64,000 nt of DNA from Saprospiraceae bacterium (GTDB lineage Bacteria > Bacteroidota > Bacteroidia > Chitinophagales > Saprospiraceae): contig JABAQQ010000052.1 in NCBI GenBank assembly GCA_019187225.1, positions 62,001 to 126,000 of the forward strand, read 5' to 3'. Below, one piece after another: positions 1 to 64,000 of this stretch. The number at the start of each line of letters is the position of its first letter. Position 1 is the stretch's first letter. A program made the translations under genes and the position numbers. The notes beneath the pieces are model-generated. The model was not told where the DNA came from and did not search any database. It saw only the letters and a program-made list of their open reading frames with translations.

Positions 1-507
1 AAAAACGGGGGAAGTTTGTTGCTGATCGCCGACCATATGCCTTTTGCCGGAGCGGCGCAGGCTCTGGCGCAGTCCTTTGGCTTCAAGTTCCTGAATTGTT
101 TTGCGATGGACAACCGAAGGCGCAGCCTCGAGCGGTTCTACCGCGACAACCAGTCACTGGCCGATAGCGAGATCACGCGCGGTGTGGACACCGTTGTCAC
201 TTTCACCGGCAGCGCGTTCAAAATACCGAAGGGCGCTCAACCGATACTTGCCCTGAAAAATTATACGCTTTCCCTGCCCGTTGTAGCGTGGCAATTTGAA
301 GAAAATACGCCGACGTTGCCCGGCGAAGGATTTCATCAGGGAGCATACCTGGTCTATGGAAAGGGTAGGATTGTTGTGATGGGCGAAGCAGCCATGTTCT
401 CGGCGCAGCTGGCAGGACCGAACCGGAATCCCGTCGGGTTGAACCGCCCGGAGGCGAAGGCCAACAACCAATTGTTGATCAATATCATACACTGGCTCGA
501 CCAATAG
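1..507 (+). CDS. DUF4350-like protein, 5' truncated by the window edge
   Basis: The frame is open from base 1, reading KNGGSLLLIADHMPFAG before any certain start, so the gene begins outside the window; 168 residues are visible. The motif GGSLLLIADH followed by alternating beta/alpha segments and a late 'GKGRIVVMGEAAMFSAQ' segment resembles the class I glutamine-amidotransferase-like fold of DUF4350/ThuA-type proteins, which commonly sit in a periplasmic or membrane context. No catalytic residues can be assigned. The stop lies only 2 bases before the ATG of the M56 peptidase gene, so the two are probably co-transcribed. The family name is an inference from fold-like motifs; function is unknown. 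Confidence 0.6.
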   Translation, partial: KNGGSLLLIADHMPFAGAAQALAQSFGFKFLNCFAMDNRRRSLERFYRDNQSLADSEITRGVDTVVTFTGSAFKIPKGAQPILALKNYTLSLPVVAWQFEENTPTLPGEGFHQGAYLVYGKGRIVVMGEAAMFSAQLAGPNRNPVGLNRPEAKANNQLLINIIHWLDQ

Positions 508-509
508 AT

Positions 510-1769
510 ATGCTTCCTTTTCTGCTTAAACTGACCATTTGCTGGGGCTTTTTTGCACTGTTGTATGGGCTGGTACTTCGGAGGGAAACCTTTTTCCGGG
601 CCAATCGCGCCTATCTAATCGGTACAGTGGCTCTGGGTATTTTGCTGGCATTACCTGTTGACTGGCCGGCGGTTTGGCGGGTAGAGTATGTATTACCGGC
701 AAGCGTATTGCCGGCAGTGACGATCGGTATGGAACAGGCGGCAAATTCGGCGGAACACCGGGGATGGCTGATTTGCTTTTGGATGGTATACGGGATCGGC
801 ACGGGATTGGCCTTGTTGCGCATGATGTGGGGGCTTTTCAGGATCATACGCATGGTTTCTAAAGGCAAGGTGGAGCGATTGGCCGACGGCTGTATTCTGA
901 TAGAAACGGATGAAGCACAAGTGCCGTTTTCGTTTTTTAAATGGCTTTTCGTTCCACAGAAGTACATCGCATCGGACGAAGAGCACGTCCTTCACGCTAT
1001 GCTCGCACACGAACGTGCCCATGCGCACGATTGGCACAGCATAGATGTGTTATTGGTTGAAATGATGTGCGTCGTATTCTGGTTTCATCCCCTGGCGCAT
1101 TGGTACCGCAGGGCAATAAGGACAGTACACGAATACCTGGCGGATGCCGAAGCGTCGCGCCTGACCGACAAAAAACAATATGGCCTGTTGTTGATAAGGC
1201 AAGCGCAATCCGGAGTGTCGCTTGCTTTTGTGAACCATTTTTTCCAATCACCACTCAAACAGCGACTTATCATGTTGACACGCAATGCGTCGCCTGCGCT
1301 CCGGGCCTGGAAATATGGATTGTTTTTGCCCGTTTTTGTTTTTCTTTTCCTGCTTGCATGTCAAAAAACAGATCAGGAACTGGCAGACAATAAAATCACT
1401 GATCAGGCAGTACCCTCCCGACCGGAAACGGGCACAGATGTGCATGATTTGTTCGATTTGGAGCAGGCGCCGCAATTTCCGGGGGGGAAGGACGCACTGG
1501 TACATTTTTTATCCGAAAACATCAGGTACCCGGAAACCGCCCGGCGGGATTCGGCACAGGGAACTATAATTGTTGGCTTCGTCATTGATGAGAATGGCAA
1601 AATTACGGATGTGGGAAAAACGGAAGGCGCACACCCGGCATGGCGGCAGGATTTTATGAACGAAGCCATTCGTGCGATAGAGCGAATGCCCGATTGGACG
1701 CCTGGCCGGAAGAATGGCAAACCGGTGAAAGTGACATTTTCCCTGCCCATCCATTTTAAACTCAGGTAG
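510..1769 (+). CDS. BlaR1-type M56 membrane metallopeptidase with C-terminal TonB domain
   Basis: A 419-residue protein. Several N-terminal hydrophobic segments are followed by a zinc-peptidase motif HERAH (H167-E168-xx-H171) with a downstream 'HEYLADAEA' stretch typical of the M56 (BlaR1/MecR1) family, then a further membrane segment near residues 270-290 ending in a Cys. Residues about 320-419 form a TonB C-terminal-like domain starting at 'APQFPGGKDAL' and ending 'FSLPIHFKL'. In Bacteroidota such fusions are common and usually neighbour a BlaI-type repressor; none is visible here. The protein probably senses an envelope signal and cleaves a target in the membrane or cytoplasm. The next gene repeats its C-terminal domain as a separate protein. 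Confidence 0.88.
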   Translation: MLPFLLKLTICWGFFALLYGLVLRRETFFRANRAYLIGTVALGILLALPVDWPAVWRVEYVLPASVLPAVTIGMEQAANSAEHRGWLICFWMVYGIGTGLALLRMMWGLFRIIRMVSKGKVERLADGCILIETDEAQVPFSFFKWLFVPQKYIASDEEHVLHAMLAHERAHAHDWHSIDVLLVEMMCVVFWFHPLAHWYRRAIRTVHEYLADAEASRLTDKKQYGLLLIRQAQSGVSLAFVNHFFQSPLKQRLIMLTRNASPALRAWKYGLFLPVFVFLFLLACQKTDQELADNKITDQAVPSRPETGTDVHDLFDLEQAPQFPGGKDALVHFLSENIRYPETARRDSAQGTIIVGFVIDENGKITDVGKTEGAHPAWRQDFMNEAIRAIERMPDWTPGRKNGKPVKVTFSLPIHFKLR

Positions 1770-1881
1770 CTTCCGCTCTACAGGTTTTGTTCCCCAAAAT
1801 TCTCATTGTTCCGGCGGCTTTTGCCGGGGAGCCTCTCTTTTGCCTGTTCATTTGATTTTTTCACATTCAAACATTTACGCT

Positions 1882-2286
1882 ATGAAAATCAATCTGTTCT
1901 CCTGGCTGCTTGGTACGGCCTTCACTTTAATGACAGTTTTGCCGCTTACCGCTCAAAAGGTGGTTGCAAAGCCGGAACAAATGCCGCAATATCCCGGCGG
2001 GTTCGAGGCACTTAGCAGGTACATGGTAGCCAATATACAATACCCGGAAGCAGCCCGCAAAGAAAAAGCCGAAGGAACCGTCATTGTCAAATTCACGATC
2101 GGGACCGATGGTTCAATTTCAGGTATCAGCACGGCAAACGAAGGCGCGCCGCAGCGCCCCGACTTTGTGTTGGAGGCCGTCCGGGTCGTGAAAGGAATGC
2201 AGCAATGGGTGCCGGGACAGAAAGACGGCAAAGCCGTGAAATGTGAAATGGCTTTGCCGGTACAATTCAAGTTAGATAAGCCGTAA
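1882..2286 (+). CDS. Secreted TonB C-terminal domain protein
   Basis: A 134-residue protein starting at MKINLFSWLL, which gives a clean signal peptide ending near 'LPLTAQ'; an upstream in-frame ATG at 1840 would put 14 non-hydrophobic residues in front and is less likely. The mature part is almost entirely a TonB-C-like domain (PQYPGGFEAL ... ALPVQFKL) that aligns end to end with the C-terminus of the preceding M56 protein. It lacks the membrane anchor and proline-rich linker of a true energy-transducing TonB, so it is probably a periplasmic domain protein. It lies 112 bases after the M56 gene in the same direction. Confidence 0.85.
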   Translation: MKINLFSWLLGTAFTLMTVLPLTAQKVVAKPEQMPQYPGGFEALSRYMVANIQYPEAARKEKAEGTVIVKFTIGTDGSISGISTANEGAPQRPDFVLEAVRVVKGMQQWVPGQKDGKAVKCEMALPVQFKLDKP

Positions 2287-2291
2287 AGCCA

Positions 2292-2369
2292 TTTCCCGCA
2301 GATTTTCGCAGAAAACTTTGCGCAGATAACCGCTGATTTTGATCTCAATCTGCGAAAATCTGCGGGAAA
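2292..2369. repeat. 21-bp perfect inverted repeat between convergent genes
   Basis: Arms 2292-2312 and 2349-2369 are exact reverse complements (first arm begins tttcccgcagattttcgcag). The element starts 5 bases after the TonB-protein stop codon and sits between convergent genes, so it could act as a bidirectional 3' hairpin. The CGCAGAT word recurs inside it. There is no flanking T-run, so it is not a canonical intrinsic terminator. Confidence 0.85.
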
Positions 2370-2417
2370 CACTATAAAAGGTCACATACTTATTAACCCC
2401 CGATTCGCATGACCACT

Positions 2418-3446
2418 TTATTCGTCGCAGCGACGGCAAAAACCCACGCGCGGATGCCACTGCCCTTCCTGGTAATAGAACTTGTAGCGCGGCGCCACCG
2501 CTATCAGGCGCGTATAAAGCAGTCCATCCTCGTCCTGCCAGTAAAATTCTTCGATCAATTGAAGATCAATGATCTGGTCTGGCATCAGTTCGGTGTGGAA
2601 TACCTCGACGTGCTCCAAATTGGTTTCGGGGTCGAAGGTGCTGACCGAGTCGGTACACGAGAACAGGCAGGCGCGTTGATCGGATGAAAGCGGCGCTTCG
2701 TCCAGAAGGGTTCCATAAAGCAGAACCGCTGTGTCCGCCATGATGCGATCAAAAAAACGGTCCATGACAGGGCCCGTTTCATCCTTAACAACCTGGAAAT
2801 CGCTCACGCGCGGGCTGGCGTCGTTGGTTATATACCGCACCGCCCAGGTAACATCCGGTCGGTTGATGAGCGTATCGGGTTGGAATACCTCGGTCTGAGG
2901 CACTTTCAGCCAAAAGCGCGGTGCTTCGCTCCGGGTGAATGGCGCTATAGCCAGTGTGTACACTTTAAACTGCGCTTTTTCATCGTTGTAGGTCAACAAT
3001 TGCCGAACCCTTACGAACCGTGCTTCGTGCGGGAACGGTCGCATATTCCATGCGATCTGCACTTTTTCCTCATAGGTCGTCTGGTCGAACGTAACAATGG
3101 TATCCGGGCCGCTGATGATCTGCAGCAGTTCTTCGGTGTCCAGCGGACGGGTCAGCTCTGCATTGGAATAGGCCTCCCAATCGCCGTTTTCAGCGATATC
3201 CCAGAGTTTGGCGTTGAGCGAATGGTTGATGTAACTGTGAAGAGCAGGTTCGTATTCGGCGGTCAGCTTCAGCGCGGCAAGCGCTGCAGAGCGGTCTTCA
3301 TTGGCTGAAAATTCGAGCGGGTCGGCAGGTAGGGTCAGTTCGATCTCTGCCGCCCAGTTGACCGAAGGGTCTTCCAGGATTTTTTCAGTTTGGGCGAAAA
3401 GGTTCAGGGTCAGCAAGAGCGAAGCGGGTAGTAAAAAACTTTTCAT
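2418..3446 (-). CDS. Secreted protein, possibly GldN-like
   Basis: A 342-residue protein with a signal peptide (MKSFLLPASLLLTLNLFAQ) and no membrane segment afterwards. The composition and the repeated 'tyrosine-asp/glu' beta segments near the end ('EEFYWQDEDGLLYTRLIA') recall GldN-type proteins, which form part of the gliding/T9SS apparatus of Bacteroidota, but the similarity is judged by eye and is weak. Three Cys cluster at the end (CRRC) and two at 'CLFSC'. No neighbouring gldKLM genes are present, so a separate envelope role is equally possible. Confidence 0.6.
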   Translation of the reverse strand: MKSFLLPASLLLTLNLFAQTEKILEDPSVNWAAEIELTLPADPLEFSANEDRSAALAALKLTAEYEPALHSYINHSLNAKLWDIAENGDWEAYSNAELTRPLDTEELLQIISGPDTIVTFDQTTYEEKVQIAWNMRPFPHEARFVRVRQLLTYNDEKAQFKVYTLAIAPFTRSEAPRFWLKVPQTEVFQPDTLINRPDVTWAVRYITNDASPRVSDFQVVKDETGPVMDRFFDRIMADTAVLLYGTLLDEAPLSSDQRACLFSCTDSVSTFDPETNLEHVEVFHTELMPDQIIDLQLIEEFYWQDEDGLLYTRLIAVAPRYKFYYQEGQWHPRVGFCRRCDE

Positions 3447-3449
3447 GGC

Positions 3450-3482
3450 TCAAAAAACGGTTTTTGGCCAAAACCATTTTGA
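3450..3482. repeat. Imperfect palindrome upstream of the 3446 start
   Basis: The sequence is nearly self-complementary around a TTTTGGCCAAAA core and lies 4 bases upstream of the minus-strand ATG at 3446. It is directly followed by GAGACAGCCG, a word also found at the edge of the element at 46722. It could be an operator or a remnant of a dispersed repeat. Confidence 0.5.
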
Positions 3483-3577
3483 GACAGCCGAATGAAATTT
3501 TTAACGAAGCACCCTCACAACAATAAATATCGCCTGCGTAAAAAATTCATTTTCATAGTATTGGGTTGCAAAAACGC

Positions 3578-4627
3578 CTATCTTCCCTTATTGCAATTGC
3601 GTATGATTTCCCGTTTCGATCGCGAAGGGTCTTTCAAGGCATCAAAAAATTGCCCGAAGTACCGGTTCATTTGTTTCCGGGCATTCTCGGGCAGGTAGGC
3701 GGCACGCTCGCAATGGTCGGTCAATGCTTTTTCTTTTGAGAGATAAAAATCGAATATCTGCTGATAATGCGCTTCTGTACGGCATAAACCGAGGTAATAG
3801 CGCTCCTGGACCGTCTGGATGGGGTAATCGCCATTGGGAGCGGCATAATCGGTACCTACCGCTCCGGAATAATCGAAATCGTAGGGCACGGCAATAATGG
3901 TTTTGGGGGAGTTGAGAAAGATCAGCTTTATGTTGTGGCGGGCGCGTACACTCCAATCGGTATTGCCTATCATGTATTCAAATACGCACATCCGGTCGTA
4001 GGAGACAGAATCGAGCACCCGGGTGCTGCCGACGCGGGGTTTCATGGGCCTGCCACCGAGCCGGGCAGCCAATTCTTCTTCGCTTTCGATAAAAAAGGAA
4101 AAACTCTCCATGGTGCGGTTCCTTTTCCCCGGTTCTTCAAATCGAACAGCAGCCGATTTAACGCGGAAACTTTGTTCCGTGATCAGATTATAGAGTTCAT
4201 AAACCAGGTATTCGCGCTGCACCCATTCTTCATTTTTTGGCAGGCTGTAGCAACTGGTCACCAATTTTATTTCATTGATGTCGGCGATGCTGTCGTTTTC
4301 GGGTTTTTGTTCGTAGAAACGTATTTTGACCGGAGGGAAATCACAGGTTTTCCTGCGCATTTTACCGCGCGGCGCGATTTGCACATCGAGTTGCAGCGCC
4401 ACGCTGTCGCCCATCATGACTTTGAAAACAGCTGGTTGCCACGGTTCCGCTTCGGTGCCTTTTTTAAGTTCCTTCAGATTCGTTTCAATATTGACAACGA
4501 GCGGGTTGTATTGTTGTAAAACGCCGAAAATACTCTTATCGCCCGTTTGCAGCGATTGGGAAGAAACAACAAAGGGAGCAGTGATACTTGCCAGAAAGGC
4601 AAGAAGGTACAGATGTATTGTTTTCAT
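3578..4627 (-). CDS. Secreted CotH-kinase-like protein (paralogue of 62817-63833)
   Basis: A 349-residue protein with a signal peptide (MKTIHLYLLAFLASITAPFV). It carries 'IAPRGKMRRKTCDFPPVKIRF', 'IESEEELAARLGGRPM', 'YMIGNTDWSVRARHNIKL' and 'VPYDFDYSGAVGTDYA'. The last two resemble the N-D-W...HN and (P)YDFD motifs of the CotH protein-kinase family, where they bind ATP and metal. A second copy with the same motif order lies at the right end of the window. Location after secretion suggests a periplasmic or surface protein. Kinase activity is an inference; the family assignment rests on motif spacing. Confidence 0.65.
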   Translation of the reverse strand: MKTIHLYLLAFLASITAPFVVSSQSLQTGDKSIFGVLQQYNPLVVNIETNLKELKKGTEAEPWQPAVFKVMMGDSVALQLDVQIAPRGKMRRKTCDFPPVKIRFYEQKPENDSIADINEIKLVTSCYSLPKNEEWVQREYLVYELYNLITEQSFRVKSAAVRFEEPGKRNRTMESFSFFIESEEELAARLGGRPMKPRVGSTRVLDSVSYDRMCVFEYMIGNTDWSVRARHNIKLIFLNSPKTIIAVPYDFDYSGAVGTDYAAPNGDYPIQTVQERYYLGLCRTEAHYQQIFDFYLSKEKALTDHCERAAYLPENARKQMNRYFGQFFDALKDPSRSKREIIRNCNKGR

Positions 4628-4654
4628 GTTGACCGGCCTAAAATGATAAGTATC

Positions 4655-4745
4655 GGTTGATAGTTGTTGGTTCCTGGTTGTTGGTTATTCATTCATGGTT
4701 GCCATAGAAATGGACTACCAAGCAAGTGCCAGGAACCGGGAACAA
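4655..4745. repeat. Inverted heptamer array
   Basis: Left arm 4655-4703 holds seven consecutive 7-base units of the type GGTTNNN (GGTTGAT, AGTTGTT, GGTTCCT, GGTTGTT, GGTTATT, CATTCAT, GGTTGCC). The right arm, about 4714-4745, is A/C-rich and partly complementary (CCAGGAACC, CGGGAAC). It ends 3-4 bases from the stop codon of the minus-strand gene that stops at 4749. Confidence 0.8.
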
Positions 4746-4748
4746 AAC

Positions 4749-5057
4749 TCAATTCACCGAAAAAGCGGGTGCGAAGGGATGAGCCGCGTTGTAGAAAGTC
4801 AGTTCGTTGATGCGAACTTTCATAAAACGGGTCAGGGGCAGGGTCTGGATGATCTGCATCAATTCGGATTCGGAGCGCACGGAAAATACTGCCCAGAGTT
4901 TCGAATTTTCGAGGGAAAGTGCGTAATTGAGGATTTTTCCTTCGTTGAGGAGCCGGTTGACGGCGGCGCGCTGGTGCGGAATACGGCTGACGAATTCTTC
5001 CGGTAATTCCTGAGGCATGGTGAAATCAACCATGTATTGCGTTAGACTGCCTTCCAT
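4749..5057 (-). CDS. Muconolactone-isomerase-like ferredoxin-fold protein
   Basis: A 102-residue protein. The start at MEGSLTQYMVDF is preferred because the upstream extension from 5192 lacks family character and is full of basic, non-conserved residues. The 'YMVDFTMPQELPEEF' beginning, 'RLLNEGKILNYALSLE' centre and 'MQIIQTLPLTRFMKVRI' end match the dimeric alpha+beta barrel fold of muconolactone delta-isomerase/YciI-like proteins. Such proteins are often stand-alone and of unknown substrate. No catabolic neighbours are seen. Confidence 0.7.
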   Translation of the reverse strand: MEGSLTQYMVDFTMPQELPEEFVSRIPHQRAAVNRLLNEGKILNYALSLENSKLWAVFSVRSESELMQIIQTLPLTRFMKVRINELTFYNAAHPFAPAFSVN

Positions 5058-5223
5058 GTATGTTGCCTTTGTTGTGAAAATGCGCCGGACAAATGTAAAT
5101 AAAAATCTATATCTGGTGCAAATTCTTTTTGAATGCTTAAACGATGGGTCAAAAACCGTGCAAATTTTCCGCGAATGAAGCAAATCTGCCATTCCGTCAG
5201 CAGTCTTAACAAAAAGACAACCT

Positions 5224-5262
5224 AAAAAAAGCGGCGGAGCGATCCTGTGTCGCTCCGCCGCT
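5224..5262 (-). terminator. Rho-independent terminator of the repeat/peptidoglycan-binding gene
   Basis: A perfect 13-bp stem (5230-5242 with 5250-5262, agcggcggagcga) with a 7-base loop is followed on the minus strand by seven T (5230-5224). It lies 27 bases past the stop codon of the gene at 5289-6668. Confidence 0.93.
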
Positions 5263-5288
5263 AATAAATTTCCGTTAGGAAACGGGTA

Positions 5289-6668
5289 TTAGTAATTGAT
5301 ACCCAATGCCTTCAGAGTCTCGAAATCGAGGTTGCCAACAGGCAGATTTTTGTCCTTCTGGAATTTGGTGAGTGCGGCTTTGGTGCGCGTACCCATCACA
5401 TTGTCAATCGGGCCGGGATCGTATCCGGCTTTCAGGAGCGCGTCCTGGATTTGGCGGATGGTATAGCCGGTCACTTTTTCGCCGCAGAGCACTTCGCGCC
5501 ATTCGGTGAAGCCGCCGGGCTTTACAAGACGGCGTTTGGTGACGGTAGCATACTCGGCCGGGATTTGTTCGCTGCGGGTGGTAGCCGCTGCTTTCACGCC
5601 TTTCACCGTGACGGTTTTATATTCGGCCGGGATCACTTCTTCGCGGAAAGTTGCCGGCGCCTTCAGCACCTGCTTGGTCACAGTAGCATATTCCGCCGGG
5701 ATTTCCTCTTCACGCACGGTTGCCGGCGTTTTGAGTACCTGCTTTTTCACAGTGGCATATTCTGCGGGGATGACCTCTTCGCGGCTCGTAGCGGGCGTTT
5801 TCACTTTCCGCACCGTCATCGTTTTGTATTCAGCCGGGATCACCTCTTCACGGGTGGTGGCAGGCGTTTTCACTTTGCGTACAACGCGCGTACCCATTTT
5901 GGCTGGGATCTGGATGGTTTTCGTGCATCCGGCATCGGCTACGCCCGATCCGTCGCAACCTTTGTTGACGCGCTTCGTGATGGTTTGGTATTCGGCAGGC
6001 ACTTCCACCAAGCACCATACGAGGCAGTCGTCGGGATTGGCGCTCAGGCAGCTGGCATCGGCTTTTTTCTTCACCCATTTGGTAGAAGCGGGTTTTACTT
6101 CGACGCGTTCGGTGACGGTTTCGTATTTCGGTTGCGACACCTCTATTTTCGTGGACGCAGCTTCGATTTCATACTGTTCAGTCACATTTTCGTACACAGC
6201 AGGCACCTCGACGATGCGTTTGCTTTCAGGCTTCACCAATACCTGTTCCGTAACCGTTTCGTATTCGGCGGGCACAGTAATGAGGCGTTTGCTTTCCGGC
6301 TTCACCACCACGCGCTCTTCCACCGTTTCGTACTGAGCGGGCACGGGCACGAGGCGTTTGGAAGCGGCTTTGATGACCACGCGTTCCGTAACGGTCTCGT
6401 ATTGGGCAGGCACAGTGATGATGCGCTTGCTTTCGGCTTTTACCAGTTGCTGTTCGGTTTTGTTTTCGTACTCAGCCGGGACGGGGATAGTTCGGGTAGA
6501 AGCGGGTTTTACCATCACCTGTTCAGTGACAGTTTCGTACTGGTCTGGAATGAGGCATTTGGCGTAGCATTTACCGGGTTGGGCATTGGGCGGTGCATCG
6601 CCTGGTTGAGCGTTGGCGGCGAAGGCGATACCCAAAAAAAGAGGAAGAATGAATTTCAATTTTCCCAT
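5289..6668 (-). CDS. Secreted protein of 14 short repeats with C-terminal peptidoglycan-binding domain
   Basis: A 459-residue protein starting at MGKLKFILPLFLGIAFAANAQ (signal peptide); an ATG 24 bases upstream would spoil the signal. About residues 40-395 consist of some 14 repeats of 20-24 residues. The first half follows VPAxYETVTExVxVKPxSKR and the second half IPAEYxTVTKxVLKxPATxREE; two repeats in the middle are interrupted by Cys-containing inserts (ASCLSANPDDCLVWC, CDGSGVADAGC). The C-terminus (TIRQIQDALLKAGYDPGPID ... LKALGINY) is a PG_binding_1 domain. It probably links the cell wall with an extended periplasmic stalk. It has its own promoter and a strong terminator, so it is a single-gene unit. 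Confidence 0.85.
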   Translation of the reverse strand: MGKLKFILPLFLGIAFAANAQPGDAPPNAQPGKCYAKCLIPDQYETVTEQVMVKPASTRTIPVPAEYENKTEQQLVKAESKRIITVPAQYETVTERVVIKAASKRLVPVPAQYETVEERVVVKPESKRLITVPAEYETVTEQVLVKPESKRIVEVPAVYENVTEQYEIEAASTKIEVSQPKYETVTERVEVKPASTKWVKKKADASCLSANPDDCLVWCLVEVPAEYQTITKRVNKGCDGSGVADAGCTKTIQIPAKMGTRVVRKVKTPATTREEVIPAEYKTMTVRKVKTPATSREEVIPAEYATVKKQVLKTPATVREEEIPAEYATVTKQVLKAPATFREEVIPAEYKTVTVKGVKAAATTRSEQIPAEYATVTKRRLVKPGGFTEWREVLCGEKVTGYTIRQIQDALLKAGYDPGPIDNVMGTRTKAALTKFQKDKNLPVGNLDFETLKALGINY

Positions 6669-6735
6669 GACGTGAATCGGATTTATGAACATAATTGTTT
6701 GATTTTGGTATTAAAGCCACATTGCTGTTGGAGGG

Positions 6736-6743
6736 CAAATGTA
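6736..6743 (-). promoter_or_regulatory. Candidate -7 box (TACATTTG) of the 5289-6668 gene
   Basis: On the minus strand TACATTTG fits the Bacteroidota TAnnTTTG element and lies 68 bases upstream of the ATG. No good TTG element is visible at the expected spacing. Confidence 0.5.
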
Positions 6744-6793
6744 AGTGAACCCTGCCGAAACAGGTAGCATAACAGTTAAAATTTCAAGCGATT

Positions 6794-8011
6794 TTAATAC
6801 CCTTGTGTGAGTTGTTTCGGGTAGCAAATGAAATGTTTGGTTACTAATTGAGTATAAAGCGGAACATCGGAACATTCGGTAATCGGCCGCACGTCGCCGT
6901 TTTTAAAAAGGATTTTGATCTGATCCTTTGCGTCGTCGTAGGCGCGGTTGCTTTCCGAACCCGTGAACACGAAATGCTCTGCTACTGCCTGTTCTCCAAA
7001 TTCCCGGGCTACACGCTCGTGCATTTCGTCGAGCCGGGCTGCGGAAACGGGTTCGCTGAGCCACTCGAGGCGAAAAAGCCGGCGGTCGAGCAGACCTTTT
7101 GAGAGAAAGGAAAGGGTGAAATCGGAGGCTTCCGACCAGTATTTGATGGCTGCCGTTACGTCGTTGTCATCGAGGAGGGCGAAGTGGGAGGAGAGGTCTT
7201 CGGGCGCGAAAACACGACCTTCCTGCCGGTACAGAAACCATGCCAAGTGGCGGGGGGCCTCCAGTTGAACGCCTGCCAGCGCCAATTCCCTGGCGCGGCG
7301 CAGTGTATGGATCAACATTTGTTCCGCCGATACGCCCGTTTTGTGCAGATACACCTGCCAGTACATCAGGCGGCGGGCAATGAGGAATTTTTCGATGCTG
7401 TAAATACCCTTTTCTTCGACAACCAATTCGCCGTCGTGTACGGCCAGCATCTTGATGATCCGATCGTAACTGATCACGCCCTCGCTCACACCGGTGAAAA
7501 AACTGTCGCGGTTCAGATAATCCATGCGGTCCATATCCAATTGGCCGGATATGAGTTGGTGCAGGAATTTCTTAGGGTATTTGTTTTGAAAAATGTCTAT
7601 TGCCAGCGCCAGTTTCCCCTCGAACCGGTGGTTCAATTCTTCCATGAAAAGTGCCGAGATATCCTCGTGGTGCATATCCACCAGCGTGTGCTCGAGGGCG
7701 TGCGAAAACGGGCCATGCCCGATGTCGTGCAATAATATGGCTGCGCTTACAGCCTCCCCTTCCTCGTCGGAAATATCGGCACCTTTGGAGCGCAGCACTT
7801 CGATGGCTTGCTGCATGAGGTGCAAAGCGCCCAAAGCATGGTGAAAGCGTGTGTGCAAAGCACCGGGATAAACATAAGGCGCAAGACCCAGTTGCCGGAT
7901 GCGGCGGAGTCGTTGAAAAAAAGGATGGTCAATCAAATCCAACAGCAAGCCGTGGGGGACGGAAACAAAGCCATAGACGGGGTCGTTGAAGATTTTTTTA
8001 CGGTTGTTCAT
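6794..8011 (-). CDS. HD-domain nucleotide phosphohydrolase
   Basis: A 405-residue protein starting at MNNRKKIFNDPVYGF; the start at 8041 would add ten poorly supported residues. The HD-domain signature is clear: 'TRFHHALGALHLM', 'LLHDIGHGPFSHALEHT' (the HD pair), 'DMDRMDYLNRDSFF'. The 'IxDPVYGxxxxP...L.dhP.FQRLR.I.QLG' beginning is typical of the dGTPase/SAMHD1-related YdhJ-like family, which hydrolyses phosphate esters of nucleotides. It is divergent to porX. A promoter with good elements lies just upstream. Confidence 0.9.
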   Translation of the reverse strand: MNNRKKIFNDPVYGFVSVPHGLLLDLIDHPFFQRLRRIRQLGLAPYVYPGALHTRFHHALGALHLMQQAIEVLRSKGADISDEEGEAVSAAILLHDIGHGPFSHALEHTLVDMHHEDISALFMEELNHRFEGKLALAIDIFQNKYPKKFLHQLISGQLDMDRMDYLNRDSFFTGVSEGVISYDRIIKMLAVHDGELVVEEKGIYSIEKFLIARRLMYWQVYLHKTGVSAEQMLIHTLRRARELALAGVQLEAPRHLAWFLYRQEGRVFAPEDLSSHFALLDDNDVTAAIKYWSEASDFTLSFLSKGLLDRRLFRLEWLSEPVSAARLDEMHERVAREFGEQAVAEHFVFTGSESNRAYDDAKDQIKILFKNGDVRPITECSDVPLYTQLVTKHFICYPKQLTQGY

Positions 8012-8029
8012 TGTTGCGGCATGGCAGTG

Positions 8030-8060
8030 CAAAGGTGGCAATTCATCCGGCAGCTGACAA
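8030..8060 (-). promoter_or_regulatory. Promoter of the HD phosphohydrolase gene
   Basis: Minus-strand TTG (8060-8058), a 20-base spacer and CACCTTTG (8037-8030), matching TTG-N19-21-TAnnTTTG except for the first base of the -7 box. It lies 19 bases upstream of the ATG. Confidence 0.6.
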
Positions 8061-8259
8061 AATACTTTTTGCAGCGTAAAAATAACATGTTACAGCCAGC
8101 GTTTTCCGAATTGCAAGCCAGCTTCCAAAGTCAGGGAAACCAGCGACTTTGGAAGTTTTTATTTGTTAAAATCACCACCTTTGCGACACAACAAAAATGA
8201 TTGAATTCGTCCCCGAACCTTCAACCAATCCGACCAATCCAACTAATTCAACAATAAGC

Positions 8260-9819
8260 ATGGACAAAATCAAAATCCTCTGGGCCGACGACGAGATAGA
8301 TATGCTCAAGCCCCACCTGATGTTTCTTCAAACCAAAGGCTACGATGTGGTGACGGCTTCTAACGGCCACGACGCCGTGGAGACTTATCTGGAACAAAGC
8401 AACGACATTGACGTGGTGTTCCTCGACGAAAGCATGCCCGGCCTCACCGGGCTTGAAACGCTGCCTAAAATCAAGGAAATCAACCCCGTAGTGCCTGTGG
8501 TGATGATCACGAAAAACGAGGCCGAACACGTGATGGAAGAGGCCATCGGCTCCCAGATTTCAGATTACCTCATAAAACCGGTGAACCCCAACCAGATCCT
8601 CCTGACCCTTAAAAAGATCATTGACAACAAGCGGCTTGTGCGCGAAAAAACGGCGATGGACTACCAGCAGGAGTTCCGCCAGATATTCATGCAGATTACA
8701 GGCGGCCTCGACCATGTGGAGTGGGTGGACGCCTATAAAAAGATCGTCAGCTGGGAGCTTCGTCTCGACGCCAACCAGGCCGAAGTAGGCGATATTCTTG
8801 CCCAGCAAAAGGAGCAGGCAAACGTCGAGTTCTCCAAATACGTGGTAAAAAACTACTTCGACTGGGTGGACAAAAACAAGGAAGTCGGGCCCGTGATGTC
8901 GCACTCCATGATGCGCAAACACATCCTGCCGCACGTCGGCAAAGGGGCGCCGACCATCGTCGTACTGCTCGACAACCTGCGCTACGATCAGTGGAAAGTC
9001 ATCGAACCATTCATCAACGAACAGTTCCGAACGGAAAACGAAGGCTATTTTTTCAGCATTCTGCCCACCGCCACTCAGTACAGCCGCAATGCCATTTTTG
9101 CCGGTATGATGCCGGTTGACATCGAACAGGCTTTCCCCGACAAATGGAAAAACGATACGGACGAAGGAGGCAAAAACCTGTTCGAGGACTTTTTCCTGGG
9201 CAAACAATTAGAGCGCGTGTTCCGCAAAGGCGTCAAGTGGGAGTACATCAAAGTCACCAACGTCCAGCACGGCAAAGATCTGGTGGACGATATCCTCCAC
9301 TGCCTCAACAACGACCTCACGGTCATCGTCTATAACTTCATTGACATGCTCTCGCACGCCCGCACCGAAATGGAAGTGCTGAAAGAACTCGCCGGCGACG
9401 AGCGCGCTTACCGCTCGCTCACCCGTTCGTGGTTCCTGCACAGCCCGCTTTGGGCGGCATTGCAAAGGCTGCAGGGCCGCGATGTGCAACTTTTCGTCAC
9501 CACCGACCACGGAACCATCCGCGTACAAACACCTTCGAAAGTCGTCGGCGACCGCGAGACCACCACCAACCTGCGCTACAAAGTGGGTCGAAACCTCCAG
9601 TACGAACCCAAAGACGTGCTCGCTATCAAAGACCCGAAACAAGCCGGCTTGCCGCGCCCCAACATCAGCAGTACGTTCATTTTTGCCAAAGAGGATTTCT
9701 TTTTTCTCTATCCGAACAACTACAACCAGTACTTCAATTATTACAAAAACACTTTCCAGCACGGAGGGATCAGCCTGGAGGAGATGATCTGTCCGGTGGT
9801 GCGGTTGCGGAGCAAGTGA
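8260..9819 (+). CDS. porX: PorX, response regulator with PglZ domain of type IX secretion
   Basis: A 519-residue protein starting at MDKIKILWADDE; the ATG at 8197 would add 21 residues of low complexity (NPTNPTNSTIS). The receiver domain (1-125) has the acidic pair D10/D11, phospho-acceptor D56 in 'VVFLDESMPG', T/K motif 'VVMITKN' and 'DYLIKPVNPNQ'. The rest (about 200-519) is a PglZ/alkaline-phosphatase-like domain with 'TIVVLLDNLRYDQW', 'SILPTATQYSRNAIFAG' and 'FVTTDHGTIRV', where metal-binding residues are expected. PorX works with the PorY kinase and a sigma factor to control T9SS genes and acts on oligonucleotides through the PglZ domain. Two probable T9SS cargo genes lie in this window. 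Confidence 0.95.
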   Translation: MDKIKILWADDEIDMLKPHLMFLQTKGYDVVTASNGHDAVETYLEQSNDIDVVFLDESMPGLTGLETLPKIKEINPVVPVVMITKNEAEHVMEEAIGSQISDYLIKPVNPNQILLTLKKIIDNKRLVREKTAMDYQQEFRQIFMQITGGLDHVEWVDAYKKIVSWELRLDANQAEVGDILAQQKEQANVEFSKYVVKNYFDWVDKNKEVGPVMSHSMMRKHILPHVGKGAPTIVVLLDNLRYDQWKVIEPFINEQFRTENEGYFFSILPTATQYSRNAIFAGMMPVDIEQAFPDKWKNDTDEGGKNLFEDFFLGKQLERVFRKGVKWEYIKVTNVQHGKDLVDDILHCLNNDLTVIVYNFIDMLSHARTEMEVLKELAGDERAYRSLTRSWFLHSPLWAALQRLQGRDVQLFVTTDHGTIRVQTPSKVVGDRETTTNLRYKVGRNLQYEPKDVLAIKDPKQAGLPRPNISSTFIFAKEDFFFLYPNNYNQYFNYYKNTFQHGGISLEEMICPVVRLRSK

Positions 9820-9825
9820 CGAAAA

Positions 9826-11040
9826 ATGCCAACCATGCCTGCATCCCGGCTTTTGCCTTACCTTATATTGTCCGCACTGGTTCTCAGTTCCTCCCGCTGC
9901 CAGACTCAGCCGCCCCCCGTTCTCTCGGGCCGGATTGCCCTGCATCCGGGTTGGCGCCCGGTATTATATCTCTTGCAGCCGCGTAACTTCGGCGACATTG
10001 CAACGAACTATGCAGGAGCGGTAGTGGATTCGGCGGTAATAAAGCCGGATGGCAGTTTTTCTTTCGACCGGTTTCATGCGCCGGAGTTACCGGCTTTGTA
10101 CGAACTTGTCATCCAGCCCGAAGGCAGCCGATTTGCCAACAAATTGAATGACGAAGACCCGGAAACGGCCAATTATTTATCCGTAGTTCTGAAAAAAGGT
10201 GAGGAAGTTCGCTTGCAGGCGGAAGCAGGGCACTTTTCAGCGACGGCGACCATCGAGCCATATTCCGCCGATAATCATGCGCTTATACAATTGCGCGACA
10301 TCCGTAGGCTGGCTTTCGACCGCTTCATGCGTACACCTGAAGGTGGGGCACACGCAGACGATACTGCCCTTCTGGAGCAGGCAGAACGCATCGGACAATA
10401 CCGCGCGCCGCTCCTCGCTTTTGCCGATACGACGAAATCGTACCGGGCGGCGCTGCTGGCTATCCGTTGGGTAAGCCCGGAAAGTGACTACGAACGGGTG
10501 CCGGAGTTTTTACACCGGCAGTGTGAACGCTGGCAGGCGATACACCCCGATCATCCCTTCGTACAGCAGCTTTGTCAGCTCAGCGCTCCCGGCAGACTGC
10601 CGTTAATGGTGGGCAACACCATTCCTGATTTTCCCCTGCCCCTGTCGGGCGGAGATACCCTGAACCTGTATACCCTGCTTGGAAAACGATTGACGCTGCT
10701 CGACCTTTGGGCCTCGTGGTGCGCTCCTTGTCGCCGTGAAAACCGCGAGGTGCTCGCGCCGTTGTGGGCGAAATACCGCGAGCAGGGCTTTGCCATTGCC
10801 GGATACGCGCTCGACAGCAGCCCGGAAGCCTGGAAAGCAGCCATTCAAAAAGACCATGCCTTATGGCCGCAGGCGTCGCATCTCAGCGGCGATTCCTCTC
10901 CTTTCCTCGATACTTTGCACGTGACTACCATTCCTGCCAATTTTTTACTCGATGAGCAAGGAAAAATAGTGGCGAAAAACCTGCACGGTGAAAAATTAAT
11001 GAAGTTCGTGGAAGTGTATCTGAGCAAACAGGGGAATTGA
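9826..11040 (+). CDS. TlpA-like thioredoxin-fold protein with N-terminal DUF4369-like region
   Basis: A 404-residue protein with a hydrophobic N-terminus and Cys at about position 25 (SSRCQT), compatible with a lipoprotein or signal peptide. Residues about 35-180 form a beta-rich domain like the DUF4369 part of Bacteroidota thiol:disulfide proteins. The C-terminal thioredoxin domain carries the active site WASWCAPCRREN and the cis-Pro segment 'TTIPANFLLDEQG'. It probably reduces disulfides or cytochrome c apoproteins in the periplasm. It starts 6 bases after porX and may be co-transcribed with it. Confidence 0.88.
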   Translation: MPTMPASRLLPYLILSALVLSSSRCQTQPPPVLSGRIALHPGWRPVLYLLQPRNFGDIATNYAGAVVDSAVIKPDGSFSFDRFHAPELPALYELVIQPEGSRFANKLNDEDPETANYLSVVLKKGEEVRLQAEAGHFSATATIEPYSADNHALIQLRDIRRLAFDRFMRTPEGGAHADDTALLEQAERIGQYRAPLLAFADTTKSYRAALLAIRWVSPESDYERVPEFLHRQCERWQAIHPDHPFVQQLCQLSAPGRLPLMVGNTIPDFPLPLSGGDTLNLYTLLGKRLTLLDLWASWCAPCRRENREVLAPLWAKYREQGFAIAGYALDSSPEAWKAAIQKDHALWPQASHLSGDSSPFLDTLHVTTIPANFLLDEQGKIVAKNLHGEKLMKFVEVYLSKQGN

Positions 11041-11057
11041 CCTTCCGGGAAAGAGAT

Positions 11058-11153
11058 GAAGCAGATGGTATGCACACATTAAAGACGGGTATTGCAGTGT
11101 GGCATGGATTCAACCCACTTTTTCCAGCGGGCTGAATCCATCTGCGCTGCTTC
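11058..11153. terminator. Nested inverted repeats between convergent genes
   Basis: An outer pair gaagcag/ctgcttc (11058-11064, 11147-11153) and an inner pair tggattca/tgaatcca (11105-11112, 11133-11140, extended by CCC/GGG) lie between the stops of the TlpA-like and DinB genes. A bidirectional terminator is likely, but there is no clear T-run. Confidence 0.45.
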
Positions 11154-11649
11154 AGAAACCCGCATCATCCGCACTCGGCCCGTAACTGCCGGGAATAGGC
11201 ACGTCGAGTAGACGCAAAAAGACGCCCAGTTGGGCACGGTGGTGGACGATTTGGTTGAGCGTCATGCGGATGACGTCCATTTTGGGCGAAACACTGTAAA
11301 TCGCATCCCCTTCGCGGAGCGTCCAGTTTTCGTTCAGATGTTTTTCATTTTCATCCACGAGTTGCGTTCTGCCGTCGGCTAAGCATTTTTCAAAATATGC
11401 CATTAGTTCGGTGGTGTTGTTGATTTCCAACGGTTTATAGGGATTACTGGCGAAGTCGAGCTCATCGGTGGTGAGCGTCATGGTGATCCAGGTAGGTAGT
11501 TCGGCAATGTGCGTCGCCAGCGAGCGTATGTTCATACTTTTAGGGTGGGGACGCCAGTCGTATTTGTCGTCGGGGATGCGCGAAAGCATTTTGCGGCTGA
11601 TGAGGGCTTCCTGTTCCAATTCCTTGAGGAACATTTGAATCATTGTCAT
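11152..11649 (-). CDS. DinB-family protein
   Basis: A 165-residue four-helix protein. The beginning 'FLKELEQEALISRKMLSRIP', 'HPKSMNIRSLATHIAELPTW' and 'LNQIVHHRAQLGVFLRLL' match the DinB/YfiT fold; the three metal-binding His are H47-like, H at 'VHHRAQ' and its neighbour. Family members are metal-dependent thiol transferases or damage-inducible proteins of unclear role. The end 'PGSYGPSADD' is typical. It is followed on the same strand by nothing and preceded by the WYL regulator gene, 103 bases apart in the opposite coding order on the minus strand. Confidence 0.85.
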   Translation of the reverse strand: MTMIQMFLKELEQEALISRKMLSRIPDDKYDWRPHPKSMNIRSLATHIAELPTWITMTLTTDELDFASNPYKPLEINNTTELMAYFEKCLADGRTQLVDENEKHLNENWTLREGDAIYSVSPKMDVIRMTLNQIVHHRAQLGVFLRLLDVPIPGSYGPSADDAGF

Positions 11650-11752
11650 AACTTCTTTAATTTTTTATGATGAATGAAGCAAAGGAAATACCCTCCACTG
11701 ACAGCCTTATGTCAGCGGCTTTTGAGAAAATTTTTCAAAAAGAAATAAAACT

Positions 11753-12466
11753 TCAGGCAGGTTCCTGGAGCATCGTTGCCTCCATGATCTTCAGGTATTC
11801 GTTCAACCCGATGTGGTCGTTTTTACGGAACGGCATCATTGTGGCCGTCATTTTTTGAATGCGGGATGTCCGGAAATCGCGATAGTCTTTTCGCAGGTGG
11901 CACCAGGCGATGAGGTGCCAGTTGAGAGAGTAGAAAGTGAGGCCGATGGGCTCCACTTCACGGATGCTGCGCCCACCGTTCAGGTTTTCGTATTCGATGC
12001 GGAGGATGTTTTTATGCACGATGGCGTTTTGAATGGTTGTCAGGTATGCCGTATCCGGCAGGAGGTGCGCATACATTTCCGGAATGAAATGCGCCGTATG
12101 TGCCTGTACCTGCTCGAAGGTCTTTCGCTGCGTTTTGCCCAACACCATTTTGATCTTCGACAATGCCGATGCGAAATGTTGCCGGGCCGATTTATCGGCA
12201 AAACGCACGACAAGCGGTTCGAGCAGCGCCAGGGTATTTGCTTCTTCCACCGTGAGCGACACAGGTGGCAGAAAATAGCCGTCGGCGATAAAATATCCTT
12301 TCCCCGCTTCGAATCCTATGGGTACGCCGATCTCTCCCATTGCCCGGAGGTCGCGGAATACCGTGCGCACGCTGATGCCGAAATGCTCCGCGATTTGCTC
12401 AGCAAACATGTATGTTTTTGATTGTAAGGCAGTTACAATGCCCATCAGGCGGTCAACCCGGTTCAT
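11753..12466 (-). CDS. YafY-type HTH-WYL transcriptional regulator
   Basis: A 237-residue protein. The N-terminal winged helix (MNRVDRLMGIVTALQSK ... ISVRTVFRDLRAMGEIGVPI) is an HTH_11 domain. Residues about 135-220 form a WYL domain ('LRIEYENLNGGRSIREVEPI' and 'WHLIAWCHLRKDYRDFRTSRI'). Such proteins sense small ligands or nucleic acids through the WYL domain and often control a neighbouring gene. The DinB gene lies directly downstream on the same strand and may be its target or operon partner. Confidence 0.9.
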   Translation of the reverse strand: MNRVDRLMGIVTALQSKTYMFAEQIAEHFGISVRTVFRDLRAMGEIGVPIGFEAGKGYFIADGYFLPPVSLTVEEANTLALLEPLVVRFADKSARQHFASALSKIKMVLGKTQRKTFEQVQAHTAHFIPEMYAHLLPDTAYLTTIQNAIVHKNILRIEYENLNGGRSIREVEPIGLTFYSLNWHLIAWCHLRKDYRDFRTSRIQKMTATMMPFRKNDHIGLNEYLKIMEATMLQEPA

Positions 12467-12693
12467 AATTCGTCAAAGAAGGAATAGCTCGTTTTTAAGG
12501 CAAAGATAACTCCATTCGTACTGCGGGTTTCAAAAATGAGGATGTCCGCCGTTGTGAAAAATTACAGCCGCCATATTCACTTGCTTTGCGGAGGCGAATG
12601 AAGTCATCCCTGTAGTTGAATTTTATCATTGTCGCCTTCCCTTCTGTTCGCATACATTACCACCCTCTTATTAATGTTCTAAAATGGCAAGCG

Positions 12694-14325
12694 ATGAAGC
12701 CAACAATTGCCGATCTTACCCTTGCTCCTGATTTGCAGGAACACGCTGAAGGCACAGGCCCTGAAAGAAGCCGGCGTCCCGTGTATGTGGATATGCTGCC
12801 ACCCTGCAACAATGCCTGTCCTGCCGGTGAGAACATCCAGGCATGGTTGGCACATGCGCAGGCCGGCCGCTATCACGAGGCATGGGAAACGCTGACGGCC
12901 GACAACCCCCTGCCGGCCGTGCATGGCCGGGTATGTTACCATCCCTGCGAAGACAGCTGCAACCGCAGCCATGTGGACAGTCCCGTGAGCATTCACGCGG
13001 TAGAGCGTTTTCTCGGCGACGAGGCCATCCGGCAGGGATGGCAGTTCGGCATGACTGCCCAACCGACGGGGAAACGTGTCCTCATTGTCGGCGGAGGGCC
13101 CAGTGGTCTTTCTGCCGCTTATCATTTGGCCCGGCTGGGGCACGGTGTCGAAATATTTGAAGCAGGGCCGGTCGCCGGCGGTATGATGCATTTCGGCATT
13201 CCGGCTTACAGGCTTCCGCGCAACATCCTGGAGGCCGAAATCCGGCGAATCGAAGAAATGGGAGTGAAAATCCGCCTCAACCATAAGGTCACGGATGTTT
13301 TGGCCGAAAAAGAAGCGGGGCGTTTCGATGCCGTTTTTATCGCTATTGGGGCACATATCGGCAAAAAAACAGATATCCCGGCCCGCGACGCAGGCCAGAT
13401 ACTCGACGCCGTGCGCTTTCTGCGGGAAGTGGAACTGGGCAACCCACCCAGGATCGGACGCCGTGTGGCCATCTACGGTGGCGGCAACACAGCAATGGAT
13501 GCCGCCCGCACTGCCAAACGGCTCGGCGCCGGCGAAGCGCTGGTCATTTACCGGCGCGACCGCGAGCACATGCCGGCGCACGATTTCGAGGCGGACGAAG
13601 CCCTCAGCGAGGGCGTGAAAATCCACTGGTTGCGCACCATTAAAGAGATTACAGACACCTCTATCACAGTGGAAGTGATGCGTCTCGAAAACGGCAAGCC
13701 TGTGCCCACCGGCGAATACGAAACACTGGAAGCCGATGCACTCATTTTGGCTCTTGGCCAGGATACCGATACGGCTTTTTTGCAAAAAATACCGGGCATC
13801 GAAATAAAGCAGGACGGGACTGTCGCAGTTGGAAAAGACATGATGACGGGATACCGGGGTGTTTTCGCCGGAGGCGATATGGTACCAAGTGAGCGCACCG
13901 TCACCGTAGCGGTAGGGCATGGAAAAAAAGCGGCCCGCTATATTGACGCTTTTTTGCGAAATGAGGCATACGAAAAGCAGCCCAAGCCTCCCGTTGTGGG
14001 ATTTGAACGCCTTCATATATGGTATCAAACCCTGGCGCCAAAAACGCTGCAGCCGCACAAAAGCGCCGAAGAAGCCGCAGGCAGTTTTACTGAAATCGTC
14101 GGCGGTTTGTCTGAAGAAGAAGCGCGTTATGAGGCCCAGCGTTGCTATTCTTGTGGAAATTGCTTCGAATGCGACGGTTGTTACGGCTCGTGCCCCGAAG
14201 ATGCGATCATCAAACTCGGGCCGGGATTGCGGTACCATTTCAACTACAATTTGTGTACAGGTTGCGCCGTCTGCTACGAGCAATGCCCGTGTCACGCGAT
14301 TGAAATGGTAAATGAAAAAGAATAA
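12694..14325 (+). CDS. GltD-like FAD/NAD(P)-binding oxidoreductase with N- and C-terminal Fe-S clusters
   Basis: A 543-residue protein starting at MKPTIADLTL; upstream ATGs would add unsupported residues. The N-terminus has 'CNNACPAGENIQAWL' and 'CYHPCEDSCNR', the Fe-S Cys set of glutamate-synthase small-subunit-like proteins. An FAD-binding GxGxxG (VLIVGGGPSGLSAAYHLA) and a second nucleotide site (VAIYGGGNTAMDAARTA) follow. The C-terminus holds two 4Fe-4S motifs ('CYSCGNCFECDGCYGSCP', 'CTGCAVCYEQCPCHAIE'). It stands 41 bases before nifJ and probably passes electrons between NAD(P)H and ferredoxin or the PFOR. The stretch around residue 25-35 (TGPERSRRP) looks poor and could hide compensating small indels. 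Confidence 0.88.
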   Translation: MKPTIADLTLAPDLQEHAEGTGPERSRRPVYVDMLPPCNNACPAGENIQAWLAHAQAGRYHEAWETLTADNPLPAVHGRVCYHPCEDSCNRSHVDSPVSIHAVERFLGDEAIRQGWQFGMTAQPTGKRVLIVGGGPSGLSAAYHLARLGHGVEIFEAGPVAGGMMHFGIPAYRLPRNILEAEIRRIEEMGVKIRLNHKVTDVLAEKEAGRFDAVFIAIGAHIGKKTDIPARDAGQILDAVRFLREVELGNPPRIGRRVAIYGGGNTAMDAARTAKRLGAGEALVIYRRDREHMPAHDFEADEALSEGVKIHWLRTIKEITDTSITVEVMRLENGKPVPTGEYETLEADALILALGQDTDTAFLQKIPGIEIKQDGTVAVGKDMMTGYRGVFAGGDMVPSERTVTVAVGHGKKAARYIDAFLRNEAYEKQPKPPVVGFERLHIWYQTLAPKTLQPHKSAEEAAGSFTEIVGGLSEEEARYEAQRCYSCGNCFECDGCYGSCPEDAIIKLGPGLRYHFNYNLCTGCAVCYEQCPCHAIEMVNEKE

Positions 14326-14366
14326 CATTCCTCTGTCTGCACAACATCAAAACGGACATTCAAGCC

Positions 14367-17300
14367 ATGGCTGAAAAAAATACTTCCGCAATCACTCTGG
14401 ACGGCAATGAAGCCGCTGCCTACGTGGCCTACCGGGTCAATGAAGTATGCGCCATATACCCCATCACACCCTCGTCAACAATGGCGGAACTTGCCGATGA
14501 ATGGTCGGCCAAAGGCGTAAAAAACATCTGGGGAAATGTGCCCGAAGTCATTGAAATGCAGAGCGAAGGCGGCGCAGCGGGTACAGTACACGGCGCGCTG
14601 CAAACCGGCGCGCTCACTACCACATTTACTGCTTCGCAGGGGCTCATGCTCATGTTGCCCAATATGTTCAAGATCGCAGGCGAACTGACACCGGCCGTCT
14701 TTCACGTCGCAGCGCGCTCGCTGGCGGCTCAGGCACTGTCCATATTCGGCGACCACCAGGATGTAATGGCGGCGCGCACTACCGGATTTGCCATGCTATC
14801 GTCGGCCAGCGTACAGGAAGCGCATGACATGGCCCTTATTGCCCAGGCCGCCACGCTGGAGTCGCGGATACCATTCATCCATTTTTTCGATGGTTTCCGC
14901 ACCTCGCACGAAGTCAACAAGATCACTTTGCTGAGCGATGCGCAAATCCGGGCCATGATTGACGATAATCTGGTCATTGCGCACCGCGGCAGGGGCCTCA
15001 ACCCCGACAACCCTTTCATCAGGGGAACGGCACAAAACCCGGACGTATATTTTCAGGGAAGGGAAACGGCCAATCCTTATTACACCCACACACCGGAAGT
15101 GGTGAGCCGGGTAATGGAAAAATTCGCAGGGCTGACCGGCCGCACGTATCGTATATTCGAGTACAGCGGCGCGCCCGATGCCGATCGGGTGATCGTGGTC
15201 ATGGGCTCCGGCGGCGAAACAGCTGCCGAAACATGCCGTACGCTCGAGGCCTGCGGCGAGAAAACCGGAGTGTTGCGCGTCCGGTTGTACCGGCCCTTTT
15301 TTGGGGCGGCATTTCTCGCCGCGCTTCCGCCAACGGCGAAAAAAATAGCCGTTTTGGATCGTACCAAAGAACCTGGCGCTGCGGGCGAGCCGCTTTATCA
15401 GGATGTGGTGACGGTCGTAGCGGAAAGCTTCAGCAGTGGCCAATTGTCCCATATGCCGACGATCACCGGCGGGCGATACGGCTTGTCGTCCAAAGAGTTT
15501 ACCCCTGCAATGGTCAAGGCCGTTTTTGACGAATTGAAAAAAGAAAGGCCTAAAAACCATTTCACCGTCGGAATTATTGACGATGTAAGTTTTACCAACC
15601 TGGAGATTGATCCCTTTTTTAACCTCGACGAGTCCAACTGGAAACAAGCATTGTTTTTCGGGCTGGGCGCCGACGGCACGGTCGGGGCCAACAAAAACAG
15701 CATCAAGATCATTGGAGAAAATACCGACCTTCATGCACAGGGGTATTTCGTATACGACTCTAAAAAATCCGGCGCCCAGACGGTTTCGCACCTGCGATTC
15801 GGGCCGGAGCCTGTCCGGGCGCCTTATTTGATCCGGCAAGCCGATTTTATCGCCTGCCACCAGTTCAATTTTTTGGAAAAAGTGGAAATGTTGGCGTTCG
15901 CCAAACCCGGCGCCACTTTTCTGCTCAACAGCCCTTTCGGGCGGGAGGAGGTTTGGGATCACCTGCCATACCCGGTACAACAAAAGATCATCGAAAAAAG
16001 CCTCCGTTTTTACGTTATAGACGCTTCCAGTGTGGCCCGTGAAACCGGAATGGCGGGCCGCATCAACACCATCATGCAAACCTGCTTTTTTGCGCTGGCG
16101 GAAGTGTTGCCACGGGAAGACGCCATCAAACAGATCAAGAAAGCAATAGAAAAGACGTACTTCAAGCGGGGAAAGGCCGTTATCGAGCAAAATTTCAAAG
16201 CGGTGGATCAAACACTCGACCGGCTCTTTGCCGTAAAAGTGCCGGCGCAAGCAACCGGCCACAGCGACACAACATCCGGCGTCCCCGCAGCGGCGCCCGA
16301 TTTCGTCCGCCAGGTAACGGCGCAAATGATGAGCGGACACGGCGACGGGTTGCCGGTGAGCGCGTTACCCGCCGACGGTACTTATCCGAGCGGCACCACT
16401 AAATGGGAAAAACGCAACATCTCCGATTCCATCGCCTCCTGGGAACCCGATCTGTGTATCCAATGCGGCAACTGTAGTTTCGTATGTCCTCACAGCGTCA
16501 TTCGCGCCAAATTTTATCACAAGGATTATTTGTCCGAAGCGCCAACCGGATTCAAAAATGCTCCCATCAATGCCCGGGGCTTTCCGGATACCCGCTATAC
16601 GTTGCAGGTTTATCTCGAGGACTGCACGGGCTGCAATCTGTGCGTGGAAGCATGTCCGGCCACCGATCCGCTCGACCGGAGCCGCAAAGCCATCAATCTG
16701 GCCGGAAAAGCGCCGGTATTGGAAAACGAGCGTTCCAACATCCGTTTTTTTGAAAAAATCCCGTTCAATGAACGCGCATCCGTGAATTTTTCGACCGTGC
16801 ACGGTGCGCAATTTCTCGAACCGTTGTTCGAATTCTCGGGCGCCTGCGCCGGATGCGGCGAAACGCCCTATGTGCGCCTGCTCACACAACTGTTCGGCGA
16901 CCGCCTGATCGTAGCCAACGCAACGGGGTGTTCCTCTATCTACGGCGGCAATCTGCCCACCACGCCCTGGACGGTCAACAGCGAAGGCAAAGGACCTGCC
17001 TGGTCCAATTCGCTGTTCGAAGACAACGCCGAGTTCGGCCTGGGCATGCGTCTGACTGCCGATAAACATCTGGAGATGGCCAAAGATCTCCTGCAACAAT
17101 TGACGCCTTCCCTCGATGCCGATCTTGTAAAAGAGTTGGTGGAAGCGCCCCAGTTGCTCGAGTCTGAAATCGCTGCGCAGCGCCGCCGGGTAGCAGTACT
17201 GAAAAAACGCCTTCAAAGCATGGACAACCCACTTGCCAAACATTTGCTTTCGGTCGCCGACCAGCTGGTGCGGCGGAGTGTCTGGCTGGTAGGTGGCGAC

Positions 17301-17942
17301 GGTTGGGCATATGACATCGGCGCGGGTGGACTCGACCATGCGCTGGCCAGCGGCCGCAACATCAACGTGCTGGTGCTCGACACGGAAGTGTATTCCAATA
17401 CCGGCGGTCAGTCGTCGAAGGCAACCCCTACTGCAGCCACGGCAAAATTCGCCGCCGCCGGCAAACGGGTCGGCAAAAAAGACCTCGCGTTACAAGCGAT
17501 TTCATATGGAAATGTCTATGTAGCGCAGGTAGCAATGGGGGCCAATCCCCAACAGACCCTGTTGGCCTTGCGCGAAGCGGAAGCTTACGAAGGGCCGTCG
17601 CTGATATTGGCCTATAGTCATTGCATTGCCCACGGCATAGATATGCAAAAAGGGATGAATCAACAGAACATGGCCGTTGCCAGCGGCTATTGGCCGTTGA
17701 TACGCTACAATCCGGTGTTGCGAAAAAACAACAGGAATCCGTTCGTGCTGGATTCGATGCGACCTACCTTACCGTTCCGCGATTATGCCTACAACGAACT
17801 GCGCTATAAAGTGCTGACGCAAACCAACCCCGCTGAAGCAGCGCGACTGATGGAGCTTGCCCAGGAGATCGTGGATTTGCGCTGGAAAACGTATGAAGAC
17901 ATGGCTGGTTTTGGCGCGGGACGGTTCCAACCGGTTGTTTAA
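14367..17942 (+). CDS. nifJ: Pyruvate:ferredoxin (flavodoxin) oxidoreductase
   Basis: A 1191-residue single-chain PFOR. Domains in order: pyrimidine-binding TPP domain (1-250, 'IYPITPSSTMAELADEW'), domain II (about 260-400), gamma domain (about 420-630, 'GLGADGTVGANKNSIKII'), the two-cluster ferredoxin domain ('CIQCGNCSFVCPHSVI' and 'CTGCNLCVEACPATDP', about 690-770) and the TPP-pyrophosphate domain with 'ACAGCGETPYVRLLTQLFGD', 'NATGCSSIYGGNLPTTPW' and 'VWLVGGDGWAYDIG'. It oxidises pyruvate with CoA to acetyl-CoA, CO2 and reduced ferredoxin. Length is normal for the family. The flanking flavoprotein and dihydroorotate-dehydrogenase-like genes suggest a redox operon. Confidence 0.96.
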   Translation: MAEKNTSAITLDGNEAAAYVAYRVNEVCAIYPITPSSTMAELADEWSAKGVKNIWGNVPEVIEMQSEGGAAGTVHGALQTGALTTTFTASQGLMLMLPNMFKIAGELTPAVFHVAARSLAAQALSIFGDHQDVMAARTTGFAMLSSASVQEAHDMALIAQAATLESRIPFIHFFDGFRTSHEVNKITLLSDAQIRAMIDDNLVIAHRGRGLNPDNPFIRGTAQNPDVYFQGRETANPYYTHTPEVVSRVMEKFAGLTGRTYRIFEYSGAPDADRVIVVMGSGGETAAETCRTLEACGEKTGVLRVRLYRPFFGAAFLAALPPTAKKIAVLDRTKEPGAAGEPLYQDVVTVVAESFSSGQLSHMPTITGGRYGLSSKEFTPAMVKAVFDELKKERPKNHFTVGIIDDVSFTNLEIDPFFNLDESNWKQALFFGLGADGTVGANKNSIKIIGENTDLHAQGYFVYDSKKSGAQTVSHLRFGPEPVRAPYLIRQADFIACHQFNFLEKVEMLAFAKPGATFLLNSPFGREEVWDHLPYPVQQKIIEKSLRFYVIDASSVARETGMAGRINTIMQTCFFALAEVLPREDAIKQIKKAIEKTYFKRGKAVIEQNFKAVDQTLDRLFAVKVPAQATGHSDTTSGVPAAAPDFVRQVTAQMMSGHGDGLPVSALPADGTYPSGTTKWEKRNISDSIASWEPDLCIQCGNCSFVCPHSVIRAKFYHKDYLSEAPTGFKNAPINARGFPDTRYTLQVYLEDCTGCNLCVEACPATDPLDRSRKAINLAGKAPVLENERSNIRFFEKIPFNERASVNFSTVHGAQFLEPLFEFSGACAGCGETPYVRLLTQLFGDRLIVANATGCSSIYGGNLPTTPWTVNSEGKGPAWSNSLFEDNAEFGLGMRLTADKHLEMAKDLLQQLTPSLDADLVKELVEAPQLLESEIAAQRRRVAVLKKRLQSMDNPLAKHLLSVADQLVRRSVWLVGGDGWAYDIGAGGLDHALASGRNINVLVLDTEVYSNTGGQSSKATPTAATAKFAAAGKRVGKKDLALQAISYGNVYVAQVAMGANPQQTLLALREAEAYEGPSLILAYSHCIAHGIDMQKGMNQQNMAVASGYWPLIRYNPVLRKNNRNPFVLDSMRPTLPFRDYAYNELRYKVLTQTNPAEAARLMELAQEIVDLRWKTYEDMAGFGAGRFQPVV

Positions 17943-17983
17943 CATACGACATACGACATACGACATACGACATGCGACATGCG
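17942..17983. repeat. Heptamer array, single arm (ACATACG x4, ACATGCG x2)
   Basis: Six consecutive 7-base units begin on the last base of the nifJ stop codon. No complementary array follows before the next gene at 18025. A similar unit recurs at 37367-37387 after the mltA-like gene. Confidence 0.9.
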
Positions 17984-18024
17984 ACTTGGCCCGGATTGTT
18001 TTATCACTTTAAATCTGTCAACAC

Positions 18025-19026
18025 ATGAATCTGAAAACGAACTATATGGGTTTACCCCTTGAATCGCCGGTCGTGGTGTCGGCCTGTACTTTATCCGAAG
18101 AAGTGGATAATATAGAGCGGATGGAAGACGCAGGGGCGGGTGCGGTTGTGTTGTTCTCGCTTTTTGAAGAACAAATCCGCGAGGAACAGGCGCGATTCGA
18201 ATCAGTGTTGCATGCCACCAGCAACGTTTTTGCTGAAGCATCGGAGTATTTTCCGGCACTCGGCGATTACAATGTCGGCACCTCCCAATACCTCGAGATC
18301 ATTCGCAAAGCAAAAGAGCGGGTGCAAATCCCTATCATTGGAAGTTTGAACGGAATTACTCACGAAGGGTGGATCGAATATGCCCGGGATATGGAGCAGG
18401 CAGGAGCCGATGGTATCGAGATCAATGTATTCTATATTCCCGCCGATATCCGGCTGAGCGGAACGGAAGTGGAAAACCGTTATCTCGACATCATCCGGGC
18501 TGTCCGGCAAACCGTCGAAATACCGTTGGCCGTAAAACTAAATCCCTATTTTAGTGCCACGGGCAACATGGCGCTCCGGATGAAAGAAGCAGGCGCCGAC
18601 GCGTTGGTATTGTTCAATCGCTTTTATCAGCCGGATTTCGACATCAACGAACTAAAATTGCTGTCCAACCTGCAATACAGCGATGCCGCTGAGATCAGGT
18701 TGCCGCTGTTGTGGATAGCGATTTTATACGGCCAGGTACCCCTCTCGCTGGCAGCTACCACGGGTGTGCAAAGCGCACGGGAAGTGATCAAATATCTACT
18801 CGCAGGCGCCGATGTCGCTATGACGGCTTCTGCCTTGTACAAGAAAGGCATAGACCACCTCCGGCACATGAACAAAGAAATCGGCGAGTGGATGCACCGG
18901 ATGGATTTTGACTCGATTGATGCTTTTAAAGGTGTGATGAGCCAACGCAATATAGCTAATCCGGATGCCTACGAACGGGCCAATTACATCAAAATACTTT
19001 CAGGCGCCAGGGGAGGTATTTGGTGA
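18025..19026 (+). CDS. Dihydroorotate dehydrogenase-like flavoprotein
   Basis: A 333-residue TIM-barrel protein: 'MNLKTNYMGLPLESPVVVSA', 'IPIIGSLNGITHEGWIEYAR', 'GADGIEINVFY', 'IPLAVKLNPYFS', 'GADALVLFNRFYQPD' and 'AREVIKYLLAGADVAMTASA' follow the FMN-binding pattern of class 1 dihydroorotate dehydrogenase. The usual catalytic Cys/Ser loop is not obvious and pyrimidine genes are absent, so the substrate may differ. Proteins of this subgroup are often found next to nifJ, as here, 82 bases downstream. It might link PFOR-derived electrons to a flavin reaction. Confidence 0.82.
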   Translation: MNLKTNYMGLPLESPVVVSACTLSEEVDNIERMEDAGAGAVVLFSLFEEQIREEQARFESVLHATSNVFAEASEYFPALGDYNVGTSQYLEIIRKAKERVQIPIIGSLNGITHEGWIEYARDMEQAGADGIEINVFYIPADIRLSGTEVENRYLDIIRAVRQTVEIPLAVKLNPYFSATGNMALRMKEAGADALVLFNRFYQPDFDINELKLLSNLQYSDAAEIRLPLLWIAILYGQVPLSLAATTGVQSAREVIKYLLAGADVAMTASALYKKGIDHLRHMNKEIGEWMHRMDFDSIDAFKGVMSQRNIANPDAYERANYIKILSGARGGIW

Positions 19027-19057
19027 AGCCCTATCTTTAACCCCAAAATTTACCGCT

Positions 19058-19402
19058 ATGAAATACAATGTCGCTCAGATCCCGCCCTTCGAAATCTCCA
19101 AAGGCTTCAACGCCCGCCTGATCCACACCGACAACCTCACACTCGCTTACGTGGACATAGACGACGGAGCGGCTTTAGCGGAACATGCGCACGTCCATGA
19201 ACAGGTCGTAAACATGCTGGAAGGCCGCTTCGAGTTGACGGTCGCCGGGCAGCCGCACATTCTCGAAGCAGGCGACGCATTTGCCATTCCTTCCAATGTG
19301 CCGCATTCGGGTCGCGCATTGACAAAATGCCGGATTCTGGACGTATTCAACCCTGTCCGGGAGGATTTTCGGAGCGGGAATGTGGCGTATGCGCGGCAGT
19401 GA
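19058..19402 (+). CDS. Small cupin protein
   Basis: A 114-residue single-domain cupin starting at MKYNVAQIPPFE; the ATG at 18965 lies inside the preceding gene. Motif 1 is 'AEHAHVHEQVVNMLEGRFEL' (two His and a Glu as metal ligands), motif 2 'LEAGDAFAIPSNVPHSG'. Members bind a metal and act as dioxygenases, isomerases or sensors of small acids. It sits 31 bases after the dihydroorotate dehydrogenase-like gene and 33 before the 3-hydroxyanthranilate dioxygenase gene. Confidence 0.88.
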   Translation: MKYNVAQIPPFEISKGFNARLIHTDNLTLAYVDIDDGAALAEHAHVHEQVVNMLEGRFELTVAGQPHILEAGDAFAIPSNVPHSGRALTKCRILDVFNPVREDFRSGNVAYARQ

Positions 19403-19405
19403 TCG

Positions 19406-19413
19406 TACTTTTG
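19406..19413 (+). promoter_or_regulatory. Candidate -7 box (TACTTTTG) of nbaC
   Basis: TACTTTTG matches TAnnTTTG and lies 22 bases upstream of the ATG at 19436. No convincing TTG element is found at 19-21 bases upstream. Confidence 0.45.
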
Positions 19414-19435
19414 TCAGCACAAAATTCAGACAGCC

Positions 19436-19951
19436 ATGCCAATCGCTAGACCATTCAACCTCCAAAAATGGATTGAAGAGAACCGTCACCTGCTCAAACC
19501 TCCGGTGGGGAACAAGCAGATCTATATTGACAATGAAGACTTTATCGTGATGATCGTCGGCGGACCCAATGGCCGCAAGGACTATCACTGGGAAGAAGGC
19601 GAAGAACTTTTTTACCAGTTGGAAGGCGATATCCAGGTAAAGATCATCAACGAAGACGGCAAACCGGAGACCATCGACATCCGCGAAGGGGAAATGTTCC
19701 TGCTGCCGCCGCGCATTCCGCATTCGCCGCAACGCCCGGCCAACACCGTCGGCCTCGTGCTGGAACGCCGTCGCCACGAGGGCGAAATTGACAAATTGCT
19801 GTGGTTCTGCGAAAAATGCGGCGCGCCGCTCCACGAAGCGGGTTTTCCGCTCAAAGATATCGGGACACAGATCAAAGAAGCCATCGGCGAATACAAGGAA
19901 AATCTTGAAGCCCGTACCTGCAAAAAATGCGGCGCGGTGATGGAGATGTGA
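19436..19951 (+). CDS. nbaC: 3-hydroxyanthranilate 3,4-dioxygenase
   Basis: A 171-residue cupin. It has 'NKQIYIDNEDFIVMIVGGPN', 'DYHWEEGEELFYQLEGD' (iron ligands H and E), 'GEMFLLPPRIPHSPQRP' and 'GLVLERRR', all typical of HAAO. The C-terminus carries two CxxC pairs (CEKCG, CKKCG) forming the rubredoxin-like iron site of bacterial HAAO. The enzyme opens the ring of 3-hydroxyanthranilate to give the quinolinate precursor of the kynurenine route to NAD. No other kynurenine gene is present in the window. Confidence 0.94.
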   Translation: MPIARPFNLQKWIEENRHLLKPPVGNKQIYIDNEDFIVMIVGGPNGRKDYHWEEGEELFYQLEGDIQVKIINEDGKPETIDIREGEMFLLPPRIPHSPQRPANTVGLVLERRRHEGEIDKLLWFCEKCGAPLHEAGFPLKDIGTQIKEAIGEYKENLEARTCKKCGAVMEM

Positions 19952-19980
19952 GAGACGTGAGAGGGTGTGAGAGGGGAGAG
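19948..19980. repeat. Short degenerate tandem repeat (GTGAGAG x3)
   Basis: Three copies of GTGAGAG at spacings of 9 and 10 bases start within the nbaC stop codon. It is a single-arm relative of the other arrays, with a less regular period. Confidence 0.6.
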
Positions 19981-20088
19981 AATGATGGCCCGAATCCGGT
20001 GTCGAATGGTCGAAGCCTTTCATGCTGTGAACAATTTTTTCAATCGCTTTTTCATTGTATTCCTCCAGGGAGGCGAGGGTCTCTTTTG

Positions 20089-20096
20089 TACGTTTG
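20089..20096 (+). promoter_or_regulatory. Candidate -7 box (TACGTTTG) of the DUF4159 gene
   Basis: TACGTTTG fits TAnnTTTG and lies 34 bases upstream of the ATG. A matching TTG at normal distance is missing. Confidence 0.45.
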
Positions 20097-20130
20097 CCGC
20101 CCCTGAATTTAAAATATTACCGACTACAAC

Positions 20131-20805
20131 ATGCGACTTTTCATAATCGCCTTTTTCTTTCTGGCTACTGCTTTCAAATCCGCAATCCCCAATCCGCAAT
20201 CCGCAATCCATCCCCCCACCCTCAAACTCGCCCTGCTCAAATACGCGGGCGGCGGCGACTGGTACAACGACGTGAATTCGCTGAAAAACCTCGCCAAATT
20301 CTGCAACGACAACCTGAGAACTAATTTCGACGTTACGGACTACGCCACCGTCGAACCCGGCAGCGCCGACATTTTCAATTACCCCATCGTGTACGCTACG
20401 GGTCACGGCAACATGCTTTTTACCGACCTCGAAGCCCGCAATATGCGCGCTTACCTCGAAGGCGGCGGCTTCCTGATCCTCAATGACGATTATGGCCTCG
20501 ATCCCTTCGTGCGCCCGGCCATGAAAAAAGTTTTTCCCGAACTCGACTTTGTGGAACTGCCGTTCAGCCACCCCATTTATCACCAGAAATACGAATTCCG
20601 GAACGGTATGCCCAAAATCCACGAGCACGACGGCAAACCTGCCCAGGGCTTTGGCCTGCTCTGGCAAGGCCGCCTCGTCTGCTTTTACAACTTCGAAACC
20701 GACCTCGGCGACGGCTGGGACGACGTGCACAACGACCCCCAGGAACTTCGCCAGAAAGCCCTGCAAATGGGGGCGAATATTGTGCAATATGTGTTCGGAC
20801 AATAA
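20131..20805 (+). CDS. DUF4159 secreted protein with a heptamer array in its coding sequence
   Basis: A 224-residue protein with a signal peptide (MRLFIIAFFFLATAF). The body matches DUF4159: 'KYAGGGDWYNDVNSLKNLAK', 'YPIVYATGHGNMLFTD', 'LEGGGFLILNDDYG' and 'ELPFSHPIYHQKYEF'. Such proteins adopt a glutaminase-like fold and are often found with AAA/MoxR and VWA genes, none of which is adjacent here. Directly after the signal peptide a run of five 7-base units (20177-20211) codes for KSAIPNPQSAIHPP, a spacer absent from the domain proper. purD follows after 53 bases. Confidence 0.85.
   Translation: MRLFIIAFFFLATAFKSAIPNPQSAIHPPTLKLALLKYAGGGDWYNDVNSLKNLAKFCNDNLRTNFDVTDYATVEPGSADIFNYPIVYATGHGNMLFTDLEARNMRAYLEGGGFLILNDDYGLDPFVRPAMKKVFPELDFVELPFSHPIYHQKYEFRNGMPKIHEHDGKPAQGFGLLWQGRLVCFYNFETDLGDGWDDVHNDPQELRQKALQMGANIVQYVFGQ
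20177..20211. repeat. Heptamer array inside a coding region (AATCCGC type)
   Basis: Five units: AATCCGC, AATCCCC, AATCCGC, AATCCGC, AATCCAT. The array is open in this frame and encodes a Pro/Ser/Asn/Gln-rich spacer between signal peptide and domain. Confidence 0.92.
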
Positions 20806-20814
20806 TTTTCTTTG

Positions 20815-20858
20815 CCCACATTGACCACATTCATCCCATTGCCCACATTCCCCACATT
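20815..20858. repeat. Nonamer array between the DUF4159 gene and purD
   Basis: Five 9-base units of the type CCCACATTN (CCCACATTG, ACCACATTC, ATCCCATTG, CCCACATTC, CCCACATT) start 9 bases after the stop codon and end exactly at the purD ATG. No complementary arm is present. Confidence 0.85.
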
Positions 20859-22133
20859 ATGAACATTCTTTTACTCGGCTCCGGCGGACGCGAACACGCC
20901 TTCGCGTGGAAACTCTCGAAAAGTAAACGCTGTTCCCGGCTCTTCATCACCCCCGGCAACGCCGGCACGTCCACCTGCGGCCAAAACGTCGCCCTCAATC
21001 CCCTCGACTTCGATGCCATTGGAAAATTTTGCCTTGACAATCAGATCAATATGGTTGTAGTCGGCCCCGAGGAGCCGCTCGTGCGGGGTATTTGGGACTT
21101 TTTCCAGGAAAATGAAAATCTGAAAAGTATCCCTGTCATCGGCCCTTCCAAAGCCGGAGCGGTATTGGAAGGCAGCAAAGCCTGGAGCAAACAGTTCATG
21201 CAGCGCCACAAGATACCGACCGCGGCGTACCGGGAATTTACGGGGGAGAACATTGGAGATGGCTTGCAATATTTGAAAAAACACAGCCTGCCCATCGTAC
21301 TGAAAGCCGACGGCTTGGCAGCGGGTAAAGGCGTGGTGATTTGCCAGACGCACACAGAAGCGGAGCAGGAATTTCAGGAAATGCTGGGCGGTAAATTCGG
21401 CAGTGCCGGTCATCGCGTGGTCGTGGAGGAGTTTCTATCGGGCATCGAATTCAGCGTGTTCGTCCTGACCGACGGCAAAAATTACAAAATCCTGCCGGAA
21501 GCCAAGGACTACAAGCGCATCGGCGAGGGCGATACCGGGCCGAACACGGGTGGCATGGGCGCCGTCAGCCCGGTGCCTTTTGTGGACGAAACGATGTGGC
21601 AAAAAGTGGAAGAACGCATCATCCGCCCCACCGTGAAAGGTCTGCGCAAAGAAAAAATCCCTTACAAAGGCTTCATTTTCCTCGGTTTGATAAAAGTCAA
21701 CGGCGAACCTTTCGTCATCGAATACAACTGCCGCATGGGCGACCCCGAGACTGAAGTCGTGTTTCCCCGCCTGAAAAACGACCTCGTGACGCTCTTCGAC
21801 AACTGCGCCAAAGGCACGCTGGGCCGCGTGAAGATCCGCGCCGACCAACGTACGGCAGCAACACTTTTCCTCGTGAGTGGAGGCTATCCCGGAGATTATC
21901 AAAAAGGGAAAGTCATCACGGGCTTGGAAAAAGTGAAGGGAAGTACGGCGTTCCACGCCGGGACAACGGAAAAAGGAGGAGAAATCGTCACGAGCGGCGG
22001 ACGTGTCATCGCTTTGACGAGTTTTGGAAAAGACATTGTATCGGCAGTTCGCAAATCGAAGCGGAATGCCAAAGTGGTTGATTTTGACGGTAAATATTAC
22101 CGGCGGGATATCGGGAAAGATTTGATCGGATAA
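20859..22133 (+). CDS. purD: Phosphoribosylamine-glycine ligase
   Basis: A 424-residue GARS of normal length. The start 'MNILLLGSGGREHAFAWKL', 'NMVVVGPEEPLVRGIWDFF', 'PSKAGAVLEGSKAWSKQFM', ATP-grasp segments 'LPIVLKADGLAAGKGVVIC', 'EEFLSGIEFSVF' and 'EYNCRMGDPETEVVFPRL' are diagnostic. It joins phosphoribosylamine and glycine with ATP to give GAR, the second step of purine synthesis. It is a lone purine gene in this window; the nonamer array fills its leader up to the start codon. Confidence 0.97.
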   Translation: MNILLLGSGGREHAFAWKLSKSKRCSRLFITPGNAGTSTCGQNVALNPLDFDAIGKFCLDNQINMVVVGPEEPLVRGIWDFFQENENLKSIPVIGPSKAGAVLEGSKAWSKQFMQRHKIPTAAYREFTGENIGDGLQYLKKHSLPIVLKADGLAAGKGVVICQTHTEAEQEFQEMLGGKFGSAGHRVVVEEFLSGIEFSVFVLTDGKNYKILPEAKDYKRIGEGDTGPNTGGMGAVSPVPFVDETMWQKVEERIIRPTVKGLRKEKIPYKGFIFLGLIKVNGEPFVIEYNCRMGDPETEVVFPRLKNDLVTLFDNCAKGTLGRVKIRADQRTAATLFLVSGGYPGDYQKGKVITGLEKVKGSTAFHAGTTEKGGEIVTSGGRVIALTSFGKDIVSAVRKSKRNAKVVDFDGKYYRRDIGKDLIG

Positions 22134-22161
22134 GGTACTCCGGAACGGACTTCCGGCGTAC

Positions 22162-22878
22162 TTAAATTACCTTCCTTTCCCGCACCGACACCTCCGACCC
22201 TTCCGCCAGAAAAACGGAAAGCGGCGCAGCGTCGGTCAAAGGAGCGAATGCCGGACCGTACACAGCCCCGAAATCCACTTCGCAAAACCAGGAGCCGATG
22301 GGATACACCTGCCAGCGCGGATGCTCCACCTGGTATTCTACCGTGCGTTCGGCGTCGCGGCGGGAATAGCCCCAGTAGTGCTCGGTGATGAATTCCACTT
22401 CACTGCCTTCTTTCATATCCATCGCCGGGCCGTTTGTCTGCACACCGAAGCCCTGCCAACGGCGCGCATGGCGCCAGAAATATTCCACCCGCAAGTTGTC
22501 TCCGGCTGCTTCCCATACGTGGCGCATCGGGCGGGCAGCGTAATGTTCTTTATAAATTGTGTTAGCTACCCATGCAATGGCGGGTTTCGGCACAATTTCG
22601 CTGATGAACACCACGCCGCGCTTCCAACCCACTGCGGGATCGTGCCGTCGCACATAAAATCGCAGGTTGATCTCTTCGAAATCGCTGTGCCACGGGAACT
22701 TAACACCTTTGATCCGGGTGTCGAGAAACATAAAACCGACCAGACTGACGTAGCAGACGCCGTTCCAGATGTCGGGTTCCGTCTGGGCGGGGAGATAGGG
22801 TTTTAATATCTCCGGCTCGACGCGGTAATTGAAGAGGGCAAGCCGGCGCCATTCGGCAGTGAGAAAGGTGGGGGACAT
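22162..22878 (-). CDS. YqjF/DUF2071 family protein
   Basis: A 238-residue protein starting at MSPTFLTAEWRRLALFNYRV; an extension to 23055 would run through the hutU start and is rejected. 'LKPYLPAQTEPDIWNGVCYV', 'SLVGFMFLDTRIKGVKFPW', 'FEEINLRFYVRR' and the later 'HYWGYSRRDAERTVEYQVEH' are typical of DUF2071, an acetoacetate-decarboxylase-like fold of unknown function. It is divergent from hutU, whose promoter lies in the 94-base gap. Confidence 0.88.
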   Translation of the reverse strand: MSPTFLTAEWRRLALFNYRVEPEILKPYLPAQTEPDIWNGVCYVSLVGFMFLDTRIKGVKFPWHSDFEEINLRFYVRRHDPAVGWKRGVVFISEIVPKPAIAWVANTIYKEHYAARPMRHVWEAAGDNLRVEYFWRHARRWQGFGVQTNGPAMDMKEGSEVEFITEHYWGYSRRDAERTVEYQVEHPRWQVYPIGSWFCEVDFGAVYGPAFAPLTDAAPLSVFLAEGSEVSVRERKVI

Positions 22879-22891
22879 GGTGCGAGGTTGG

Positions 22892-22923
22892 TTGTTGATT
22901 TGTGTTTGTTCGAAGTACTTTTG
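22892..22923 (+). promoter_or_regulatory. hutU promoter
   Basis: TTG (22892-22894), a 21-base spacer and TACTTTTG (22916-22923) fit the Bacteroidota consensus; the ATG follows 49 bases later. The stretch between genes is also rich in GTT/GTTG words, reminiscent of the heptamer arrays. Confidence 0.65.
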
Positions 22924-22972
22924 CAGAGGTTTCTGAAAAACCTTCTCAACAAAATAAACGGCAAAAAGATAT

Positions 22973-25096
22973 ATGTCCGTCCTCACCACTTTCCAAACCG
23001 CCATCCGTACCGGCATCCCCGCTACTTTGCCTGCCCCCAAGCCCCTCGACCCCAACGTCAGTCATGCCCCGCGCCGCGTGGTGGAAGGCGTATTGTCTGA
23101 GGCGGAAAAAGTGCTCGCCGTGCAAAACGCCCTGCGCTATTTCCCCCCGGCCTCGCACCGCGAACTGGCCGCCGAATTTGCACAGGAGTTGGCGGAATAC
23201 GGTCGCATCTACATGTACCGCTTTCGCCCGGATTATGCGATGCACGCCCGGCCCATCGAAGATTACCCCTACAAATCGCGGCAGGCAGCAGCCATCATGC
23301 TGATGATCCAGAACAACCTCGACCCCAAAGTTGCCAAACACCCGCACGAACTCATCACCTACGGCGGCAACGGCGCGGTGTTCCAGAACTGGGCGCAATA
23401 CCTGCTGACCATGCAATACCTGTCGGAAATGACGGACCATCATACGCTGGTGATGTATTCCGGCCACCCGATGGGGCTTTTTCCCAGCCACCCCGACGCG
23501 CCGCGCGTGGTGGTGACCAACGGTATGATGATCCCCAACTATTCCAAAAAAGAAGACTGGAACCGCTACAACGCCCTCGGCGTGACCCAATACGGCCAGA
23601 TGACCGCCGGTTCGTATATGTACATCGGACCGCAGGGCATCGTGCATGGCACCACGATCACCCTCCTCAACGCCGGGCGCAAAATGGGCCTCGGCGACGA
23701 CGATCTGCGCGGCAAAGTGTTCGTTACCAGTGGTTTGGGCGGTATGTCGGGCGCGCAGGCGCTCGCGGGCATCATCACCGCGTCGGTCACGGTTATCGCC
23801 GAAGTGGACGCCGACGCCATCCGGCAACGCCTCACCGACGGCTACATCCGGCAGGAAAATGTCTTTAATGACTTAAATGACCTGATAATTGCCCTCGAAA
23901 AATGCCGCCGCGACAAAACACCCGTCGCCCTCGTGTACCACGGCAACATCGTTGACCTCTGGGAACGCTTTGTGCGCGACAACATCCGGGTCGAACTGGG
24001 TAGCGACCAGACGAGTTGCCACAACATCCACGACATGGGCTACTGCCCGGTGGGCTATACTTTTGAGGAGGCCAAACAACTGCTCATCCGGGACAAAACG
24101 CAATTCCTGGAAGCCGTCCGAACCTCGTTGCGCCGCCACGTCGCCGCCATCAATGTCATGGCGGATCGCGGCATGTATTTCTGGGATTACGGCAATGCGT
24201 TCCTCAAAGAAGCGGGCGATGCCGGCGCGGATGTCTGGAAATCAGACATCCCGGATTCGCAAGCAGGTAACTCCGTCCAATCCGCAATCCGCAATCCGCA
24301 ATCCCCAATCCCCAATCCCCAATCCCAGATCACTTCTCCCTATCGCTATCCTTCCTACGTCGAAGACATCATGGGCCCGCTTTGTTTCAATTACGGTTTC
24401 GGCCCTTTCCGCTGGGTGTGCTGCTCGGGTTCGCAGGAAGACCTCGACAAAACTGACCGCATCGCGGCAGATATTTTGGAGAAGATGCTCACCGATTCAC
24501 CTGCAGAAATACACGGCCAACTCAAGGACAACCTCATCTGGATACAAAAAGCGAAGCAGCAGATACCAGTGGTGGGTTCAAAGTCGAGAATCTTGTATGC
24601 TGATTCGGAAGGCCGCATCCGGATCGCCCGGTCCTTCAACGACGCCATTGCGAGCGGCGAATTGTCAGGCCCGATCGTGCTGGGCCGCGACCACCACGAC
24701 GTGAGCGGCACCGATTCGCCCTTCCGCGAAACGGCCAACATCTACGACGGCTCCCGCTTCACAGCAGATATGGCGGTGCAAAACGTCATAGGCGATGCGT
24801 TCCGGGGCGCTACCTGGGTGAGCCTGCACAACGGCGGCGGCGTGGGCTGGGGCGAAGTCATCAACGGTGGTTTCGGCATGGTGCTCGACGGCTCGGCAGA
24901 TGCCGAACGCCGCCTGCAATCCATGCTCTTCTGGGACGTGAACAACGGCATCAGCAGGCGCGCCTGGGCGCGCAACCCGCACGCTCTCAGCACCTTGCAG
25001 CGCACGATGGAGCAGTATCCCGACCTGAAAGTGACGGTGCCGTATCTGGCGGATGAGGCGGTGGTGCGGGAGGCAATGAATAAAGTAAAAGTTTGA
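22973..25096 (+). CDS. hutU: Urocanate hydratase with an array-encoded insertion
   Basis: A 707-residue enzyme. 'LITYGGNGAVFQNWAQYLL', 'YSGHPMGLFPSHPDAPRVVV', 'GPQGIVHGTTITLLNAGR', 'VTSGLGGMSGAQALAGII' (NAD-binding) and the catalytic-Cys region 'FGPFRWVCCSGSQEDLD' identify urocanase, which converts urocanate to imidazolone propionate in histidine breakdown. Between 'KEAGDAGADVWKSDI' and 'RYPSYVEDIMGP' about 33 extra residues occur, including QSAIRNPQSPIPNPQSQI, encoded by seven 7-base repeat units (24279-24327). The site corresponds to a loop in the family. hutH, hutI and hutG are not in the window. Confidence 0.95.
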   Translation: MSVLTTFQTAIRTGIPATLPAPKPLDPNVSHAPRRVVEGVLSEAEKVLAVQNALRYFPPASHRELAAEFAQELAEYGRIYMYRFRPDYAMHARPIEDYPYKSRQAAAIMLMIQNNLDPKVAKHPHELITYGGNGAVFQNWAQYLLTMQYLSEMTDHHTLVMYSGHPMGLFPSHPDAPRVVVTNGMMIPNYSKKEDWNRYNALGVTQYGQMTAGSYMYIGPQGIVHGTTITLLNAGRKMGLGDDDLRGKVFVTSGLGGMSGAQALAGIITASVTVIAEVDADAIRQRLTDGYIRQENVFNDLNDLIIALEKCRRDKTPVALVYHGNIVDLWERFVRDNIRVELGSDQTSCHNIHDMGYCPVGYTFEEAKQLLIRDKTQFLEAVRTSLRRHVAAINVMADRGMYFWDYGNAFLKEAGDAGADVWKSDIPDSQAGNSVQSAIRNPQSPIPNPQSQITSPYRYPSYVEDIMGPLCFNYGFGPFRWVCCSGSQEDLDKTDRIAADILEKMLTDSPAEIHGQLKDNLIWIQKAKQQIPVVGSKSRILYADSEGRIRIARSFNDAIASGELSGPIVLGRDHHDVSGTDSPFRETANIYDGSRFTADMAVQNVIGDAFRGATWVSLHNGGGVGWGEVINGGFGMVLDGSADAERRLQSMLFWDVNNGISRRAWARNPHALSTLQRTMEQYPDLKVTVPYLADEAVVREAMNKVKV
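24279..24327. repeat. Heptamer array inside hutU
   Basis: Seven consecutive units: AATCCGC three times, AATCCCC three times, AATCCCA. The array is in frame without stops and codes for a Pro/Asn/Gln/Ser-rich insertion. It uses the same unit as the array in the DUF4159 gene. Confidence 0.93.
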
Positions 25097-25185
25097 AAAA
25101 ATATCATTCAATCGTCAGCGCTTATCTCTCACCCTCAGAAAAGCCCCATTCACACATTTATCGCCCTTTCCCCTTGTCCGGTTGT

Positions 25186-25193
25186 TAGTTTTG
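25186..25193 (+). promoter_or_regulatory. Candidate -7 box (TAGTTTTG) of the T9SS cargo gene
   Basis: TAGTTTTG matches TAnnTTTG and lies 17 bases upstream of the ATG at 25211; no TTG element at the usual spacing. Confidence 0.45.
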
Positions 25194-25210
25194 TCGAAAA
25201 CAACAGCGAA

Positions 25211-27640
25211 ATGAAATGGCTCCTTTTTTTTGTCTTTGCGTTCGGTTTTACACCCGAAAATTTTGCTCAGCAACAAGCGACCTTGCCACAAGCAAAATCC
25301 TCTTTGCATACCAACCGCTTGCGCATTAGTGAACTTCAGCCGGGAGGAATTAACTGGCGACGGCTTCCCAATGGGATAGTAGATTTTAATCAAATTCCTA
25401 TCTCTGTAGATTTCGACGGAACACCCAAAGCATCTGCAGGAATAGAATTTTCAGGGCTTTGGCTTGGAGGAATAGATACTGCGGGGCAATTGCGCGTTTC
25501 CTGTTCGGATGCATACAATTCGCATGAATTTCCTTTTGTGGCCGGCCCATTGAGTGGAGATTGGTCTACTGACAGCATCAATGCAATTCAATGGGACCGC
25601 TTTTTTCAGGTGGACAGAATTTCGCTTGAAAAACACAGGGCAGACTGGGCTGATAATGGAATATTGGATAATCCTTTGCCATCAATCGTTGGTTGGCCGG
25701 GGCGTGGCAATCCGAATTTTGAACTTCAATATGGATTTACTTTGCCCGACGGCGAACTCGCTCCTTTTGTGGATATGAACGGCGACGGTATATACAATGC
25801 CTTTGATGGCGATTACCCGCACCCTCCTTCGCTCGATCCGGATATTCTCCCCGGTGAAATCATTTGGAACATTTTTAATGACGCCTATGGTAGGTTTACC
25901 GACAAACCCCTCGGCGTGGAAGTACAGTCTACCGCCTGGGCTTTGACCTGTGAGAACAATGACCTGTTGAATGAAACGGTTTTCTTCTCCTACCGGGTCG
26001 TCAACCGTTCAGGGTTTTATCTGGACTCCGTAGTTGCCGGGATTTGGCTAAATCCTAATCTGGGTGCGTCACAAAACGACCATTGGGGGACGCACGCTTC
26101 CTCCAATTCCATTTTTATCTACAACGAAGACAATATTGATGAACTCCAGTATCTCTACCTGAATTCCTTTGGTGAGAATCCTCCTGTCGTTACGTTTACA
26201 AGTTTGAATCAACCGCTTTACAAAACTATGTACCACGTCACGGGTGTAGCATGCGACGCTTTTCATTTGTATGGACCAGTTACGAAACCCGATTATTATC
26301 GCTTTTTGAATGGCGTTTGGAATAACGGTGTTCCCCTGAGTTATGGAGGCTCGGGGCCTGGAATGGGTTTGCCTACAGATTTCGCTTTTCCCGGCGACCC
26401 GAACGATCCCGGCAGTTGGTCTATGCTTAACATTTATTGGACTTGCATTACGAAATTTGCCTTAAGTAGTTTTTATATAGGCACACTGTCGAATGATTCT
26501 TCGTTTACCTTAGAGTTCGCCTTTTCCTATCATCGCGGAGCAGATTTGAACCATCTTCAAAATGTCACCTATTGTTTCAACCGTTTAGACCAATTGCATC
26601 AGCTCTATGATGTTAAATTCTCAAGCTCCTGCATTCTTCCGGAGCTCTGTACCGATGATTGCGTATGGCCGGGCGACTTCGACCGCAATGGTATTGTTCG
26701 TTTGTGTGACCTGCTTCCGCTGGGTGTGGGCTGGGGAACCGTTGGGCCGGAGCGCCCCGGATTGGTCACATGGTCGCCTCATACAGCGACCAACTGGAAT
26801 ATTTTATACAACAACACATATGATCTCAAACACCTGGACGCCAATGGCGACGGGACTTTAAATCTATCCGATGTCAATGTCAATCAGACGTTTTATGGAT
26901 TGACAGTGCCGGATTACTCACCTGCTCCCGATACCTATAAGGTTGGCGACGGGTTGTGGATGAAGCATTCTTATAGTCCGACAAATCCGGATAATGTATA
27001 TGCCAATGACCTGATAGTAATCAAAACCTATGTTGGAAGCGTCGCATCACTTTATGGTGTAGCATTTGAAATGGAGTACGACACCAATTACTGGAAGTTT
27101 GTTTCTTTGGTCAATGCTTCCTCAGCACCTTTGAAAGTTGCCAAACAAAATGGAGGCGCAATCGAATGTGCGCGGGTTTTCACTGACCAATCGAGTGAAT
27201 TTGCTCCCAACCAAATTCTGCTCCATACAAATCTCCGCGCCAAAGCCATCCCCGATTCTCTTTCCGACACAACGCTCATCCGCATTAAGAATATTCGCGG
27301 CATCCGGGCCGACGGCTCAGAAATTCCCATGAGCGCCAACTTCCTGCGTTATTGTTTTGGCGGCGGTTGCCCGGCTTATATAGGAACCTATGAAGTGCAA
27401 AGCGAAAGTGTTCATGTTTATCCCAATCCTTCTTCCGGGCGACTCACGCTCGTCGCACCTGACATGACATGGGAATATATCGAAGCATTTGACATGGCTG
27501 GTCGCCTGCTGCGGCGTTGGGAGGGGCCGGGCACCGAGCAAACTGAACTCGATTTAAGCGGAATGGCGCCGGGTTGGATTTTGTTGCGCCTCGGAAGCGG
27601 AGAGTGGATTGGGCAGCAACGTGTGTTGTTGATGCGCTGA
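25211..27640 (+). CDS. Large secreted protein with dockerin-like motifs and T9SS sorting domain
   Basis: An 809-residue protein with a signal peptide (MKWLLFFVFAFGFTPENFAQ). Near residues 485-560 two Ca-binding dockerin-like loops appear ('WPGDFDRNGIVRLCDLLPLG', 'DANGDGTLNLSDVNVNQTFY'). Residues about 600-730 look like a cohesin/Ig-like beta domain. The last 75 residues ('VYPNPSSGRLTLVAP', 'AFDMAGRLLRRW', 'GWILLRLG') form a type A T9SS C-terminal sorting domain, so the protein is exported through the outer membrane and anchored or released. The N-terminal 480 residues have no recognised domain. PorX at 8260 is a regulator of this secretion route. Confidence 0.88.
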   Translation: MKWLLFFVFAFGFTPENFAQQQATLPQAKSSLHTNRLRISELQPGGINWRRLPNGIVDFNQIPISVDFDGTPKASAGIEFSGLWLGGIDTAGQLRVSCSDAYNSHEFPFVAGPLSGDWSTDSINAIQWDRFFQVDRISLEKHRADWADNGILDNPLPSIVGWPGRGNPNFELQYGFTLPDGELAPFVDMNGDGIYNAFDGDYPHPPSLDPDILPGEIIWNIFNDAYGRFTDKPLGVEVQSTAWALTCENNDLLNETVFFSYRVVNRSGFYLDSVVAGIWLNPNLGASQNDHWGTHASSNSIFIYNEDNIDELQYLYLNSFGENPPVVTFTSLNQPLYKTMYHVTGVACDAFHLYGPVTKPDYYRFLNGVWNNGVPLSYGGSGPGMGLPTDFAFPGDPNDPGSWSMLNIYWTCITKFALSSFYIGTLSNDSSFTLEFAFSYHRGADLNHLQNVTYCFNRLDQLHQLYDVKFSSSCILPELCTDDCVWPGDFDRNGIVRLCDLLPLGVGWGTVGPERPGLVTWSPHTATNWNILYNNTYDLKHLDANGDGTLNLSDVNVNQTFYGLTVPDYSPAPDTYKVGDGLWMKHSYSPTNPDNVYANDLIVIKTYVGSVASLYGVAFEMEYDTNYWKFVSLVNASSAPLKVAKQNGGAIECARVFTDQSSEFAPNQILLHTNLRAKAIPDSLSDTTLIRIKNIRGIRADGSEIPMSANFLRYCFGGGCPAYIGTYEVQSESVHVYPNPSSGRLTLVAPDMTWEYIEAFDMAGRLLRRWEGPGTEQTELDLSGMAPGWILLRLGSGEWIGQQRVLLMR

Positions 27641-27826
27641 ATTTCCCCTTCTTTATCAAGGGATTGCACCGCGATTTGTCCTGCGACTGCCTGCGGGGCC
27701 CTCCCCTGCTCATATCGTGAAACCGAAGTCGTTGTTGTAAAGGCAAGTAAAAAATCCACTAAATAGAATTTTATATCCACAAAAAAGATTTTTTTCTTAT
27801 TTTTACCGATAAAAACCTCCCGCACC

Positions 27827-28289
27827 ATGTCCGACAGCGAAATCATCTTGTACCAGTCCGAAGACGGCCAGACCAAAGTCGAAGTCCGTATGGAGGGAGA
27901 GACGGTTTGGCTGACGCTGAACCAGTTGGTCGAGCTTTTCCAAAAGGCAAAGTCCACCATCAGCGAGCACATCCGCAACATATTTTGAGGAGGGCGAACT
28001 TCCCGAAAACGAGGCAACTGTTCGGAAATTCCGAACAGTTCAAAGCGAAGGCGGACGCGAAGTGGAAAGAGATTTGGAATTTTACAACCTCGATGTCATT
28101 ATCTCGGTGGGGTACCGAGTAAAATCGCATCGCGGCACACAATTCCGCATCTGGGCGACGCAGCGGCTGCGCGAGTACATCATCAAAGGTTTCGCGCTCG
28201 ACGACGAACGGCTGAAACGCGGTGGAGCGATGAACTATTTTGACGAACTCCAGCCCCAATTTTTTGAATGCCGAAAGGCGATTACATGA
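27827..28289 (+). pseudogene. rhuM-like virulence/abortive gene, frameshifted and truncated
   Basis: The first 54 codons (27827-27988) read SEIILYQSEDGQTKVEVRME ... NQLVELFQKAKSTISEHI and end in TGA right after 'HIRNIF'. Removing one T from the TTTT run at about 27982-27985 restores 'NIFEEGELPENEATVRKFRT', which continues as 'DLEFYNLDVIISVGYRVKSH' and 'RIWATQRLREYIIKGFALDD' in the frame of 28062. This is the RhuM family, normally about 330 residues. Here the product breaks off after 'GGAMNYFDEL', where the inverted repeat at 28263 begins. So the gene has a frameshift and has lost its C-terminal half. Confidence 0.85.
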
Positions 28290-28388
28290 TTGACGATTGA
28301 CGATGTTTCCTTACTTACCCATCAAATCTCAGGCGCTACCACCCACATCGTATTTCGTATTTCATGTAATCGCCTTTCGGCATTCAAA
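28263..28388. repeat. 27-bp perfect inverted repeat, 126-bp element
   Basis: Arms 28263-28289 and 28362-28388 are exact reverse complements (core atgccgaaaggcgattacat). Inside, the left side has ATTGACG twice and the right side CGTATTT twice, again 7-base units. The element joins the broken end of the rhuM-like gene to the stop of the esterase gene (2 bases away). It is either a MITE-like insertion or a hairpin of the array family. Confidence 0.88.
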
Positions 28389-28390
28389 CT

Positions 28391-29812
28391 TCACTGCTTC
28401 ACCATCTTCCCCGTCACCCATCTACCGCCTTTCTTCTTTACCTTGATGACATAGAAGCCCGCAGGCAGGTCGCCCGTCCACACGGGCTCGCCGCCGGCGA
28501 CGGTGGTGTCGCTCCACATGTTACCGTCGGCGCCCAATATTTGTACCTGGACGCGTTCGCCGGTGGCGATGCCCGAAAAACGCACCCAGGAACTGGTCGG
28601 GTTGGGGAAAATTTCCAATTGTTCCCTCCGGTTTTTTGGCCAGGTGACGGACGTGACCGCGCCCTGGAACAGCCATTCATAGGCATCGGGAAATTCGCGT
28701 GCCCAGAACCATTCGGAATGTTGCCCGTCGGACGGGACGTAGATGTATTTTTCGGAAGCGGAAAATCCGGCAGTGCTCATCGCGTTGGCTACTGCCAGCA
28801 TATTTTGCTCCACCGAAGCCGGTTCGTCGCCGCCCGCGAGGAAATAGACCCGCGCTTCGCCTTGTTTGGGATGCGAGGCGACGTGATTGGCCGGTTCATT
28901 TCCGCCAAACCAGAAAGCCGGCGAAAAAATGCCCGCTTTGGAGAACACATCCTGGCGTTCGGAAAAGGCGTACATCGAGATCAGGCCGCCCATGCTGCTG
29001 CCCATGATGCCGGTGGCGAGGCGACCCGGAAGGGTGCGGTACAGGGAATCAATATGCGGTTTGAGGGTATTGACGATAAATTCCACGTACAATGCTCCCT
29101 CACCGCCATCCTGGTATTCGGTGTTGTACCATGGAGAATATTCGTCGAGGCGGTTGGGGCCGTTGTCTATACCCACCACGATGCAGCCGTAGTCGCCTTC
29201 GGAATGTAATTGGTTAAGCGATTCGTCCACTTCCCATTCGGTGCCGAAAGCGGCGGTGTACTTATCGAACAGGTTTTGTGCGTCGTGCATATACAGCACG
29301 GGGTATTTTTTCGTAGTCGTCTGATAATCAGGGGGTACATAGACCCAAATGCGACGGTAACGGTTGAGTTGGGGCATATAGAAATCGTCGTCGAGTACCG
29401 CCACGTTGGGCGTCGCGGTTGAGTTGCTACCGCCGCTGAGGTCTTCCCAGGTCAGGATGTTGAGTTCGACTGTGGTGGGTTGGCCGTTGTAGTTGAGCAC
29501 GCGGTCGGGCAGGAAGCCGCCGTCGGCGTTGCCTTCCACGGTGGCCCAGCTGCCGCGCGTGAATTTGTACTTCACCTCACCCGCCGGCGGGTTGAGCGTG
29601 ATGCTGTACTGGCCATTGCCAATCGGCGAAAGAATGGTCGCCGGGTCTCCGGCGTTCCAGCCGTTGAACGTGCCGACGGCGTGGATATTGGCACCGGGCG
29701 GGGTATTCAGGGGGATGGACAATACTTTTAAGGTAAGTTGGCCGAAGGCCGTCGGCAGGATGCAATGGACAACAAATACTAAAAAAAGGGCAACGCGAAG
29801 TAGTTTTTGCAT
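28391..29812 (-). CDS. Secreted esterase with N-terminal carbohydrate-binding-like and T9SS sorting domains
   Basis: A 473-residue protein with a signal peptide ending near 'LPTAFGQ'. Residues about 25-110 ('FNGWNAGDPATILSPIGNGQ') resemble an early-set/CBM48-like beta domain. The centre is an alpha/beta hydrolase of the esterase D/Fes type: 'YPVLYMHDAQNLFDKYT', nucleophile motif GSSMGG near residue 270 and a late His in 'DGQHSEWFW'. The end ('LEIFPNPTSSWVRFSG', 'LPAGFYVIKVKKKGG') is a T9SS sorting domain. It is probably an exported carbohydrate or siderophore esterase. Confidence 0.9.
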   Translation of the reverse strand: MQKLLRVALFLVFVVHCILPTAFGQLTLKVLSIPLNTPPGANIHAVGTFNGWNAGDPATILSPIGNGQYSITLNPPAGEVKYKFTRGSWATVEGNADGGFLPDRVLNYNGQPTTVELNILTWEDLSGGSNSTATPNVAVLDDDFYMPQLNRYRRIWVYVPPDYQTTTKKYPVLYMHDAQNLFDKYTAAFGTEWEVDESLNQLHSEGDYGCIVVGIDNGPNRLDEYSPWYNTEYQDGGEGALYVEFIVNTLKPHIDSLYRTLPGRLATGIMGSSMGGLISMYAFSERQDVFSKAGIFSPAFWFGGNEPANHVASHPKQGEARVYFLAGGDEPASVEQNMLAVANAMSTAGFSASEKYIYVPSDGQHSEWFWAREFPDAYEWLFQGAVTSVTWPKNRREQLEIFPNPTSSWVRFSGIATGERVQVQILGADGNMWSDTTVAGGEPVWTGDLPAGFYVIKVKKKGGRWVTGKMVKQ

Positions 29813-29837
29813 TTGAAAATCGGATTGGATGAGAGAT

Positions 29838-29980
29838 ATTGGACTTTTTGACGTTGGACATTGGACTTTTGGCCGTCGCTAAAAAATCTGCGGCTTGTAA
29901 ACCAGAGTGCAATTCGCCGCAAAGTTCCGAAAAGTCCGGTGTCAAAAGTCCAAAGTCCAACGCCAATTAGTCCAACGTCC
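29838..29980. repeat. Inverted heptamer array between divergent genes
   Basis: Left arm about 29838-29873 carries NTTGGAC units; right arm about 29939-29980 carries GTCCAAN units. The right arm ends at the ATG of the YdcF gene. It is one of the few arrays not placed after a stop codon. Confidence 0.75.
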
Positions 29981-30751
29981 ATGTTTTTTATTCTTTCCAA
30001 ACTGCTCGCTTTTTTGTTGAAACCCCTGAATTGGATGGCCTTGCTGGCGGTATTCAGCTGGTTGACAAAAAATAAAAACCACCGGAAGCGGAGCGTTACA
30101 GCCCTGATCGCCATCCTGTTGGTGTTTTCCAATCCCTGGCTGGTAAACCAACTCACCAGCATCTGGGAATCGGGGAAACGAAGTCCCGACACCATTCTCC
30201 GGCCATACGACGTGGGTATTTTGCTCGGCGGCTACATCAATTTCAATGCCCAATCGCCACCGGGCGTCCTGACGTTGCACCAAGCCGGAAACCGCCTCAC
30301 GACGACCCTCATGTTGTATCAAACCGGTAGGATCCGCCATATCCTGCTTTCCGGAGGGGCGGGGCGGCTCATCGGCGACGTTCCGGCCGAAGCAGACGCG
30401 GCCCGCGTTTTTCTTTCTCAATGCGGCGTACCGGACAGCGCGATCTGGGTGGAAAACCGTTCGCGCAACACCCGGGAAAATGCGTTGTTTTCCAAAGATT
30501 TGCTCGACAGCATTGCGCCCGGAAACCGCTGCCTGCTCATTACTTCAGCCTGGCACATGCGGCGTGCGGAGGCTTGTTTTGAAAAAGCCGGGTTAACTTG
30601 CGACCCATTCGGTACCGACTTTATGAGTGAAACCAGCAACGGCAACTGGTTCAAATGGCTCGAACCCGACTGGAAAGCTTTATTAAAATGGGAATTTCTC
30701 ATCAAGGAATGGATCGGCTGGCTGGCATATAAGGCGAAAGGATATGTTTGA
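29981..30751 (+). CDS. YdcF-family (DUF218) membrane protein
   Basis: A 256-residue protein starting at MFFILSKLLAFLLKPLNWM; the upstream extension is made of array sequence. Two N-terminal membrane segments (about 1-25 and 30-50) precede the DUF218 domain: 'DVGILLGGYINFN', 'GNRLTTTLMLYQTGRIRHIL', 'SGGAG', 'VENRSRNTRENALFSKDLLD' and 'CLLITSAWHMRRAEACFEKAG'. The family includes SanA/ElyC, which act in cell-envelope biogenesis. The start is directly preceded by the heptamer array. Confidence 0.9.
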   Translation: MFFILSKLLAFLLKPLNWMALLAVFSWLTKNKNHRKRSVTALIAILLVFSNPWLVNQLTSIWESGKRSPDTILRPYDVGILLGGYINFNAQSPPGVLTLHQAGNRLTTTLMLYQTGRIRHILLSGGAGRLIGDVPAEADAARVFLSQCGVPDSAIWVENRSRNTRENALFSKDLLDSIAPGNRCLLITSAWHMRRAEACFEKAGLTCDPFGTDFMSETSNGNWFKWLEPDWKALLKWEFLIKEWIGWLAYKAKGYV

Positions 30752-30838
30752 TTTGCGGCACCCGACTTGCGCATGATTGAAAATGACGAAACGGTAACGG
30801 TACTCACCATACACCATGAAAAACGACCAGCAACAGTC

Positions 30839-31015
30839 ATGACAATGACATCCAATCTGGTTGATCTGCACCAAAAACGGATCTATCCTGCCCGGGTCAG
30901 CATCGAAGGCGGACGCATTACACGCATCGAAGAAACCGGGCGGCTTGGCTCAACCCGGTAGAGCATTACGGTCTTCCCGTTGGATTGCTGCGCGGTGGTC
31001 ATTGTTCAGGACTAT
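30839..31015 (+). pseudogene. Remains of an adenine-deaminase-like amidohydrolase gene
   Basis: The beginning (30839-30940) reads MTMTSNLVDLHQKRIYPARV followed by SIEGGRITRIEETG, the N-terminus of an adenine-deaminase-type amidohydrolase. The frame stops at 30961. In another frame 30952-30993 reads NPVEHYGLPVGLLR, a motif from the C-terminal part of such enzymes, and a third frame at 30992-31012 reads AVVIVQD, which fits the 'ADFVVVxD' segment just beyond it. The catalytic barrel, about 450 residues, is missing. This points to repeated deletions. The family call is by motif recall and is tentative. Confidence 0.6.
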
Positions 31016-32463
31016 TCTTTCACCAGTTCATAAACACCGTTTTTGAAAACGTATTTCCGTTCGCCGACTACCAGGGGCTCTTCGCTTTTCAGCGCGTTTT
31101 TCAAGTCGAGGTCGAGCACGGAAGTGTGCACCGATCCGCCTGTCAGAGCCGCTATGGTCAGGTAGTGGGAATGCACTACTTCGCCGTTGCCGCCGCAGAC
31201 GATGATATGGACGGGCTTTTTCACCTTACCGGCCAGTTTGATATCGCGAACGGGCGCGTAGTTGTCGGCGATCATCACGATTTGGGTACAATCGCTGCAT
31301 TTGTCCTGCGCCTGAAGCAGGGCTTCCACGTTGTTCTCCGGTGTATCGCCGCCGTAGCCGGCGTCGGAACAGCGGTAGGCCATATCCTGTATCTCGCTTA
31401 TTTTTTTGGAACTGACGTGGTAAATTCCACCGGTTTTGCCGATTTCTTTTTGGCTGTCGGGCTTGCGGTCGCCATCGTTGAAAAACACAAAATCTTCCAC
31501 ACCTTTGGCGGTGTATTGTTCGCGCCAAAGCACGATCTGCGACAAATAGCTCGTCATGCTGCCGGTCATATCCTGTACAACCACTAATTTTTCTTGTTTC
31601 CAAGCATTCCAATTGCGCTCCATAGCGCCCACAACGACGGTATCATTGCGGCGGTCAACGAAGAACGAACGATCCATCAATTTGCCTGTCAGAGCATTCA
31701 CCTTGTATGTTCGTTTGACGTAGGAAGTGTCATAGCGGTAGCCCAAATCGGTCGTGGAGCAAATTTTTTCCGGTTTTCTTTTCCAGAAAATTGCGGCGCG
31801 TTCGTTGTCGTAGCGAACTCCGCGTCTGGCTTTGTCTTTGTTGCGCGGCAGGTATTTGCCAGTCTCCTCACAATTGCGGTCGGTCAATTTTACAATTCTG
31901 ATCTGCCGTTCGGTGATGACGGTGTCGCGGGTGGCCGGTCCGGTCTTTTTCTTCGGCTTGACGGTTTCTCCCTTGGGCGTGGCCGGTACGAGCTTGCCGG
32001 ATTTGTCGCGGGAAGCGCTGCCCGGCGCGAGATGTACGGCGAATCCGTGAAACAAGCGCTCGCTTTCTTCCAGCGAGTTGCAGGCTGTTTGACGGATGAG
32101 ATTCCAGTCAATCAATTCATTTTCAAACAACTGCGGCGCTACCTTTTGCAGATTTTCCAGGCGTTCGCGGTTGAGCGCGGTTTGGTCGAATCCTTTGGTG
32201 CGGGCATACGAAGTGTAGGCCATATCTACCTGCGTGATCACTTCGCCGGAAAACCGGGTCAACACATCAAGGTTCAGAAAGTCGGATGTGCCGTATTCCA
32301 CGTGCAGGAAAATGCAGTCTTTACAGGTGGTGGTATCGTAAGCGGGAATATCCGCTACCGGTGCATCGAGAATGGTAGCAATGGTGTGTTGTGAGAAAAG
32401 GCTGAACTGCTGGCAAAAAAAAGCAAGGGAAAGTCGGATGAAAAAGGGGAGGCTGTTTTTCAT
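31012..32463 (-). CDS. Secreted VWA-like protein
   Basis: A 483-residue protein with a signal peptide (MKNSLPFFIRLSLAFFCQQF). The second half carries 'KLVVVQDMTGSMTSYLSQIV', where DMTGSM is a MIDAS-like D-x-T-x-S motif of von Willebrand factor A domains, then 'DFVFFNDGDRKPDSQKEIG', 'GGDTPENNVEALLQAQDKC' and 'TQIVMIADNYAPVRDIKL'. The first half is of unknown fold, with a basic Pro/Lys/Thr linker near residues 165-190. It probably binds a divalent ion and a partner in the periplasm. Its stop lies next to the adenine-deaminase remains. Confidence 0.72.
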   Translation of the reverse strand: MKNSLPFFIRLSLAFFCQQFSLFSQHTIATILDAPVADIPAYDTTTCKDCIFLHVEYGTSDFLNLDVLTRFSGEVITQVDMAYTSYARTKGFDQTALNRERLENLQKVAPQLFENELIDWNLIRQTACNSLEESERLFHGFAVHLAPGSASRDKSGKLVPATPKGETVKPKKKTGPATRDTVITERQIRIVKLTDRNCEETGKYLPRNKDKARRGVRYDNERAAIFWKRKPEKICSTTDLGYRYDTSYVKRTYKVNALTGKLMDRSFFVDRRNDTVVVGAMERNWNAWKQEKLVVVQDMTGSMTSYLSQIVLWREQYTAKGVEDFVFFNDGDRKPDSQKEIGKTGGIYHVSSKKISEIQDMAYRCSDAGYGGDTPENNVEALLQAQDKCSDCTQIVMIADNYAPVRDIKLAGKVKKPVHIIVCGGNGEVVHSHYLTIAALTGGSVHTSVLDLDLKNALKSEEPLVVGERKYVFKNGVYELVKE

Positions 32464-32533
32464 GGAAGGGGTGGTTTGGTGAGCAATTTATCGGAGAAAA
32501 TAACGGACGGGAAACAAATAGATTCCTGACTGC

Positions 32534-32541
32534 CAAAGATA
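32534..32541 (-). promoter_or_regulatory. Candidate -7 box (TATCTTTG) of the VWA-like gene
   Basis: On the minus strand TATCTTTG matches TAnnTTTG and lies 70 bases before the ATG; a TTG stands 17 bases upstream of it, slightly closer than usual. Confidence 0.5.
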
Positions 32542-32578
32542 AATACTTGCCAACCAAACAAAGATTATTTTTTTAACG

Positions 32579-32643
32579 AAACTGATGCAGTGTGCCGGGC
32601 CAATACCGGTGTAGAGCATCGGGGGTTGCCACTGCATCAGTTT
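32579..32643 (-). terminator. 14-bp perfect inverted repeat downstream of ilvE
   Basis: Arms 32579-32592 and 32630-32643 (aaactgatgcagtg) are exact reverse complements with a 37-base loop. It lies 74 bases after the ilvE stop; on the minus strand an A-rich rather than T-rich stretch follows, so it may be a processing or Rho-type signal. Confidence 0.5.
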
Positions 32644-32716
32644 GGCAATGACTAATAAAAACAACCTTATGAAAAGCGACTCCGTAAAACACGGTGCAAC
32701 GCGTTGAAGATTATTC

Positions 32717-33778
32717 CTATACCACGTAATTCCAGCCATGTATATCCGGCTGACTGCCAGTGCGGATGGCGTGCAACTCCCGCTTGAACGAATACATGAC
32801 AGCGTCGTCGTTGGTATAGCAGCCGAAACCTTCGGAACCGATCTGTATCCACTCGATGGGCGCCACCACCGCAGCAGTGCCCGCGCCGAATGCTTCCACG
32901 CGCTTGCCGCCGCGCAATGCCGCCTGCAACTCTTTCCAACTGATGCTGCGTTCCTCGGTGGCCATCCCGCGTTGTCGTGCCAGGGTCAGGATCGAATCGC
33001 GCGTGACCCCGTCCAGAAGGGTCGGGGTGAGTAGTGGCGTTATGAGCGTATCATCTATAATAAACATCGCGTTCATCGTCCCCGATTCTTCGATGAATTC
33101 GTGATGGCGGCTATCCGTCCAAAGTACCTGGTCGAATCCTTCCGCCCGGGCTTGTTGGGTGGGGTAAAACGCGGCGCCGTAGTTGCCGCCGCACTTGGCA
33201 TAGCCGGTGCCGCCTTCTGCGGCGCGCACGTATTCCAGTTCGACTTTGACGCGCAAGGGGTTGGCGTAGTATTGGGCCACCGGCGTCGCCACGATCATAA
33301 AAATATATTCATCGGCAACTTTCACCCCCAGCCTGGCTTCCGAAGCGAACATGAACGGACGCAGATACAAGGCCCCCTCGGGTTGGGTCGGCGCCCAGTC
33401 GCGGTCGAGGTCCACCAGTTCGTGCAGCGCCTGCAGGAATATTTCACTGGGCACTGCCGGCATACACATGCGTTCGAGAGAGCGGTTGAAACGTTCATGG
33501 TGCTTATCGGGCCTGAAAATGGAGATACGACCGTCTTCCATGCGGAAGGCTTTCATGCCTTCGAAAACCGTTTGGCCGTAGTGCAGCGCCAGTGCGAAGG
33601 GGCTCAATCGCAGATCGTGAAAAGGTTCGATGCGGGGATCTCGCCATTCGTTGCCGGCGAACTCGCTGATGAACAGGTGGTCGGTGGGTTCTTTACCGAA
33701 TGCCAGCCGGTCGAAGCGGGTTTGATCGAGGCGGCTTTTGGTTGTCCGGCGGATGGGAATTGCAAAGGCGGTTTCCAT
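32717..33778 (-). CDS. ilvE: Branched-chain-amino-acid aminotransferase
   Basis: A 353-residue class IV PLP aminotransferase of the long (type II, eukaryote-like) form. 'PFALALHYGQTVFEGMKAFR', 'SLERMCMPAVPSEIFLQALH', 'GGTGYAKCGGNYGAAFYPTQ' (the Lys binds PLP), 'EESGTMNAMFIIDD', 'LLDGVTRDSILTLARQRG' and 'FGAGTAAVVAPIEWI' are typical. It exchanges the amino group between Val/Leu/Ile and 2-oxoglutarate. The gene is preceded by a leader peptide and intrinsic terminator, and diverges from a MocR-type regulator, so two layers of control are likely. Confidence 0.95.
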   Translation of the reverse strand: METAFAIPIRRTTKSRLDQTRFDRLAFGKEPTDHLFISEFAGNEWRDPRIEPFHDLRLSPFALALHYGQTVFEGMKAFRMEDGRISIFRPDKHHERFNRSLERMCMPAVPSEIFLQALHELVDLDRDWAPTQPEGALYLRPFMFASEARLGVKVADEYIFMIVATPVAQYYANPLRVKVELEYVRAAEGGTGYAKCGGNYGAAFYPTQQARAEGFDQVLWTDSRHHEFIEESGTMNAMFIIDDTLITPLLTPTLLDGVTRDSILTLARQRGMATEERSISWKELQAALRGGKRVEAFGAGTAAVVAPIEWIQIGSEGFGCYTNDDAVMYSFKRELHAIRTGSQPDIHGWNYVV

Positions 33779-33801
33779 ATTTGTGTAGTGCAGTGGTGTT
33801 G

Positions 33802-33836
33802 AAAAAACCGGGCAGGAGCGAACACTCCGTGCCCGG
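33802..33836 (-). terminator. Attenuator terminator in the ilvE leader
   Basis: On the minus strand the stem CCGGGCA-c-GGAG / CTCC-TGCCCGG with a 6-base loop is followed by TTTTTT (33807-33802). It stands 24 bases upstream of the ilvE ATG and downstream of a 14-codon leader ORF, the layout of a transcription attenuator. Confidence 0.82.
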
Positions 33837-33849
33837 CCAATCTGTAAAA

Positions 33850-33894
33850 TCAGTTATGACCCCCGCCGGCCTTTGCCGGCGGGAAAATTTTCAT
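33850..33894 (-). CDS. ilvE leader peptide (14 codons)
   Basis: ATG at 33894 and TGA at 33850-33852 give MKIFPPAKAGGGHN. The codons for PPAKAGG coincide with a perfect 9-bp hairpin (33862-33870 with 33875-33883), so translating ribosomes would melt it. A terminator follows 14 bases later. The peptide has one Ile and no Val or Leu run, so the signal sensed is not obvious; the consecutive Pro and Gly codons could themselves cause stalling. It is too short for standard gene callers. Confidence 0.55.
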   Translation of the reverse strand: MKIFPPAKAGGGHN

Positions 33895-33906
33895 GGCTTA
33901 ATTTAT

Positions 33907-33936
33907 TTGTTGGTGCAAAGTTCCGGCGCATCTTTG
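33907..33936. promoter_or_regulatory. Overlapping divergent promoters of ilvE and the MocR gene
   Basis: Plus strand: TTG (33907-33909), 19 bases, CATCTTTG (33929-33936), which starts 28 bases before the MocR ATG. Minus strand: GAACTTTG (33923-33916), which would start the ilvE leader transcript about 15 bases before the leader ATG. Both -7 boxes keep A and TTTG. The overlap would make MocR a natural regulator of both. Confidence 0.55.
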
Positions 33937-33963
33937 TGCCAGTACAGATGCAGTTTTTAAAAA

Positions 33964-35406
33964 ATGGAGCATAACAGTTGGGCTGCTACCCGCGAAGAAC
34001 ACCTTTACCTGCGCATTGCCGGCGTGATCGAGCATCAAATTGCCCATGCAGTGCTGAAAATCGGCGAACGCCTGCCTTCGGTACGGGTGTTGAGCAAAGA
34101 ACAAGGGGTCAGCATTAGCACCGCTTCGCAAGCCTATTTTCACCTGGAGGCCAAGGGGCTCATCGAAGCGCGGCCGCAATCGGGTTATTACGTGCGCTTC
34201 TCGCCACGGCAATTTCCGGCTATGCCGGCTAAAAGCCAGCCCCTGCGCCAGCCGGTGGAGGCCAACGCGGCGGATATTATTGATGATGTGTATGCCGATC
34301 TTTCGGATACTTCATTGATCCGTTTTTCGGTAGGCGTGCCCGCCCCGGAGCTCCTGCCCATTGCCAAACTCAACAAAACCATGCAGGAAGCCCTGCGCGA
34401 GCTTCCCGGCAGCGGTACGGAATACGATTCATTGGCAGGCAACCAGCGTTTGCGCCGGCAAATTGCAAAACGGGCGTTGTTGTGGGGTGGCCATCTTACT
34501 GACGACGAGGTAGTGACGACCACTGGCTGCATGAACGCGCTGGCTTTCGCGCTGATGGCCCTTACCGAACGTGGCGATACCATCGCTACAGAAAGTCCGG
34601 CCTATTTCGGGGTGTTGCAACTGGCCGGCAGCCTGGGACTTCGCGTGCTGGAATTGCCCACCGACTGCCTCACCGGCGTTGACCTGGAAGCTTTAAAAAA
34701 AGCATTGGAAAGGCAAAAAATCAAAGCATGCCTGTTTGTCAGCAATTTTAGCAACCCATTGGGCGCCTGCATGCCGGACGAGCATAAAAAAGCCCTGGTT
34801 CGGTTGCTCGAACACCACAATGTTCCTCTGATCGAGGACGATCTGTACGGCGATGTGTACTTCGGCAAAAGCCGCCCGCGCTCCTGTAAAAGTTACGACG
34901 AAAGCGGCCTGGTGCTTTGGTGCGGTTCGGTATCGAAAACCCTGGCGCCTGGTTACCGGGTGGGCTGGATCGCACCCGGACGCTACCTTGAAAAGATAAA
35001 AAGGCTGAAATTGTACCATTCGGTCGCAGCTCCTACCCTTTCGCAGGAAGTCATCGGGCGTTTTTTGGAAAATGGCCGCTACGAGCATCATCTGCGCCGG
35101 ATGCGACAAATGTTGCACGCCAATATGTTGCAGTTCCTGCGCTCGGTTTGTGCGTATTTTCCCAATGAAACGCGGGTATGCCGTCCGGGAGGCGGGTTCA
35201 TGTTATGGCTGGAATTGCCTTCTCACATAGATGCCTTCGATCTGTATGGAAAAGCCCTGCGCCACGGTATCAGTATCGCACCTGGCCATATCTATTCGCT
35301 CCAGGGGCAATACCGGAACTGTATGCGCCTGTGTTACGGCCTTGTCTGGGAGCCGCGCATCGAGCAGGCGTTGAAAACATTGGGAAGGTTGTGCCGCGAG
35401 GTTTGA
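33964..35406 (+). CDS. MocR-type regulator (GntR winged helix plus aminotransferase domain)
   Basis: A 480-residue protein. Residues 10-80 are a GntR-type winged helix ('LYLRIAGVIEHQIAHAVLKI', 'GERLPSVRVLSKEQGVSIST'). Residues about 110-480 are a fold-type I aminotransferase domain with 'EYDSLAGNQRLRRQIAKRAL', 'FVSNFSNPLGACMPDEHK', 'LIEDDLYGDVYFG' and the PLP-lysine motif 'WCGSVSKTLAPGYRVGWI'. MocR regulators respond to PLP or amino compounds. Divergent placement from ilvE suggests control of branched-chain amino acid transamination or of its own gene. Confidence 0.93.
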   Translation: MEHNSWAATREEHLYLRIAGVIEHQIAHAVLKIGERLPSVRVLSKEQGVSISTASQAYFHLEAKGLIEARPQSGYYVRFSPRQFPAMPAKSQPLRQPVEANAADIIDDVYADLSDTSLIRFSVGVPAPELLPIAKLNKTMQEALRELPGSGTEYDSLAGNQRLRRQIAKRALLWGGHLTDDEVVTTTGCMNALAFALMALTERGDTIATESPAYFGVLQLAGSLGLRVLELPTDCLTGVDLEALKKALERQKIKACLFVSNFSNPLGACMPDEHKKALVRLLEHHNVPLIEDDLYGDVYFGKSRPRSCKSYDESGLVLWCGSVSKTLAPGYRVGWIAPGRYLEKIKRLKLYHSVAAPTLSQEVIGRFLENGRYEHHLRRMRQMLHANMLQFLRSVCAYFPNETRVCRPGGGFMLWLELPSHIDAFDLYGKALRHGISIAPGHIYSLQGQYRNCMRLCYGLVWEPRIEQALKTLGRLCREV

Positions 35407-35498
35407 GTTAGCTCCAATTATCAGAGGTTCCGCCAACAGGTCTTCAATACGAATAATCTGTATTTACGATCATTACTTCCTCCATTTTTCAGCAAAAA

Positions 35499-36083
35499 AT
35501 GCATTTTCAATTCAAAGGCAGCCACGCCGACCAAAGCCCCAATCCCTGGAAAACACTTTCCGTCCGCAATGCCTATGAGAATCCCTGGATACGGGTGGAA
35601 CACCGCGATGTGCTCAATCCTGCCGGCGGTCCGGGGATTTACGGCGTCGTTCATTTTAAAAACACGGCCATCGGCATCGTCCCCCTCGACGAAGAGGGCT
35701 ACACCTGGATCGTGGGGCAGTACCGCTACACCCTGGAGCGTTATTCCTGGGAAATCCCGGAAGGCGGCGGGCTGGTGGGAAGTGACCTGCTGGAGGCAGC
35801 CAGGCGGGAATTACTTGAAGAAACCGGCATCACTGCGCGCATCTGGACACCCCTGCTCGAGATGCATACGTCCAATTCGGTAACAAATGAATACGGCATT
35901 GCATATGTGGCACAGGATTTGGAACTGGGGAAAGCGCAACCGGAAGAGACCGAGCAACTGCAAGTACGGAGGTTGCCATTCAGCGAAGTGGTCGACATGG
36001 TGATGCGAGGTGAGATTACCGACGCGCTGTCCATGATTGCGATTTTGAAAGCGAATGAGTGGTTGCGGCAGGGTTTGTTGTAG
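35499..36083 (+). CDS. NUDIX hydrolase
   Basis: A 194-residue protein with an ADP-ribose pyrophosphatase-like layout: 'NPWIRVEHRDVLNPAGGPGI', 'GIVPLDEEGYTWIVGQYRYT' and a Nudix box 'EGGGLVGSDLLEAARRELLE' followed by ETGI. The REL-EETG core is intact, while the first Glu of the canonical GX5E is replaced in the longer GSDLLE spacing. 'LLEMHTSNSVTNEYGIAYV' follows. It probably hydrolyses ADP-ribose or a related nucleoside diphosphate. Confidence 0.9.
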   Translation: MHFQFKGSHADQSPNPWKTLSVRNAYENPWIRVEHRDVLNPAGGPGIYGVVHFKNTAIGIVPLDEEGYTWIVGQYRYTLERYSWEIPEGGGLVGSDLLEAARRELLEETGITARIWTPLLEMHTSNSVTNEYGIAYVAQDLELGKAQPEETEQLQVRRLPFSEVVDMVMRGEITDALSMIAILKANEWLRQGLL

Positions 36084-36191
36084 TCATTTTTGCCGCTTTT
36101 TTTCCTGGTCTTGAGTTGGCCGTGACGGCGCGTTGGGATATTAATAACAGTTTTTCACATGTTACCAAGCGCCGGTTTCGTCGTTTCATAG

Positions 36192-36199
36192 TACATTTG
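36192..36199 (+). promoter_or_regulatory. Candidate -7 box (TACATTTG) of the MltA-like gene
   Basis: TACATTTG matches TAnnTTTG and lies 41 bases upstream of the ATG at 36241. No clear TTG element. Confidence 0.45.
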
Positions 36200-36240
36200 T
36201 ATTATCAAAACTACGATTTGCGCTTCTTCCCCCGACGCGT

Positions 36241-37362
36241 ATGCTGACTTTAAAACGATTCTTCATTGCAGACTTAACCCTTCTAATTGCCTGTCTTGCA
36301 ACTATTTGGCTAAGCATCGAGCAGCCGACTATTTTGTCGGCTCATGCCAGTGTTTTAGGCCCGTATTTGCCGCTGACGGAAACCAAATCTGTACCGGCAA
36401 CACCTGCGGAGCCGGAAGCTTCTTCTGAAAAATCCATTTCTGCCAAAGTGGAAGCGCCCAAAAAAGAAGTTGCCAAAATGCGCGCCACCAAACGTCGCCT
36501 TTCTTCCCGCGTGCTCATTCCCGGCGGTCCCGATACGATACCTTACCTGGCTTTCGATCCGATGATGCTCAAAGCTATGTATGAGCAGGCCAACTACCTT
36601 CGCCGCTCAGATGTGCCCGAGAAAGCAGCATCCGGCATCACCAGGGATGAAATGCTCCAGACGGTCGAACTCCTGCAAAACGTCCAGTTGCTCGACCCGA
36701 ATGTGCTCCATACTACTTTCGATTTTTATGGCATCAACACCGAATTGCACAACGACCGGGTGCGCATGACGGGTTATTACACTCCTGTCATCAAGGCAAG
36801 CCGTGTCCGCACCAGCGAATATTCGGTGCCTATGTTGCGCCGACCTGAATCGAATGTGCCGCCTGCTGAATTCATCGAAGGCGGTGCCCTGAATGGCCGT
36901 GGGCTCGAACTGGCATGGTTGCGCAGCAAAAAAGAACTCGCCAATGCCCAACTTCAGGGCAATTGCCTGGTGGAATTCCCCGACGGATCGCGCCAGCATT
37001 TTGGTTTCGGAGGCTCCGTCAAAAGATCGAAAGGCAAAGGTAAATATGTCTTTTTCACGCCGGTAGACAACGAAGTGCTCGGCTGCGGCTACTTTCCGCT
37101 GACGCCCGGCTATTCCGTAGCGGTAGATCCGCGCTTTATTCCCATCGGCAGCACCTTGCTGGCCGAATTGCCCAATATTGACGCAAAAGGCAAACAGCAT
37201 GGCTACACCTACCGCATCATTTTCGCTCAGGACAGGGGCGGCGCCATTCTGACCACCAAACGCATGGACTTATACAGTGGAATAGGCCAGAAAGGTTTGC
37301 AGGAAGCCCGCAAGATCAACCGCTACGGGCGGCTTTGGCTGATGTTGCCGAAAGAACGCTGA
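36241..37362 (+). CDS. mltA: MltA-type membrane-bound lytic transglycosylase
   Basis: A 373-residue protein with an N-terminal membrane anchor (about 5-30) and a basic/Pro/Lys linker (about 45-90). The MltA domain has 'RMTGYYTPVIKASRVRTSEY', 'GRGLELAWLRSKKELANAQL' and 'GNCLVEFPDGSRQHFGFGG'; the 3D domain holds 'TPGYSVAVDPRFIPIGSTLL', 'FAQDRGGAI' and 'MDLYSGIGQKGLQEA' with the catalytic and conserved Asp residues. It cleaves peptidoglycan to 1,6-anhydro products. The next gene follows after 35 bases. Confidence 0.92.
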   Translation: MLTLKRFFIADLTLLIACLATIWLSIEQPTILSAHASVLGPYLPLTETKSVPATPAEPEASSEKSISAKVEAPKKEVAKMRATKRRLSSRVLIPGGPDTIPYLAFDPMMLKAMYEQANYLRRSDVPEKAASGITRDEMLQTVELLQNVQLLDPNVLHTTFDFYGINTELHNDRVRMTGYYTPVIKASRVRTSEYSVPMLRRPESNVPPAEFIEGGALNGRGLELAWLRSKKELANAQLQGNCLVEFPDGSRQHFGFGGSVKRSKGKGKYVFFTPVDNEVLGCGYFPLTPGYSVAVDPRFIPIGSTLLAELPNIDAKGKQHGYTYRIIFAQDRGGAILTTKRMDLYSGIGQKGLQEARKINRYGRLWLMLPKER

Positions 37363-37366
37363 GGAT

Positions 37367-37387
37367 TTACGACATACGACACGCGAC
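37367..37387. repeat. Short heptamer array, single arm
   Basis: TTACGAC, ATACGAC, ACGCGAC start 4 bases after the mltA stop codon. The unit is the same as in the array following nifJ. Confidence 0.7.
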
Positions 37388-37397
37388 TCTACGCTTC

Positions 37398-38276
37398 ATG
37401 GTTGGTTACTTTTTCCTGCGAATTTTTATCGAGATTTTCCGGCTAACGCCTTTCGGGGTCTTGTACGTAATTTCCGATGGCCTGGCATTTTTCCTGTTCA
37501 GGGTAATCGGCTACCGGAAAAAAGTGGTGCTGGACAATTTGCGGCGCTCGTTCCCCGAAAAAAAAGAAGATGAAATACGACGGCTGGCGCAGCTTTCTTA
37601 CCGCAATCTGGCGGATACCACCCTCGAAACATTCAAGTATTTCACCGCTCCCATTGCCGAGATCAGGCGGCGTTGCCCGGTGCTCAATCCCGAAGTGGTG
37701 AACCACTACCTCGACCGGGGGCAGCCCGTCATCCTCGCTGGCAGCCATTACAACAACTGGGAGATCACGGGCATCACCATGCCACCCACCTTTCACGGCG
37801 CTACCATCACTGCTTTCAAACCCCTGACAAATAAGATCATAGACCGTTACCTCAACAGCTCGCGATCGCGCACGGGCATGGAAATGGTGAGCATGGAGGA
37901 TATGTTCAAAACGATGCGCAGGCGGGCAGAAGAACCGGTTGTCTGGATACTCCTGGCCGACCAATCGCCCAGCAACCGGAGAAGCGCGCATTGGGTGGAA
38001 TTTCTCGGACAGGACACCGCATCGCTGCCGGGTGCGGACGTGCTGGCGCGCAAATTCAATTTTCCGGTACTTTATTACCACACCAGAAGGGTAAAGCGCG
38101 GCTACTACGAAGTCGTTTTTTCTGAAATCTGGAAAAAATCAGCAGAAGCGGCCGAAATGGATATTACGCGCGCTTATGCGCGCCATGTGGAAAATATCAT
38201 CCGGGAACAACCGGAAAACTGGTTGTGGAGCCACAAACGCTGGAAGCTCCGGAGAGATAAGGCGCCGACGGAATAG
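37398..38276 (+). CDS. LpxL/HtrB-family lipid A acyltransferase-like protein
   Basis: A 292-residue protein starting at MVGYFFLRIFIEIFRLTPFG; the ATG at 37335 overlaps mltA and reads through the array. An N-terminal membrane anchor is followed by 'KKVVLDNLRRSFPEKKEDEI', 'VILAGSHYNNWEI' (catalytic H of the Hx4D/E motif, here H-Y-N-N-W-E), 'WILLADQSPSNRRSAHWVEF' and 'LPGADVLARKFNFPVLYYHT'. These enzymes transfer a secondary acyl chain to lipid A or a related lipid at the inner membrane. Confidence 0.9.
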   Translation: MVGYFFLRIFIEIFRLTPFGVLYVISDGLAFFLFRVIGYRKKVVLDNLRRSFPEKKEDEIRRLAQLSYRNLADTTLETFKYFTAPIAEIRRRCPVLNPEVVNHYLDRGQPVILAGSHYNNWEITGITMPPTFHGATITAFKPLTNKIIDRYLNSSRSRTGMEMVSMEDMFKTMRRRAEEPVVWILLADQSPSNRRSAHWVEFLGQDTASLPGADVLARKFNFPVLYYHTRRVKRGYYEVVFSEIWKKSAEAAEMDITRAYARHVENIIREQPENWLWSHKRWKLRRDKAPTE

Positions 38277-38283
38277 GGAGGCT

Positions 38284-38718
38284 TTAGTCCTTTCGCTGCA
38301 TATCGAGCGCAAAACCCTGCATCACTTCCAGCAAACGAAGCGGCGCAAGGAGATTTTTCCCGCTTTTGGAAGATTGTTCCGGTTCGAGGTACCCACTCAG
38401 ATCCTTTACCCGTTCGGCATTCAACGGTTGAAATGCCATGGACCAATCCTTGAACAGGCGTTTGGGTACGTAATGTTGGTGCAGGATCACAGGATCGCGG
38501 TGACGCGGATCGGGCGCGATCCTGTGCAGGTACAAGTCGCGAACAACCTTTTCTTCCCCTTCCAGGAGTTGGATAAAACTACCGTAGCCGTAAAGAAGCA
38601 GCCCGGTCACTTTTTTTTCGATGTTTTTTGTGCGGCATTGCCGCAGCAATTGGATCAGATCATCGTCGGAGAAATAGGCATTCGCTTTACTCCGGTAAAT
38701 GAGTTGGAAAACGGACAT
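38284..38718 (-). CDS. BLUF-domain blue-light photoreceptor
   Basis: A 144-residue stand-alone BLUF protein starting at MSVFQLIYRSKANAYF; starting at 38772 would displace the conserved N-terminal strand. The flavin-site residues match the family positions exactly: Tyr8 (LIYRS), Asn32 (RTKNIEKK) and Gln50 (SFIQLLEG). 'VTGLLLYGYGSF', 'LEGEEKVVRDLYLHRIAPD' and 'RHRDPVIL' complete the domain. The remaining 45 residues are a capping helix region. It binds FAD and signals blue light to an unknown partner. Confidence 0.95.
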   Translation of the reverse strand: MSVFQLIYRSKANAYFSDDDLIQLLRQCRTKNIEKKVTGLLLYGYGSFIQLLEGEEKVVRDLYLHRIAPDPRHRDPVILHQHYVPKRLFKDWSMAFQPLNAERVKDLSGYLEPEQSSKSGKNLLAPLRLLEVMQGFALDMQRKD

Positions 38719-38769
38719 CGGTCTTGTTCGTTTGGAGTACACAAAGTGTATCCTCTTTTGTTTGCAGAG

Positions 38770-38777
38770 CAAAAATA
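38770..38777 (-). promoter_or_regulatory. Candidate -7 box (TATTTTTG) of the BLUF gene
   Basis: On the minus strand TATTTTTG lies 51 bases before the ATG; a TTG lies 23 bases upstream of it, and a small inverted repeat (ctgttt/aaacag) sits between the two. Confidence 0.45.
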
Positions 38778-38877
38778 CGCCCTGTTTGAAAAAACAGTTC
38801 CAAACATCACCAGATAATGATACAGGTATCGGGTAAGAGCGTCCGGATCCTTATTTTTTCTATCGCTTGCGGCGCCT

Positions 38878-38885
38878 TATTTTTG
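38878..38885 (+). promoter_or_regulatory. Candidate -7 box (TATTTTTG) of the AGMO-like gene
   Basis: TATTTTTG matches TAnnTTTG and stands 30 bases upstream of the ATG at 38916; the TTG element is unclear. Confidence 0.45.
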
Positions 38886-38915
38886 CATGGTACTTTTTGA
38901 TACAAATTTCTGGAT

Positions 38916-40196
38916 ATGGAAGCATACGGAGCCATTTTAAACCTCGTCGTCCCCATTTTTTTTCTCTTGTATTTCATCGAAAAATTTGTCGCCTGGCAAC
39001 GTGGAGAAAAGGTCATCCGCGGGCTGGATAGTGTTTCGAGTTTCAGTTCGGGCATTACCAACGTCGTGAAAGACGTGCTGGGCCTGAGCGTGGGTATTCT
39101 GAGTTATTCCTGGTTGGAAGGCCGTGTGGCGTTGGTACACATCGAAGCGACCTGGCTGGTGTATGCCATCGCATTTATAGCCGTTGACTTTCAGGGATAT
39201 TGGGTACACCGCTGGAGCCACGAGATCAATTTTCTGTGGAACCGCCACATCATCCACCACAGCAGCGAAGAATTCAACCTGTCGTGCGCCCTGCGGCAAT
39301 CCATTTCCACATTTATCAATTACTTTACTTTTTTGTTGTTGCCCGCCGCTTTGCTTGGAGTGCCGGGCAAGGTCATCGCAGTCATCGGGCCGATCCATCT
39401 TTTCCTGCAATATTGGTATCACACCCGGCTGATTGGAAAAATGGGTTGGCTGGAAAGTGTCATCGTCACGCCGTCGCACCACCGCGTACACCACGCCATC
39501 AACCCCGAGTACATGGATAAAAACTACGGACAGGTCTTTATTTTTTGGGACAAGTGGTTCGGTACTTTCCAACCGGAACTGGACGATGTGCCGCCCGTTT
39601 ACGGCGTCAAACGACCCGTGCATACCTGGAACCCTTTCAAGATCAATTTCCAGCATTTCTGGCTATTGCTCACCGATGCCTGGCGCACGCGCAACTGGTG
39701 GGACAAACTGCGTCTGTGGTTCATGCCCACCGGCTGGCGGCCCGAAGATATGAAAGCGCGGTACCCGGTGCCCGCCATCACCGACGTGTATCATTTTGAA
39801 AAATACGATACCAAAGCCTCGCGCGCATTGGTGGCGTGGTCGTGGGTGCAGATGTTCTTCAACTACTTTTTGTTGATTTACTTTTTCGCCTTCCTCGGAA
39901 AGATCGGCTCGCCGGGTATTTTCCTGTATGGCGCTTTCATTTTCGCTTCCATTTATGCCTACACAGAATTGATGGACAGAAACCGGTACGCTCATTTTTT
40001 CGAGATCATCAAGTCGGCTTTCGGTTTGTACCTGATATGGCAGGCGGGCGGCGACTGGTTCGGCGCCCGCGCGAACGTGGGAGCGTGGTACGTGTATATC
40101 GTAACGGCGTATTGCATCTCGTCGGCAGCGGTGGCGACGCTGTTTGCAGAGTTTGAAATCAAACGGGGTAAGGCAGTGGCGATTACGGTTTTTTAA
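38916..40196 (+). CDS. AGMO-like fatty acid hydroxylase/sterol desaturase family membrane enzyme
   Basis: A 426-residue multi-pass protein. The histidine clusters of the di-iron hydroxylase family are intact: 'YWVHRWSHEINFLWNRHIIH' followed by 'HSSEEFNLSCALRQ', and 'VTPSHHRVHHAINPEYMDKN'. The wording HSSEExNLSxALRQ and DKNYxxxxxxWDxxFGTF is closer to alkylglycerol monooxygenase (TMEM195) than to sterol desaturase. Five or more membrane segments are evident, with three in the C-terminal extension (about 310-420). A tetrahydropterin-dependent ether-lipid cleavage is possible but unproven. Confidence 0.88.
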   Translation: MEAYGAILNLVVPIFFLLYFIEKFVAWQRGEKVIRGLDSVSSFSSGITNVVKDVLGLSVGILSYSWLEGRVALVHIEATWLVYAIAFIAVDFQGYWVHRWSHEINFLWNRHIIHHSSEEFNLSCALRQSISTFINYFTFLLLPAALLGVPGKVIAVIGPIHLFLQYWYHTRLIGKMGWLESVIVTPSHHRVHHAINPEYMDKNYGQVFIFWDKWFGTFQPELDDVPPVYGVKRPVHTWNPFKINFQHFWLLLTDAWRTRNWWDKLRLWFMPTGWRPEDMKARYPVPAITDVYHFEKYDTKASRALVAWSWVQMFFNYFLLIYFFAFLGKIGSPGIFLYGAFIFASIYAYTELMDRNRYAHFFEIIKSAFGLYLIWQAGGDWFGARANVGAWYVYIVTAYCISSAAVATLFAEFEIKRGKAVAITVF

Positions 40197-40201
40197 GTAG
40201 C

Positions 40202-40282
40202 CGGACATTGGATTTTAGACATTGGACATCAGACTAAATGATTGGTTTCCAAGGTCTGATAGCCCAACGTCCAATGTCAATC
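40202..40282. repeat. Inverted short-tandem array between convergent genes
   Basis: Left arm about 40202-40240 (GGACATT, GGATTTTA, GACATT, GGACATCA) and right arm about 40253-40282 (GGTCTGAT, GTCCAAT, GTCAATC) are roughly complementary. It starts 5 bases after the hydroxylase stop codon and precedes the rpoC terminator. Confidence 0.75.
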
Positions 40283-40327
40283 TATTTTGCCCACATGCTT
40301 AGAAAACAAAAGTAAACATTTTCCCGC

Positions 40328-40368
40328 AAAAAAACGCCGCCGCTCCGGATAAGTCCGAAACGGCGGCG
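40328..40368 (-). terminator. Rho-independent terminator of rpoC
   Basis: Stem cgccgccg/cggcggcg (40335-40342 with 40361-40368) with an inner tccgga/tccgaa helix, followed on the minus strand by seven T (40334-40328). It lies 28 bases after the rpoC stop and ends the ribosomal/RNA-polymerase operon. Confidence 0.9.
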
Positions 40369-40396
40369 CACATTATCAAATCTCAAGTCGTAAGTC

Positions 40397-44695
<4,299 letters not shown>

Positions 44696-44761
44696 ATGCA
44701 GATTTGTTCAAAAGTTCAAAAACCAGATTGTTTCAAAGGATTATTGTTGAAAAGATAAGAA

Positions 44762-45838
44762 TCACTGTTTAAGCCATTTGTAAACGGGAGAATATTTTAG
44801 CCGGTGCCGCCAATTCAAATATTTTTTTCTCTTCGGCACCCCCAAATACCCGCCCAATTCGTCCACCGTCCATCCGCCTCCGTTGAGACTACGGTGGATA
44901 AACCGTCCACCATCAGTCGTCAGCCGTTTAAAAATCAGCGCGATCCCGCCCGTTTTTTCCGAAGGCAAATGCCAGATCGGCAAATTAGCGTCTTCGGGTT
45001 GCACGTTGGAATAGTGCGGTGACGTCCAGATGCGCTTGATGAAGCTTTCCATTGCGCCAAAGCGACCGATCTTGTGGTAGCAGTAGCTGAGGAAATGAGC
45101 CTCTTCGTTCAGTTTCGGTTGTCCGTTGCGGTGGCGTTCGAGCATATTCTGCCAAACTCCCGGTGCGATGGCGTTGATCTGCCGGATGACCGGGAGTGTT
45201 GCTGCAAAGATCTCTCCGCCGTAGTACGCCGGGTTTCCGCCGGGATCTTTGCCGTCGAGTTCCGCAAATATCCGTCGCATTTGTTCCCGCGTCACGCCGT
45301 TGATATCGTGTGTATCGCTGTAAGGCATCGGCAAGGCAAGCAGGCCATGCCGGCGAACCTCAGCGAACAGCGCATCCAGCGGACGGTTGATGATGCAGTC
45401 GGAGTCGAGGATAACGAAACCGGGTTCATAGTCGTCCGGCGACACGATGTCGTCGGACGGCTGCGAACTGTATTTCTTTTCAATGAACTGAAGTATGTCA
45501 AAAATGTAGAATTGATTGCGCCATTTTCCAAAATACCCTTCCGGCGTTTGCCAGGTAAGCGGGAGCACGACGACTTCCACATTTTTTTCTTTCAAAAAAC
45601 CCTGCAGGTCAAATCCATCAATCCGCGGGAATTCTTCCCGTCGTTTATTGGAAAAAAGCAGGTGGCGGCGCTGCGGATTGAACTGGGTACTCAAAGCGAA
45701 AAACACGGCCACACATTTCCAATAAACCTTCTGAAATTCAGCCAGGTGCGATCGTTTACCCACCTGCGGATATTCCGAACTTTCTTCCAGCGTATCCAGA
45801 TATATCCAGGTACAGATGTGGTCAGGGTTACCGGTCAT
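44762..45838 (-). CDS. Glycosyltransferase-like protein inserted between rpoB and rpoC
   Basis: A 358-residue protein. 'WIYLDTLEESSEYPQVGKRS' near the start, 'GYFGKWRNQFYIFDILQFIE', 'PGFVILDSDCIINRPLDALF' (DSDC as DxD-like nucleotide-sugar/metal site) and 'GGNPAYYGGEIFAATLPVI' suggest a GT-A-type fold. The C-terminus is basic ('RKKYLNWRHRLKYSPVYKWL'). It overlaps the stop of the FkbM gene by 4 bases (ATGA), so the two are translated together. The end is 66 bases before the rpoC start. The glycosyltransferase label is an inference from the acidic motif and partner gene. Confidence 0.6.
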   Translation of the reverse strand: MTGNPDHICTWIYLDTLEESSEYPQVGKRSHLAEFQKVYWKCVAVFFALSTQFNPQRRHLLFSNKRREEFPRIDGFDLQGFLKEKNVEVVVLPLTWQTPEGYFGKWRNQFYIFDILQFIEKKYSSQPSDDIVSPDDYEPGFVILDSDCIINRPLDALFAEVRRHGLLALPMPYSDTHDINGVTREQMRRIFAELDGKDPGGNPAYYGGEIFAATLPVIRQINAIAPGVWQNMLERHRNGQPKLNEEAHFLSYCYHKIGRFGAMESFIKRIWTSPHYSNVQPEDANLPIWHLPSEKTGGIALIFKRLTTDGGRFIHRSLNGGGWTVDELGGYLGVPKRKKYLNWRHRLKYSPVYKWLKQ

Positions 45839-46584
45839 GACCTTTTCTTATAAACCCAAAAATTGTTTTCGTCCACTACTTTTTCAAGTCCCGATCGTTC
45901 CAATATCGTCCGGCATTCGGCCACTTCGTCGTTTGAAAGGATATCCCTATGGGGGTGAACTTCCATAAAAATCACGTTCAGTTCTTTTAACTTTTCAGCG
46001 TTTTCACGCAGAAAATCCAGTTCGCCGCCTTCAATATCCATGACCAACGCATCGAATTTCATCCCGTACTCTTTCTCCAATGTGGCGATGGTTTTTCCGG
46101 CAACATTGATCCTGGTCGCACTTTTGCGCCGGTTACTACCCATCAGGATGGTTTTTCCGATAAAAAATTCGTTTACCGGGCGGCTCGACACCATGCAATG
46201 TTCAATATGAAACTTGCAGTTGTTTCGCCGTTTGTTCTCCCCGATGACCGGGATCAGGTTGGGGTTCGCTTCCACCACTACATGACGCTCAGGATGATCG
46301 AGCAACCGGTTGGTCAGGCAGGAAACGATGCCGAGACAAGCGCCTAATTCCAGTACCGTAGCGTTTTTGGGCAAAAATTGCTTCAAATATCGCCGTTCCT
46401 GTTTTTCGTAAAAATCAATCGGAAACTGTCCCCTGAGTTTGATGTCTGTTTTGTCGAACGGCACCACCAGGTCCAGCCCTTCCACCTTGTACGTTTTTTC
46501 AAAAAGCGTGAAATACGTCCCTGCCAGGTAGAGTTTTGTATTGAATTTAAACAGGTTGAATTCTTTGCGAAGGTTTTGAAACAT
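45835..46584 (-). CDS. FkbM-family SAM methyltransferase inserted between rpoB and rpoC
   Basis: A 249-residue protein. 'NATVLELGACLGIVSCLTNR' is the SAM-binding motif I (ELGACLG), 'HVVVEANPNLIPVIGEN' motif II, and 'FDALVMDIEGGELDFLRENA' with 'NVIFMEVHPH' are the typical FkbM MDIEGxE and ExHP signatures. Such enzymes O-methylate sugars or polyketides and often lie in glycan loci. The gene is translationally coupled to the glycosyltransferase-like gene. It follows rpoB after a 164-base gap containing a 139-bp inverted-repeat element. Confidence 0.9.
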   Translation of the reverse strand: MFQNLRKEFNLFKFNTKLYLAGTYFTLFEKTYKVEGLDLVVPFDKTDIKLRGQFPIDFYEKQERRYLKQFLPKNATVLELGACLGIVSCLTNRLLDHPERHVVVEANPNLIPVIGENKRRNNCKFHIEHCMVSSRPVNEFFIGKTILMGSNRRKSATRINVAGKTIATLEKEYGMKFDALVMDIEGGELDFLRENAEKLKELNVIFMEVHPHRDILSNDEVAECRTILERSGLEKVVDENNFWVYKKRS

Positions 46585-46598
46585 CGGTCACTTCGGTA

Positions 46599-46737
46599 AC
46601 CCGCGGCTGTCTCATAATTCTGTTTATTTGTTTATCTGTGGATTTGGTTATTTCGTTGCACCTCCATGATCAGCGCTGCTTTCAAATAAACAAATCATCA
46701 TATTAACAAATAACCGACTTCTGAGACAGCCGCGGGT
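46599..46737. repeat. 139-bp inverted-repeat element with octamer arrays, after rpoB
   Basis: Terminal arms 46599-46614 and 46722-46737 (acccgcggctgtctca) are exact reverse complements. Inside, 8-base units GTTTATTT, GTTTATCT, GTGGATTT, GGTTATTT face AAATAAAC, AAATCATC, ATATTAAC, AAATAACC. The element ends 11 bases after the rpoB stop. The combination of terminal repeats and tandem arms looks MITE-like; GGCTGTCTCA also occurs, inverted, at 3480. Confidence 0.8.
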
Positions 46738-46748
46738 AGTGGAATTTT

Positions 46749-49700
46749 TTATTCAAATTTCACATCCAGCGCCAGGCCGCGCAATTCGTGCACGAGAACG
46801 TTGAATGATTCGGGTATATTGGCATCCGGCAGGTTGTCGCCTTTGACGATGGCCTCGTAAGCTTTGGCGCGCCCCTGAATGTCGTCCGACTTGAAGGTCA
46901 GGAGTTCCTGCAGGATATTGGATGCACCGTAGGCTTCGAGTGCCCACACCTCCATCTCACCAAAGCGCTGACCGCCGAACTGGGCTTTACCACCGAGCGG
47001 CTGCTGCGTGATGAGCGAGTACGGGCCGATGGAGCGGGCGTGCATTTTGTCGTCCACCATATGGCTGAGTTTGAGCATGTAGATAATGCCTACCGTCGCT
47101 TTTTGGTGGAAGCGGTCGCCGGTTTCGCCATCGTGGAGATAGGTCTGACCCAATTCCGGCAGCCCTGCCTTTTCGATCCACGCTTCGATCTCGTCGGTTT
47201 TGGCGCCGTCGAAAATAGGTGTGGCGAATTTGACGCCGAGTTTTTCACCGGCCCAGCCCAATACCGTTTCGAATATCTGCCCCAGGTTCATACGCGAAGG
47301 CACACCCAGCGGGTTGAGCACCACGTCCACCGGAGTACCGTCTTCGAGGAAAGGCATGTCTTCCATACGCACGATGCGGCTCACGATACCTTTGTTGCCG
47401 TGACGGCCGGCGAGTTTGTCGCCCACTTTCAGTTTGCGCTTTTTCGCCAGGTAGACTTTCGCCAGTTTCAACACGCCTGCGGGCAATTCGTCGCCGATGC
47501 TGATGTTGAATTTCTCGCGTTTGTAGCGGCCCACTTCTTCATTGACCTTGATGCTGTAGTTGTGCAGCAAGCGGGCAATGAGCACGTTGGTATTTTTCTC
47601 GCTTGTCCAGTTGGTATAGTCCACTTCGGCGTAGTTGATCTGTTCGCGCAGCGCCTGCACGGTGAGTTTGCTGCCTTTGGGCAACATTTCTTCTCCGTAG
47701 ATGCTGCGGATGCCGTTGGTGGTTTTGTCCTTCACCAACACCTGGAGTTTGTCAATCAGGATGGTCTTCAGCTTGTTGAGTGCCACTGCGTGCTCGTCGT
47801 CGAGTTTGTCGAGCAGTGCTTTTTCCGACTCCTTGATCTGTTTGTCCTTTTTGGCGCGTGCGAACAATTGTTTGTCAATTACCACGCCATTGATGCTCGG
47901 CGGTACTTTGAGCGAGGCGTCTTTCACATCGCCTGCTTTATCGCCGAAGATGGCGCGAAGCAGTTTTTCTTCCGGTGTCGGGTCCGTTTCGCCCTTAGGT
48001 GTGATCTTCCCGATGAGGATGTCTCCTTCTTTCGCCCAGGCGCCGATGCGGATGATACCGTTTTCGTCCAGATCCTTCGTCGCATCTTCGCTTACGTTCG
48101 GAATGTCGGCGGTGAGTTCTTCTTCACCGAGTTTCGTATCGCGCACGTCAAGTTCGAAGTGCTCGATGTGGATGGAAGTGAAAACGTCTTCCTGTACCAC
48201 ACGCTCCGAGAGCACAATGGCGTCTTCGAAGTTGTAACCCTTCCAGGGCATGAACGCCACCTTGAGATTTTGTCCGAGGGCGAGTTCGCCGTTTTCGGTG
48301 GCGTAACCCTCACAAAGAATATCGCCTTCTTCCACACGCTGGCCGCGGCGCACGATGGGCTTCAGGTTGATGCAGGTGCCCTGGTTGGTACGCATGAACT
48401 TGGTGAGCGTATACGTTTTGCGCGCGTCCTCGAAGGAAACCAGTTGGTCTTCTTCGGTGCGGTCGTAGTTGATGACAATCTCATTGGCGTCCACGTATTC
48501 GACCACGCCGCTGCCTTCGGCATTGATGAGCATGCGGGAGTCGCGGGCAACTTTGGCTTCCAGACCCGTGCCCACCATCGGTGAGTGCGGGCGGATAAGC
48601 GGCACCGCCTGGCGTTGCATGTTCGAGCCCATGAGCGCGCGGTTGGCGTCGTCGTTTTCGAGGAAGGGGATCAGCGAGGCCGAAACGCCCACGATCTGGT
48701 TGGGCGCCACGTCAATGTATTCTACTTCGTCGGGCGTCAGAATCGGGAAGTCGCCGTGTTCGCGGGCTTTTACGCGATCGTTGAGGAAAGCGCCGCCTTC
48801 GCCCACCGGCGAGTTGGCCTGCGCGATCTTCATATAGTCTTCCGCCTCGGCAGAGAGGTATTGCACATCGCCTTCCAGCACCACTTTGCCGTCTTTCACG
48901 CGGCGATAAGGCGTTTCGAGGAAGCCCATCTTGTTGATCTTCGCGTGGGTGCAAAGCGTCGAGATAAGACCGATGTTCGGTCCTTCGGGCGTTTCGATGG
49001 TGCAAAGGCGGCCGTAGTGCGAGTAGTGCACGTCGCGCACCTCGAAGCCGGCGCGTTCGCGGGAAAGACCGCCGGGGCCGAGCGCAGAGATACGCCGTTT
49101 GTGCGTGATCTCGGAAAGCGGGTTGGTCTGGTCGAGGAATTGCGACAACTGGCTGGTGCCGAAGAAGGAGTTGATGACCGACGACAGGGTACGCGCATTG
49201 ATCAGGTCAACCGGTGTGAACACCTCGTTGTCGCGCACGTTCATCCGTTCGCGGATGGTGCGCGCCATGCGGGCCAGGCCGACGCCGAACTGGGCGTACA
49301 GTTGCTCACCCACCGTGCGCACACGGCGGTTGGAGAGGTGGTCAATGTCGTCAATCTCAGCCCGGTTGTTGATCAGGGAGACGATGTAGCGCACGATGGC
49401 GATGATGTCTTCCTTGGTCAGTACCAGGTTGTTTTCGTCAATATTCGTCTGAAGTTTGCGGTTGATCTTAAAACGGCCTACTTCACCGAGGTTGTAGCGT
49501 TTGTCGGAGAAGAAGAGTTTCTCGATGATACCGCGCGCCGTCTCATCGTCCGGGGGATCGCTGCCGCGCAACTGACGGTATATGTAGGTCACGGCCTCGA
49601 CTTCACTCGAGGTCGGGTCTTTTTGCAATGTATTGTAAATGATGGAGAAGTCTTCCTCCACATCGGTACGCTGGAGGATGATGGTCGTCGTACCGGCATC

Positions 49701-50588
49701 GAGGATATTCTCGATGTTTTCCTCGTCGAGCACCGTATCGCGTTCAAGAATGATCTCGTTCCGCTCGATGGTGACCACCTCGCCGGTGTCTTCGTCCACG
49801 AAGTCTTCCGTCCATGATTTCAGGACGCGGGCGGCCAGTTTGCGACCGACCGATGCTTCCAGATTTTCACGGGTACAGGCGATTTCGTCGGCCAGGTTGA
49901 ACAGGTCGAGGATGGCCTTGTCGGTGTCGAAACCGATGGCGCGCAGCAGCGTAGTGACGGGAAACTTTTTTTTCCGGTCAATGTAGGCGTACATCACCAG
50001 GTTGATGTCCGTAGCAAATTCCATCCAGGCGCCTTTAAAGGGGATTACGCGCGCCGAGTAGATCTTCGTGCCGTTGGGGTGGTAGCTCTGTCCGAAGAAT
50101 ACACCCGGCGACCGGTGGAGTTGCGACACAATGACGCGCTCTGCCCCGTTGATGACAAAAGTGCCTTTCGGCGTCATGTAGGGGATGTTGCCGAGAAATA
50201 CATCCTGAACGATCGTCTGGAAGTCAATGTGTTCCGGGTCGTTGCACGACAAGCGCAGTTTGGCTTTCAACGGCACGGAATACGTGAGGCCGCGCTGCAT
50301 ACACTCGTCAATGGTGTAGCGCGGGGGGTCAATGAAATAGTCGAGGAATTCCAGGTTAAAAATATTCCGCGCATCCGTGATGGGGAAATTTTCCTGGAAT
50401 ACGCGATAGAGGCCTTCGTTGATGCGGTTCTCCGGCGTGGTTTCCAGTTGGAAATATTCCTGGAACGATTTGAGTTGAATTTCTAGGAGGTCAGGGTAGT
50501 GACCGGCGAGGCGAATTTTCCCAAAGTTGACGCGTTCCTGTACGCCTGTCTTGTGGTTTGCCCCGTGAGAGATGCCGTTATTGGTCAT
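46749..50588 (-). CDS. rpoB: DNA-directed RNA polymerase subunit beta
   Basis: A 1279-residue subunit starting at [20 protein letters not shown]; the ATG at 50657 would add 23 atypical residues. '[20 protein letters not shown]', the rifampicin region '[20 protein letters not shown]', '[20 protein letters not shown]', '[21 protein letters not shown]'-like C-terminal motif and '[20 protein letters not shown]' are present. The C-terminus does not continue into rpoC as it normally does; two unrelated genes separate them. A 454-base gap lies upstream toward rplL. Confidence 0.97.
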
Positions 50589-50712
50589 TTTTGCAAAGTA
50601 TGCTTGAATGCTGCTGTTTGGCAATGTGCCGCGCCTTTGCGCGGCGTTGGTTGGCACTTAGATTTTGTGCAAGCCTGATAAAACGGATTATTGAGATAAA
50701 AGTTCAGATTTT

Positions 50713-50876
50713 TTGGACGTTGGACTGTTGGACTGTTGGACGTTGGACGTTGGACGTTGGACGTTGGACGTTGGACGTTGGACGTTGGACAGAGCGATGT
50801 TGGACGTTTGATCAAAAAAATGTCCAAAGTCCAACAGTCTAAAAGTCTAATGTCCTATGTCAGGCAGTCCTATGTC
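50713..50876. repeat. Inverted heptamer array upstream of rpoB (TTGGACG x8)
   Basis: Left arm 50713-50791 holds eleven units: TTGGACG, TTGGACTG twice, TTGGACG seven times, TTGGACA. After a further TTGGACG at 50800 and an A-run the right arm (50821-50876) has TGTCCAA, AGTCCAA, CAGTCTA, AAGTCTA, TGTCCTA-type units. It is the longest array in the window and occupies the rplL-rpoB gap. Confidence 0.93.
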
Positions 50877-50885
50877 CACAGACAA

Positions 50886-50935
50886 CGATAGGCTTAACGC
50901 GCACCCGCAGAAGGGAAACGCATTAAGCCCAATCG
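50886..50935. promoter_or_regulatory. Hairpin in the rplL-rpoB spacer
   Basis: cgataggcttaacgcg (50886-50901) and cgcattaagcccaatcg (50919-50935) pair almost perfectly around a 17-base loop; T5 follows only on the plus strand. In other bacteria this spacer holds an attenuator or RNase III site, which this could be. The rest of the 454-base gap (50936-51042 and 50589-50712) shows nothing I can identify. Confidence 0.55.
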
Positions 50936-51042
50936 TTTTTATCTGATATTAGGTTGAATACCTGTCATTTGTCGAATCGAGTAAGAAAGTTAGCGTCAGT
51001 AATATGGCACCGAAGGCTCGGGCCCAACCGATACGAAACTTC

Positions 51043-51432
51043 TTACTTCACTTCGACTACAGCGCCGGCGCCTTCGAGCGCAGCTTTGATGGATTCGGCT
51101 TCCGCTTTGTTCACGCCGGATTTCAGCGGGCTGGGGGCGCCGTCCACGAGGTCTTTGGCTTCTTTCAGACCCAGGCCGAGGAGGTTCTTCACCTCTTTCA
51201 CGACGTTGAGTTTGTTAGCGCCTGCATCTTTCAGGATGACGTCGAACTCGGTTTTTTCAGCCGGAGCCGCTTCGCCGCCGCCGGCAGCGCCGCCGCCAAC
51301 AGGGCCAGCCATAGCAACTGCTGCTGCAGCCGGTTCGATACCGTAGTCATCTTTCAGGATATTGGCCAGTTCGTTGGCTTCTTTAATCGTGAGGCTCACG
51401 AGCGATTCAGCCAGAGCTTTCAAATCTGCCAT
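51043..51432 (-). CDS. rplL: 50S ribosomal protein L7/L12
   Basis: A 129-residue protein with the dimerising N-terminal helix pair ('[20 protein letters not shown]'), an Ala/Gly hinge ('[18 protein letters not shown]') and the globular C-terminal domain ('[20 protein letters not shown]', '[18 protein letters not shown]') that recruits elongation factors. It is the fourth gene of rplKAJL. The gap to rplJ, 185 bases, contains an inverted heptamer array, unusual for this pair. Confidence 0.98.
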
Positions 51433-51540
51433 TGTTGTAGAATTTTAAAAAGTGGTTTGCGAATGAGTGTGAATAAAGGTATCAGGGTTGGATGGTTACA
51501 AGGTTTCGAGGGTATATAGTGCGAACTTGGAAGCCAAGAT

Positions 51541-51617
51541 TGGAAATTGGAAATTGGAAATTGGAAATTGGAAATTACAGCGTGCGGCGGAAATTTCTAA
51601 TTTCTTAATTTCCAATT
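51541..51617. repeat. Inverted heptamer array between rplJ and rplL
   Basis: Left arm 51541-51575: TGGAAAT five times. Right arm about 51593-51617: ATTTCTA, ATTTCTT, ATTTCCA, ATTTT. The right arm abuts the rplJ stop codon (51618) with no gap. Confidence 0.93.
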
Positions 51618-52145
51618 TTACTGCGCTCGTTCTTCCAGCGTTTTAACGATACCGGCGATTTTCGAGCCGGTAGCCGTGATCTGGCTGGCGAGGCGTTTTG
51701 CAGGAGACTGGAGCAGGCCGATGATCTCTCCGATCATCTCCTCCTTGCTCTTCAGTTTCACAAGGGCCGCGATCTGGTCGTCGCCGATAAAAACCGACGA
51801 ATCAATATAAGCCGCTTTGAGCAGAGGACGTTCCTCCGTTTTGCGGAATTCTTCGAGCAGTTTGGCCGGTGCTTTCGGATTCGACGAGATCAGGATCGTA
51901 GTGGGGCCATGCAGCGCTTCGAACAGTGGCGCATAGCCTTTCGATTCGGGTTCGCCTTCGAGTGCTTTCTGGATCAAAGTATTTTTAGCCACTTTTACCT
52001 TGATGCCTTTTTCAAAGCACATCCGGCGAAATTTGTTGATTTTGGCGACCGGAAGCGTGGATGAATCGGCGAGGTAGAAGAACGGCGTGCCGCCCAGTTC
52101 CTCTTTCAATTCCGCTATCGCTGCGCTTTTATCTTCTCTGGTCAT
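51618..52145 (-). CDS. rplJ: 50S ribosomal protein L10
   Basis: A 175-residue protein: 'MTREDKSAAIAELKEELGGT', 'INKFRRMCFEKGIKVKVAKN', 'GPTTILISSNPKAPAKLLEE' and the C-terminal helix ('SQITATGSKIAGIVKTLEER') that binds L7/L12 dimers. It forms the base of the ribosomal stalk. In other bacteria L10-(L12)4 represses its own operon from a leader upstream of rplJ; here that stretch carries an octamer array. Confidence 0.97.
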   Translation of the reverse strand: MTREDKSAAIAELKEELGGTPFFYLADSSTLPVAKINKFRRMCFEKGIKVKVAKNTLIQKALEGEPESKGYAPLFEALHGPTTILISSNPKAPAKLLEEFRKTEERPLLKAAYIDSSVFIGDDQIAALVKLKSKEEMIGEIIGLLQSPAKRLASQITATGSKIAGIVKTLEERAQ

Positions 52146-52186
52146 TTCTTTTATATGTTGAAATGGTGAGTGTTGTGTGAGATTCC

Positions 52187-52282
52187 GGTTATTCGGTTAT
52201 TTGTTTATTTGATTATGCTCGATCCCGATGATTGGGGGCTACCAGATAACCAAATCCACAATTCCACAAATAACCAAACAAT
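52187..52282. repeat. Inverted octamer array between rplA and rplJ
   Basis: Left arm 52187-52218: GGTTATTC, GGTTATTT, GTTTATTT, GATTATGC. Right arm 52243-52282: CAGATAAC, CAAATCCA, CAATTCCA, CAAATAAC, CAAACAAT. Both arms have period 8. The right arm runs up to the rplA stop codon. Confidence 0.9.
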
Positions 52283-52977
52283 TAAACCTTGATGGACTTG
52301 GGGTCCACCGCGATGCCGGGGCTCATGGTGCTGGCCACCGAAACCGTCTTCATATAAATGCCTTTAGCACTTGAAGGCTTCATTTTGACCAGTGTAGCAA
52401 TGAGTTCGTGGGCATTGTCGGCGAGTTGTTCCGGTGTGAAGGACACGCGTCCGATGGAGGCGTGTACGATACCGAATTTGTCCACGCGGAATGCGATTTT
52501 ACCTTTTTTCACTTCCGATACGGCGGAAGCGATGTCGTTGGTCACCGTGCCGGTTTTGGGGTTAGGCATCAGGCCGCGTGGGCCGAGGATGCGGGCTACC
52601 TTACCGAGTTGGGCCATGACGTTGGGCGTGGCGATGATTACGTCCACGTCCATCCAGCCTTCGGTGACTTTCTGGATATAATCGTCGAGACCGACGTAAT
52701 CGGCGCCTGCTGCCTGCGCTTCGGCTTGTTTTTCCGGTGTGCAAAATACGAGGACGCGCTTGGTTTTACCCGTGCCGTGCGGAAGCGATACCGTACCGCG
52801 GATGGCCTGGTCGGCTTTGCGCGGGTCTACCCCGAGACGGACGTGTACGTCCACCGATGCGTTGAATTTGGTAGTGTTGACCTCTTTCACGAGCGACATG
52901 GCATCGCCCAATGAGTAAAGTTTGTCCGGATCAACCTTTCCTTCAACGGCTTTGCGCTTTTTTGTCAATTGTGCCAT
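52282..52977 (-). CDS. rplA: 50S ribosomal protein L1
   Basis: A 231-residue protein with '[20 protein letters not shown]', '[20 protein letters not shown]', '[20 protein letters not shown]' and '[20 protein letters not shown]', diagnostic of L1. It forms the mobile L1 stalk and usually represses rplKA translation. Order and strand agree with rplKAJL. Arrays lie on both sides. Confidence 0.98.
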
Positions 52978-53034
52978 TGAAATTGTGTGTTTAAGGTGAA
53001 AACGTTCCGTTGGGCGGAACTCCCTTTGTAATGG

Positions 53035-53121
53035 CTATTGGTTGTGAGTTATTGGTTATTGGTATCGCAGGCAATTCGCATTATTCAACCACAAACCAAT
53101 TACCGACAACTAATAACCAAT
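53035..53121. repeat. Inverted heptamer array between rplK and rplA
   Basis: Left arm 53035-53062: CTATTGG, TTGTGAG, TTATTGG, TTATTGG. Right arm 53087-53121: AACCACA, AACCAAT, TACCGAC, AACTAAT, AACCAAT. Period 7 in both arms; the right arm ends on the base before the rplK stop codon. Confidence 0.93.
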
Positions 53122-53571
53122 TTAATTTTCCCAGGGCGCTTTGCCGGTCACTGTCAGACCCATGCTGCGCGCCGTACCGGCGACCATTTTCATGGCCGAT
53201 TCGACGGTGAAGCAGTTGAGATCAGGCATTTTATTTTCGGCGATGGCGCGGACTTGTTCCCAGGTGACGGAGCCGACTTTTTTGCGGTTGGGTTCAGGCG
53301 AACCTTTACCCGGCGCAAGTTTGGAGGCTTCGAAGAGCTGAATGGCTGCCGGCGGTGTTTTGATGACAAAGTCAAACGTTTTGTCTTTATACACCTGGAT
53401 GATCACCGGAAGCACTTTGCCTTGTTGTTCCTGGGTTTGCGCGTTGAAACGCTTGCAGAACTCCATGATGTTGACGCCTTTCGAGCCGAGTGCCGGACCG
53501 ATGGGCGGAGCGGGATTGGCCTGGCCACCCTTCACCTGGAGTTTGATATAAACATCTACTTCTTTTGCCAT
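53122..53571 (-). CDS. rplK: 50S ribosomal protein L11
   Basis: A 149-residue protein: '[20 protein letters not shown]' (the Pro-rich N-terminal segment that contacts release and elongation factors), '[20 protein letters not shown]', '[20 protein letters not shown]' and the RNA-binding C-terminal domain. It begins the rplKAJL block. The 119-base gap to nusG holds only weak AATT-rich repeats and no clear array. Confidence 0.98.
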
Positions 53572-53690
53572 TGGATCTGAATTTTCAGAATTTGAAAATT
53601 GTCAGAATTGATTTTGAATGATCTATGAAATTATTGAGACCTGCCGGTTTGTGGAAGCGAGCCTGGGAGAACAGGCATCAATGGCGGGTA

Positions 53691-54272
53691 TCAACCAATT
53701 TTTTCTACTTGCATAAAGTTCAGTTCCACTTCGGTACCGCGGCCGAAGATCTTGACAATAACCTTCAGTTTTTTCTTTTCGTCGTTGACTTCCTGAATGT
53801 CGCCCACAAATTCGGCGAATGGGCCGTCAATGATCTTCACCGTTTCACCGATGAGGAAAGGTTCGCTGAGGGTTTCGCCGGTTTCGGTGCTTTCATCCAC
53901 TTTGCCCAACAGGCGGTTCGCTTCGGGCTGGGTCATTGGAATGGGTTGTTCCTTGCCCAGGAAGTGGATCACATTGGGGATGTCCGCAATGATCTTTGCC
54001 ACGTCGCCATTCAGTTTCGAGCCAATCGCTTCTATCAGAATGTATCCGGGCAACAGGTTGCGTTCCTGCATCACTTTTTTGCCGTTCCGGATCTTATACA
54101 CTTTCTCAGTGGGCACTACGACGGAAAAAACAAAATCCTTCCAGCCGGAGCGCTCGACTTCGAGCAGAATCCGTTCCTGGATTTTTTTCTCTTTACCGCT
54201 GATAACGCGCAGAGAATACCACCGTTTTTCTTCGGCAACCGTGGGGGCTGCCGTTTCTTTTTCCTGATTCAT
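53691..54272 (-). CDS. nusG: Transcription termination/antitermination factor NusG
   Basis: A 193-residue protein. The NGN domain ('KRWYSLRVISGKEKKIQERI', 'ERNLLPGYILIEA') and the KOW domain ('PFLIGETVKIIDGPFAEFVG') are intact. It binds RNA polymerase and couples transcription with translation. It lies 42 bases after secE on the same strand, the normal arrangement. Confidence 0.97.
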   Translation of the reverse strand: MNQEKETAAPTVAEEKRWYSLRVISGKEKKIQERILLEVERSGWKDFVFSVVVPTEKVYKIRNGKKVMQERNLLPGYILIEAIGSKLNGDVAKIIADIPNVIHFLGKEQPIPMTQPEANRLLGKVDESTETGETLSEPFLIGETVKIIDGPFAEFVGDIQEVNDEKKKLKVIVKIFGRGTEVELNFMQVEKIG

Positions 54273-54314
54273 ATTGCTTACCCGGAAGGAAGACGTGTAA
54301 AAGCGCTGTTTGGC

Positions 54315-54512
54315 TTATGCGCCCCAAACTCCGTAGAGATTTTTGAAAAAAACGCTGCACAGCACGTCCATCAAAAAGATAATCAGTGCGAGGATGCCGG
54401 AAGTGATCAAGACCACCATCGTGCTTTCCTGCAACTGTGCGGCTGTGGGCCAGGAGACGTTTTTCACGAGTTCGTGATAACTCTCTTTCAAATAAAGCGT
54501 CAATTTTTCCAT
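54315..54512 (-). CDS. secE: Preprotein translocase subunit SecE
   Basis: A 65-residue single-span SecE: amphipathic helix 'YLKESYHELVKNVSWPTAAQ' followed by one membrane segment ('VVLITSGILALIIFLMDVLC'). It clamps SecY in the translocon. Position between tRNA-Trp and nusG supports the call. Confidence 0.96.
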   Translation of the reverse strand: MEKLTLYLKESYHELVKNVSWPTAAQLQESTMVVLITSGILALIIFLMDVLCSVFFKNLYGVWGA

Positions 54513-54552
54513 TATCGCTGTAAAGACTTGTCCCGCACGCGCGGAAATTTCA

Positions 54553-54651
54553 GTTGTTCGTTGATCGTTGTTCGTTATTTACCCGCCTTTATCTGCGAAA
54601 AAAGTCCGTTGTCGCGCATGACCGACCAACGAACAACTGATAACGAATCAC
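54553..54651. repeat. Inverted heptamer array between tRNA-Trp and secE
   Basis: Left arm 54553-54580: GTTGTTC, GTTGATC, GTTGTTC, GTTATTT. Right arm 54624-54651: GACCAAC, GAACAAC, TGATAAC, GAATCAC. Four exact 7-base units in each arm; it starts 7 bases past the tRNA 3' end. Confidence 0.93.
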
Positions 54652-54658
54652 TTTTTTG

Positions 54659-54731
54659 CAGGGGCAGCAGGGCTCGAACCCGCAGCCTGCGGTTTTGGAG
54701 ACCGCCACTCTACCAATTGAGCTATGCCCCT
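54659..54731 (-). tRNA. tRNA-Trp (CCA)
   Basis: A cloverleaf with acceptor AGGGGCA/TGCCCCT, anticodon stem GCGGT/ACCGC and loop CTCCAAA, giving anticodon CCA. T-loop GTTCGAGCC is present; discriminator G; CCA end not encoded. It sits between tuf and secE, its usual place. Confidence 0.97.
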
Positions 54732-54742
54732 AAAATGGTTTT

Positions 54743-54822
54743 CGGTTATCAGTTATTGGTTATTAGTAACCAGATAGATTGTTCTGCACTAATAACCAAT
54801 AACCATTAACCAATAACCAATA
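54743..54822. repeat. Inverted heptamer array between tuf and tRNA-Trp
   Basis: Left arm 54743-54770: CGGTTAT, CAGTTAT, TGGTTAT, TAGTAAC. Right arm 54788-54822: ACTAATA, ACCAATA, ACCATTA, ACCAATA, ACCAATA. It begins 4 bases after the tuf stop codon. Confidence 0.93.
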
Positions 54823-54826
54823 TTGT

Positions 54827-56023
<1,197 letters not shown>

Positions 56024-56070
56024 TGGTTTAGAACTGTTTGTGTCAAAACAAATTTAGTGAAAAAATATCG

Positions 56071-56142
<72 letters not shown>

Positions 56143-56153
56143 AAAATCATAAA

Positions 56154-56218
56154 AAGTCATTATTGACATTAAAGTAATTAAAATGACGCTTAATGACTTC
56201 AATGACCTTAATAACTTC
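56154..56218. repeat. Inverted nonamer array between tRNA-Gly and tRNA-Thr
   Basis: Left arm 56154-56180: AAGTCATTA, TTGACATTA, AAGTAATTA. Right arm 56182-56218: AATGACGCTT, AATGACTTC, AATGACCTT, AATAACTTC. Period 9 in both arms; it starts 4 bases after the tRNA-Gly 3' end. Confidence 0.88.
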
Positions 56219-56222
56219 AGGG

Positions 56223-56295
56223 AGCGGCGGACGAGATTCGAACTCGCGACATTCAGCTTGGAAGGCTGACACTCTACCAACTGAGTTACCACCGC
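56223..56295 (-). tRNA. tRNA-Gly (TCC)
   Basis: Acceptor GCGGTGG/CCGCCGC, anticodon stem TCAGC/GCTGA with loop CTTCCAA, anticodon TCC; T-arm GTTCGAATC; discriminator T as usual for Gly. Confidence 0.96.
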
Positions 56296-56409
56296 TTTAA
56301 CCGCCGTAGCTTCAGCGAAGGCGGCGTTTTTTTCTCATCACCATTTCGCGATTGGAAAAGGAAGAAGAGAATTACCCGCCTTGGCCCTGAAGGGTTGCGG
56401 CGGGTAAAG

Positions 56410-56493
56410 TGGGGGTGGTGGGATTCGAACCTACTCAGCGGTCAAGCACCAGATTTACAGTCTGGCCCGGCTCTCCAACTCCGGGGCACCCCC
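56410..56493 (-). tRNA. tRNA-Tyr (GTA)
   Basis: Acceptor GGGGGTG/CACCCCC, anticodon stem with loop CTGTAAA, anticodon GTA, and a long class II variable arm; discriminator A. 84 bases. Confidence 0.96.
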
Positions 56494-56498
56494 TTTTT

Positions 56499-56583
56499 GA
56501 TTGCGGATTTCGGATTGACGATTGCGGATGCGGGTTGCTCGTTTTTTAAATCTGCAATCCGAAATCCGAAATCAAAAATCAGA
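56499..56583. repeat. Inverted heptamer array between tRNA-Thr and tRNA-Tyr
   Basis: Left arm 56499-56540: GATTGCG, GATTTCG, GATTGAC, GATTGCG, GATGCGG, GTTGCTC. Right arm 56549-56583: AATCTGC, AATCCGA, AATCCGA, AATCAAA, AATCAGA. It fills nearly the whole gap, 3 bases from one tRNA and 5 from the other. Confidence 0.93.
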
Positions 56584-56586
56584 ATG

Positions 56587-56659
56587 AGCCACTGGAGGGA
56601 CTCGAACCCCCGACCAGCTGATTACAAATCAGCTGCTCTACCAACTGAGCTACAGTGGC
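56587..56659 (-). tRNA. tRNA-Thr (TGT)
   Basis: Acceptor GCCACTG/CAGTGGC, anticodon stem GCTGA/TCAGC with loop TTTGTAA, anticodon TGT. It is the first gene of the long minus-strand operon. Confidence 0.96.
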
Positions 56660-56741
56660 CTGTTCGCGGCCTCCAAGGCTTAATTCGCTATTTCAAACAA
56701 CTTTTTTCAGGAGAAAAACACCCCCTCCCGAAAAGCGTGTG

Positions 56742-56749
56742 CAAAGGTA
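56742..56749 (-). promoter_or_regulatory. -7 box (TACCTTTG) at the head of the tRNA-tuf-rpo operon
   Basis: On the minus strand TACCTTTG fits TAnnTTTG and precedes the first tRNA by 83 bases. On the plus strand GACCTTTG (56806-56813) faces away toward the O-methyltransferase gene; the two boxes sit in a near-palindrome (gtgtgcaaaggt / acctttgcacgc). Confidence 0.6.
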
Positions 56750-56882
56750 CAGCTACAATTTTGAACAGAAAAACAATTTTTTAAAAAAACCGGATTTTTT
56801 CCAAAGACCTTTGCACGCGCCCTTAAAACCGCCACTGAAAACGGGAAAATTCCATTTTATCGCTCGAATCTGACCGGAACAA

Positions 56883-57518
56883 ATGAGCCTGTACGACAAA
56901 ACGCTTGAATATTGCTTCCAGCATACAACGGATATCAGTCCCGTTCTGAAAGAACTGGAACGCGAAACGCACCTGCGCACGCTGAGTCCCCAAATGCTTT
57001 CTGGCCCGTACCAGGGAATGCTGCTGCGCTTTGTCAGTATGATGATCCGCCCTCAAAGGGCATTGGAGGTCGGGACTTTTACAGGATACTCCGCTATTTG
57101 TATAGCGGAAGGGTTGACAGCAGACGGCGTGTTGCACACCATTGAAATCAATGACGAACTCGGCCCGCTGATCCGGAAATATATACAAAAGGCAGGCCAG
57201 GAAGAAAAAATCCGCCTTCATTTTGGCAATGCAGCGGACATCATCCCCGCATTGGACGAAGATTTCGACCTGGTTTTTCTCGATGCAGGCAAATTGGACT
57301 ACCCGTTGCACTACGAACTGGCTCTGAACAAAACCCGGCACGGCGGCTTCATCCTGGCCGATAATGTGTTATGGGACGGCAAAGTAGTAGCAAGTGACGA
57401 AAAAGACGAAACGGCGCGTGCGCTGTGCGCCTTTAATAATATGGTTCAGAACGACCCGCGGGTAGAGAATATCCTTTTGCCGCTCCGGGATGGTTTGATG
57501 GTGATGCGGAAAGTGTAA
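56883..57518 (+). CDS. SAM-dependent O-methyltransferase (COMT-like)
   Basis: A 211-residue protein of the catechol/caffeoyl-CoA O-methyltransferase family: 'MLLRFVSMMIRPQRALEVGT', 'FTGYSAICIAEGL' (motif I), 'LHTIEINDELGPLIRKYIQK', 'FDLVFLDAGKLDYPLHYELA' (metal-binding Asp) and 'GGFILADNVLWDGKVV'. It is metal-dependent and methylates catechol-like substrates or, in some bacteria, unknown small molecules. It is divergent from the tRNA operon. Confidence 0.93.
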   Translation: MSLYDKTLEYCFQHTTDISPVLKELERETHLRTLSPQMLSGPYQGMLLRFVSMMIRPQRALEVGTFTGYSAICIAEGLTADGVLHTIEINDELGPLIRKYIQKAGQEEKIRLHFGNAADIIPALDEDFDLVFLDAGKLDYPLHYELALNKTRHGGFILADNVLWDGKVVASDEKDETARALCAFNNMVQNDPRVENILLPLRDGLMVMRKV

Positions 57519-57583
57519 AGATGCGTCTTTCCGGGCTTGCCGAATTTACCCCCATTTTCGCGGCATCATTCTGTTTTCCTTTT

Positions 57584-57591
57584 TAGTTTTG
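57584..57591 (+). promoter_or_regulatory. Candidate -7 box (TAGTTTTG) of the ECF sigma gene
   Basis: TAGTTTTG fits TAnnTTTG, 92 bases before the ATG at 57684; no clear TTG element. Confidence 0.45.
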
Positions 57592-57683
57592 CCCCAATCA
57601 CATAATTCCCCGCCAATCGGATGTAATAACAGGAACGGCGACCGCTGTGTGGTGCGTCCAAACAATTCTGAAAATTCCAAAAC

Positions 57684-58244
57684 ATGACTTACAGCGACGA
57701 GCATCTGACGGGGGAAATCCGCACCGGCGGCGTCCGGCAGGAAAGGGCTGTGAAACATCTCTATGAGCAATGTTTCCACATCGTCCGCTACGGCAAAACA
57801 AAATACCGCCAACTCGACGACGACGACCTTGTGAGCGCCTACAACTCAGCCATCCTCGCCGTACGCAACCAGATACTGAACGGCGCTTTTCGCGGCGACA
57901 GCGCGATACAAACTTACCTCAACCGGATTTTTATGAACCGGTGCATTGATTTCCTGCGCGCCAAATCGTCTAACCCCATAGAATTCGTGGAACGGCTTCC
58001 CGACAACGCCGATGAAAGCCAGGATTTGCTGAACCGCTGGGTTACGGAAGAACAAATAGAAAAGGTCAGGCAAAAGCTCCTGCAACTCGGAGGCGTGTGT
58101 CAACAGATCCTGATGTACTCGGAGTACTTAGGGTACAACTCTGCAGAGATAGCCGAAGCCATCGGGTTCAAAAACGCGAACAGTGTAAACAGTAAAAAAT
58201 ACGCCTGCCTTCAAAAACTCCGCGAACTGATGGGCGTGAAATAA
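57684..58244 (+). CDS. ECF-type RNA polymerase sigma factor
   Basis: A 186-residue sigma-70 family protein. Region 2 spans about 15-90 ('FRGDSAIQTYLNRIFMNRCI', 'DFLRAK'), region 4 about 125-180 ('ILMYSEYLGYNSAEIAEAIG', 'FKNANSVNSKKYACLQKLRE'), whose second helix binds the -35 element. The next gene, 8 bases on, encodes a membrane protein with an anti-sigma-like N-terminus, and then follows a TPR-CHAT gene. This set resembles sigma/CHAT neighbourhoods seen in other Bacteroidota. Confidence 0.92.
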   Translation: MTYSDEHLTGEIRTGGVRQERAVKHLYEQCFHIVRYGKTKYRQLDDDDLVSAYNSAILAVRNQILNGAFRGDSAIQTYLNRIFMNRCIDFLRAKSSNPIEFVERLPDNADESQDLLNRWVTEEQIEKVRQKLLQLGGVCQQILMYSEYLGYNSAEIAEAIGFKNANSVNSKKYACLQKLRELMGVK

Positions 58245-58252
58245 TCAGGAAA

Positions 58253-59032
58253 ATGGAACACCAAACGTACGAACTGCTCAAACGCTACGCTCAGGGGCGG
58301 ATGTCGGAAACGGAACGCGCCGATTTTGAGCACCGGTTGGCAACCGATGCGGCATTCGCGGAGGAAGCGGCTATGTGGGCGGCTATATATAAAGGCATAC
58401 AGGCGGAAGGCGACCGGCAATTGGAGAAACAGTTGCGCGATGCCGGGAAAAAACTGATACAAACGGAACCGGTTGCCGAACTCAAGCCGTCGGTTGTGAA
58501 CCCCGCACTCAAAAAACGCTTCCAGGTTCCCCGTTGGGTATACGCTATCGCAGCAGCCCTGTTGCTGCTGTTGGTAGCATGGCCGGTCTATCAAAACCTG
58601 CGCCCTTCCGAACCAGCTTTTGCCGACAACAAAGCGCTTTTCGGCCACTACTTCCGTCAACCGCCGGCGCCCGAAGTCCGCGACGCCCAAGTCTCCGCCT
58701 GGCGCGCCGCTTACCAGAACAAAGATTACGCCGCTGCCACAGCGGAGTTGGAGCACCTGCTCGCTGACCCCGCGTATACGCGCCGTTCGGAAGCCAATCT
58801 TTACCTCGGCCTTTCGCGTTTGGCTTCCGGGCAAGGGCAACAGGCCCTCGACGCTTTCCGGGAAGTCAGCGCCGATAGTTTTGATTGGGAAGATGCGCAA
58901 TGGTATTCAGCGCTTGCCTATATTATTGTGGACGATGTCGTTCATGCCAAACAGACATTGCGGGAAATCTCAGACAGGGAAGACCATCCGCACCGGCAGG
59001 AAGCGCAGAGCGTGCTGAATGCGATGAAATAA
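58253..59032 (+). CDS. Membrane anti-sigma-like protein with TPR-like periplasmic part
   Basis: A 259-residue protein. Residues 1-60 ('YELLKRYAQGRMSETERADF', 'EHRLATDAAFAEEAAMWAAI') are a helical segment of the zinc-less anti-sigma type (the 'LxxYxxGxLxxxExxxFExxL' pattern). One membrane segment at about 94-113 ('WVYAIAAALLLLLVAWPVYQ') is followed by a helical repeat domain (about 135-259, 'ATAELEHLLADPAYTRRSEA'). It starts 8 bases after the sigma gene, so co-translation is likely. It would hold the sigma factor at the membrane; a direct anti-sigma role is inferred. Confidence 0.75.
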   Translation: MEHQTYELLKRYAQGRMSETERADFEHRLATDAAFAEEAAMWAAIYKGIQAEGDRQLEKQLRDAGKKLIQTEPVAELKPSVVNPALKKRFQVPRWVYAIAAALLLLLVAWPVYQNLRPSEPAFADNKALFGHYFRQPPAPEVRDAQVSAWRAAYQNKDYAAATAELEHLLADPAYTRRSEANLYLGLSRLASGQGQQALDAFREVSADSFDWEDAQWYSALAYIIVDDVVHAKQTLREISDREDHPHRQEAQSVLNAMK

Positions 59033-59099
59033 CGGTTCTTTTTCATCAAAAAAATCTTCATTCTGAAAAGTTTGCGAAGATTTTGCCGCTGTTGTTTCA

Positions 59100-59107
59100 T
59101 ACTTTTG
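59100..59107 (+). promoter_or_regulatory. Candidate -7 box (TACTTTTG) of the CHAT gene
   Basis: TACTTTTG matches TAnnTTTG and lies 101 bases before the ATG at 59209, so the CHAT gene may have its own promoter, apart from the sigma/anti-sigma pair. Confidence 0.45.
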
Positions 59108-59208
59108 GGCGCACCTAAATCCCGCTTCAGCCTCTGAAAGGTCTTTAGAAACATGATCTATCCGCTAATCCTTTCCATATTGTCCGCAAAATGCGCTAAA
59201 CGTATCGC

Positions 59209-62190
59209 ATGAAGACACCTCCTTACTGGCCTCCTTTGCTGTTCATGCTGTGCATTGTCCTGTGCGGCCAATCGCCCAACCTTCAGCAGACTCCAACCGC
59301 AACCGGCCGGGATGCGGAATCCGTCGCCTGGTGCCAAAAAGCCGAACGCTTCTCAGAAGCGGGACAATTCGACAGCGCGCTCGTATACGCTGTTGGCACG
59401 GCGAAAATGGCTGAAAAGGCAAAAGACTGGTACAGCTGGGGAAAAGCGCAGACGACCATTCTTTTCGTCCGTTATGCCATTGGTCAGTACGCGGAAGCCG
59501 CTTCAACATTTCCTTCGATTGAACAAAAAGTGCGGACTGTGATCTCCGCTGACAGCTCCTTTTGGGGAGATTATTACAATGCCGCCGGGGCTATTTACAA
59601 TATGCTGGGCAATTATGAAGCCGCGCTGAAGTACGGCTTGCTGGAAATTGCTTTTGATGAAAAAACCGGCAAACAGGAATATCTGGCCATTGCCTGCAAC
59701 AACGTCGGCGTTTATTACCGGGGGCGGGGCGATTTCGACCGGGCACTCGAGTACACCCAAACCGCCCTGAAAGTGAATCTGTCGCGCGACAACACCAACC
59801 CCGCCGATCTGGCCTGGACCTACGGCAATCTCAGTAAGATATGGTACCGCAAAAAAGATTATCCGAAAGCCATTGCGTATGCCGAAAAAGCGCTCGCTAT
59901 TCTGGATAGAAGTTGCCCCGACGAACACCTGCTGAAAATCCAAACTTACGTTGACCTGGCCAATGCCTGCATTGAAGAGCAAGCGTATGAAAAAGCGCTG
60001 ACCTACCTGCAAAAAGCGCTGCGGATACACGAACAAAACAACCTGGACACTCAAATCGAATTTACGTGGTATGACCTGGGTTATCTTTATGAGAGGATGG
60101 GACGTTATCCGGAAGCCGCCTCTTATCTGAAACAAGCCGTTGACCGCAGCGGCATTGCCCATCCCCTCTTTAGCAAAGCTTGCAGGCACATGGGGCTTGT
60201 AAGCCGGCATGGGGGTGATCTGCGGGGTGCTTTGCATTGGCAGCAACGGGCCTTGCGGGCACTGACCGATTCATTTCCATACCAGGATTTATTGGCCAAC
60301 CCGACCCCGCAAAAGGTGAGCGCCTATACAGAATTTTTCTTCTGCCTGAATGAAAAGGCCGAGACCCTGCATTTGCTGGCAGAAAAAGAATCGAACCCGG
60401 CGTTGCTCGAAGCAACTTTAGCCACTTATGACCTTGCAACGAATGTGCTCGACAGTATGCGGGCCGAATATCAGGAAGGATCACAACAATTCTGGAACCA
60501 GGAAGCCCGCCCCATCATGGAAAATGCGATTGATCTCGCGTTGCAACTGTATCACGACACCGGACAACCCCGATACCTCGAACAGGCTTTCCGTTATGCC
60601 GAAAAAAGCAAAGCCTTGCTGCTGGCCGAGGCACTCCGCGCATCTGCCGACAAACAACAAGCCGGCATCCCTGACGCGCTGCTTCAAAAAGAAAAACAAT
60701 TGAAAATAGACATCGCGTTCTACAAATGGCAAATTTTTCAGGAGCAGCAAAAAGCCCATCCCGACTCAACACGGGTGCTGCTGTGGCAAAGCGAAATCTT
60801 GCAGCGCCGCCGCGCGTACGACGCGTTACTGACTGAATTGGAATCAGGATACCCGGAATATTATCGAATCAAATACAACCATCCTGCACTTACCGTTGCG
60901 GGGCTGCAACAAAATCTGCCGGAAGGTACCGGGTTGATCGAATATGTACAGGGGGACCGTGGCGCGTATATTTTTTACTTCGATCGCTCCAGTGCCCTGG
61001 GGCTACGCCTGACGACGGACAGTAGTTTTACGGCAGCATTCAACCGTCTTCTCGACTGCTTACGCGACCGCAACCGGGTTGTCGAACAGGGACGAAACGC
61101 TGCAACTGTTGCACAGTTTGCCAAAGACGCTGCCGCCGTGTACCGAACCCTGTTAGCGCCTGTCGGTAAAACCATACCGGAACGACTTCTGATCATTCCA
61201 GACGGACGTTTTGCCTATTTGCCATTTGAATTGCTCCTCACACAAGAAGCCGATACTATCAGCAACTTGTCGTATAGCACGCTGTCTTACCTGCTTCGAC
61301 AGACAGCAGTGCGCTATGAATATTCTGCAAGCCTGGCATTGCAATCGCCGCAAGGCAAGTCTTCGAACCGTTTTTTTGCCGGGTATGCACCAATTTACGA
61401 CGGGACCCCGATGGCAGCCACGACGCGCGGCGGCCGGGCCGATTGCCAGGGAGCGGGAACAACCGGTTTTGCCCCCTTGGGGAGCAATCAGGCGGAAGTG
61501 AAACAGATCGCACAACTATATAGTGGCCAGGCATTTCTTGCCGGTGAAGCTACAGAATCGCAATTCCGCCAACACGCCCGGGAACCACGCATTCTTCACC
61601 TTGCTATGCACGGTTTCCTCAACGACTGCGATCCGTTGTATTCCGGTTTGGTCTTTTCGCATCAAGCGACCGAAGAGAATAGCAGTGGTACAAACCCAAT
61701 TGCAGAAGAGAACGATGGTTTTTTGCACGCATATGAAATTTACAATTTACATCTGAATGCAGAACTGGTGGTGCTCAGCGCCTGCAATACCGGACACGGA
61801 CTTCTGGCCAAAGGGGAGGGTGTCATAAGCCTGGCACGCGCTTTCAAATACGCTGGCTGCGCCAATGTGCTGATGAGCCTCTGGCAGGCCGATGATCAGG
61901 CAACGGCACAGATCATGCAAGATTTTTACCGGCACATGCGGCGGGGAATTGGAAAAGACGCCGCCATCCGCCAGGCCAAACTCGATTATATCGGGGCCAG
62001 TAACCGGAACCATCCGTTTTTTTGGGGCGCTTTTGTGTTGATCGGAGACGATCGGCCGATCCAAAAAACCTCCAACTGGATCTGGTACGGCCTTGCGTTT
62101 CTCGCAGTAATTTTGGGTATTATTTATTGGAGGGTCAGGCATGTCCCCCGTGCACCCGGTTTGGGTATTTTTAAAAAGAGCCGGAATTGA
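59209..62190 (+). CDS. Membrane-anchored TPR-CHAT (caspase-like) protein
   Basis: A 993-residue protein with a signal peptide (ends near 'VLCGQ'). TPR repeats cover about 55-400 ('AAGAIYNMLGNYEAALKYGL', 'ACNNVGVYYRGRGDFDRALE', 'YGNLSKIWYRKKDYPKAIAY'). A helical linker precedes the CHAT domain (about 650-955) with catalytic His801 ('RILHLAMHGFLND') and Cys859 ('LVVLSACNTGHGLLAKGEGV'), then 'ANVLMSLWQADDQATAQIMQ' and 'FFWGAFVLIGD'. A C-terminal membrane segment (about 963-982) and a basic tail follow. The topology places TPR and protease parts outside the inner membrane. CHAT proteases cleave partner proteins on activation; the adjacent anti-sigma protein is a plausible substrate. Confidence 0.92.
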   Translation: MKTPPYWPPLLFMLCIVLCGQSPNLQQTPTATGRDAESVAWCQKAERFSEAGQFDSALVYAVGTAKMAEKAKDWYSWGKAQTTILFVRYAIGQYAEAASTFPSIEQKVRTVISADSSFWGDYYNAAGAIYNMLGNYEAALKYGLLEIAFDEKTGKQEYLAIACNNVGVYYRGRGDFDRALEYTQTALKVNLSRDNTNPADLAWTYGNLSKIWYRKKDYPKAIAYAEKALAILDRSCPDEHLLKIQTYVDLANACIEEQAYEKALTYLQKALRIHEQNNLDTQIEFTWYDLGYLYERMGRYPEAASYLKQAVDRSGIAHPLFSKACRHMGLVSRHGGDLRGALHWQQRALRALTDSFPYQDLLANPTPQKVSAYTEFFFCLNEKAETLHLLAEKESNPALLEATLATYDLATNVLDSMRAEYQEGSQQFWNQEARPIMENAIDLALQLYHDTGQPRYLEQAFRYAEKSKALLLAEALRASADKQQAGIPDALLQKEKQLKIDIAFYKWQIFQEQQKAHPDSTRVLLWQSEILQRRRAYDALLTELESGYPEYYRIKYNHPALTVAGLQQNLPEGTGLIEYVQGDRGAYIFYFDRSSALGLRLTTDSSFTAAFNRLLDCLRDRNRVVEQGRNAATVAQFAKDAAAVYRTLLAPVGKTIPERLLIIPDGRFAYLPFELLLTQEADTISNLSYSTLSYLLRQTAVRYEYSASLALQSPQGKSSNRFFAGYAPIYDGTPMAATTRGGRADCQGAGTTGFAPLGSNQAEVKQIAQLYSGQAFLAGEATESQFRQHAREPRILHLAMHGFLNDCDPLYSGLVFSHQATEENSSGTNPIAEENDGFLHAYEIYNLHLNAELVVLSACNTGHGLLAKGEGVISLARAFKYAGCANVLMSLWQADDQATAQIMQDFYRHMRRGIGKDAAIRQAKLDYIGASNRNHPFFWGAFVLIGDDRPIQKTSNWIWYGLAFLAVILGIIYWRVRHVPRAPGLGIFKKSRN

Positions 62191-62214
62191 TCGGGAGAAA
62201 AGAGATTTTCCCGA
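62191..62214 (+). terminator. Weak hairpin after the CHAT gene
   Basis: tcggga...tcccga with an A4/T4 extension lies directly after the stop codon; there is no following T-run on the plus strand. Confidence 0.35.
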
Positions 62215-62286
62215 TATTGGGAAAAACGATCCAATTAACCATCACGCACTTTCAGTTATTTTCACATTATAAAACCTGTTTTTACC

Positions 62287-62736
62287 ATGGGAAGAATCAG
62301 AGTACAAGTCAGTCAGGGCGGAGGCACCGACGATGACCCCGCAATACTGGGTTCAGGCCCGGTTACCGTTACCCTCACCGCGGAAACTTCGGGAGATTCG
62401 GTTCCCGGAGGCATGAACGTATCGCTGAGCGTCAACGGCTCATCTGTCGGAAGCCCTCAGACCACTCCCACAGGGACGAATCCGAATGATACCCTTTCGT
62501 ATCCATTCGTTGGTTCCGCAGTAAATCTGCCGTACGTCGTCACGGTGACAAATGCGCCGCGAGGTACCGAATTTGACGGTTTGACCGGCAATGTAGGACA
62601 ATCAGCTTTTCCCGCTGCGGGCGTGGGCAAAAGTGCAGCCGAAGTGCCAGCACCGGAAGATACCCGCCGCGCCATGTCGCTTATTCAAAAGGTAATATGG
62701 TTCCTGCGCAGATTATTCGGGCAAAAAGCGCTTTAG
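62287..62736 (+). CDS. Small beta-rich protein of unknown function next to the CHAT gene
   Basis: A 149-residue protein without a signal peptide. Residues 1-100 ('GSGPVTVTLTAETSGDSVPG', 'MNVSLSVNGSSVGS', 'LPYVVTVTNAPRGTEFDGL') look like an Ig- or beta-sandwich-type domain rich in Thr, Ser, Gly. A Pro/Ala linker leads to a basic amphipathic end ('MSLIQKVIWFLRRLFGQKAL') that could insert into or bind a membrane. No family is recognised. It is 96 bases after the CHAT gene in the same direction and could be its effector, substrate or partner. Confidence 0.7.
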   Translation: MGRIRVQVSQGGGTDDDPAILGSGPVTVTLTAETSGDSVPGGMNVSLSVNGSSVGSPQTTPTGTNPNDTLSYPFVGSAVNLPYVVTVTNAPRGTEFDGLTGNVGQSAFPAAGVGKSAAEVPAPEDTRRAMSLIQKVIWFLRRLFGQKAL

Positions 62737-62816
62737 CGGCTAACTGACATTATCAATTGTACCCCAAATTACCTTTCTTTGCCAAATCAACTTACTGTGA
62801 TTCAATACAACCACCC

Positions 62817-63833
62817 ATGAAATATTTTGCTGCATTCCTCCTTTTTATACATGCCGGAATATACCTCGCCGCGCAAGCCCCCCCGGTTGCGCCATCCACT
62901 ATCTTTGAAAAAATTACCGCTGCCGAAGGCATCGAACTGACACTGGAAGCCGATCTGACCACTTTCGTCGGGCAGAAAAAAACCAATAATTACATTCCAG
63001 GTACCTTGCGGATGAAAGACGGCAAAACCTACACGGTAGAAATTCGCCCTCGCGGTCGGTACCGCCGGAAAGTATCGCAGGTGCCGCCGATGAAGATCCG
63101 TTTCAGCGAGAACGACTTGCGGGCCGACGATCTGGACACCCTCAACGAAATAAAAATCGCTTTGCCAAGCGTCCACAACGAACAAGGCAATGAACTCATC
63201 ATCAAGGAGTATCTGGCCTACCGGATGTTTGAAAAAATTTCCGACGCTCATTTCCGCGCCCGGCTTGTGAAGCTCAACCTCATTGATACCAATAAAAAAG
63301 GCTTGGGAAAGAAAAAATTATTCGCCATTTTTATCGAGGACGAAGAGGAAGTGGCCCGGCGGCTTGGCGGCGAACCGGAGGACGAGTATGGTATCAAAAT
63401 AGAAAAATTCGACCAACAACAGGTAGCCCTGGTGGTAATGTTCCAATACCTGATCGGCAACACCGACTGGGATATGCCCATGCACCGCAACGTTGAACTA
63501 TTCAAAAGAAATCAAAGCGACAAATTGCTCGCGTTGCCCTACGATTTTGATTTTTCCGGCCTGGTCAGTGCCCCCTATGCCAGCCCTTCGTCCGAAAGCG
63601 GTGTAAAAACCGTGCGCGACCGTTTTCTGATGTCATCGGGAGTAGACGCAGAAGCGTTGAAATCCGCAGTCGGCCAGTTAAAAGCCAATGAAAAGGAATT
63701 TTACAAGATATGCCGCTGCAAATACCTTTCTAATGAATCTTCGATCGCAATGGTCAATTTCCTCGAGTCTTTTTTCAAATACATGGAAGGCAAAGACGAG
63801 GCGCCAACCGTAATGGCGGAAAGGAGGGAATAG
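62817..63833 (+). CDS. Secreted CotH-kinase-like protein (paralogue of 3578-4627)
   Basis: A 338-residue protein starting at MKYFAAFLLFIHAGIYLAAQ (signal peptide); the ATG at 62757 adds unsupported residues. 'IRPRGRYRRKVSQVPPMKIR', 'LDTLNEIKIALP', 'FIEDEEEVARRLGGEP', 'QYLIGNTDWDMPMHRNVELF' and 'LALPYDFDFSGLVSAPYASP' follow the same motif order as the protein at 3578-4627, over the whole length. The N-T-D-W...H-R-N and P-Y-D-F-D motifs recall CotH kinases. It may phosphorylate a secreted or surface protein, but this is not shown. Confidence 0.65.
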   Translation: MKYFAAFLLFIHAGIYLAAQAPPVAPSTIFEKITAAEGIELTLEADLTTFVGQKKTNNYIPGTLRMKDGKTYTVEIRPRGRYRRKVSQVPPMKIRFSENDLRADDLDTLNEIKIALPSVHNEQGNELIIKEYLAYRMFEKISDAHFRARLVKLNLIDTNKKGLGKKKLFAIFIEDEEEVARRLGGEPEDEYGIKIEKFDQQQVALVVMFQYLIGNTDWDMPMHRNVELFKRNQSDKLLALPYDFDFSGLVSAPYASPSSESGVKTVRDRFLMSSGVDAEALKSAVGQLKANEKEFYKICRCKYLSNESSIAMVNFLESFFKYMEGKDEAPTVMAERRE

Positions 63834-63835
63834 GG

Positions 63836-63877
63836 GGATTTCGGATTGCGGATTGCGGATTGCGGATTTCGGATTGG
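63836..63877. repeat. Heptamer array, single arm (GGATTGC type)
   Basis: Six units: GGATTTC, GGATTGC three times, GGATTTC, GGATTGG. It starts 3 bases after the stop codon; no complementary arm is visible before the window end. Confidence 0.92.
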
Positions 63878-63936
63878 GCTGAGCCTTGAGAACGGGGGGC
63901 ATTTTTGACCGGAATTTGCTTCGGTTTTCCGGAAGG

Positions 63937-63967
63937 TTGGCGGTTTCTGTTATCTTCTTTATGTTTG
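63937..63967 (+). promoter_or_regulatory. Promoter near the window end
   Basis: TTG (63937-63939), 20-base spacer, TATGTTTG (63960-63967), a full match to the Bacteroidota consensus. The gene it serves lies beyond the window. Confidence 0.65.
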
Positions 63968-64000
63968 CCCACCTTTCCTGCCCCTGCGAATCGCCGAATC

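Follow-up and report, generated by a model that had tools for sequence, protein, structure and literature searches.

Tandem arrays of short words and their inverted pairs keep a strand polarity at gene edges in a Saprospiraceae genome

In a 2007 survey, as told in PMC4679880, no class of longer simple repeats was more abundant than heptamers in most of the genomes covered. The closest described system is that of the GGGAATC-type repeats of Xanthomonas and Nostoc, for which a polarity of the G-rich strand has been reported (Rehm et al., 2015, PMC4692102). As that report describes them, they have a period of 7 and occupy many loci per genome; the G-rich strand is the coding strand 0–50 bp past stops and the non-coding strand 0–50 bp before starts; inverted 'convergent' pairs occur in Xanthomonas (70 and 75 cases); and repeats overlap stop codons, long ones standing at different genes in related species. 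In all these respects they resemble the elements analysed here. Given that polarity and those inverted pairs, the kind of element is already known, and an earlier sequence-only reading of this DNA, which knew of no description of inverted repeats abutting the 3' ends of genes, was mistaken. A second system, the TAACTGA direct repeats, is reported from Beggiatoaceae, some Cyanobacteria and five Bacteroidetes (MacGregor, 2015, PMC4679880). No agreed function for heptamer repeats was found in one open-access library of papers.

The window is a stretch of 64,000 nucleotides from the genome of Saprospiraceae bacterium (GCA_019187225.1), 864 kb of which formed the main sample. Genes were called using an in-house hexamer script rather than a standard gene caller. 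Nineteen intervals of the window were audited; they were of our own choice, mostly from the loci of the earlier reading, and a hairpin score of at least 10 was counted as an inverted pair. The profile searches covered 23 genomes for TIGR00619, 11 for PF01797 and 8 for TIGR00767. The known RNA families found in the window at the gathering threshold are five tRNAs and nothing else. The features of the window are as follows (MITE1 and MITE2 are dispersed palindromes, described below).

2292..2369, hairpin of period about 10 (TTTCCCGCAGATTTTCGCAGA), outer end 5 nt past the stop at 2286; flanks common to four other loci, though its loop was counted as unique
4655..4737, degenerate GGTTGTT array with inverted partner (score 10.5, fold z -6.4); the pair ends 11 nt short of the stop of gene 4749, on the minus strand
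17943..17985, single ACATACG array, 0 nt past the stop of pyruvate:ferredoxin oxidoreductase (nifJ); no inverted partner, and an exception to the G-rich sense strand
20177, array inside a called ORF (DUF4159)
20812..20858, array of the 9-mer CCCACATTG, C-rich in sense, 6 nt past the DUF4159 stop and flush with the purD start codon (20859)
24277..24326, CCAATCC/AATCCGC array within the urocanase ORF
29839..29975, hairpin whose arms consist of TTGGAC units and mirror each other in unit order (match 0.88 in register, 0.54 shifted)
40193..40301, plus strand, full-length MITE1 copy that has 4 nt in common with the end of the fatty-acid hydroxylase gene
46599..46737, MITE2 copy with GGCTGTCTCA ends and GTTTATTTG arms, 11 nt past the rpoB stop
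50713..50855, TTGGACG array with inverted GTCCAA partner, in the rplL-rpoB gap
51539..51617, ATTGGAA hairpin, 0 nt past the rplJ stop, preceding a leader conserved in congeners (GGCTTCCAAG)
52186..52281, inverted pair of the 8-mer GGTTATTT, 0 nt past the rplA stop; fold z only 0.1
53037..53121, GGTTATT-type hairpin, 0 nt past the rplK stop
54550..54640, GTTGTTC hairpin behind tRNA-Trp, loop core common to congener G009
54736..54822, GGTTATT hairpin between the tuf stop and tRNA-Trp
56154..56217, hairpin of the 9-mer GTCATTNNN, about 2 nt behind tRNA-Gly
56494..56581, GATTGCG hairpin between tRNA-Thr(TGT) and tRNA-Tyr
63836..63876, single GGATTGC array, 2 nt past the stop at 63833; no inverted partner

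At most of the places that the sequence-only reading named, tandem arrays of period 7, and also of 8, 9 and 10, are indeed present. The inverted arms that it saw were found in 13 of the 19 audited intervals (score at least 10), the RNA-fold z being about -3.0 or below in 11 of these, and six intervals (17943, 20806, 24277, 27641, 44696, 63834) have no partner. Its distances to stop codons agree with ours for nifJ, rplK, rplA and rplJ (all 0 nt), tuf (4–7 nt) and rpoB (11 nt); those to tRNA-Gly and tRNA-Thr(TGT) were measured as about 2 and about 4 nt, and the hairpin given as 7 nt from tRNA-Trp in fact ends about 17 nt away. Not all of the arrays lie between genes, those at 20177 and 24277 being inside called ORFs. 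The elements at 40193–40301 and 46599–46737 are copies of dispersed palindromes.

The arrays are real and genome-wide. Within the 864 kb they are found in 94 of 464 intergenic gaps, far above shuffled sequence (five shuffles per gap): 63 period-7 arrays against 1.0, 35 of period 8 against 1.2, and 18 of period 9 against 1.6. Period 7 is the commonest, with 44 of 124 arrays, and periods of 8–10 and 13–15 occur too. The unit was said to differ from locus to locus, but words recur: 136 of 666 pairs of period-7 loci have a word in common, whereas shuffled words give a mean of 18 and a maximum of 32. Recurrence is given as pair counts because merging words at one mismatch chained unrelated words together.

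Of the 124 arrays, 66 have an ORF edge no more than 20 nt from the 5' end of the G-rich strand, and 10 have one as near to its 3' end (P 3e-11). The anchored edges are 38 stops and 28 starts. Read on the sense strand, arrays within 20 nt of a stop are G-rich in 38 cases and C-rich in 9, and arrays within 20 nt of a start are G-rich in 1 and C-rich in 28. Convergent gaps, which have a stop on either side, keep the same polarity (18 vs 3 within 12 nt), and it recurs in 52 loci of other members of the genus (42 vs 7 of 107 oriented arrays). This polarity is a better rule than 'directly after genes', which is half of it. Single arrays do break the strand rule, for example at 17943–17985. The array phase runs on into the stop codon (0.52 vs 0.37 expected, 23 arrays) and into the last nine coding bases (0.34 vs 0.26, P 0.002).

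It is worth adding that arrays adjoining start codons were absent from the sequence-only account. All 28 stand before called genes, one of which is confirmed as purD. A role of the units as fail-safe stop codons in all frames was also considered and is unconvincing, a stop codon being present in the first units of only 19 of the 44 arrays within 12 nt of a stop.

The positions and the polarity are those that PMC4692102 describes for GGGAATC repeats, for which a G-quadruplex has been proposed. A quadruplex is nevertheless scarcely credible as the basis of the present arrays: the three-tier pattern is possible in only 3 of 124, and the polarity is kept in 67 arrays with neither a G3 nor a G2 pattern (33 vs 5) and in 18 without any GG (10 vs 2). 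Since the polarity, reported for quadruplex-forming repeats of two other phyla, also holds for words without quadruplex potential, its cause must be more general.

Hairpins scoring at least 14 are present in 90 of 399 gaps and in none of 399 shuffled gaps (one shuffle per gap). Fifty-four hairpins in the 864 kb have periodic arms, and the left arm is the G-richer in 53. In the 39 that are long enough to test, the arms match each other at 0.78 in register and at 0.61 when shifted by one or two units; an arm matches itself one unit further on at 0.67, below the arm-to-arm value in register. The loop is unique within the sample in 38 of the 54.

In tandem gaps, the hairpin is within 12 nt of the stop in 18 of 32 cases, where uniform placement gives a mean of 7.4 and none of 5000 placements reached as high. 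To this extent the foldable inverted element that the earlier reading saw behind stops is borne out; its rule of position at gene ends is not supported. For unique-loop hairpins alone the count is 13 of 21 against a uniform expectation of 4.7; closing the 60 nt before the next start to insertion raises the expectation to 11.3 (P 0.12), and arrays adjoin starts too. Such a closed zone accounts for the stop-side excess and speaks for neutral slippage alone, with arrays arising anywhere in untranslated DNA and being purged from coding or regulatory sequence, and with edge position and hairpins both functionless. Also in keeping with it are a density of gap arrays that varies about three- to eleven-fold among near relatives, and a remaining spacer of about equal length in tandem gaps with and without an element (medians 86 and 93 nt). 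However, slippage alone gives no strand polarity (66 vs 10), no G-first arms in 53 of 54 hairpins and no hairpin in 22 of 22 tuf gaps (see below), and we consider it rather unlikely.

Sixteen of the 54 periodic hairpins are copies of dispersed palindromes. MITE1 is a non-coding palindrome of about 110 bp whose dispersed copies share conserved ends and carry terminal inverted repeats (TAAGYA...TACTTA); it has 101 core matches in this genome and 0–8 in each of 40 congeners. MITE2 is present in five hairpins. The sequence-only reading had offered a mobile repeat that targets gene ends, and a MITE or REP/REPIN-like palindrome could have inserted there and later degenerated into arrays: some MITE1 copies contain expanded arrays, a weak likeness to MITE1 is seen in some TTGGAC hairpins, flanks are common to other loci in at least four of the 38 unique-loop hairpins (window 2292, L009 16133, L016 10516, L032 11270), and in 9 of 33 placed MITE1 copies one of the two sides lies within 12 nt of a stop. 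The position data speak otherwise. Measured from the element ends of 34 near-full copies, MITE1 has no preference for stops (a stop lies within 12 nt of 5 of the 20 copies in tandem gaps, 3.3 expected, P 0.18), and hairpins from dispersed palindromes as a whole give 5 of 11 (2.8 expected, P 0.07); the excess sits in the unique-loop hairpins, which are the majority. Outside their arrays, the 16 GGATTGC and the 14 GGTTATT loci share only one short match each. This was determined on masked flanks, which were used together with the loop test because clustering by shared flanks is confounded by arrays running into them. Nor did the eight matches to the MITE1 end pattern without a core match include an autonomous copy; they comprise seven near-full copies and a fragment. 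At L225, the gene enclosed by two MITE1-like matches encodes a phosphoesterase-type protein, not a transposase, and of three matches to PF01797 (RAYT) in the genome, the one examined, at L253, has no flanking repeat copy, the nearest being a MITE1 fragment about 1.4 kb away. A mobile origin of the arrays in general is thus improbable.

A terminating system was another of the functions proposed. An excess of U-tracts after the hairpins was sought and is absent (7 of 60, background 14%), and therefore these are not ordinary intrinsic terminators. It would be very surprising if they were such terminators with stems that happen to be repetitive. Convergent gaps are indeed the richest in hairpins (14 of 65 vs 8 of 87 divergent, Fisher P 0.04), and in some congeners the tuf gap has a non-repetitive hairpin with a T-run at the same place; but elements also stand between rplK, rplA, rplJ and rplL, and arrays precede start codons.

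The earlier reading had suggested comparing orthologous gaps between strains. A hairpin follows tuf in each of the 22 genus genomes examined, our own included. By script it is periodic in 13–14 of them, depending on the threshold, and clearly so in 12, in eight different words; the marginal cases are G026, whose 6-mer tract lies outside the hairpin, and G003, with one 15-nt match. In G014 the left arm is the C-richer. A U-run is present in 3 of 13 periodic and 4 of 9 other tuf hairpins, a difference that is not significant. The rplK gap has a hairpin in 12 of 23 genomes, periodic in 10, and the rplJ gap in 6 of 23, all periodic; in nine others only 1–9 nt separate the rplJ stop from the leader. 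Words are replaced between species in orthologous gaps. Against the 54 periodic hairpins in 864 kb here, the nearest relatives are poor in them, G007 with 3 in 180 kb and G009 with 4 in 220 kb, and any function must therefore be dispensable. Samples of G005, G011, G012, G021, G031 and G060 did not suffice for good gene calls, and three short pieces of G053 were left out of the analysis. Among 80 loci of named Bacteroidota, Hymenobacter and Fibrella included, there are 13 periodic hairpins in 483 gaps, 12 with the G-richer left arm; three of these loci (L049, L050, L051) are apparently the same contigs as G026, G017 and G002 of the genus set, an overlap of three that applies to the polarity count in other loci as well. 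Loss of the hairpin nuclease SbcCD was considered as a cause of the wealth of arrays. Some match to TIGR00619 is present in 23 of 23 genomes, the cut-off is passed in three (G008, G012 and G014, with neighbours), and there is no clean link to array number.

Taken as a whole, these observations are best explained, at a probability that we put at roughly 0.4, by arrays born locally in untranslated DNA and kept at gene edges, their strand set by selection at the level of RNA and their paired form serving as a 3' stem. Arrays of 7–10-mers would arise in untranslated DNA by slippage or hairpin-templated copying and fill functionless spacer up to the gene edge, where selection on the RNA would keep the tolerated strand. 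Just before a start codon the mRNA strand is A/C-rich and unable to fold on itself; just after a stop it is G/U-rich. A spacer that holds both strands, or a new inverted copy, would yield a G-first hairpin. Without a U-tract, the stem behind a stop most likely serves as a barrier that, once Rho-dependent termination has taken place, defines the 3' end of the mRNA and shields it; all 8 genomes searched for rho have it. Behind tuf and genes like it, the array hairpin may stand in for an ordinary one, and some words may have been seeded by dispersed palindromes such as MITE1, with its about 100 copies, the arms then expanding. Against this explanation, selection on mRNA fits the start edges well but leaves the polarity of convergent gaps unexplained, hairpins are present in divergent gaps, the stop-side excess disappears under the closed zone, and purely local birth does not predict that words recur between loci.

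The polarity could instead be built in rather than selected. A directional process would lay G/T-rich units from the gene edge outward, whatever the reading direction, so that a gap would resemble two facing telomere-like ends; the word would come from a seed or template that varies between lineages, the spacer would be overwritten until selected sequence is reached, and the same process would be at work in Bacteroidota, Xanthomonas and Cyanobacteria. We regard this as quite doubtful. The genus opens both function and birth to direct tests, since in over twenty genomes nature has repeated the same gaps without the element, with it, or with a different word.

Among known systems, several share part of this pattern. 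The TAACTGA repeats of PMC4679880 are likewise heptamers near start codons, with a patchy distribution and 7-nt indels between relatives; as described there, they are a single word, direct and mostly before starts, with one inverted pair in 170 sets. Exact tandem pairs of TAACTGA number zero in our 864 kb and the 52 genus loci, where 51 single copies occur. The P6b stem of the Nostoc tRNA-Leu intron, as PMC4476775 presents it, has heptamers repeated in each arm, varies in length by 7 nt and has its repeat class replaced in related strains, but is a single intron locus and not a gene edge. REP/REPIN elements and MITEs such as BrickBuilt of Porphyromonas (PMC4596501) are intergenic inverted-repeat elements, of which MITE1 is one sort, and BrickBuilt, too, is a Bacteroidota MITE that contains a tandem array; by that account its unit is 23 nt and it lies 49–591 nt from genes, whereas most of our hairpins have unique loops. 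The Borg repeats share a rapid, independent origin and a base bias, but are described in PMC9879509 as perfect, with units of 18–21 nt, on archaeal extrachromosomal elements, and inverted arrays are not part of that description. The repeats of Rehm et al. come closest. In their report, each genome has one quadruplex-forming word (GGGAATC or GGGGA(T/C)T) and there is no general association with mobile elements; here there are many words, 121 of 124 arrays lack the three-tier pattern, mobile palindromes stand beside arrays, and orthologous gaps were compared across 22–23 genomes. What the present elements add is their occurrence in Bacteroidota, the multiplicity of words, a polarity without quadruplex potential (33 vs 5), and the replacement of words in orthologous gaps.

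The window (bases 62001-126000 of contig 23) belongs to a genome of 7.18 Mb in 73 contigs. By RplA, the named assemblies nearest to this genome are from Saprospiraceae and Saprospirales. The window was analysed together with forty 20-kb stretches taken from its contigs 1-20, a total of 864 kb, in which genes were called by script. Tandem Repeats Finder located arrays of period 7, and in some cases of 8, 9 or 10, at the majority of the sites where the sequence-only reading had put them. Gaps between genes in the sample hold 63 period-7 arrays against 1.0 in dinucleotide shuffles, with 35 against 1.2 for period 8 and 18 against 1.6 for period 9. Under a stricter threshold, 94 of the 464 gaps between 20 and 1500 bp long carry arrays, 124 in all, and hairpins scoring 14 or more are present in 90 of 399 gaps, compared to none of 399 shuffled gaps. 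The array phenomenon is real.

The arrays had been described as mostly paired in inverted arms, and 13 of the 19 window intervals audited do have an inverted partner, while six do not. In the 39 hairpins long enough to compare, the two arms match at 0.78 in register; a shift of one or two units lowers this to 0.61, and an arm compared with itself one unit further along gives 0.67. The arms are either inverted copies or have their complementarity maintained. Of the 54 periodic hairpins, 53 have the G-richer arm on the left, compared to 32 of 49 others. Short GATTGAC and TCGTATT repeats beside the esterase stop (window 28262-28388) are likewise enclosed by an inverted repeat (GAATGCCGAAAGGCGATTACATGA...).

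The 54 hairpins with periodic arms are not all of one kind. Eleven overlap copies of one dispersed palindrome (MITE1), five are copies of a second (MITE2), and 38 have a loop unmatched elsewhere in the sample, this being an upper figure because the flanks of at least four of them recur at other loci.
MITE1, window 40193-40301: palindromic MITE of about 110 bp, ends TAAGYA...TACTTA.
MITE2, window 46599-46737, and sampled stretches L030 (18123), L033 (5509 and 10634) and L035 (8588): GGCTGTCTCA-like ends, 8-mer arms.

The MITE2 ends may be similar to those of an insertion sequence. MITE1 is abundant in the source genome, where its core has 101 matches with no more than 2 mismatches; in 40 congeners it is close to background (0-8 per genome). 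Of eight end matches lacking a core match, seven are near-full copies and the eighth is a fragment, with no autonomous element or parent transposase among them. Heptamer arrays have expanded inside some MITE1 copies, and thus one route from mobile palindrome to array is visible. Sequence outside the arrays is common to all 30 MITE1 loci examined; the arrays of two abundant words, GGATTGC (16 loci examined) and GGTTATT (14 loci), have one short outside match each, and otherwise nothing in common.

Polarity is a stronger rule than position. Taking the G-rich strand of each array as reference, 66 of the 124 arrays have the 5' end of this strand no more than 20 nt from an ORF edge (38 stops and 28 starts); its 3' end comes this close in 10 arrays (P 3e-11). 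On the sense strand, again within 20 nt, arrays after stops are G-rich in 38 cases versus 9, and those before starts C-rich in 28 versus 1 (Fisher P 7e-12). The start-side gene purD (start 20859) was verified by Pfam. When MITE1 copies are removed, the polarity is 44 versus 10 in single-array gaps and 20 versus 3 in convergent gaps; divergent gaps give 8 versus 0. Other genus members have the same polarity (42 versus 7 of 107 arrays, within 20 nt). It is weaker in 80 named Bacteroidota loci, at 13 versus 1 within 12 nt and 15 versus 4 within 20 nt, or 12 versus 4 (P 0.08) without the first 15 loci. The 483 gaps of these 80 loci contain 13 periodic hairpins, with the left arm G-richer in 12.

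The array phase extends into the stop codon, and slightly into the last codons, and TAG is enriched at stops touched by an array (13/24, versus 93/566). Some arrays may therefore supply the stop. Internal arrays of AATCCGC type are found in the DUF4159 ORF (window 20177-20209) and the urocanase ORF (24277-24326); this word has a stop codon in no frame, so that the ORFs can read through.

The arrays had also been placed directly after genes. Of the 32 periodic hairpins that lie in tandem gaps, 18 do begin 12 nt or less after the upstream stop, where uniform placement gives 7.4 and reached 18 in 0 of 5000 trials; the next start is within 12 nt of the hairpin end in 2 of 32. Ordinary, non-periodic hairpins have no excess near stops (6/29, expected 4.6). 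The excess is carried by the unique-loop hairpins (13/21, expected 4.7), with dispersed-palindrome hairpins at 5/11 (expected 2.8, P 0.07). If no insertion is allowed in the last 60 nt ahead of the next start, the excess is gone, since 11.3 of the 21 unique-loop hairpins are then expected and the 13 seen are not unusual (P 0.12), which counts against a special stop-position rule; closing 40 nt gives P 0.04, and 20 nt P 0.001. Nor is a mobile repeat that targets gene ends borne out, as the excess lies in the unique-loop hairpins, and MITE1, measured from its own ends, has no stop preference. Of its 34 near-full copies 33 were placeable, and of the 20 in tandem gaps 5 are within 12 nt of a stop, against 3.3 expected (P 0.18).

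Across the rpoB-tuf region, the comparison of orthologous gaps covered 22-23 genomes of the genus, our own included. The tuf gap has a hairpin above 50 shuffles in 22/22. Fourteen of these are periodic by script and 12 clearly so, with eight words: GGTTATT, GATGAAT, GACGGTA and GGTGATT type in two genomes each, and TTTTGAG, GAGGCGA, CAGTCAA and GAATGCG in one each. Others have a non-repetitive hairpin at the same place. The rplK gap has a hairpin in 12/23, ten of them periodic, and the rplJ gap in 6/23; in nine other genomes merely 1-9 nt separate the rplJ stop from a conserved leader; the last eight have a longer spacer in which no hairpin passes threshold. Two genomes (G006 and G030) have a common word after tuf and rplJ, and different words after rplK and rpoB.

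The word TTGGACN has 172 matches in the source genome and none in 59 of 60 other family genomes sampled. In the reversed control of the pattern search, a genome from another genus of the family (G031) gave 320 matches of a CAGGTTN array, and that genus therefore appears rich in a different heptamer. The closest relatives by RpoB, G007 and G009, have few periodic hairpins, just 3 in 180 kb and 4 in 220 kb respectively. Behind tRNA-Trp (window 54550-54640), the loop core ACAACGGACTTTTTTCGC between GTTGTTC arms is also present in G009, and the arms differ. Across 23 genomes, the larger ones tend to have more array hairpins in the tuf, rplK and rplJ gaps (Spearman 0.56, P 0.005), and the five genus genomes not exceeding 4.2 Mb have none there.

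A terminating function, as had been suggested, is not supported, a U-tract following the stem in 7/60 cases against a background of 14%. Bacteroidota generally depend little on Shine-Dalgarno pairing, and the A/C-rich repeats before starts may form an unstructured leader. A stem behind the stop with no U-tract excess, in bacteria where rho was found in 8/8 genomes tested, would be consistent with a barrier that stops 3' exonucleases once Rho has ended transcription. An account of 3' ends of this barrier class in E. coli, after Rho-dependent termination, is included in PMC13289151. Barrier and leader are the roles that we infer as most likely. Leaders do not account for the polarity in convergent gaps.

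Heptameric repeats have been described in Xanthomonas (GGGAATC) and Nostoc (GGGGA(T/C)T), with quadruplexes in focus (Rehm et al., 2015; PMC4692102). Their polarity is the same as here, and inverted pairs are present in Xanthomonas and few in Nostoc. In this genome, 121 of our 124 arrays are without a three-tier quadruplex pattern, and the polarity remains in arrays without any quadruplex pattern (33 versus 5). Further relatives are the TAACTGA repeats before starts and the heptamer stem of Nostoc P6b. We therefore regard the arrays as a variant of already known heptamer repeats.
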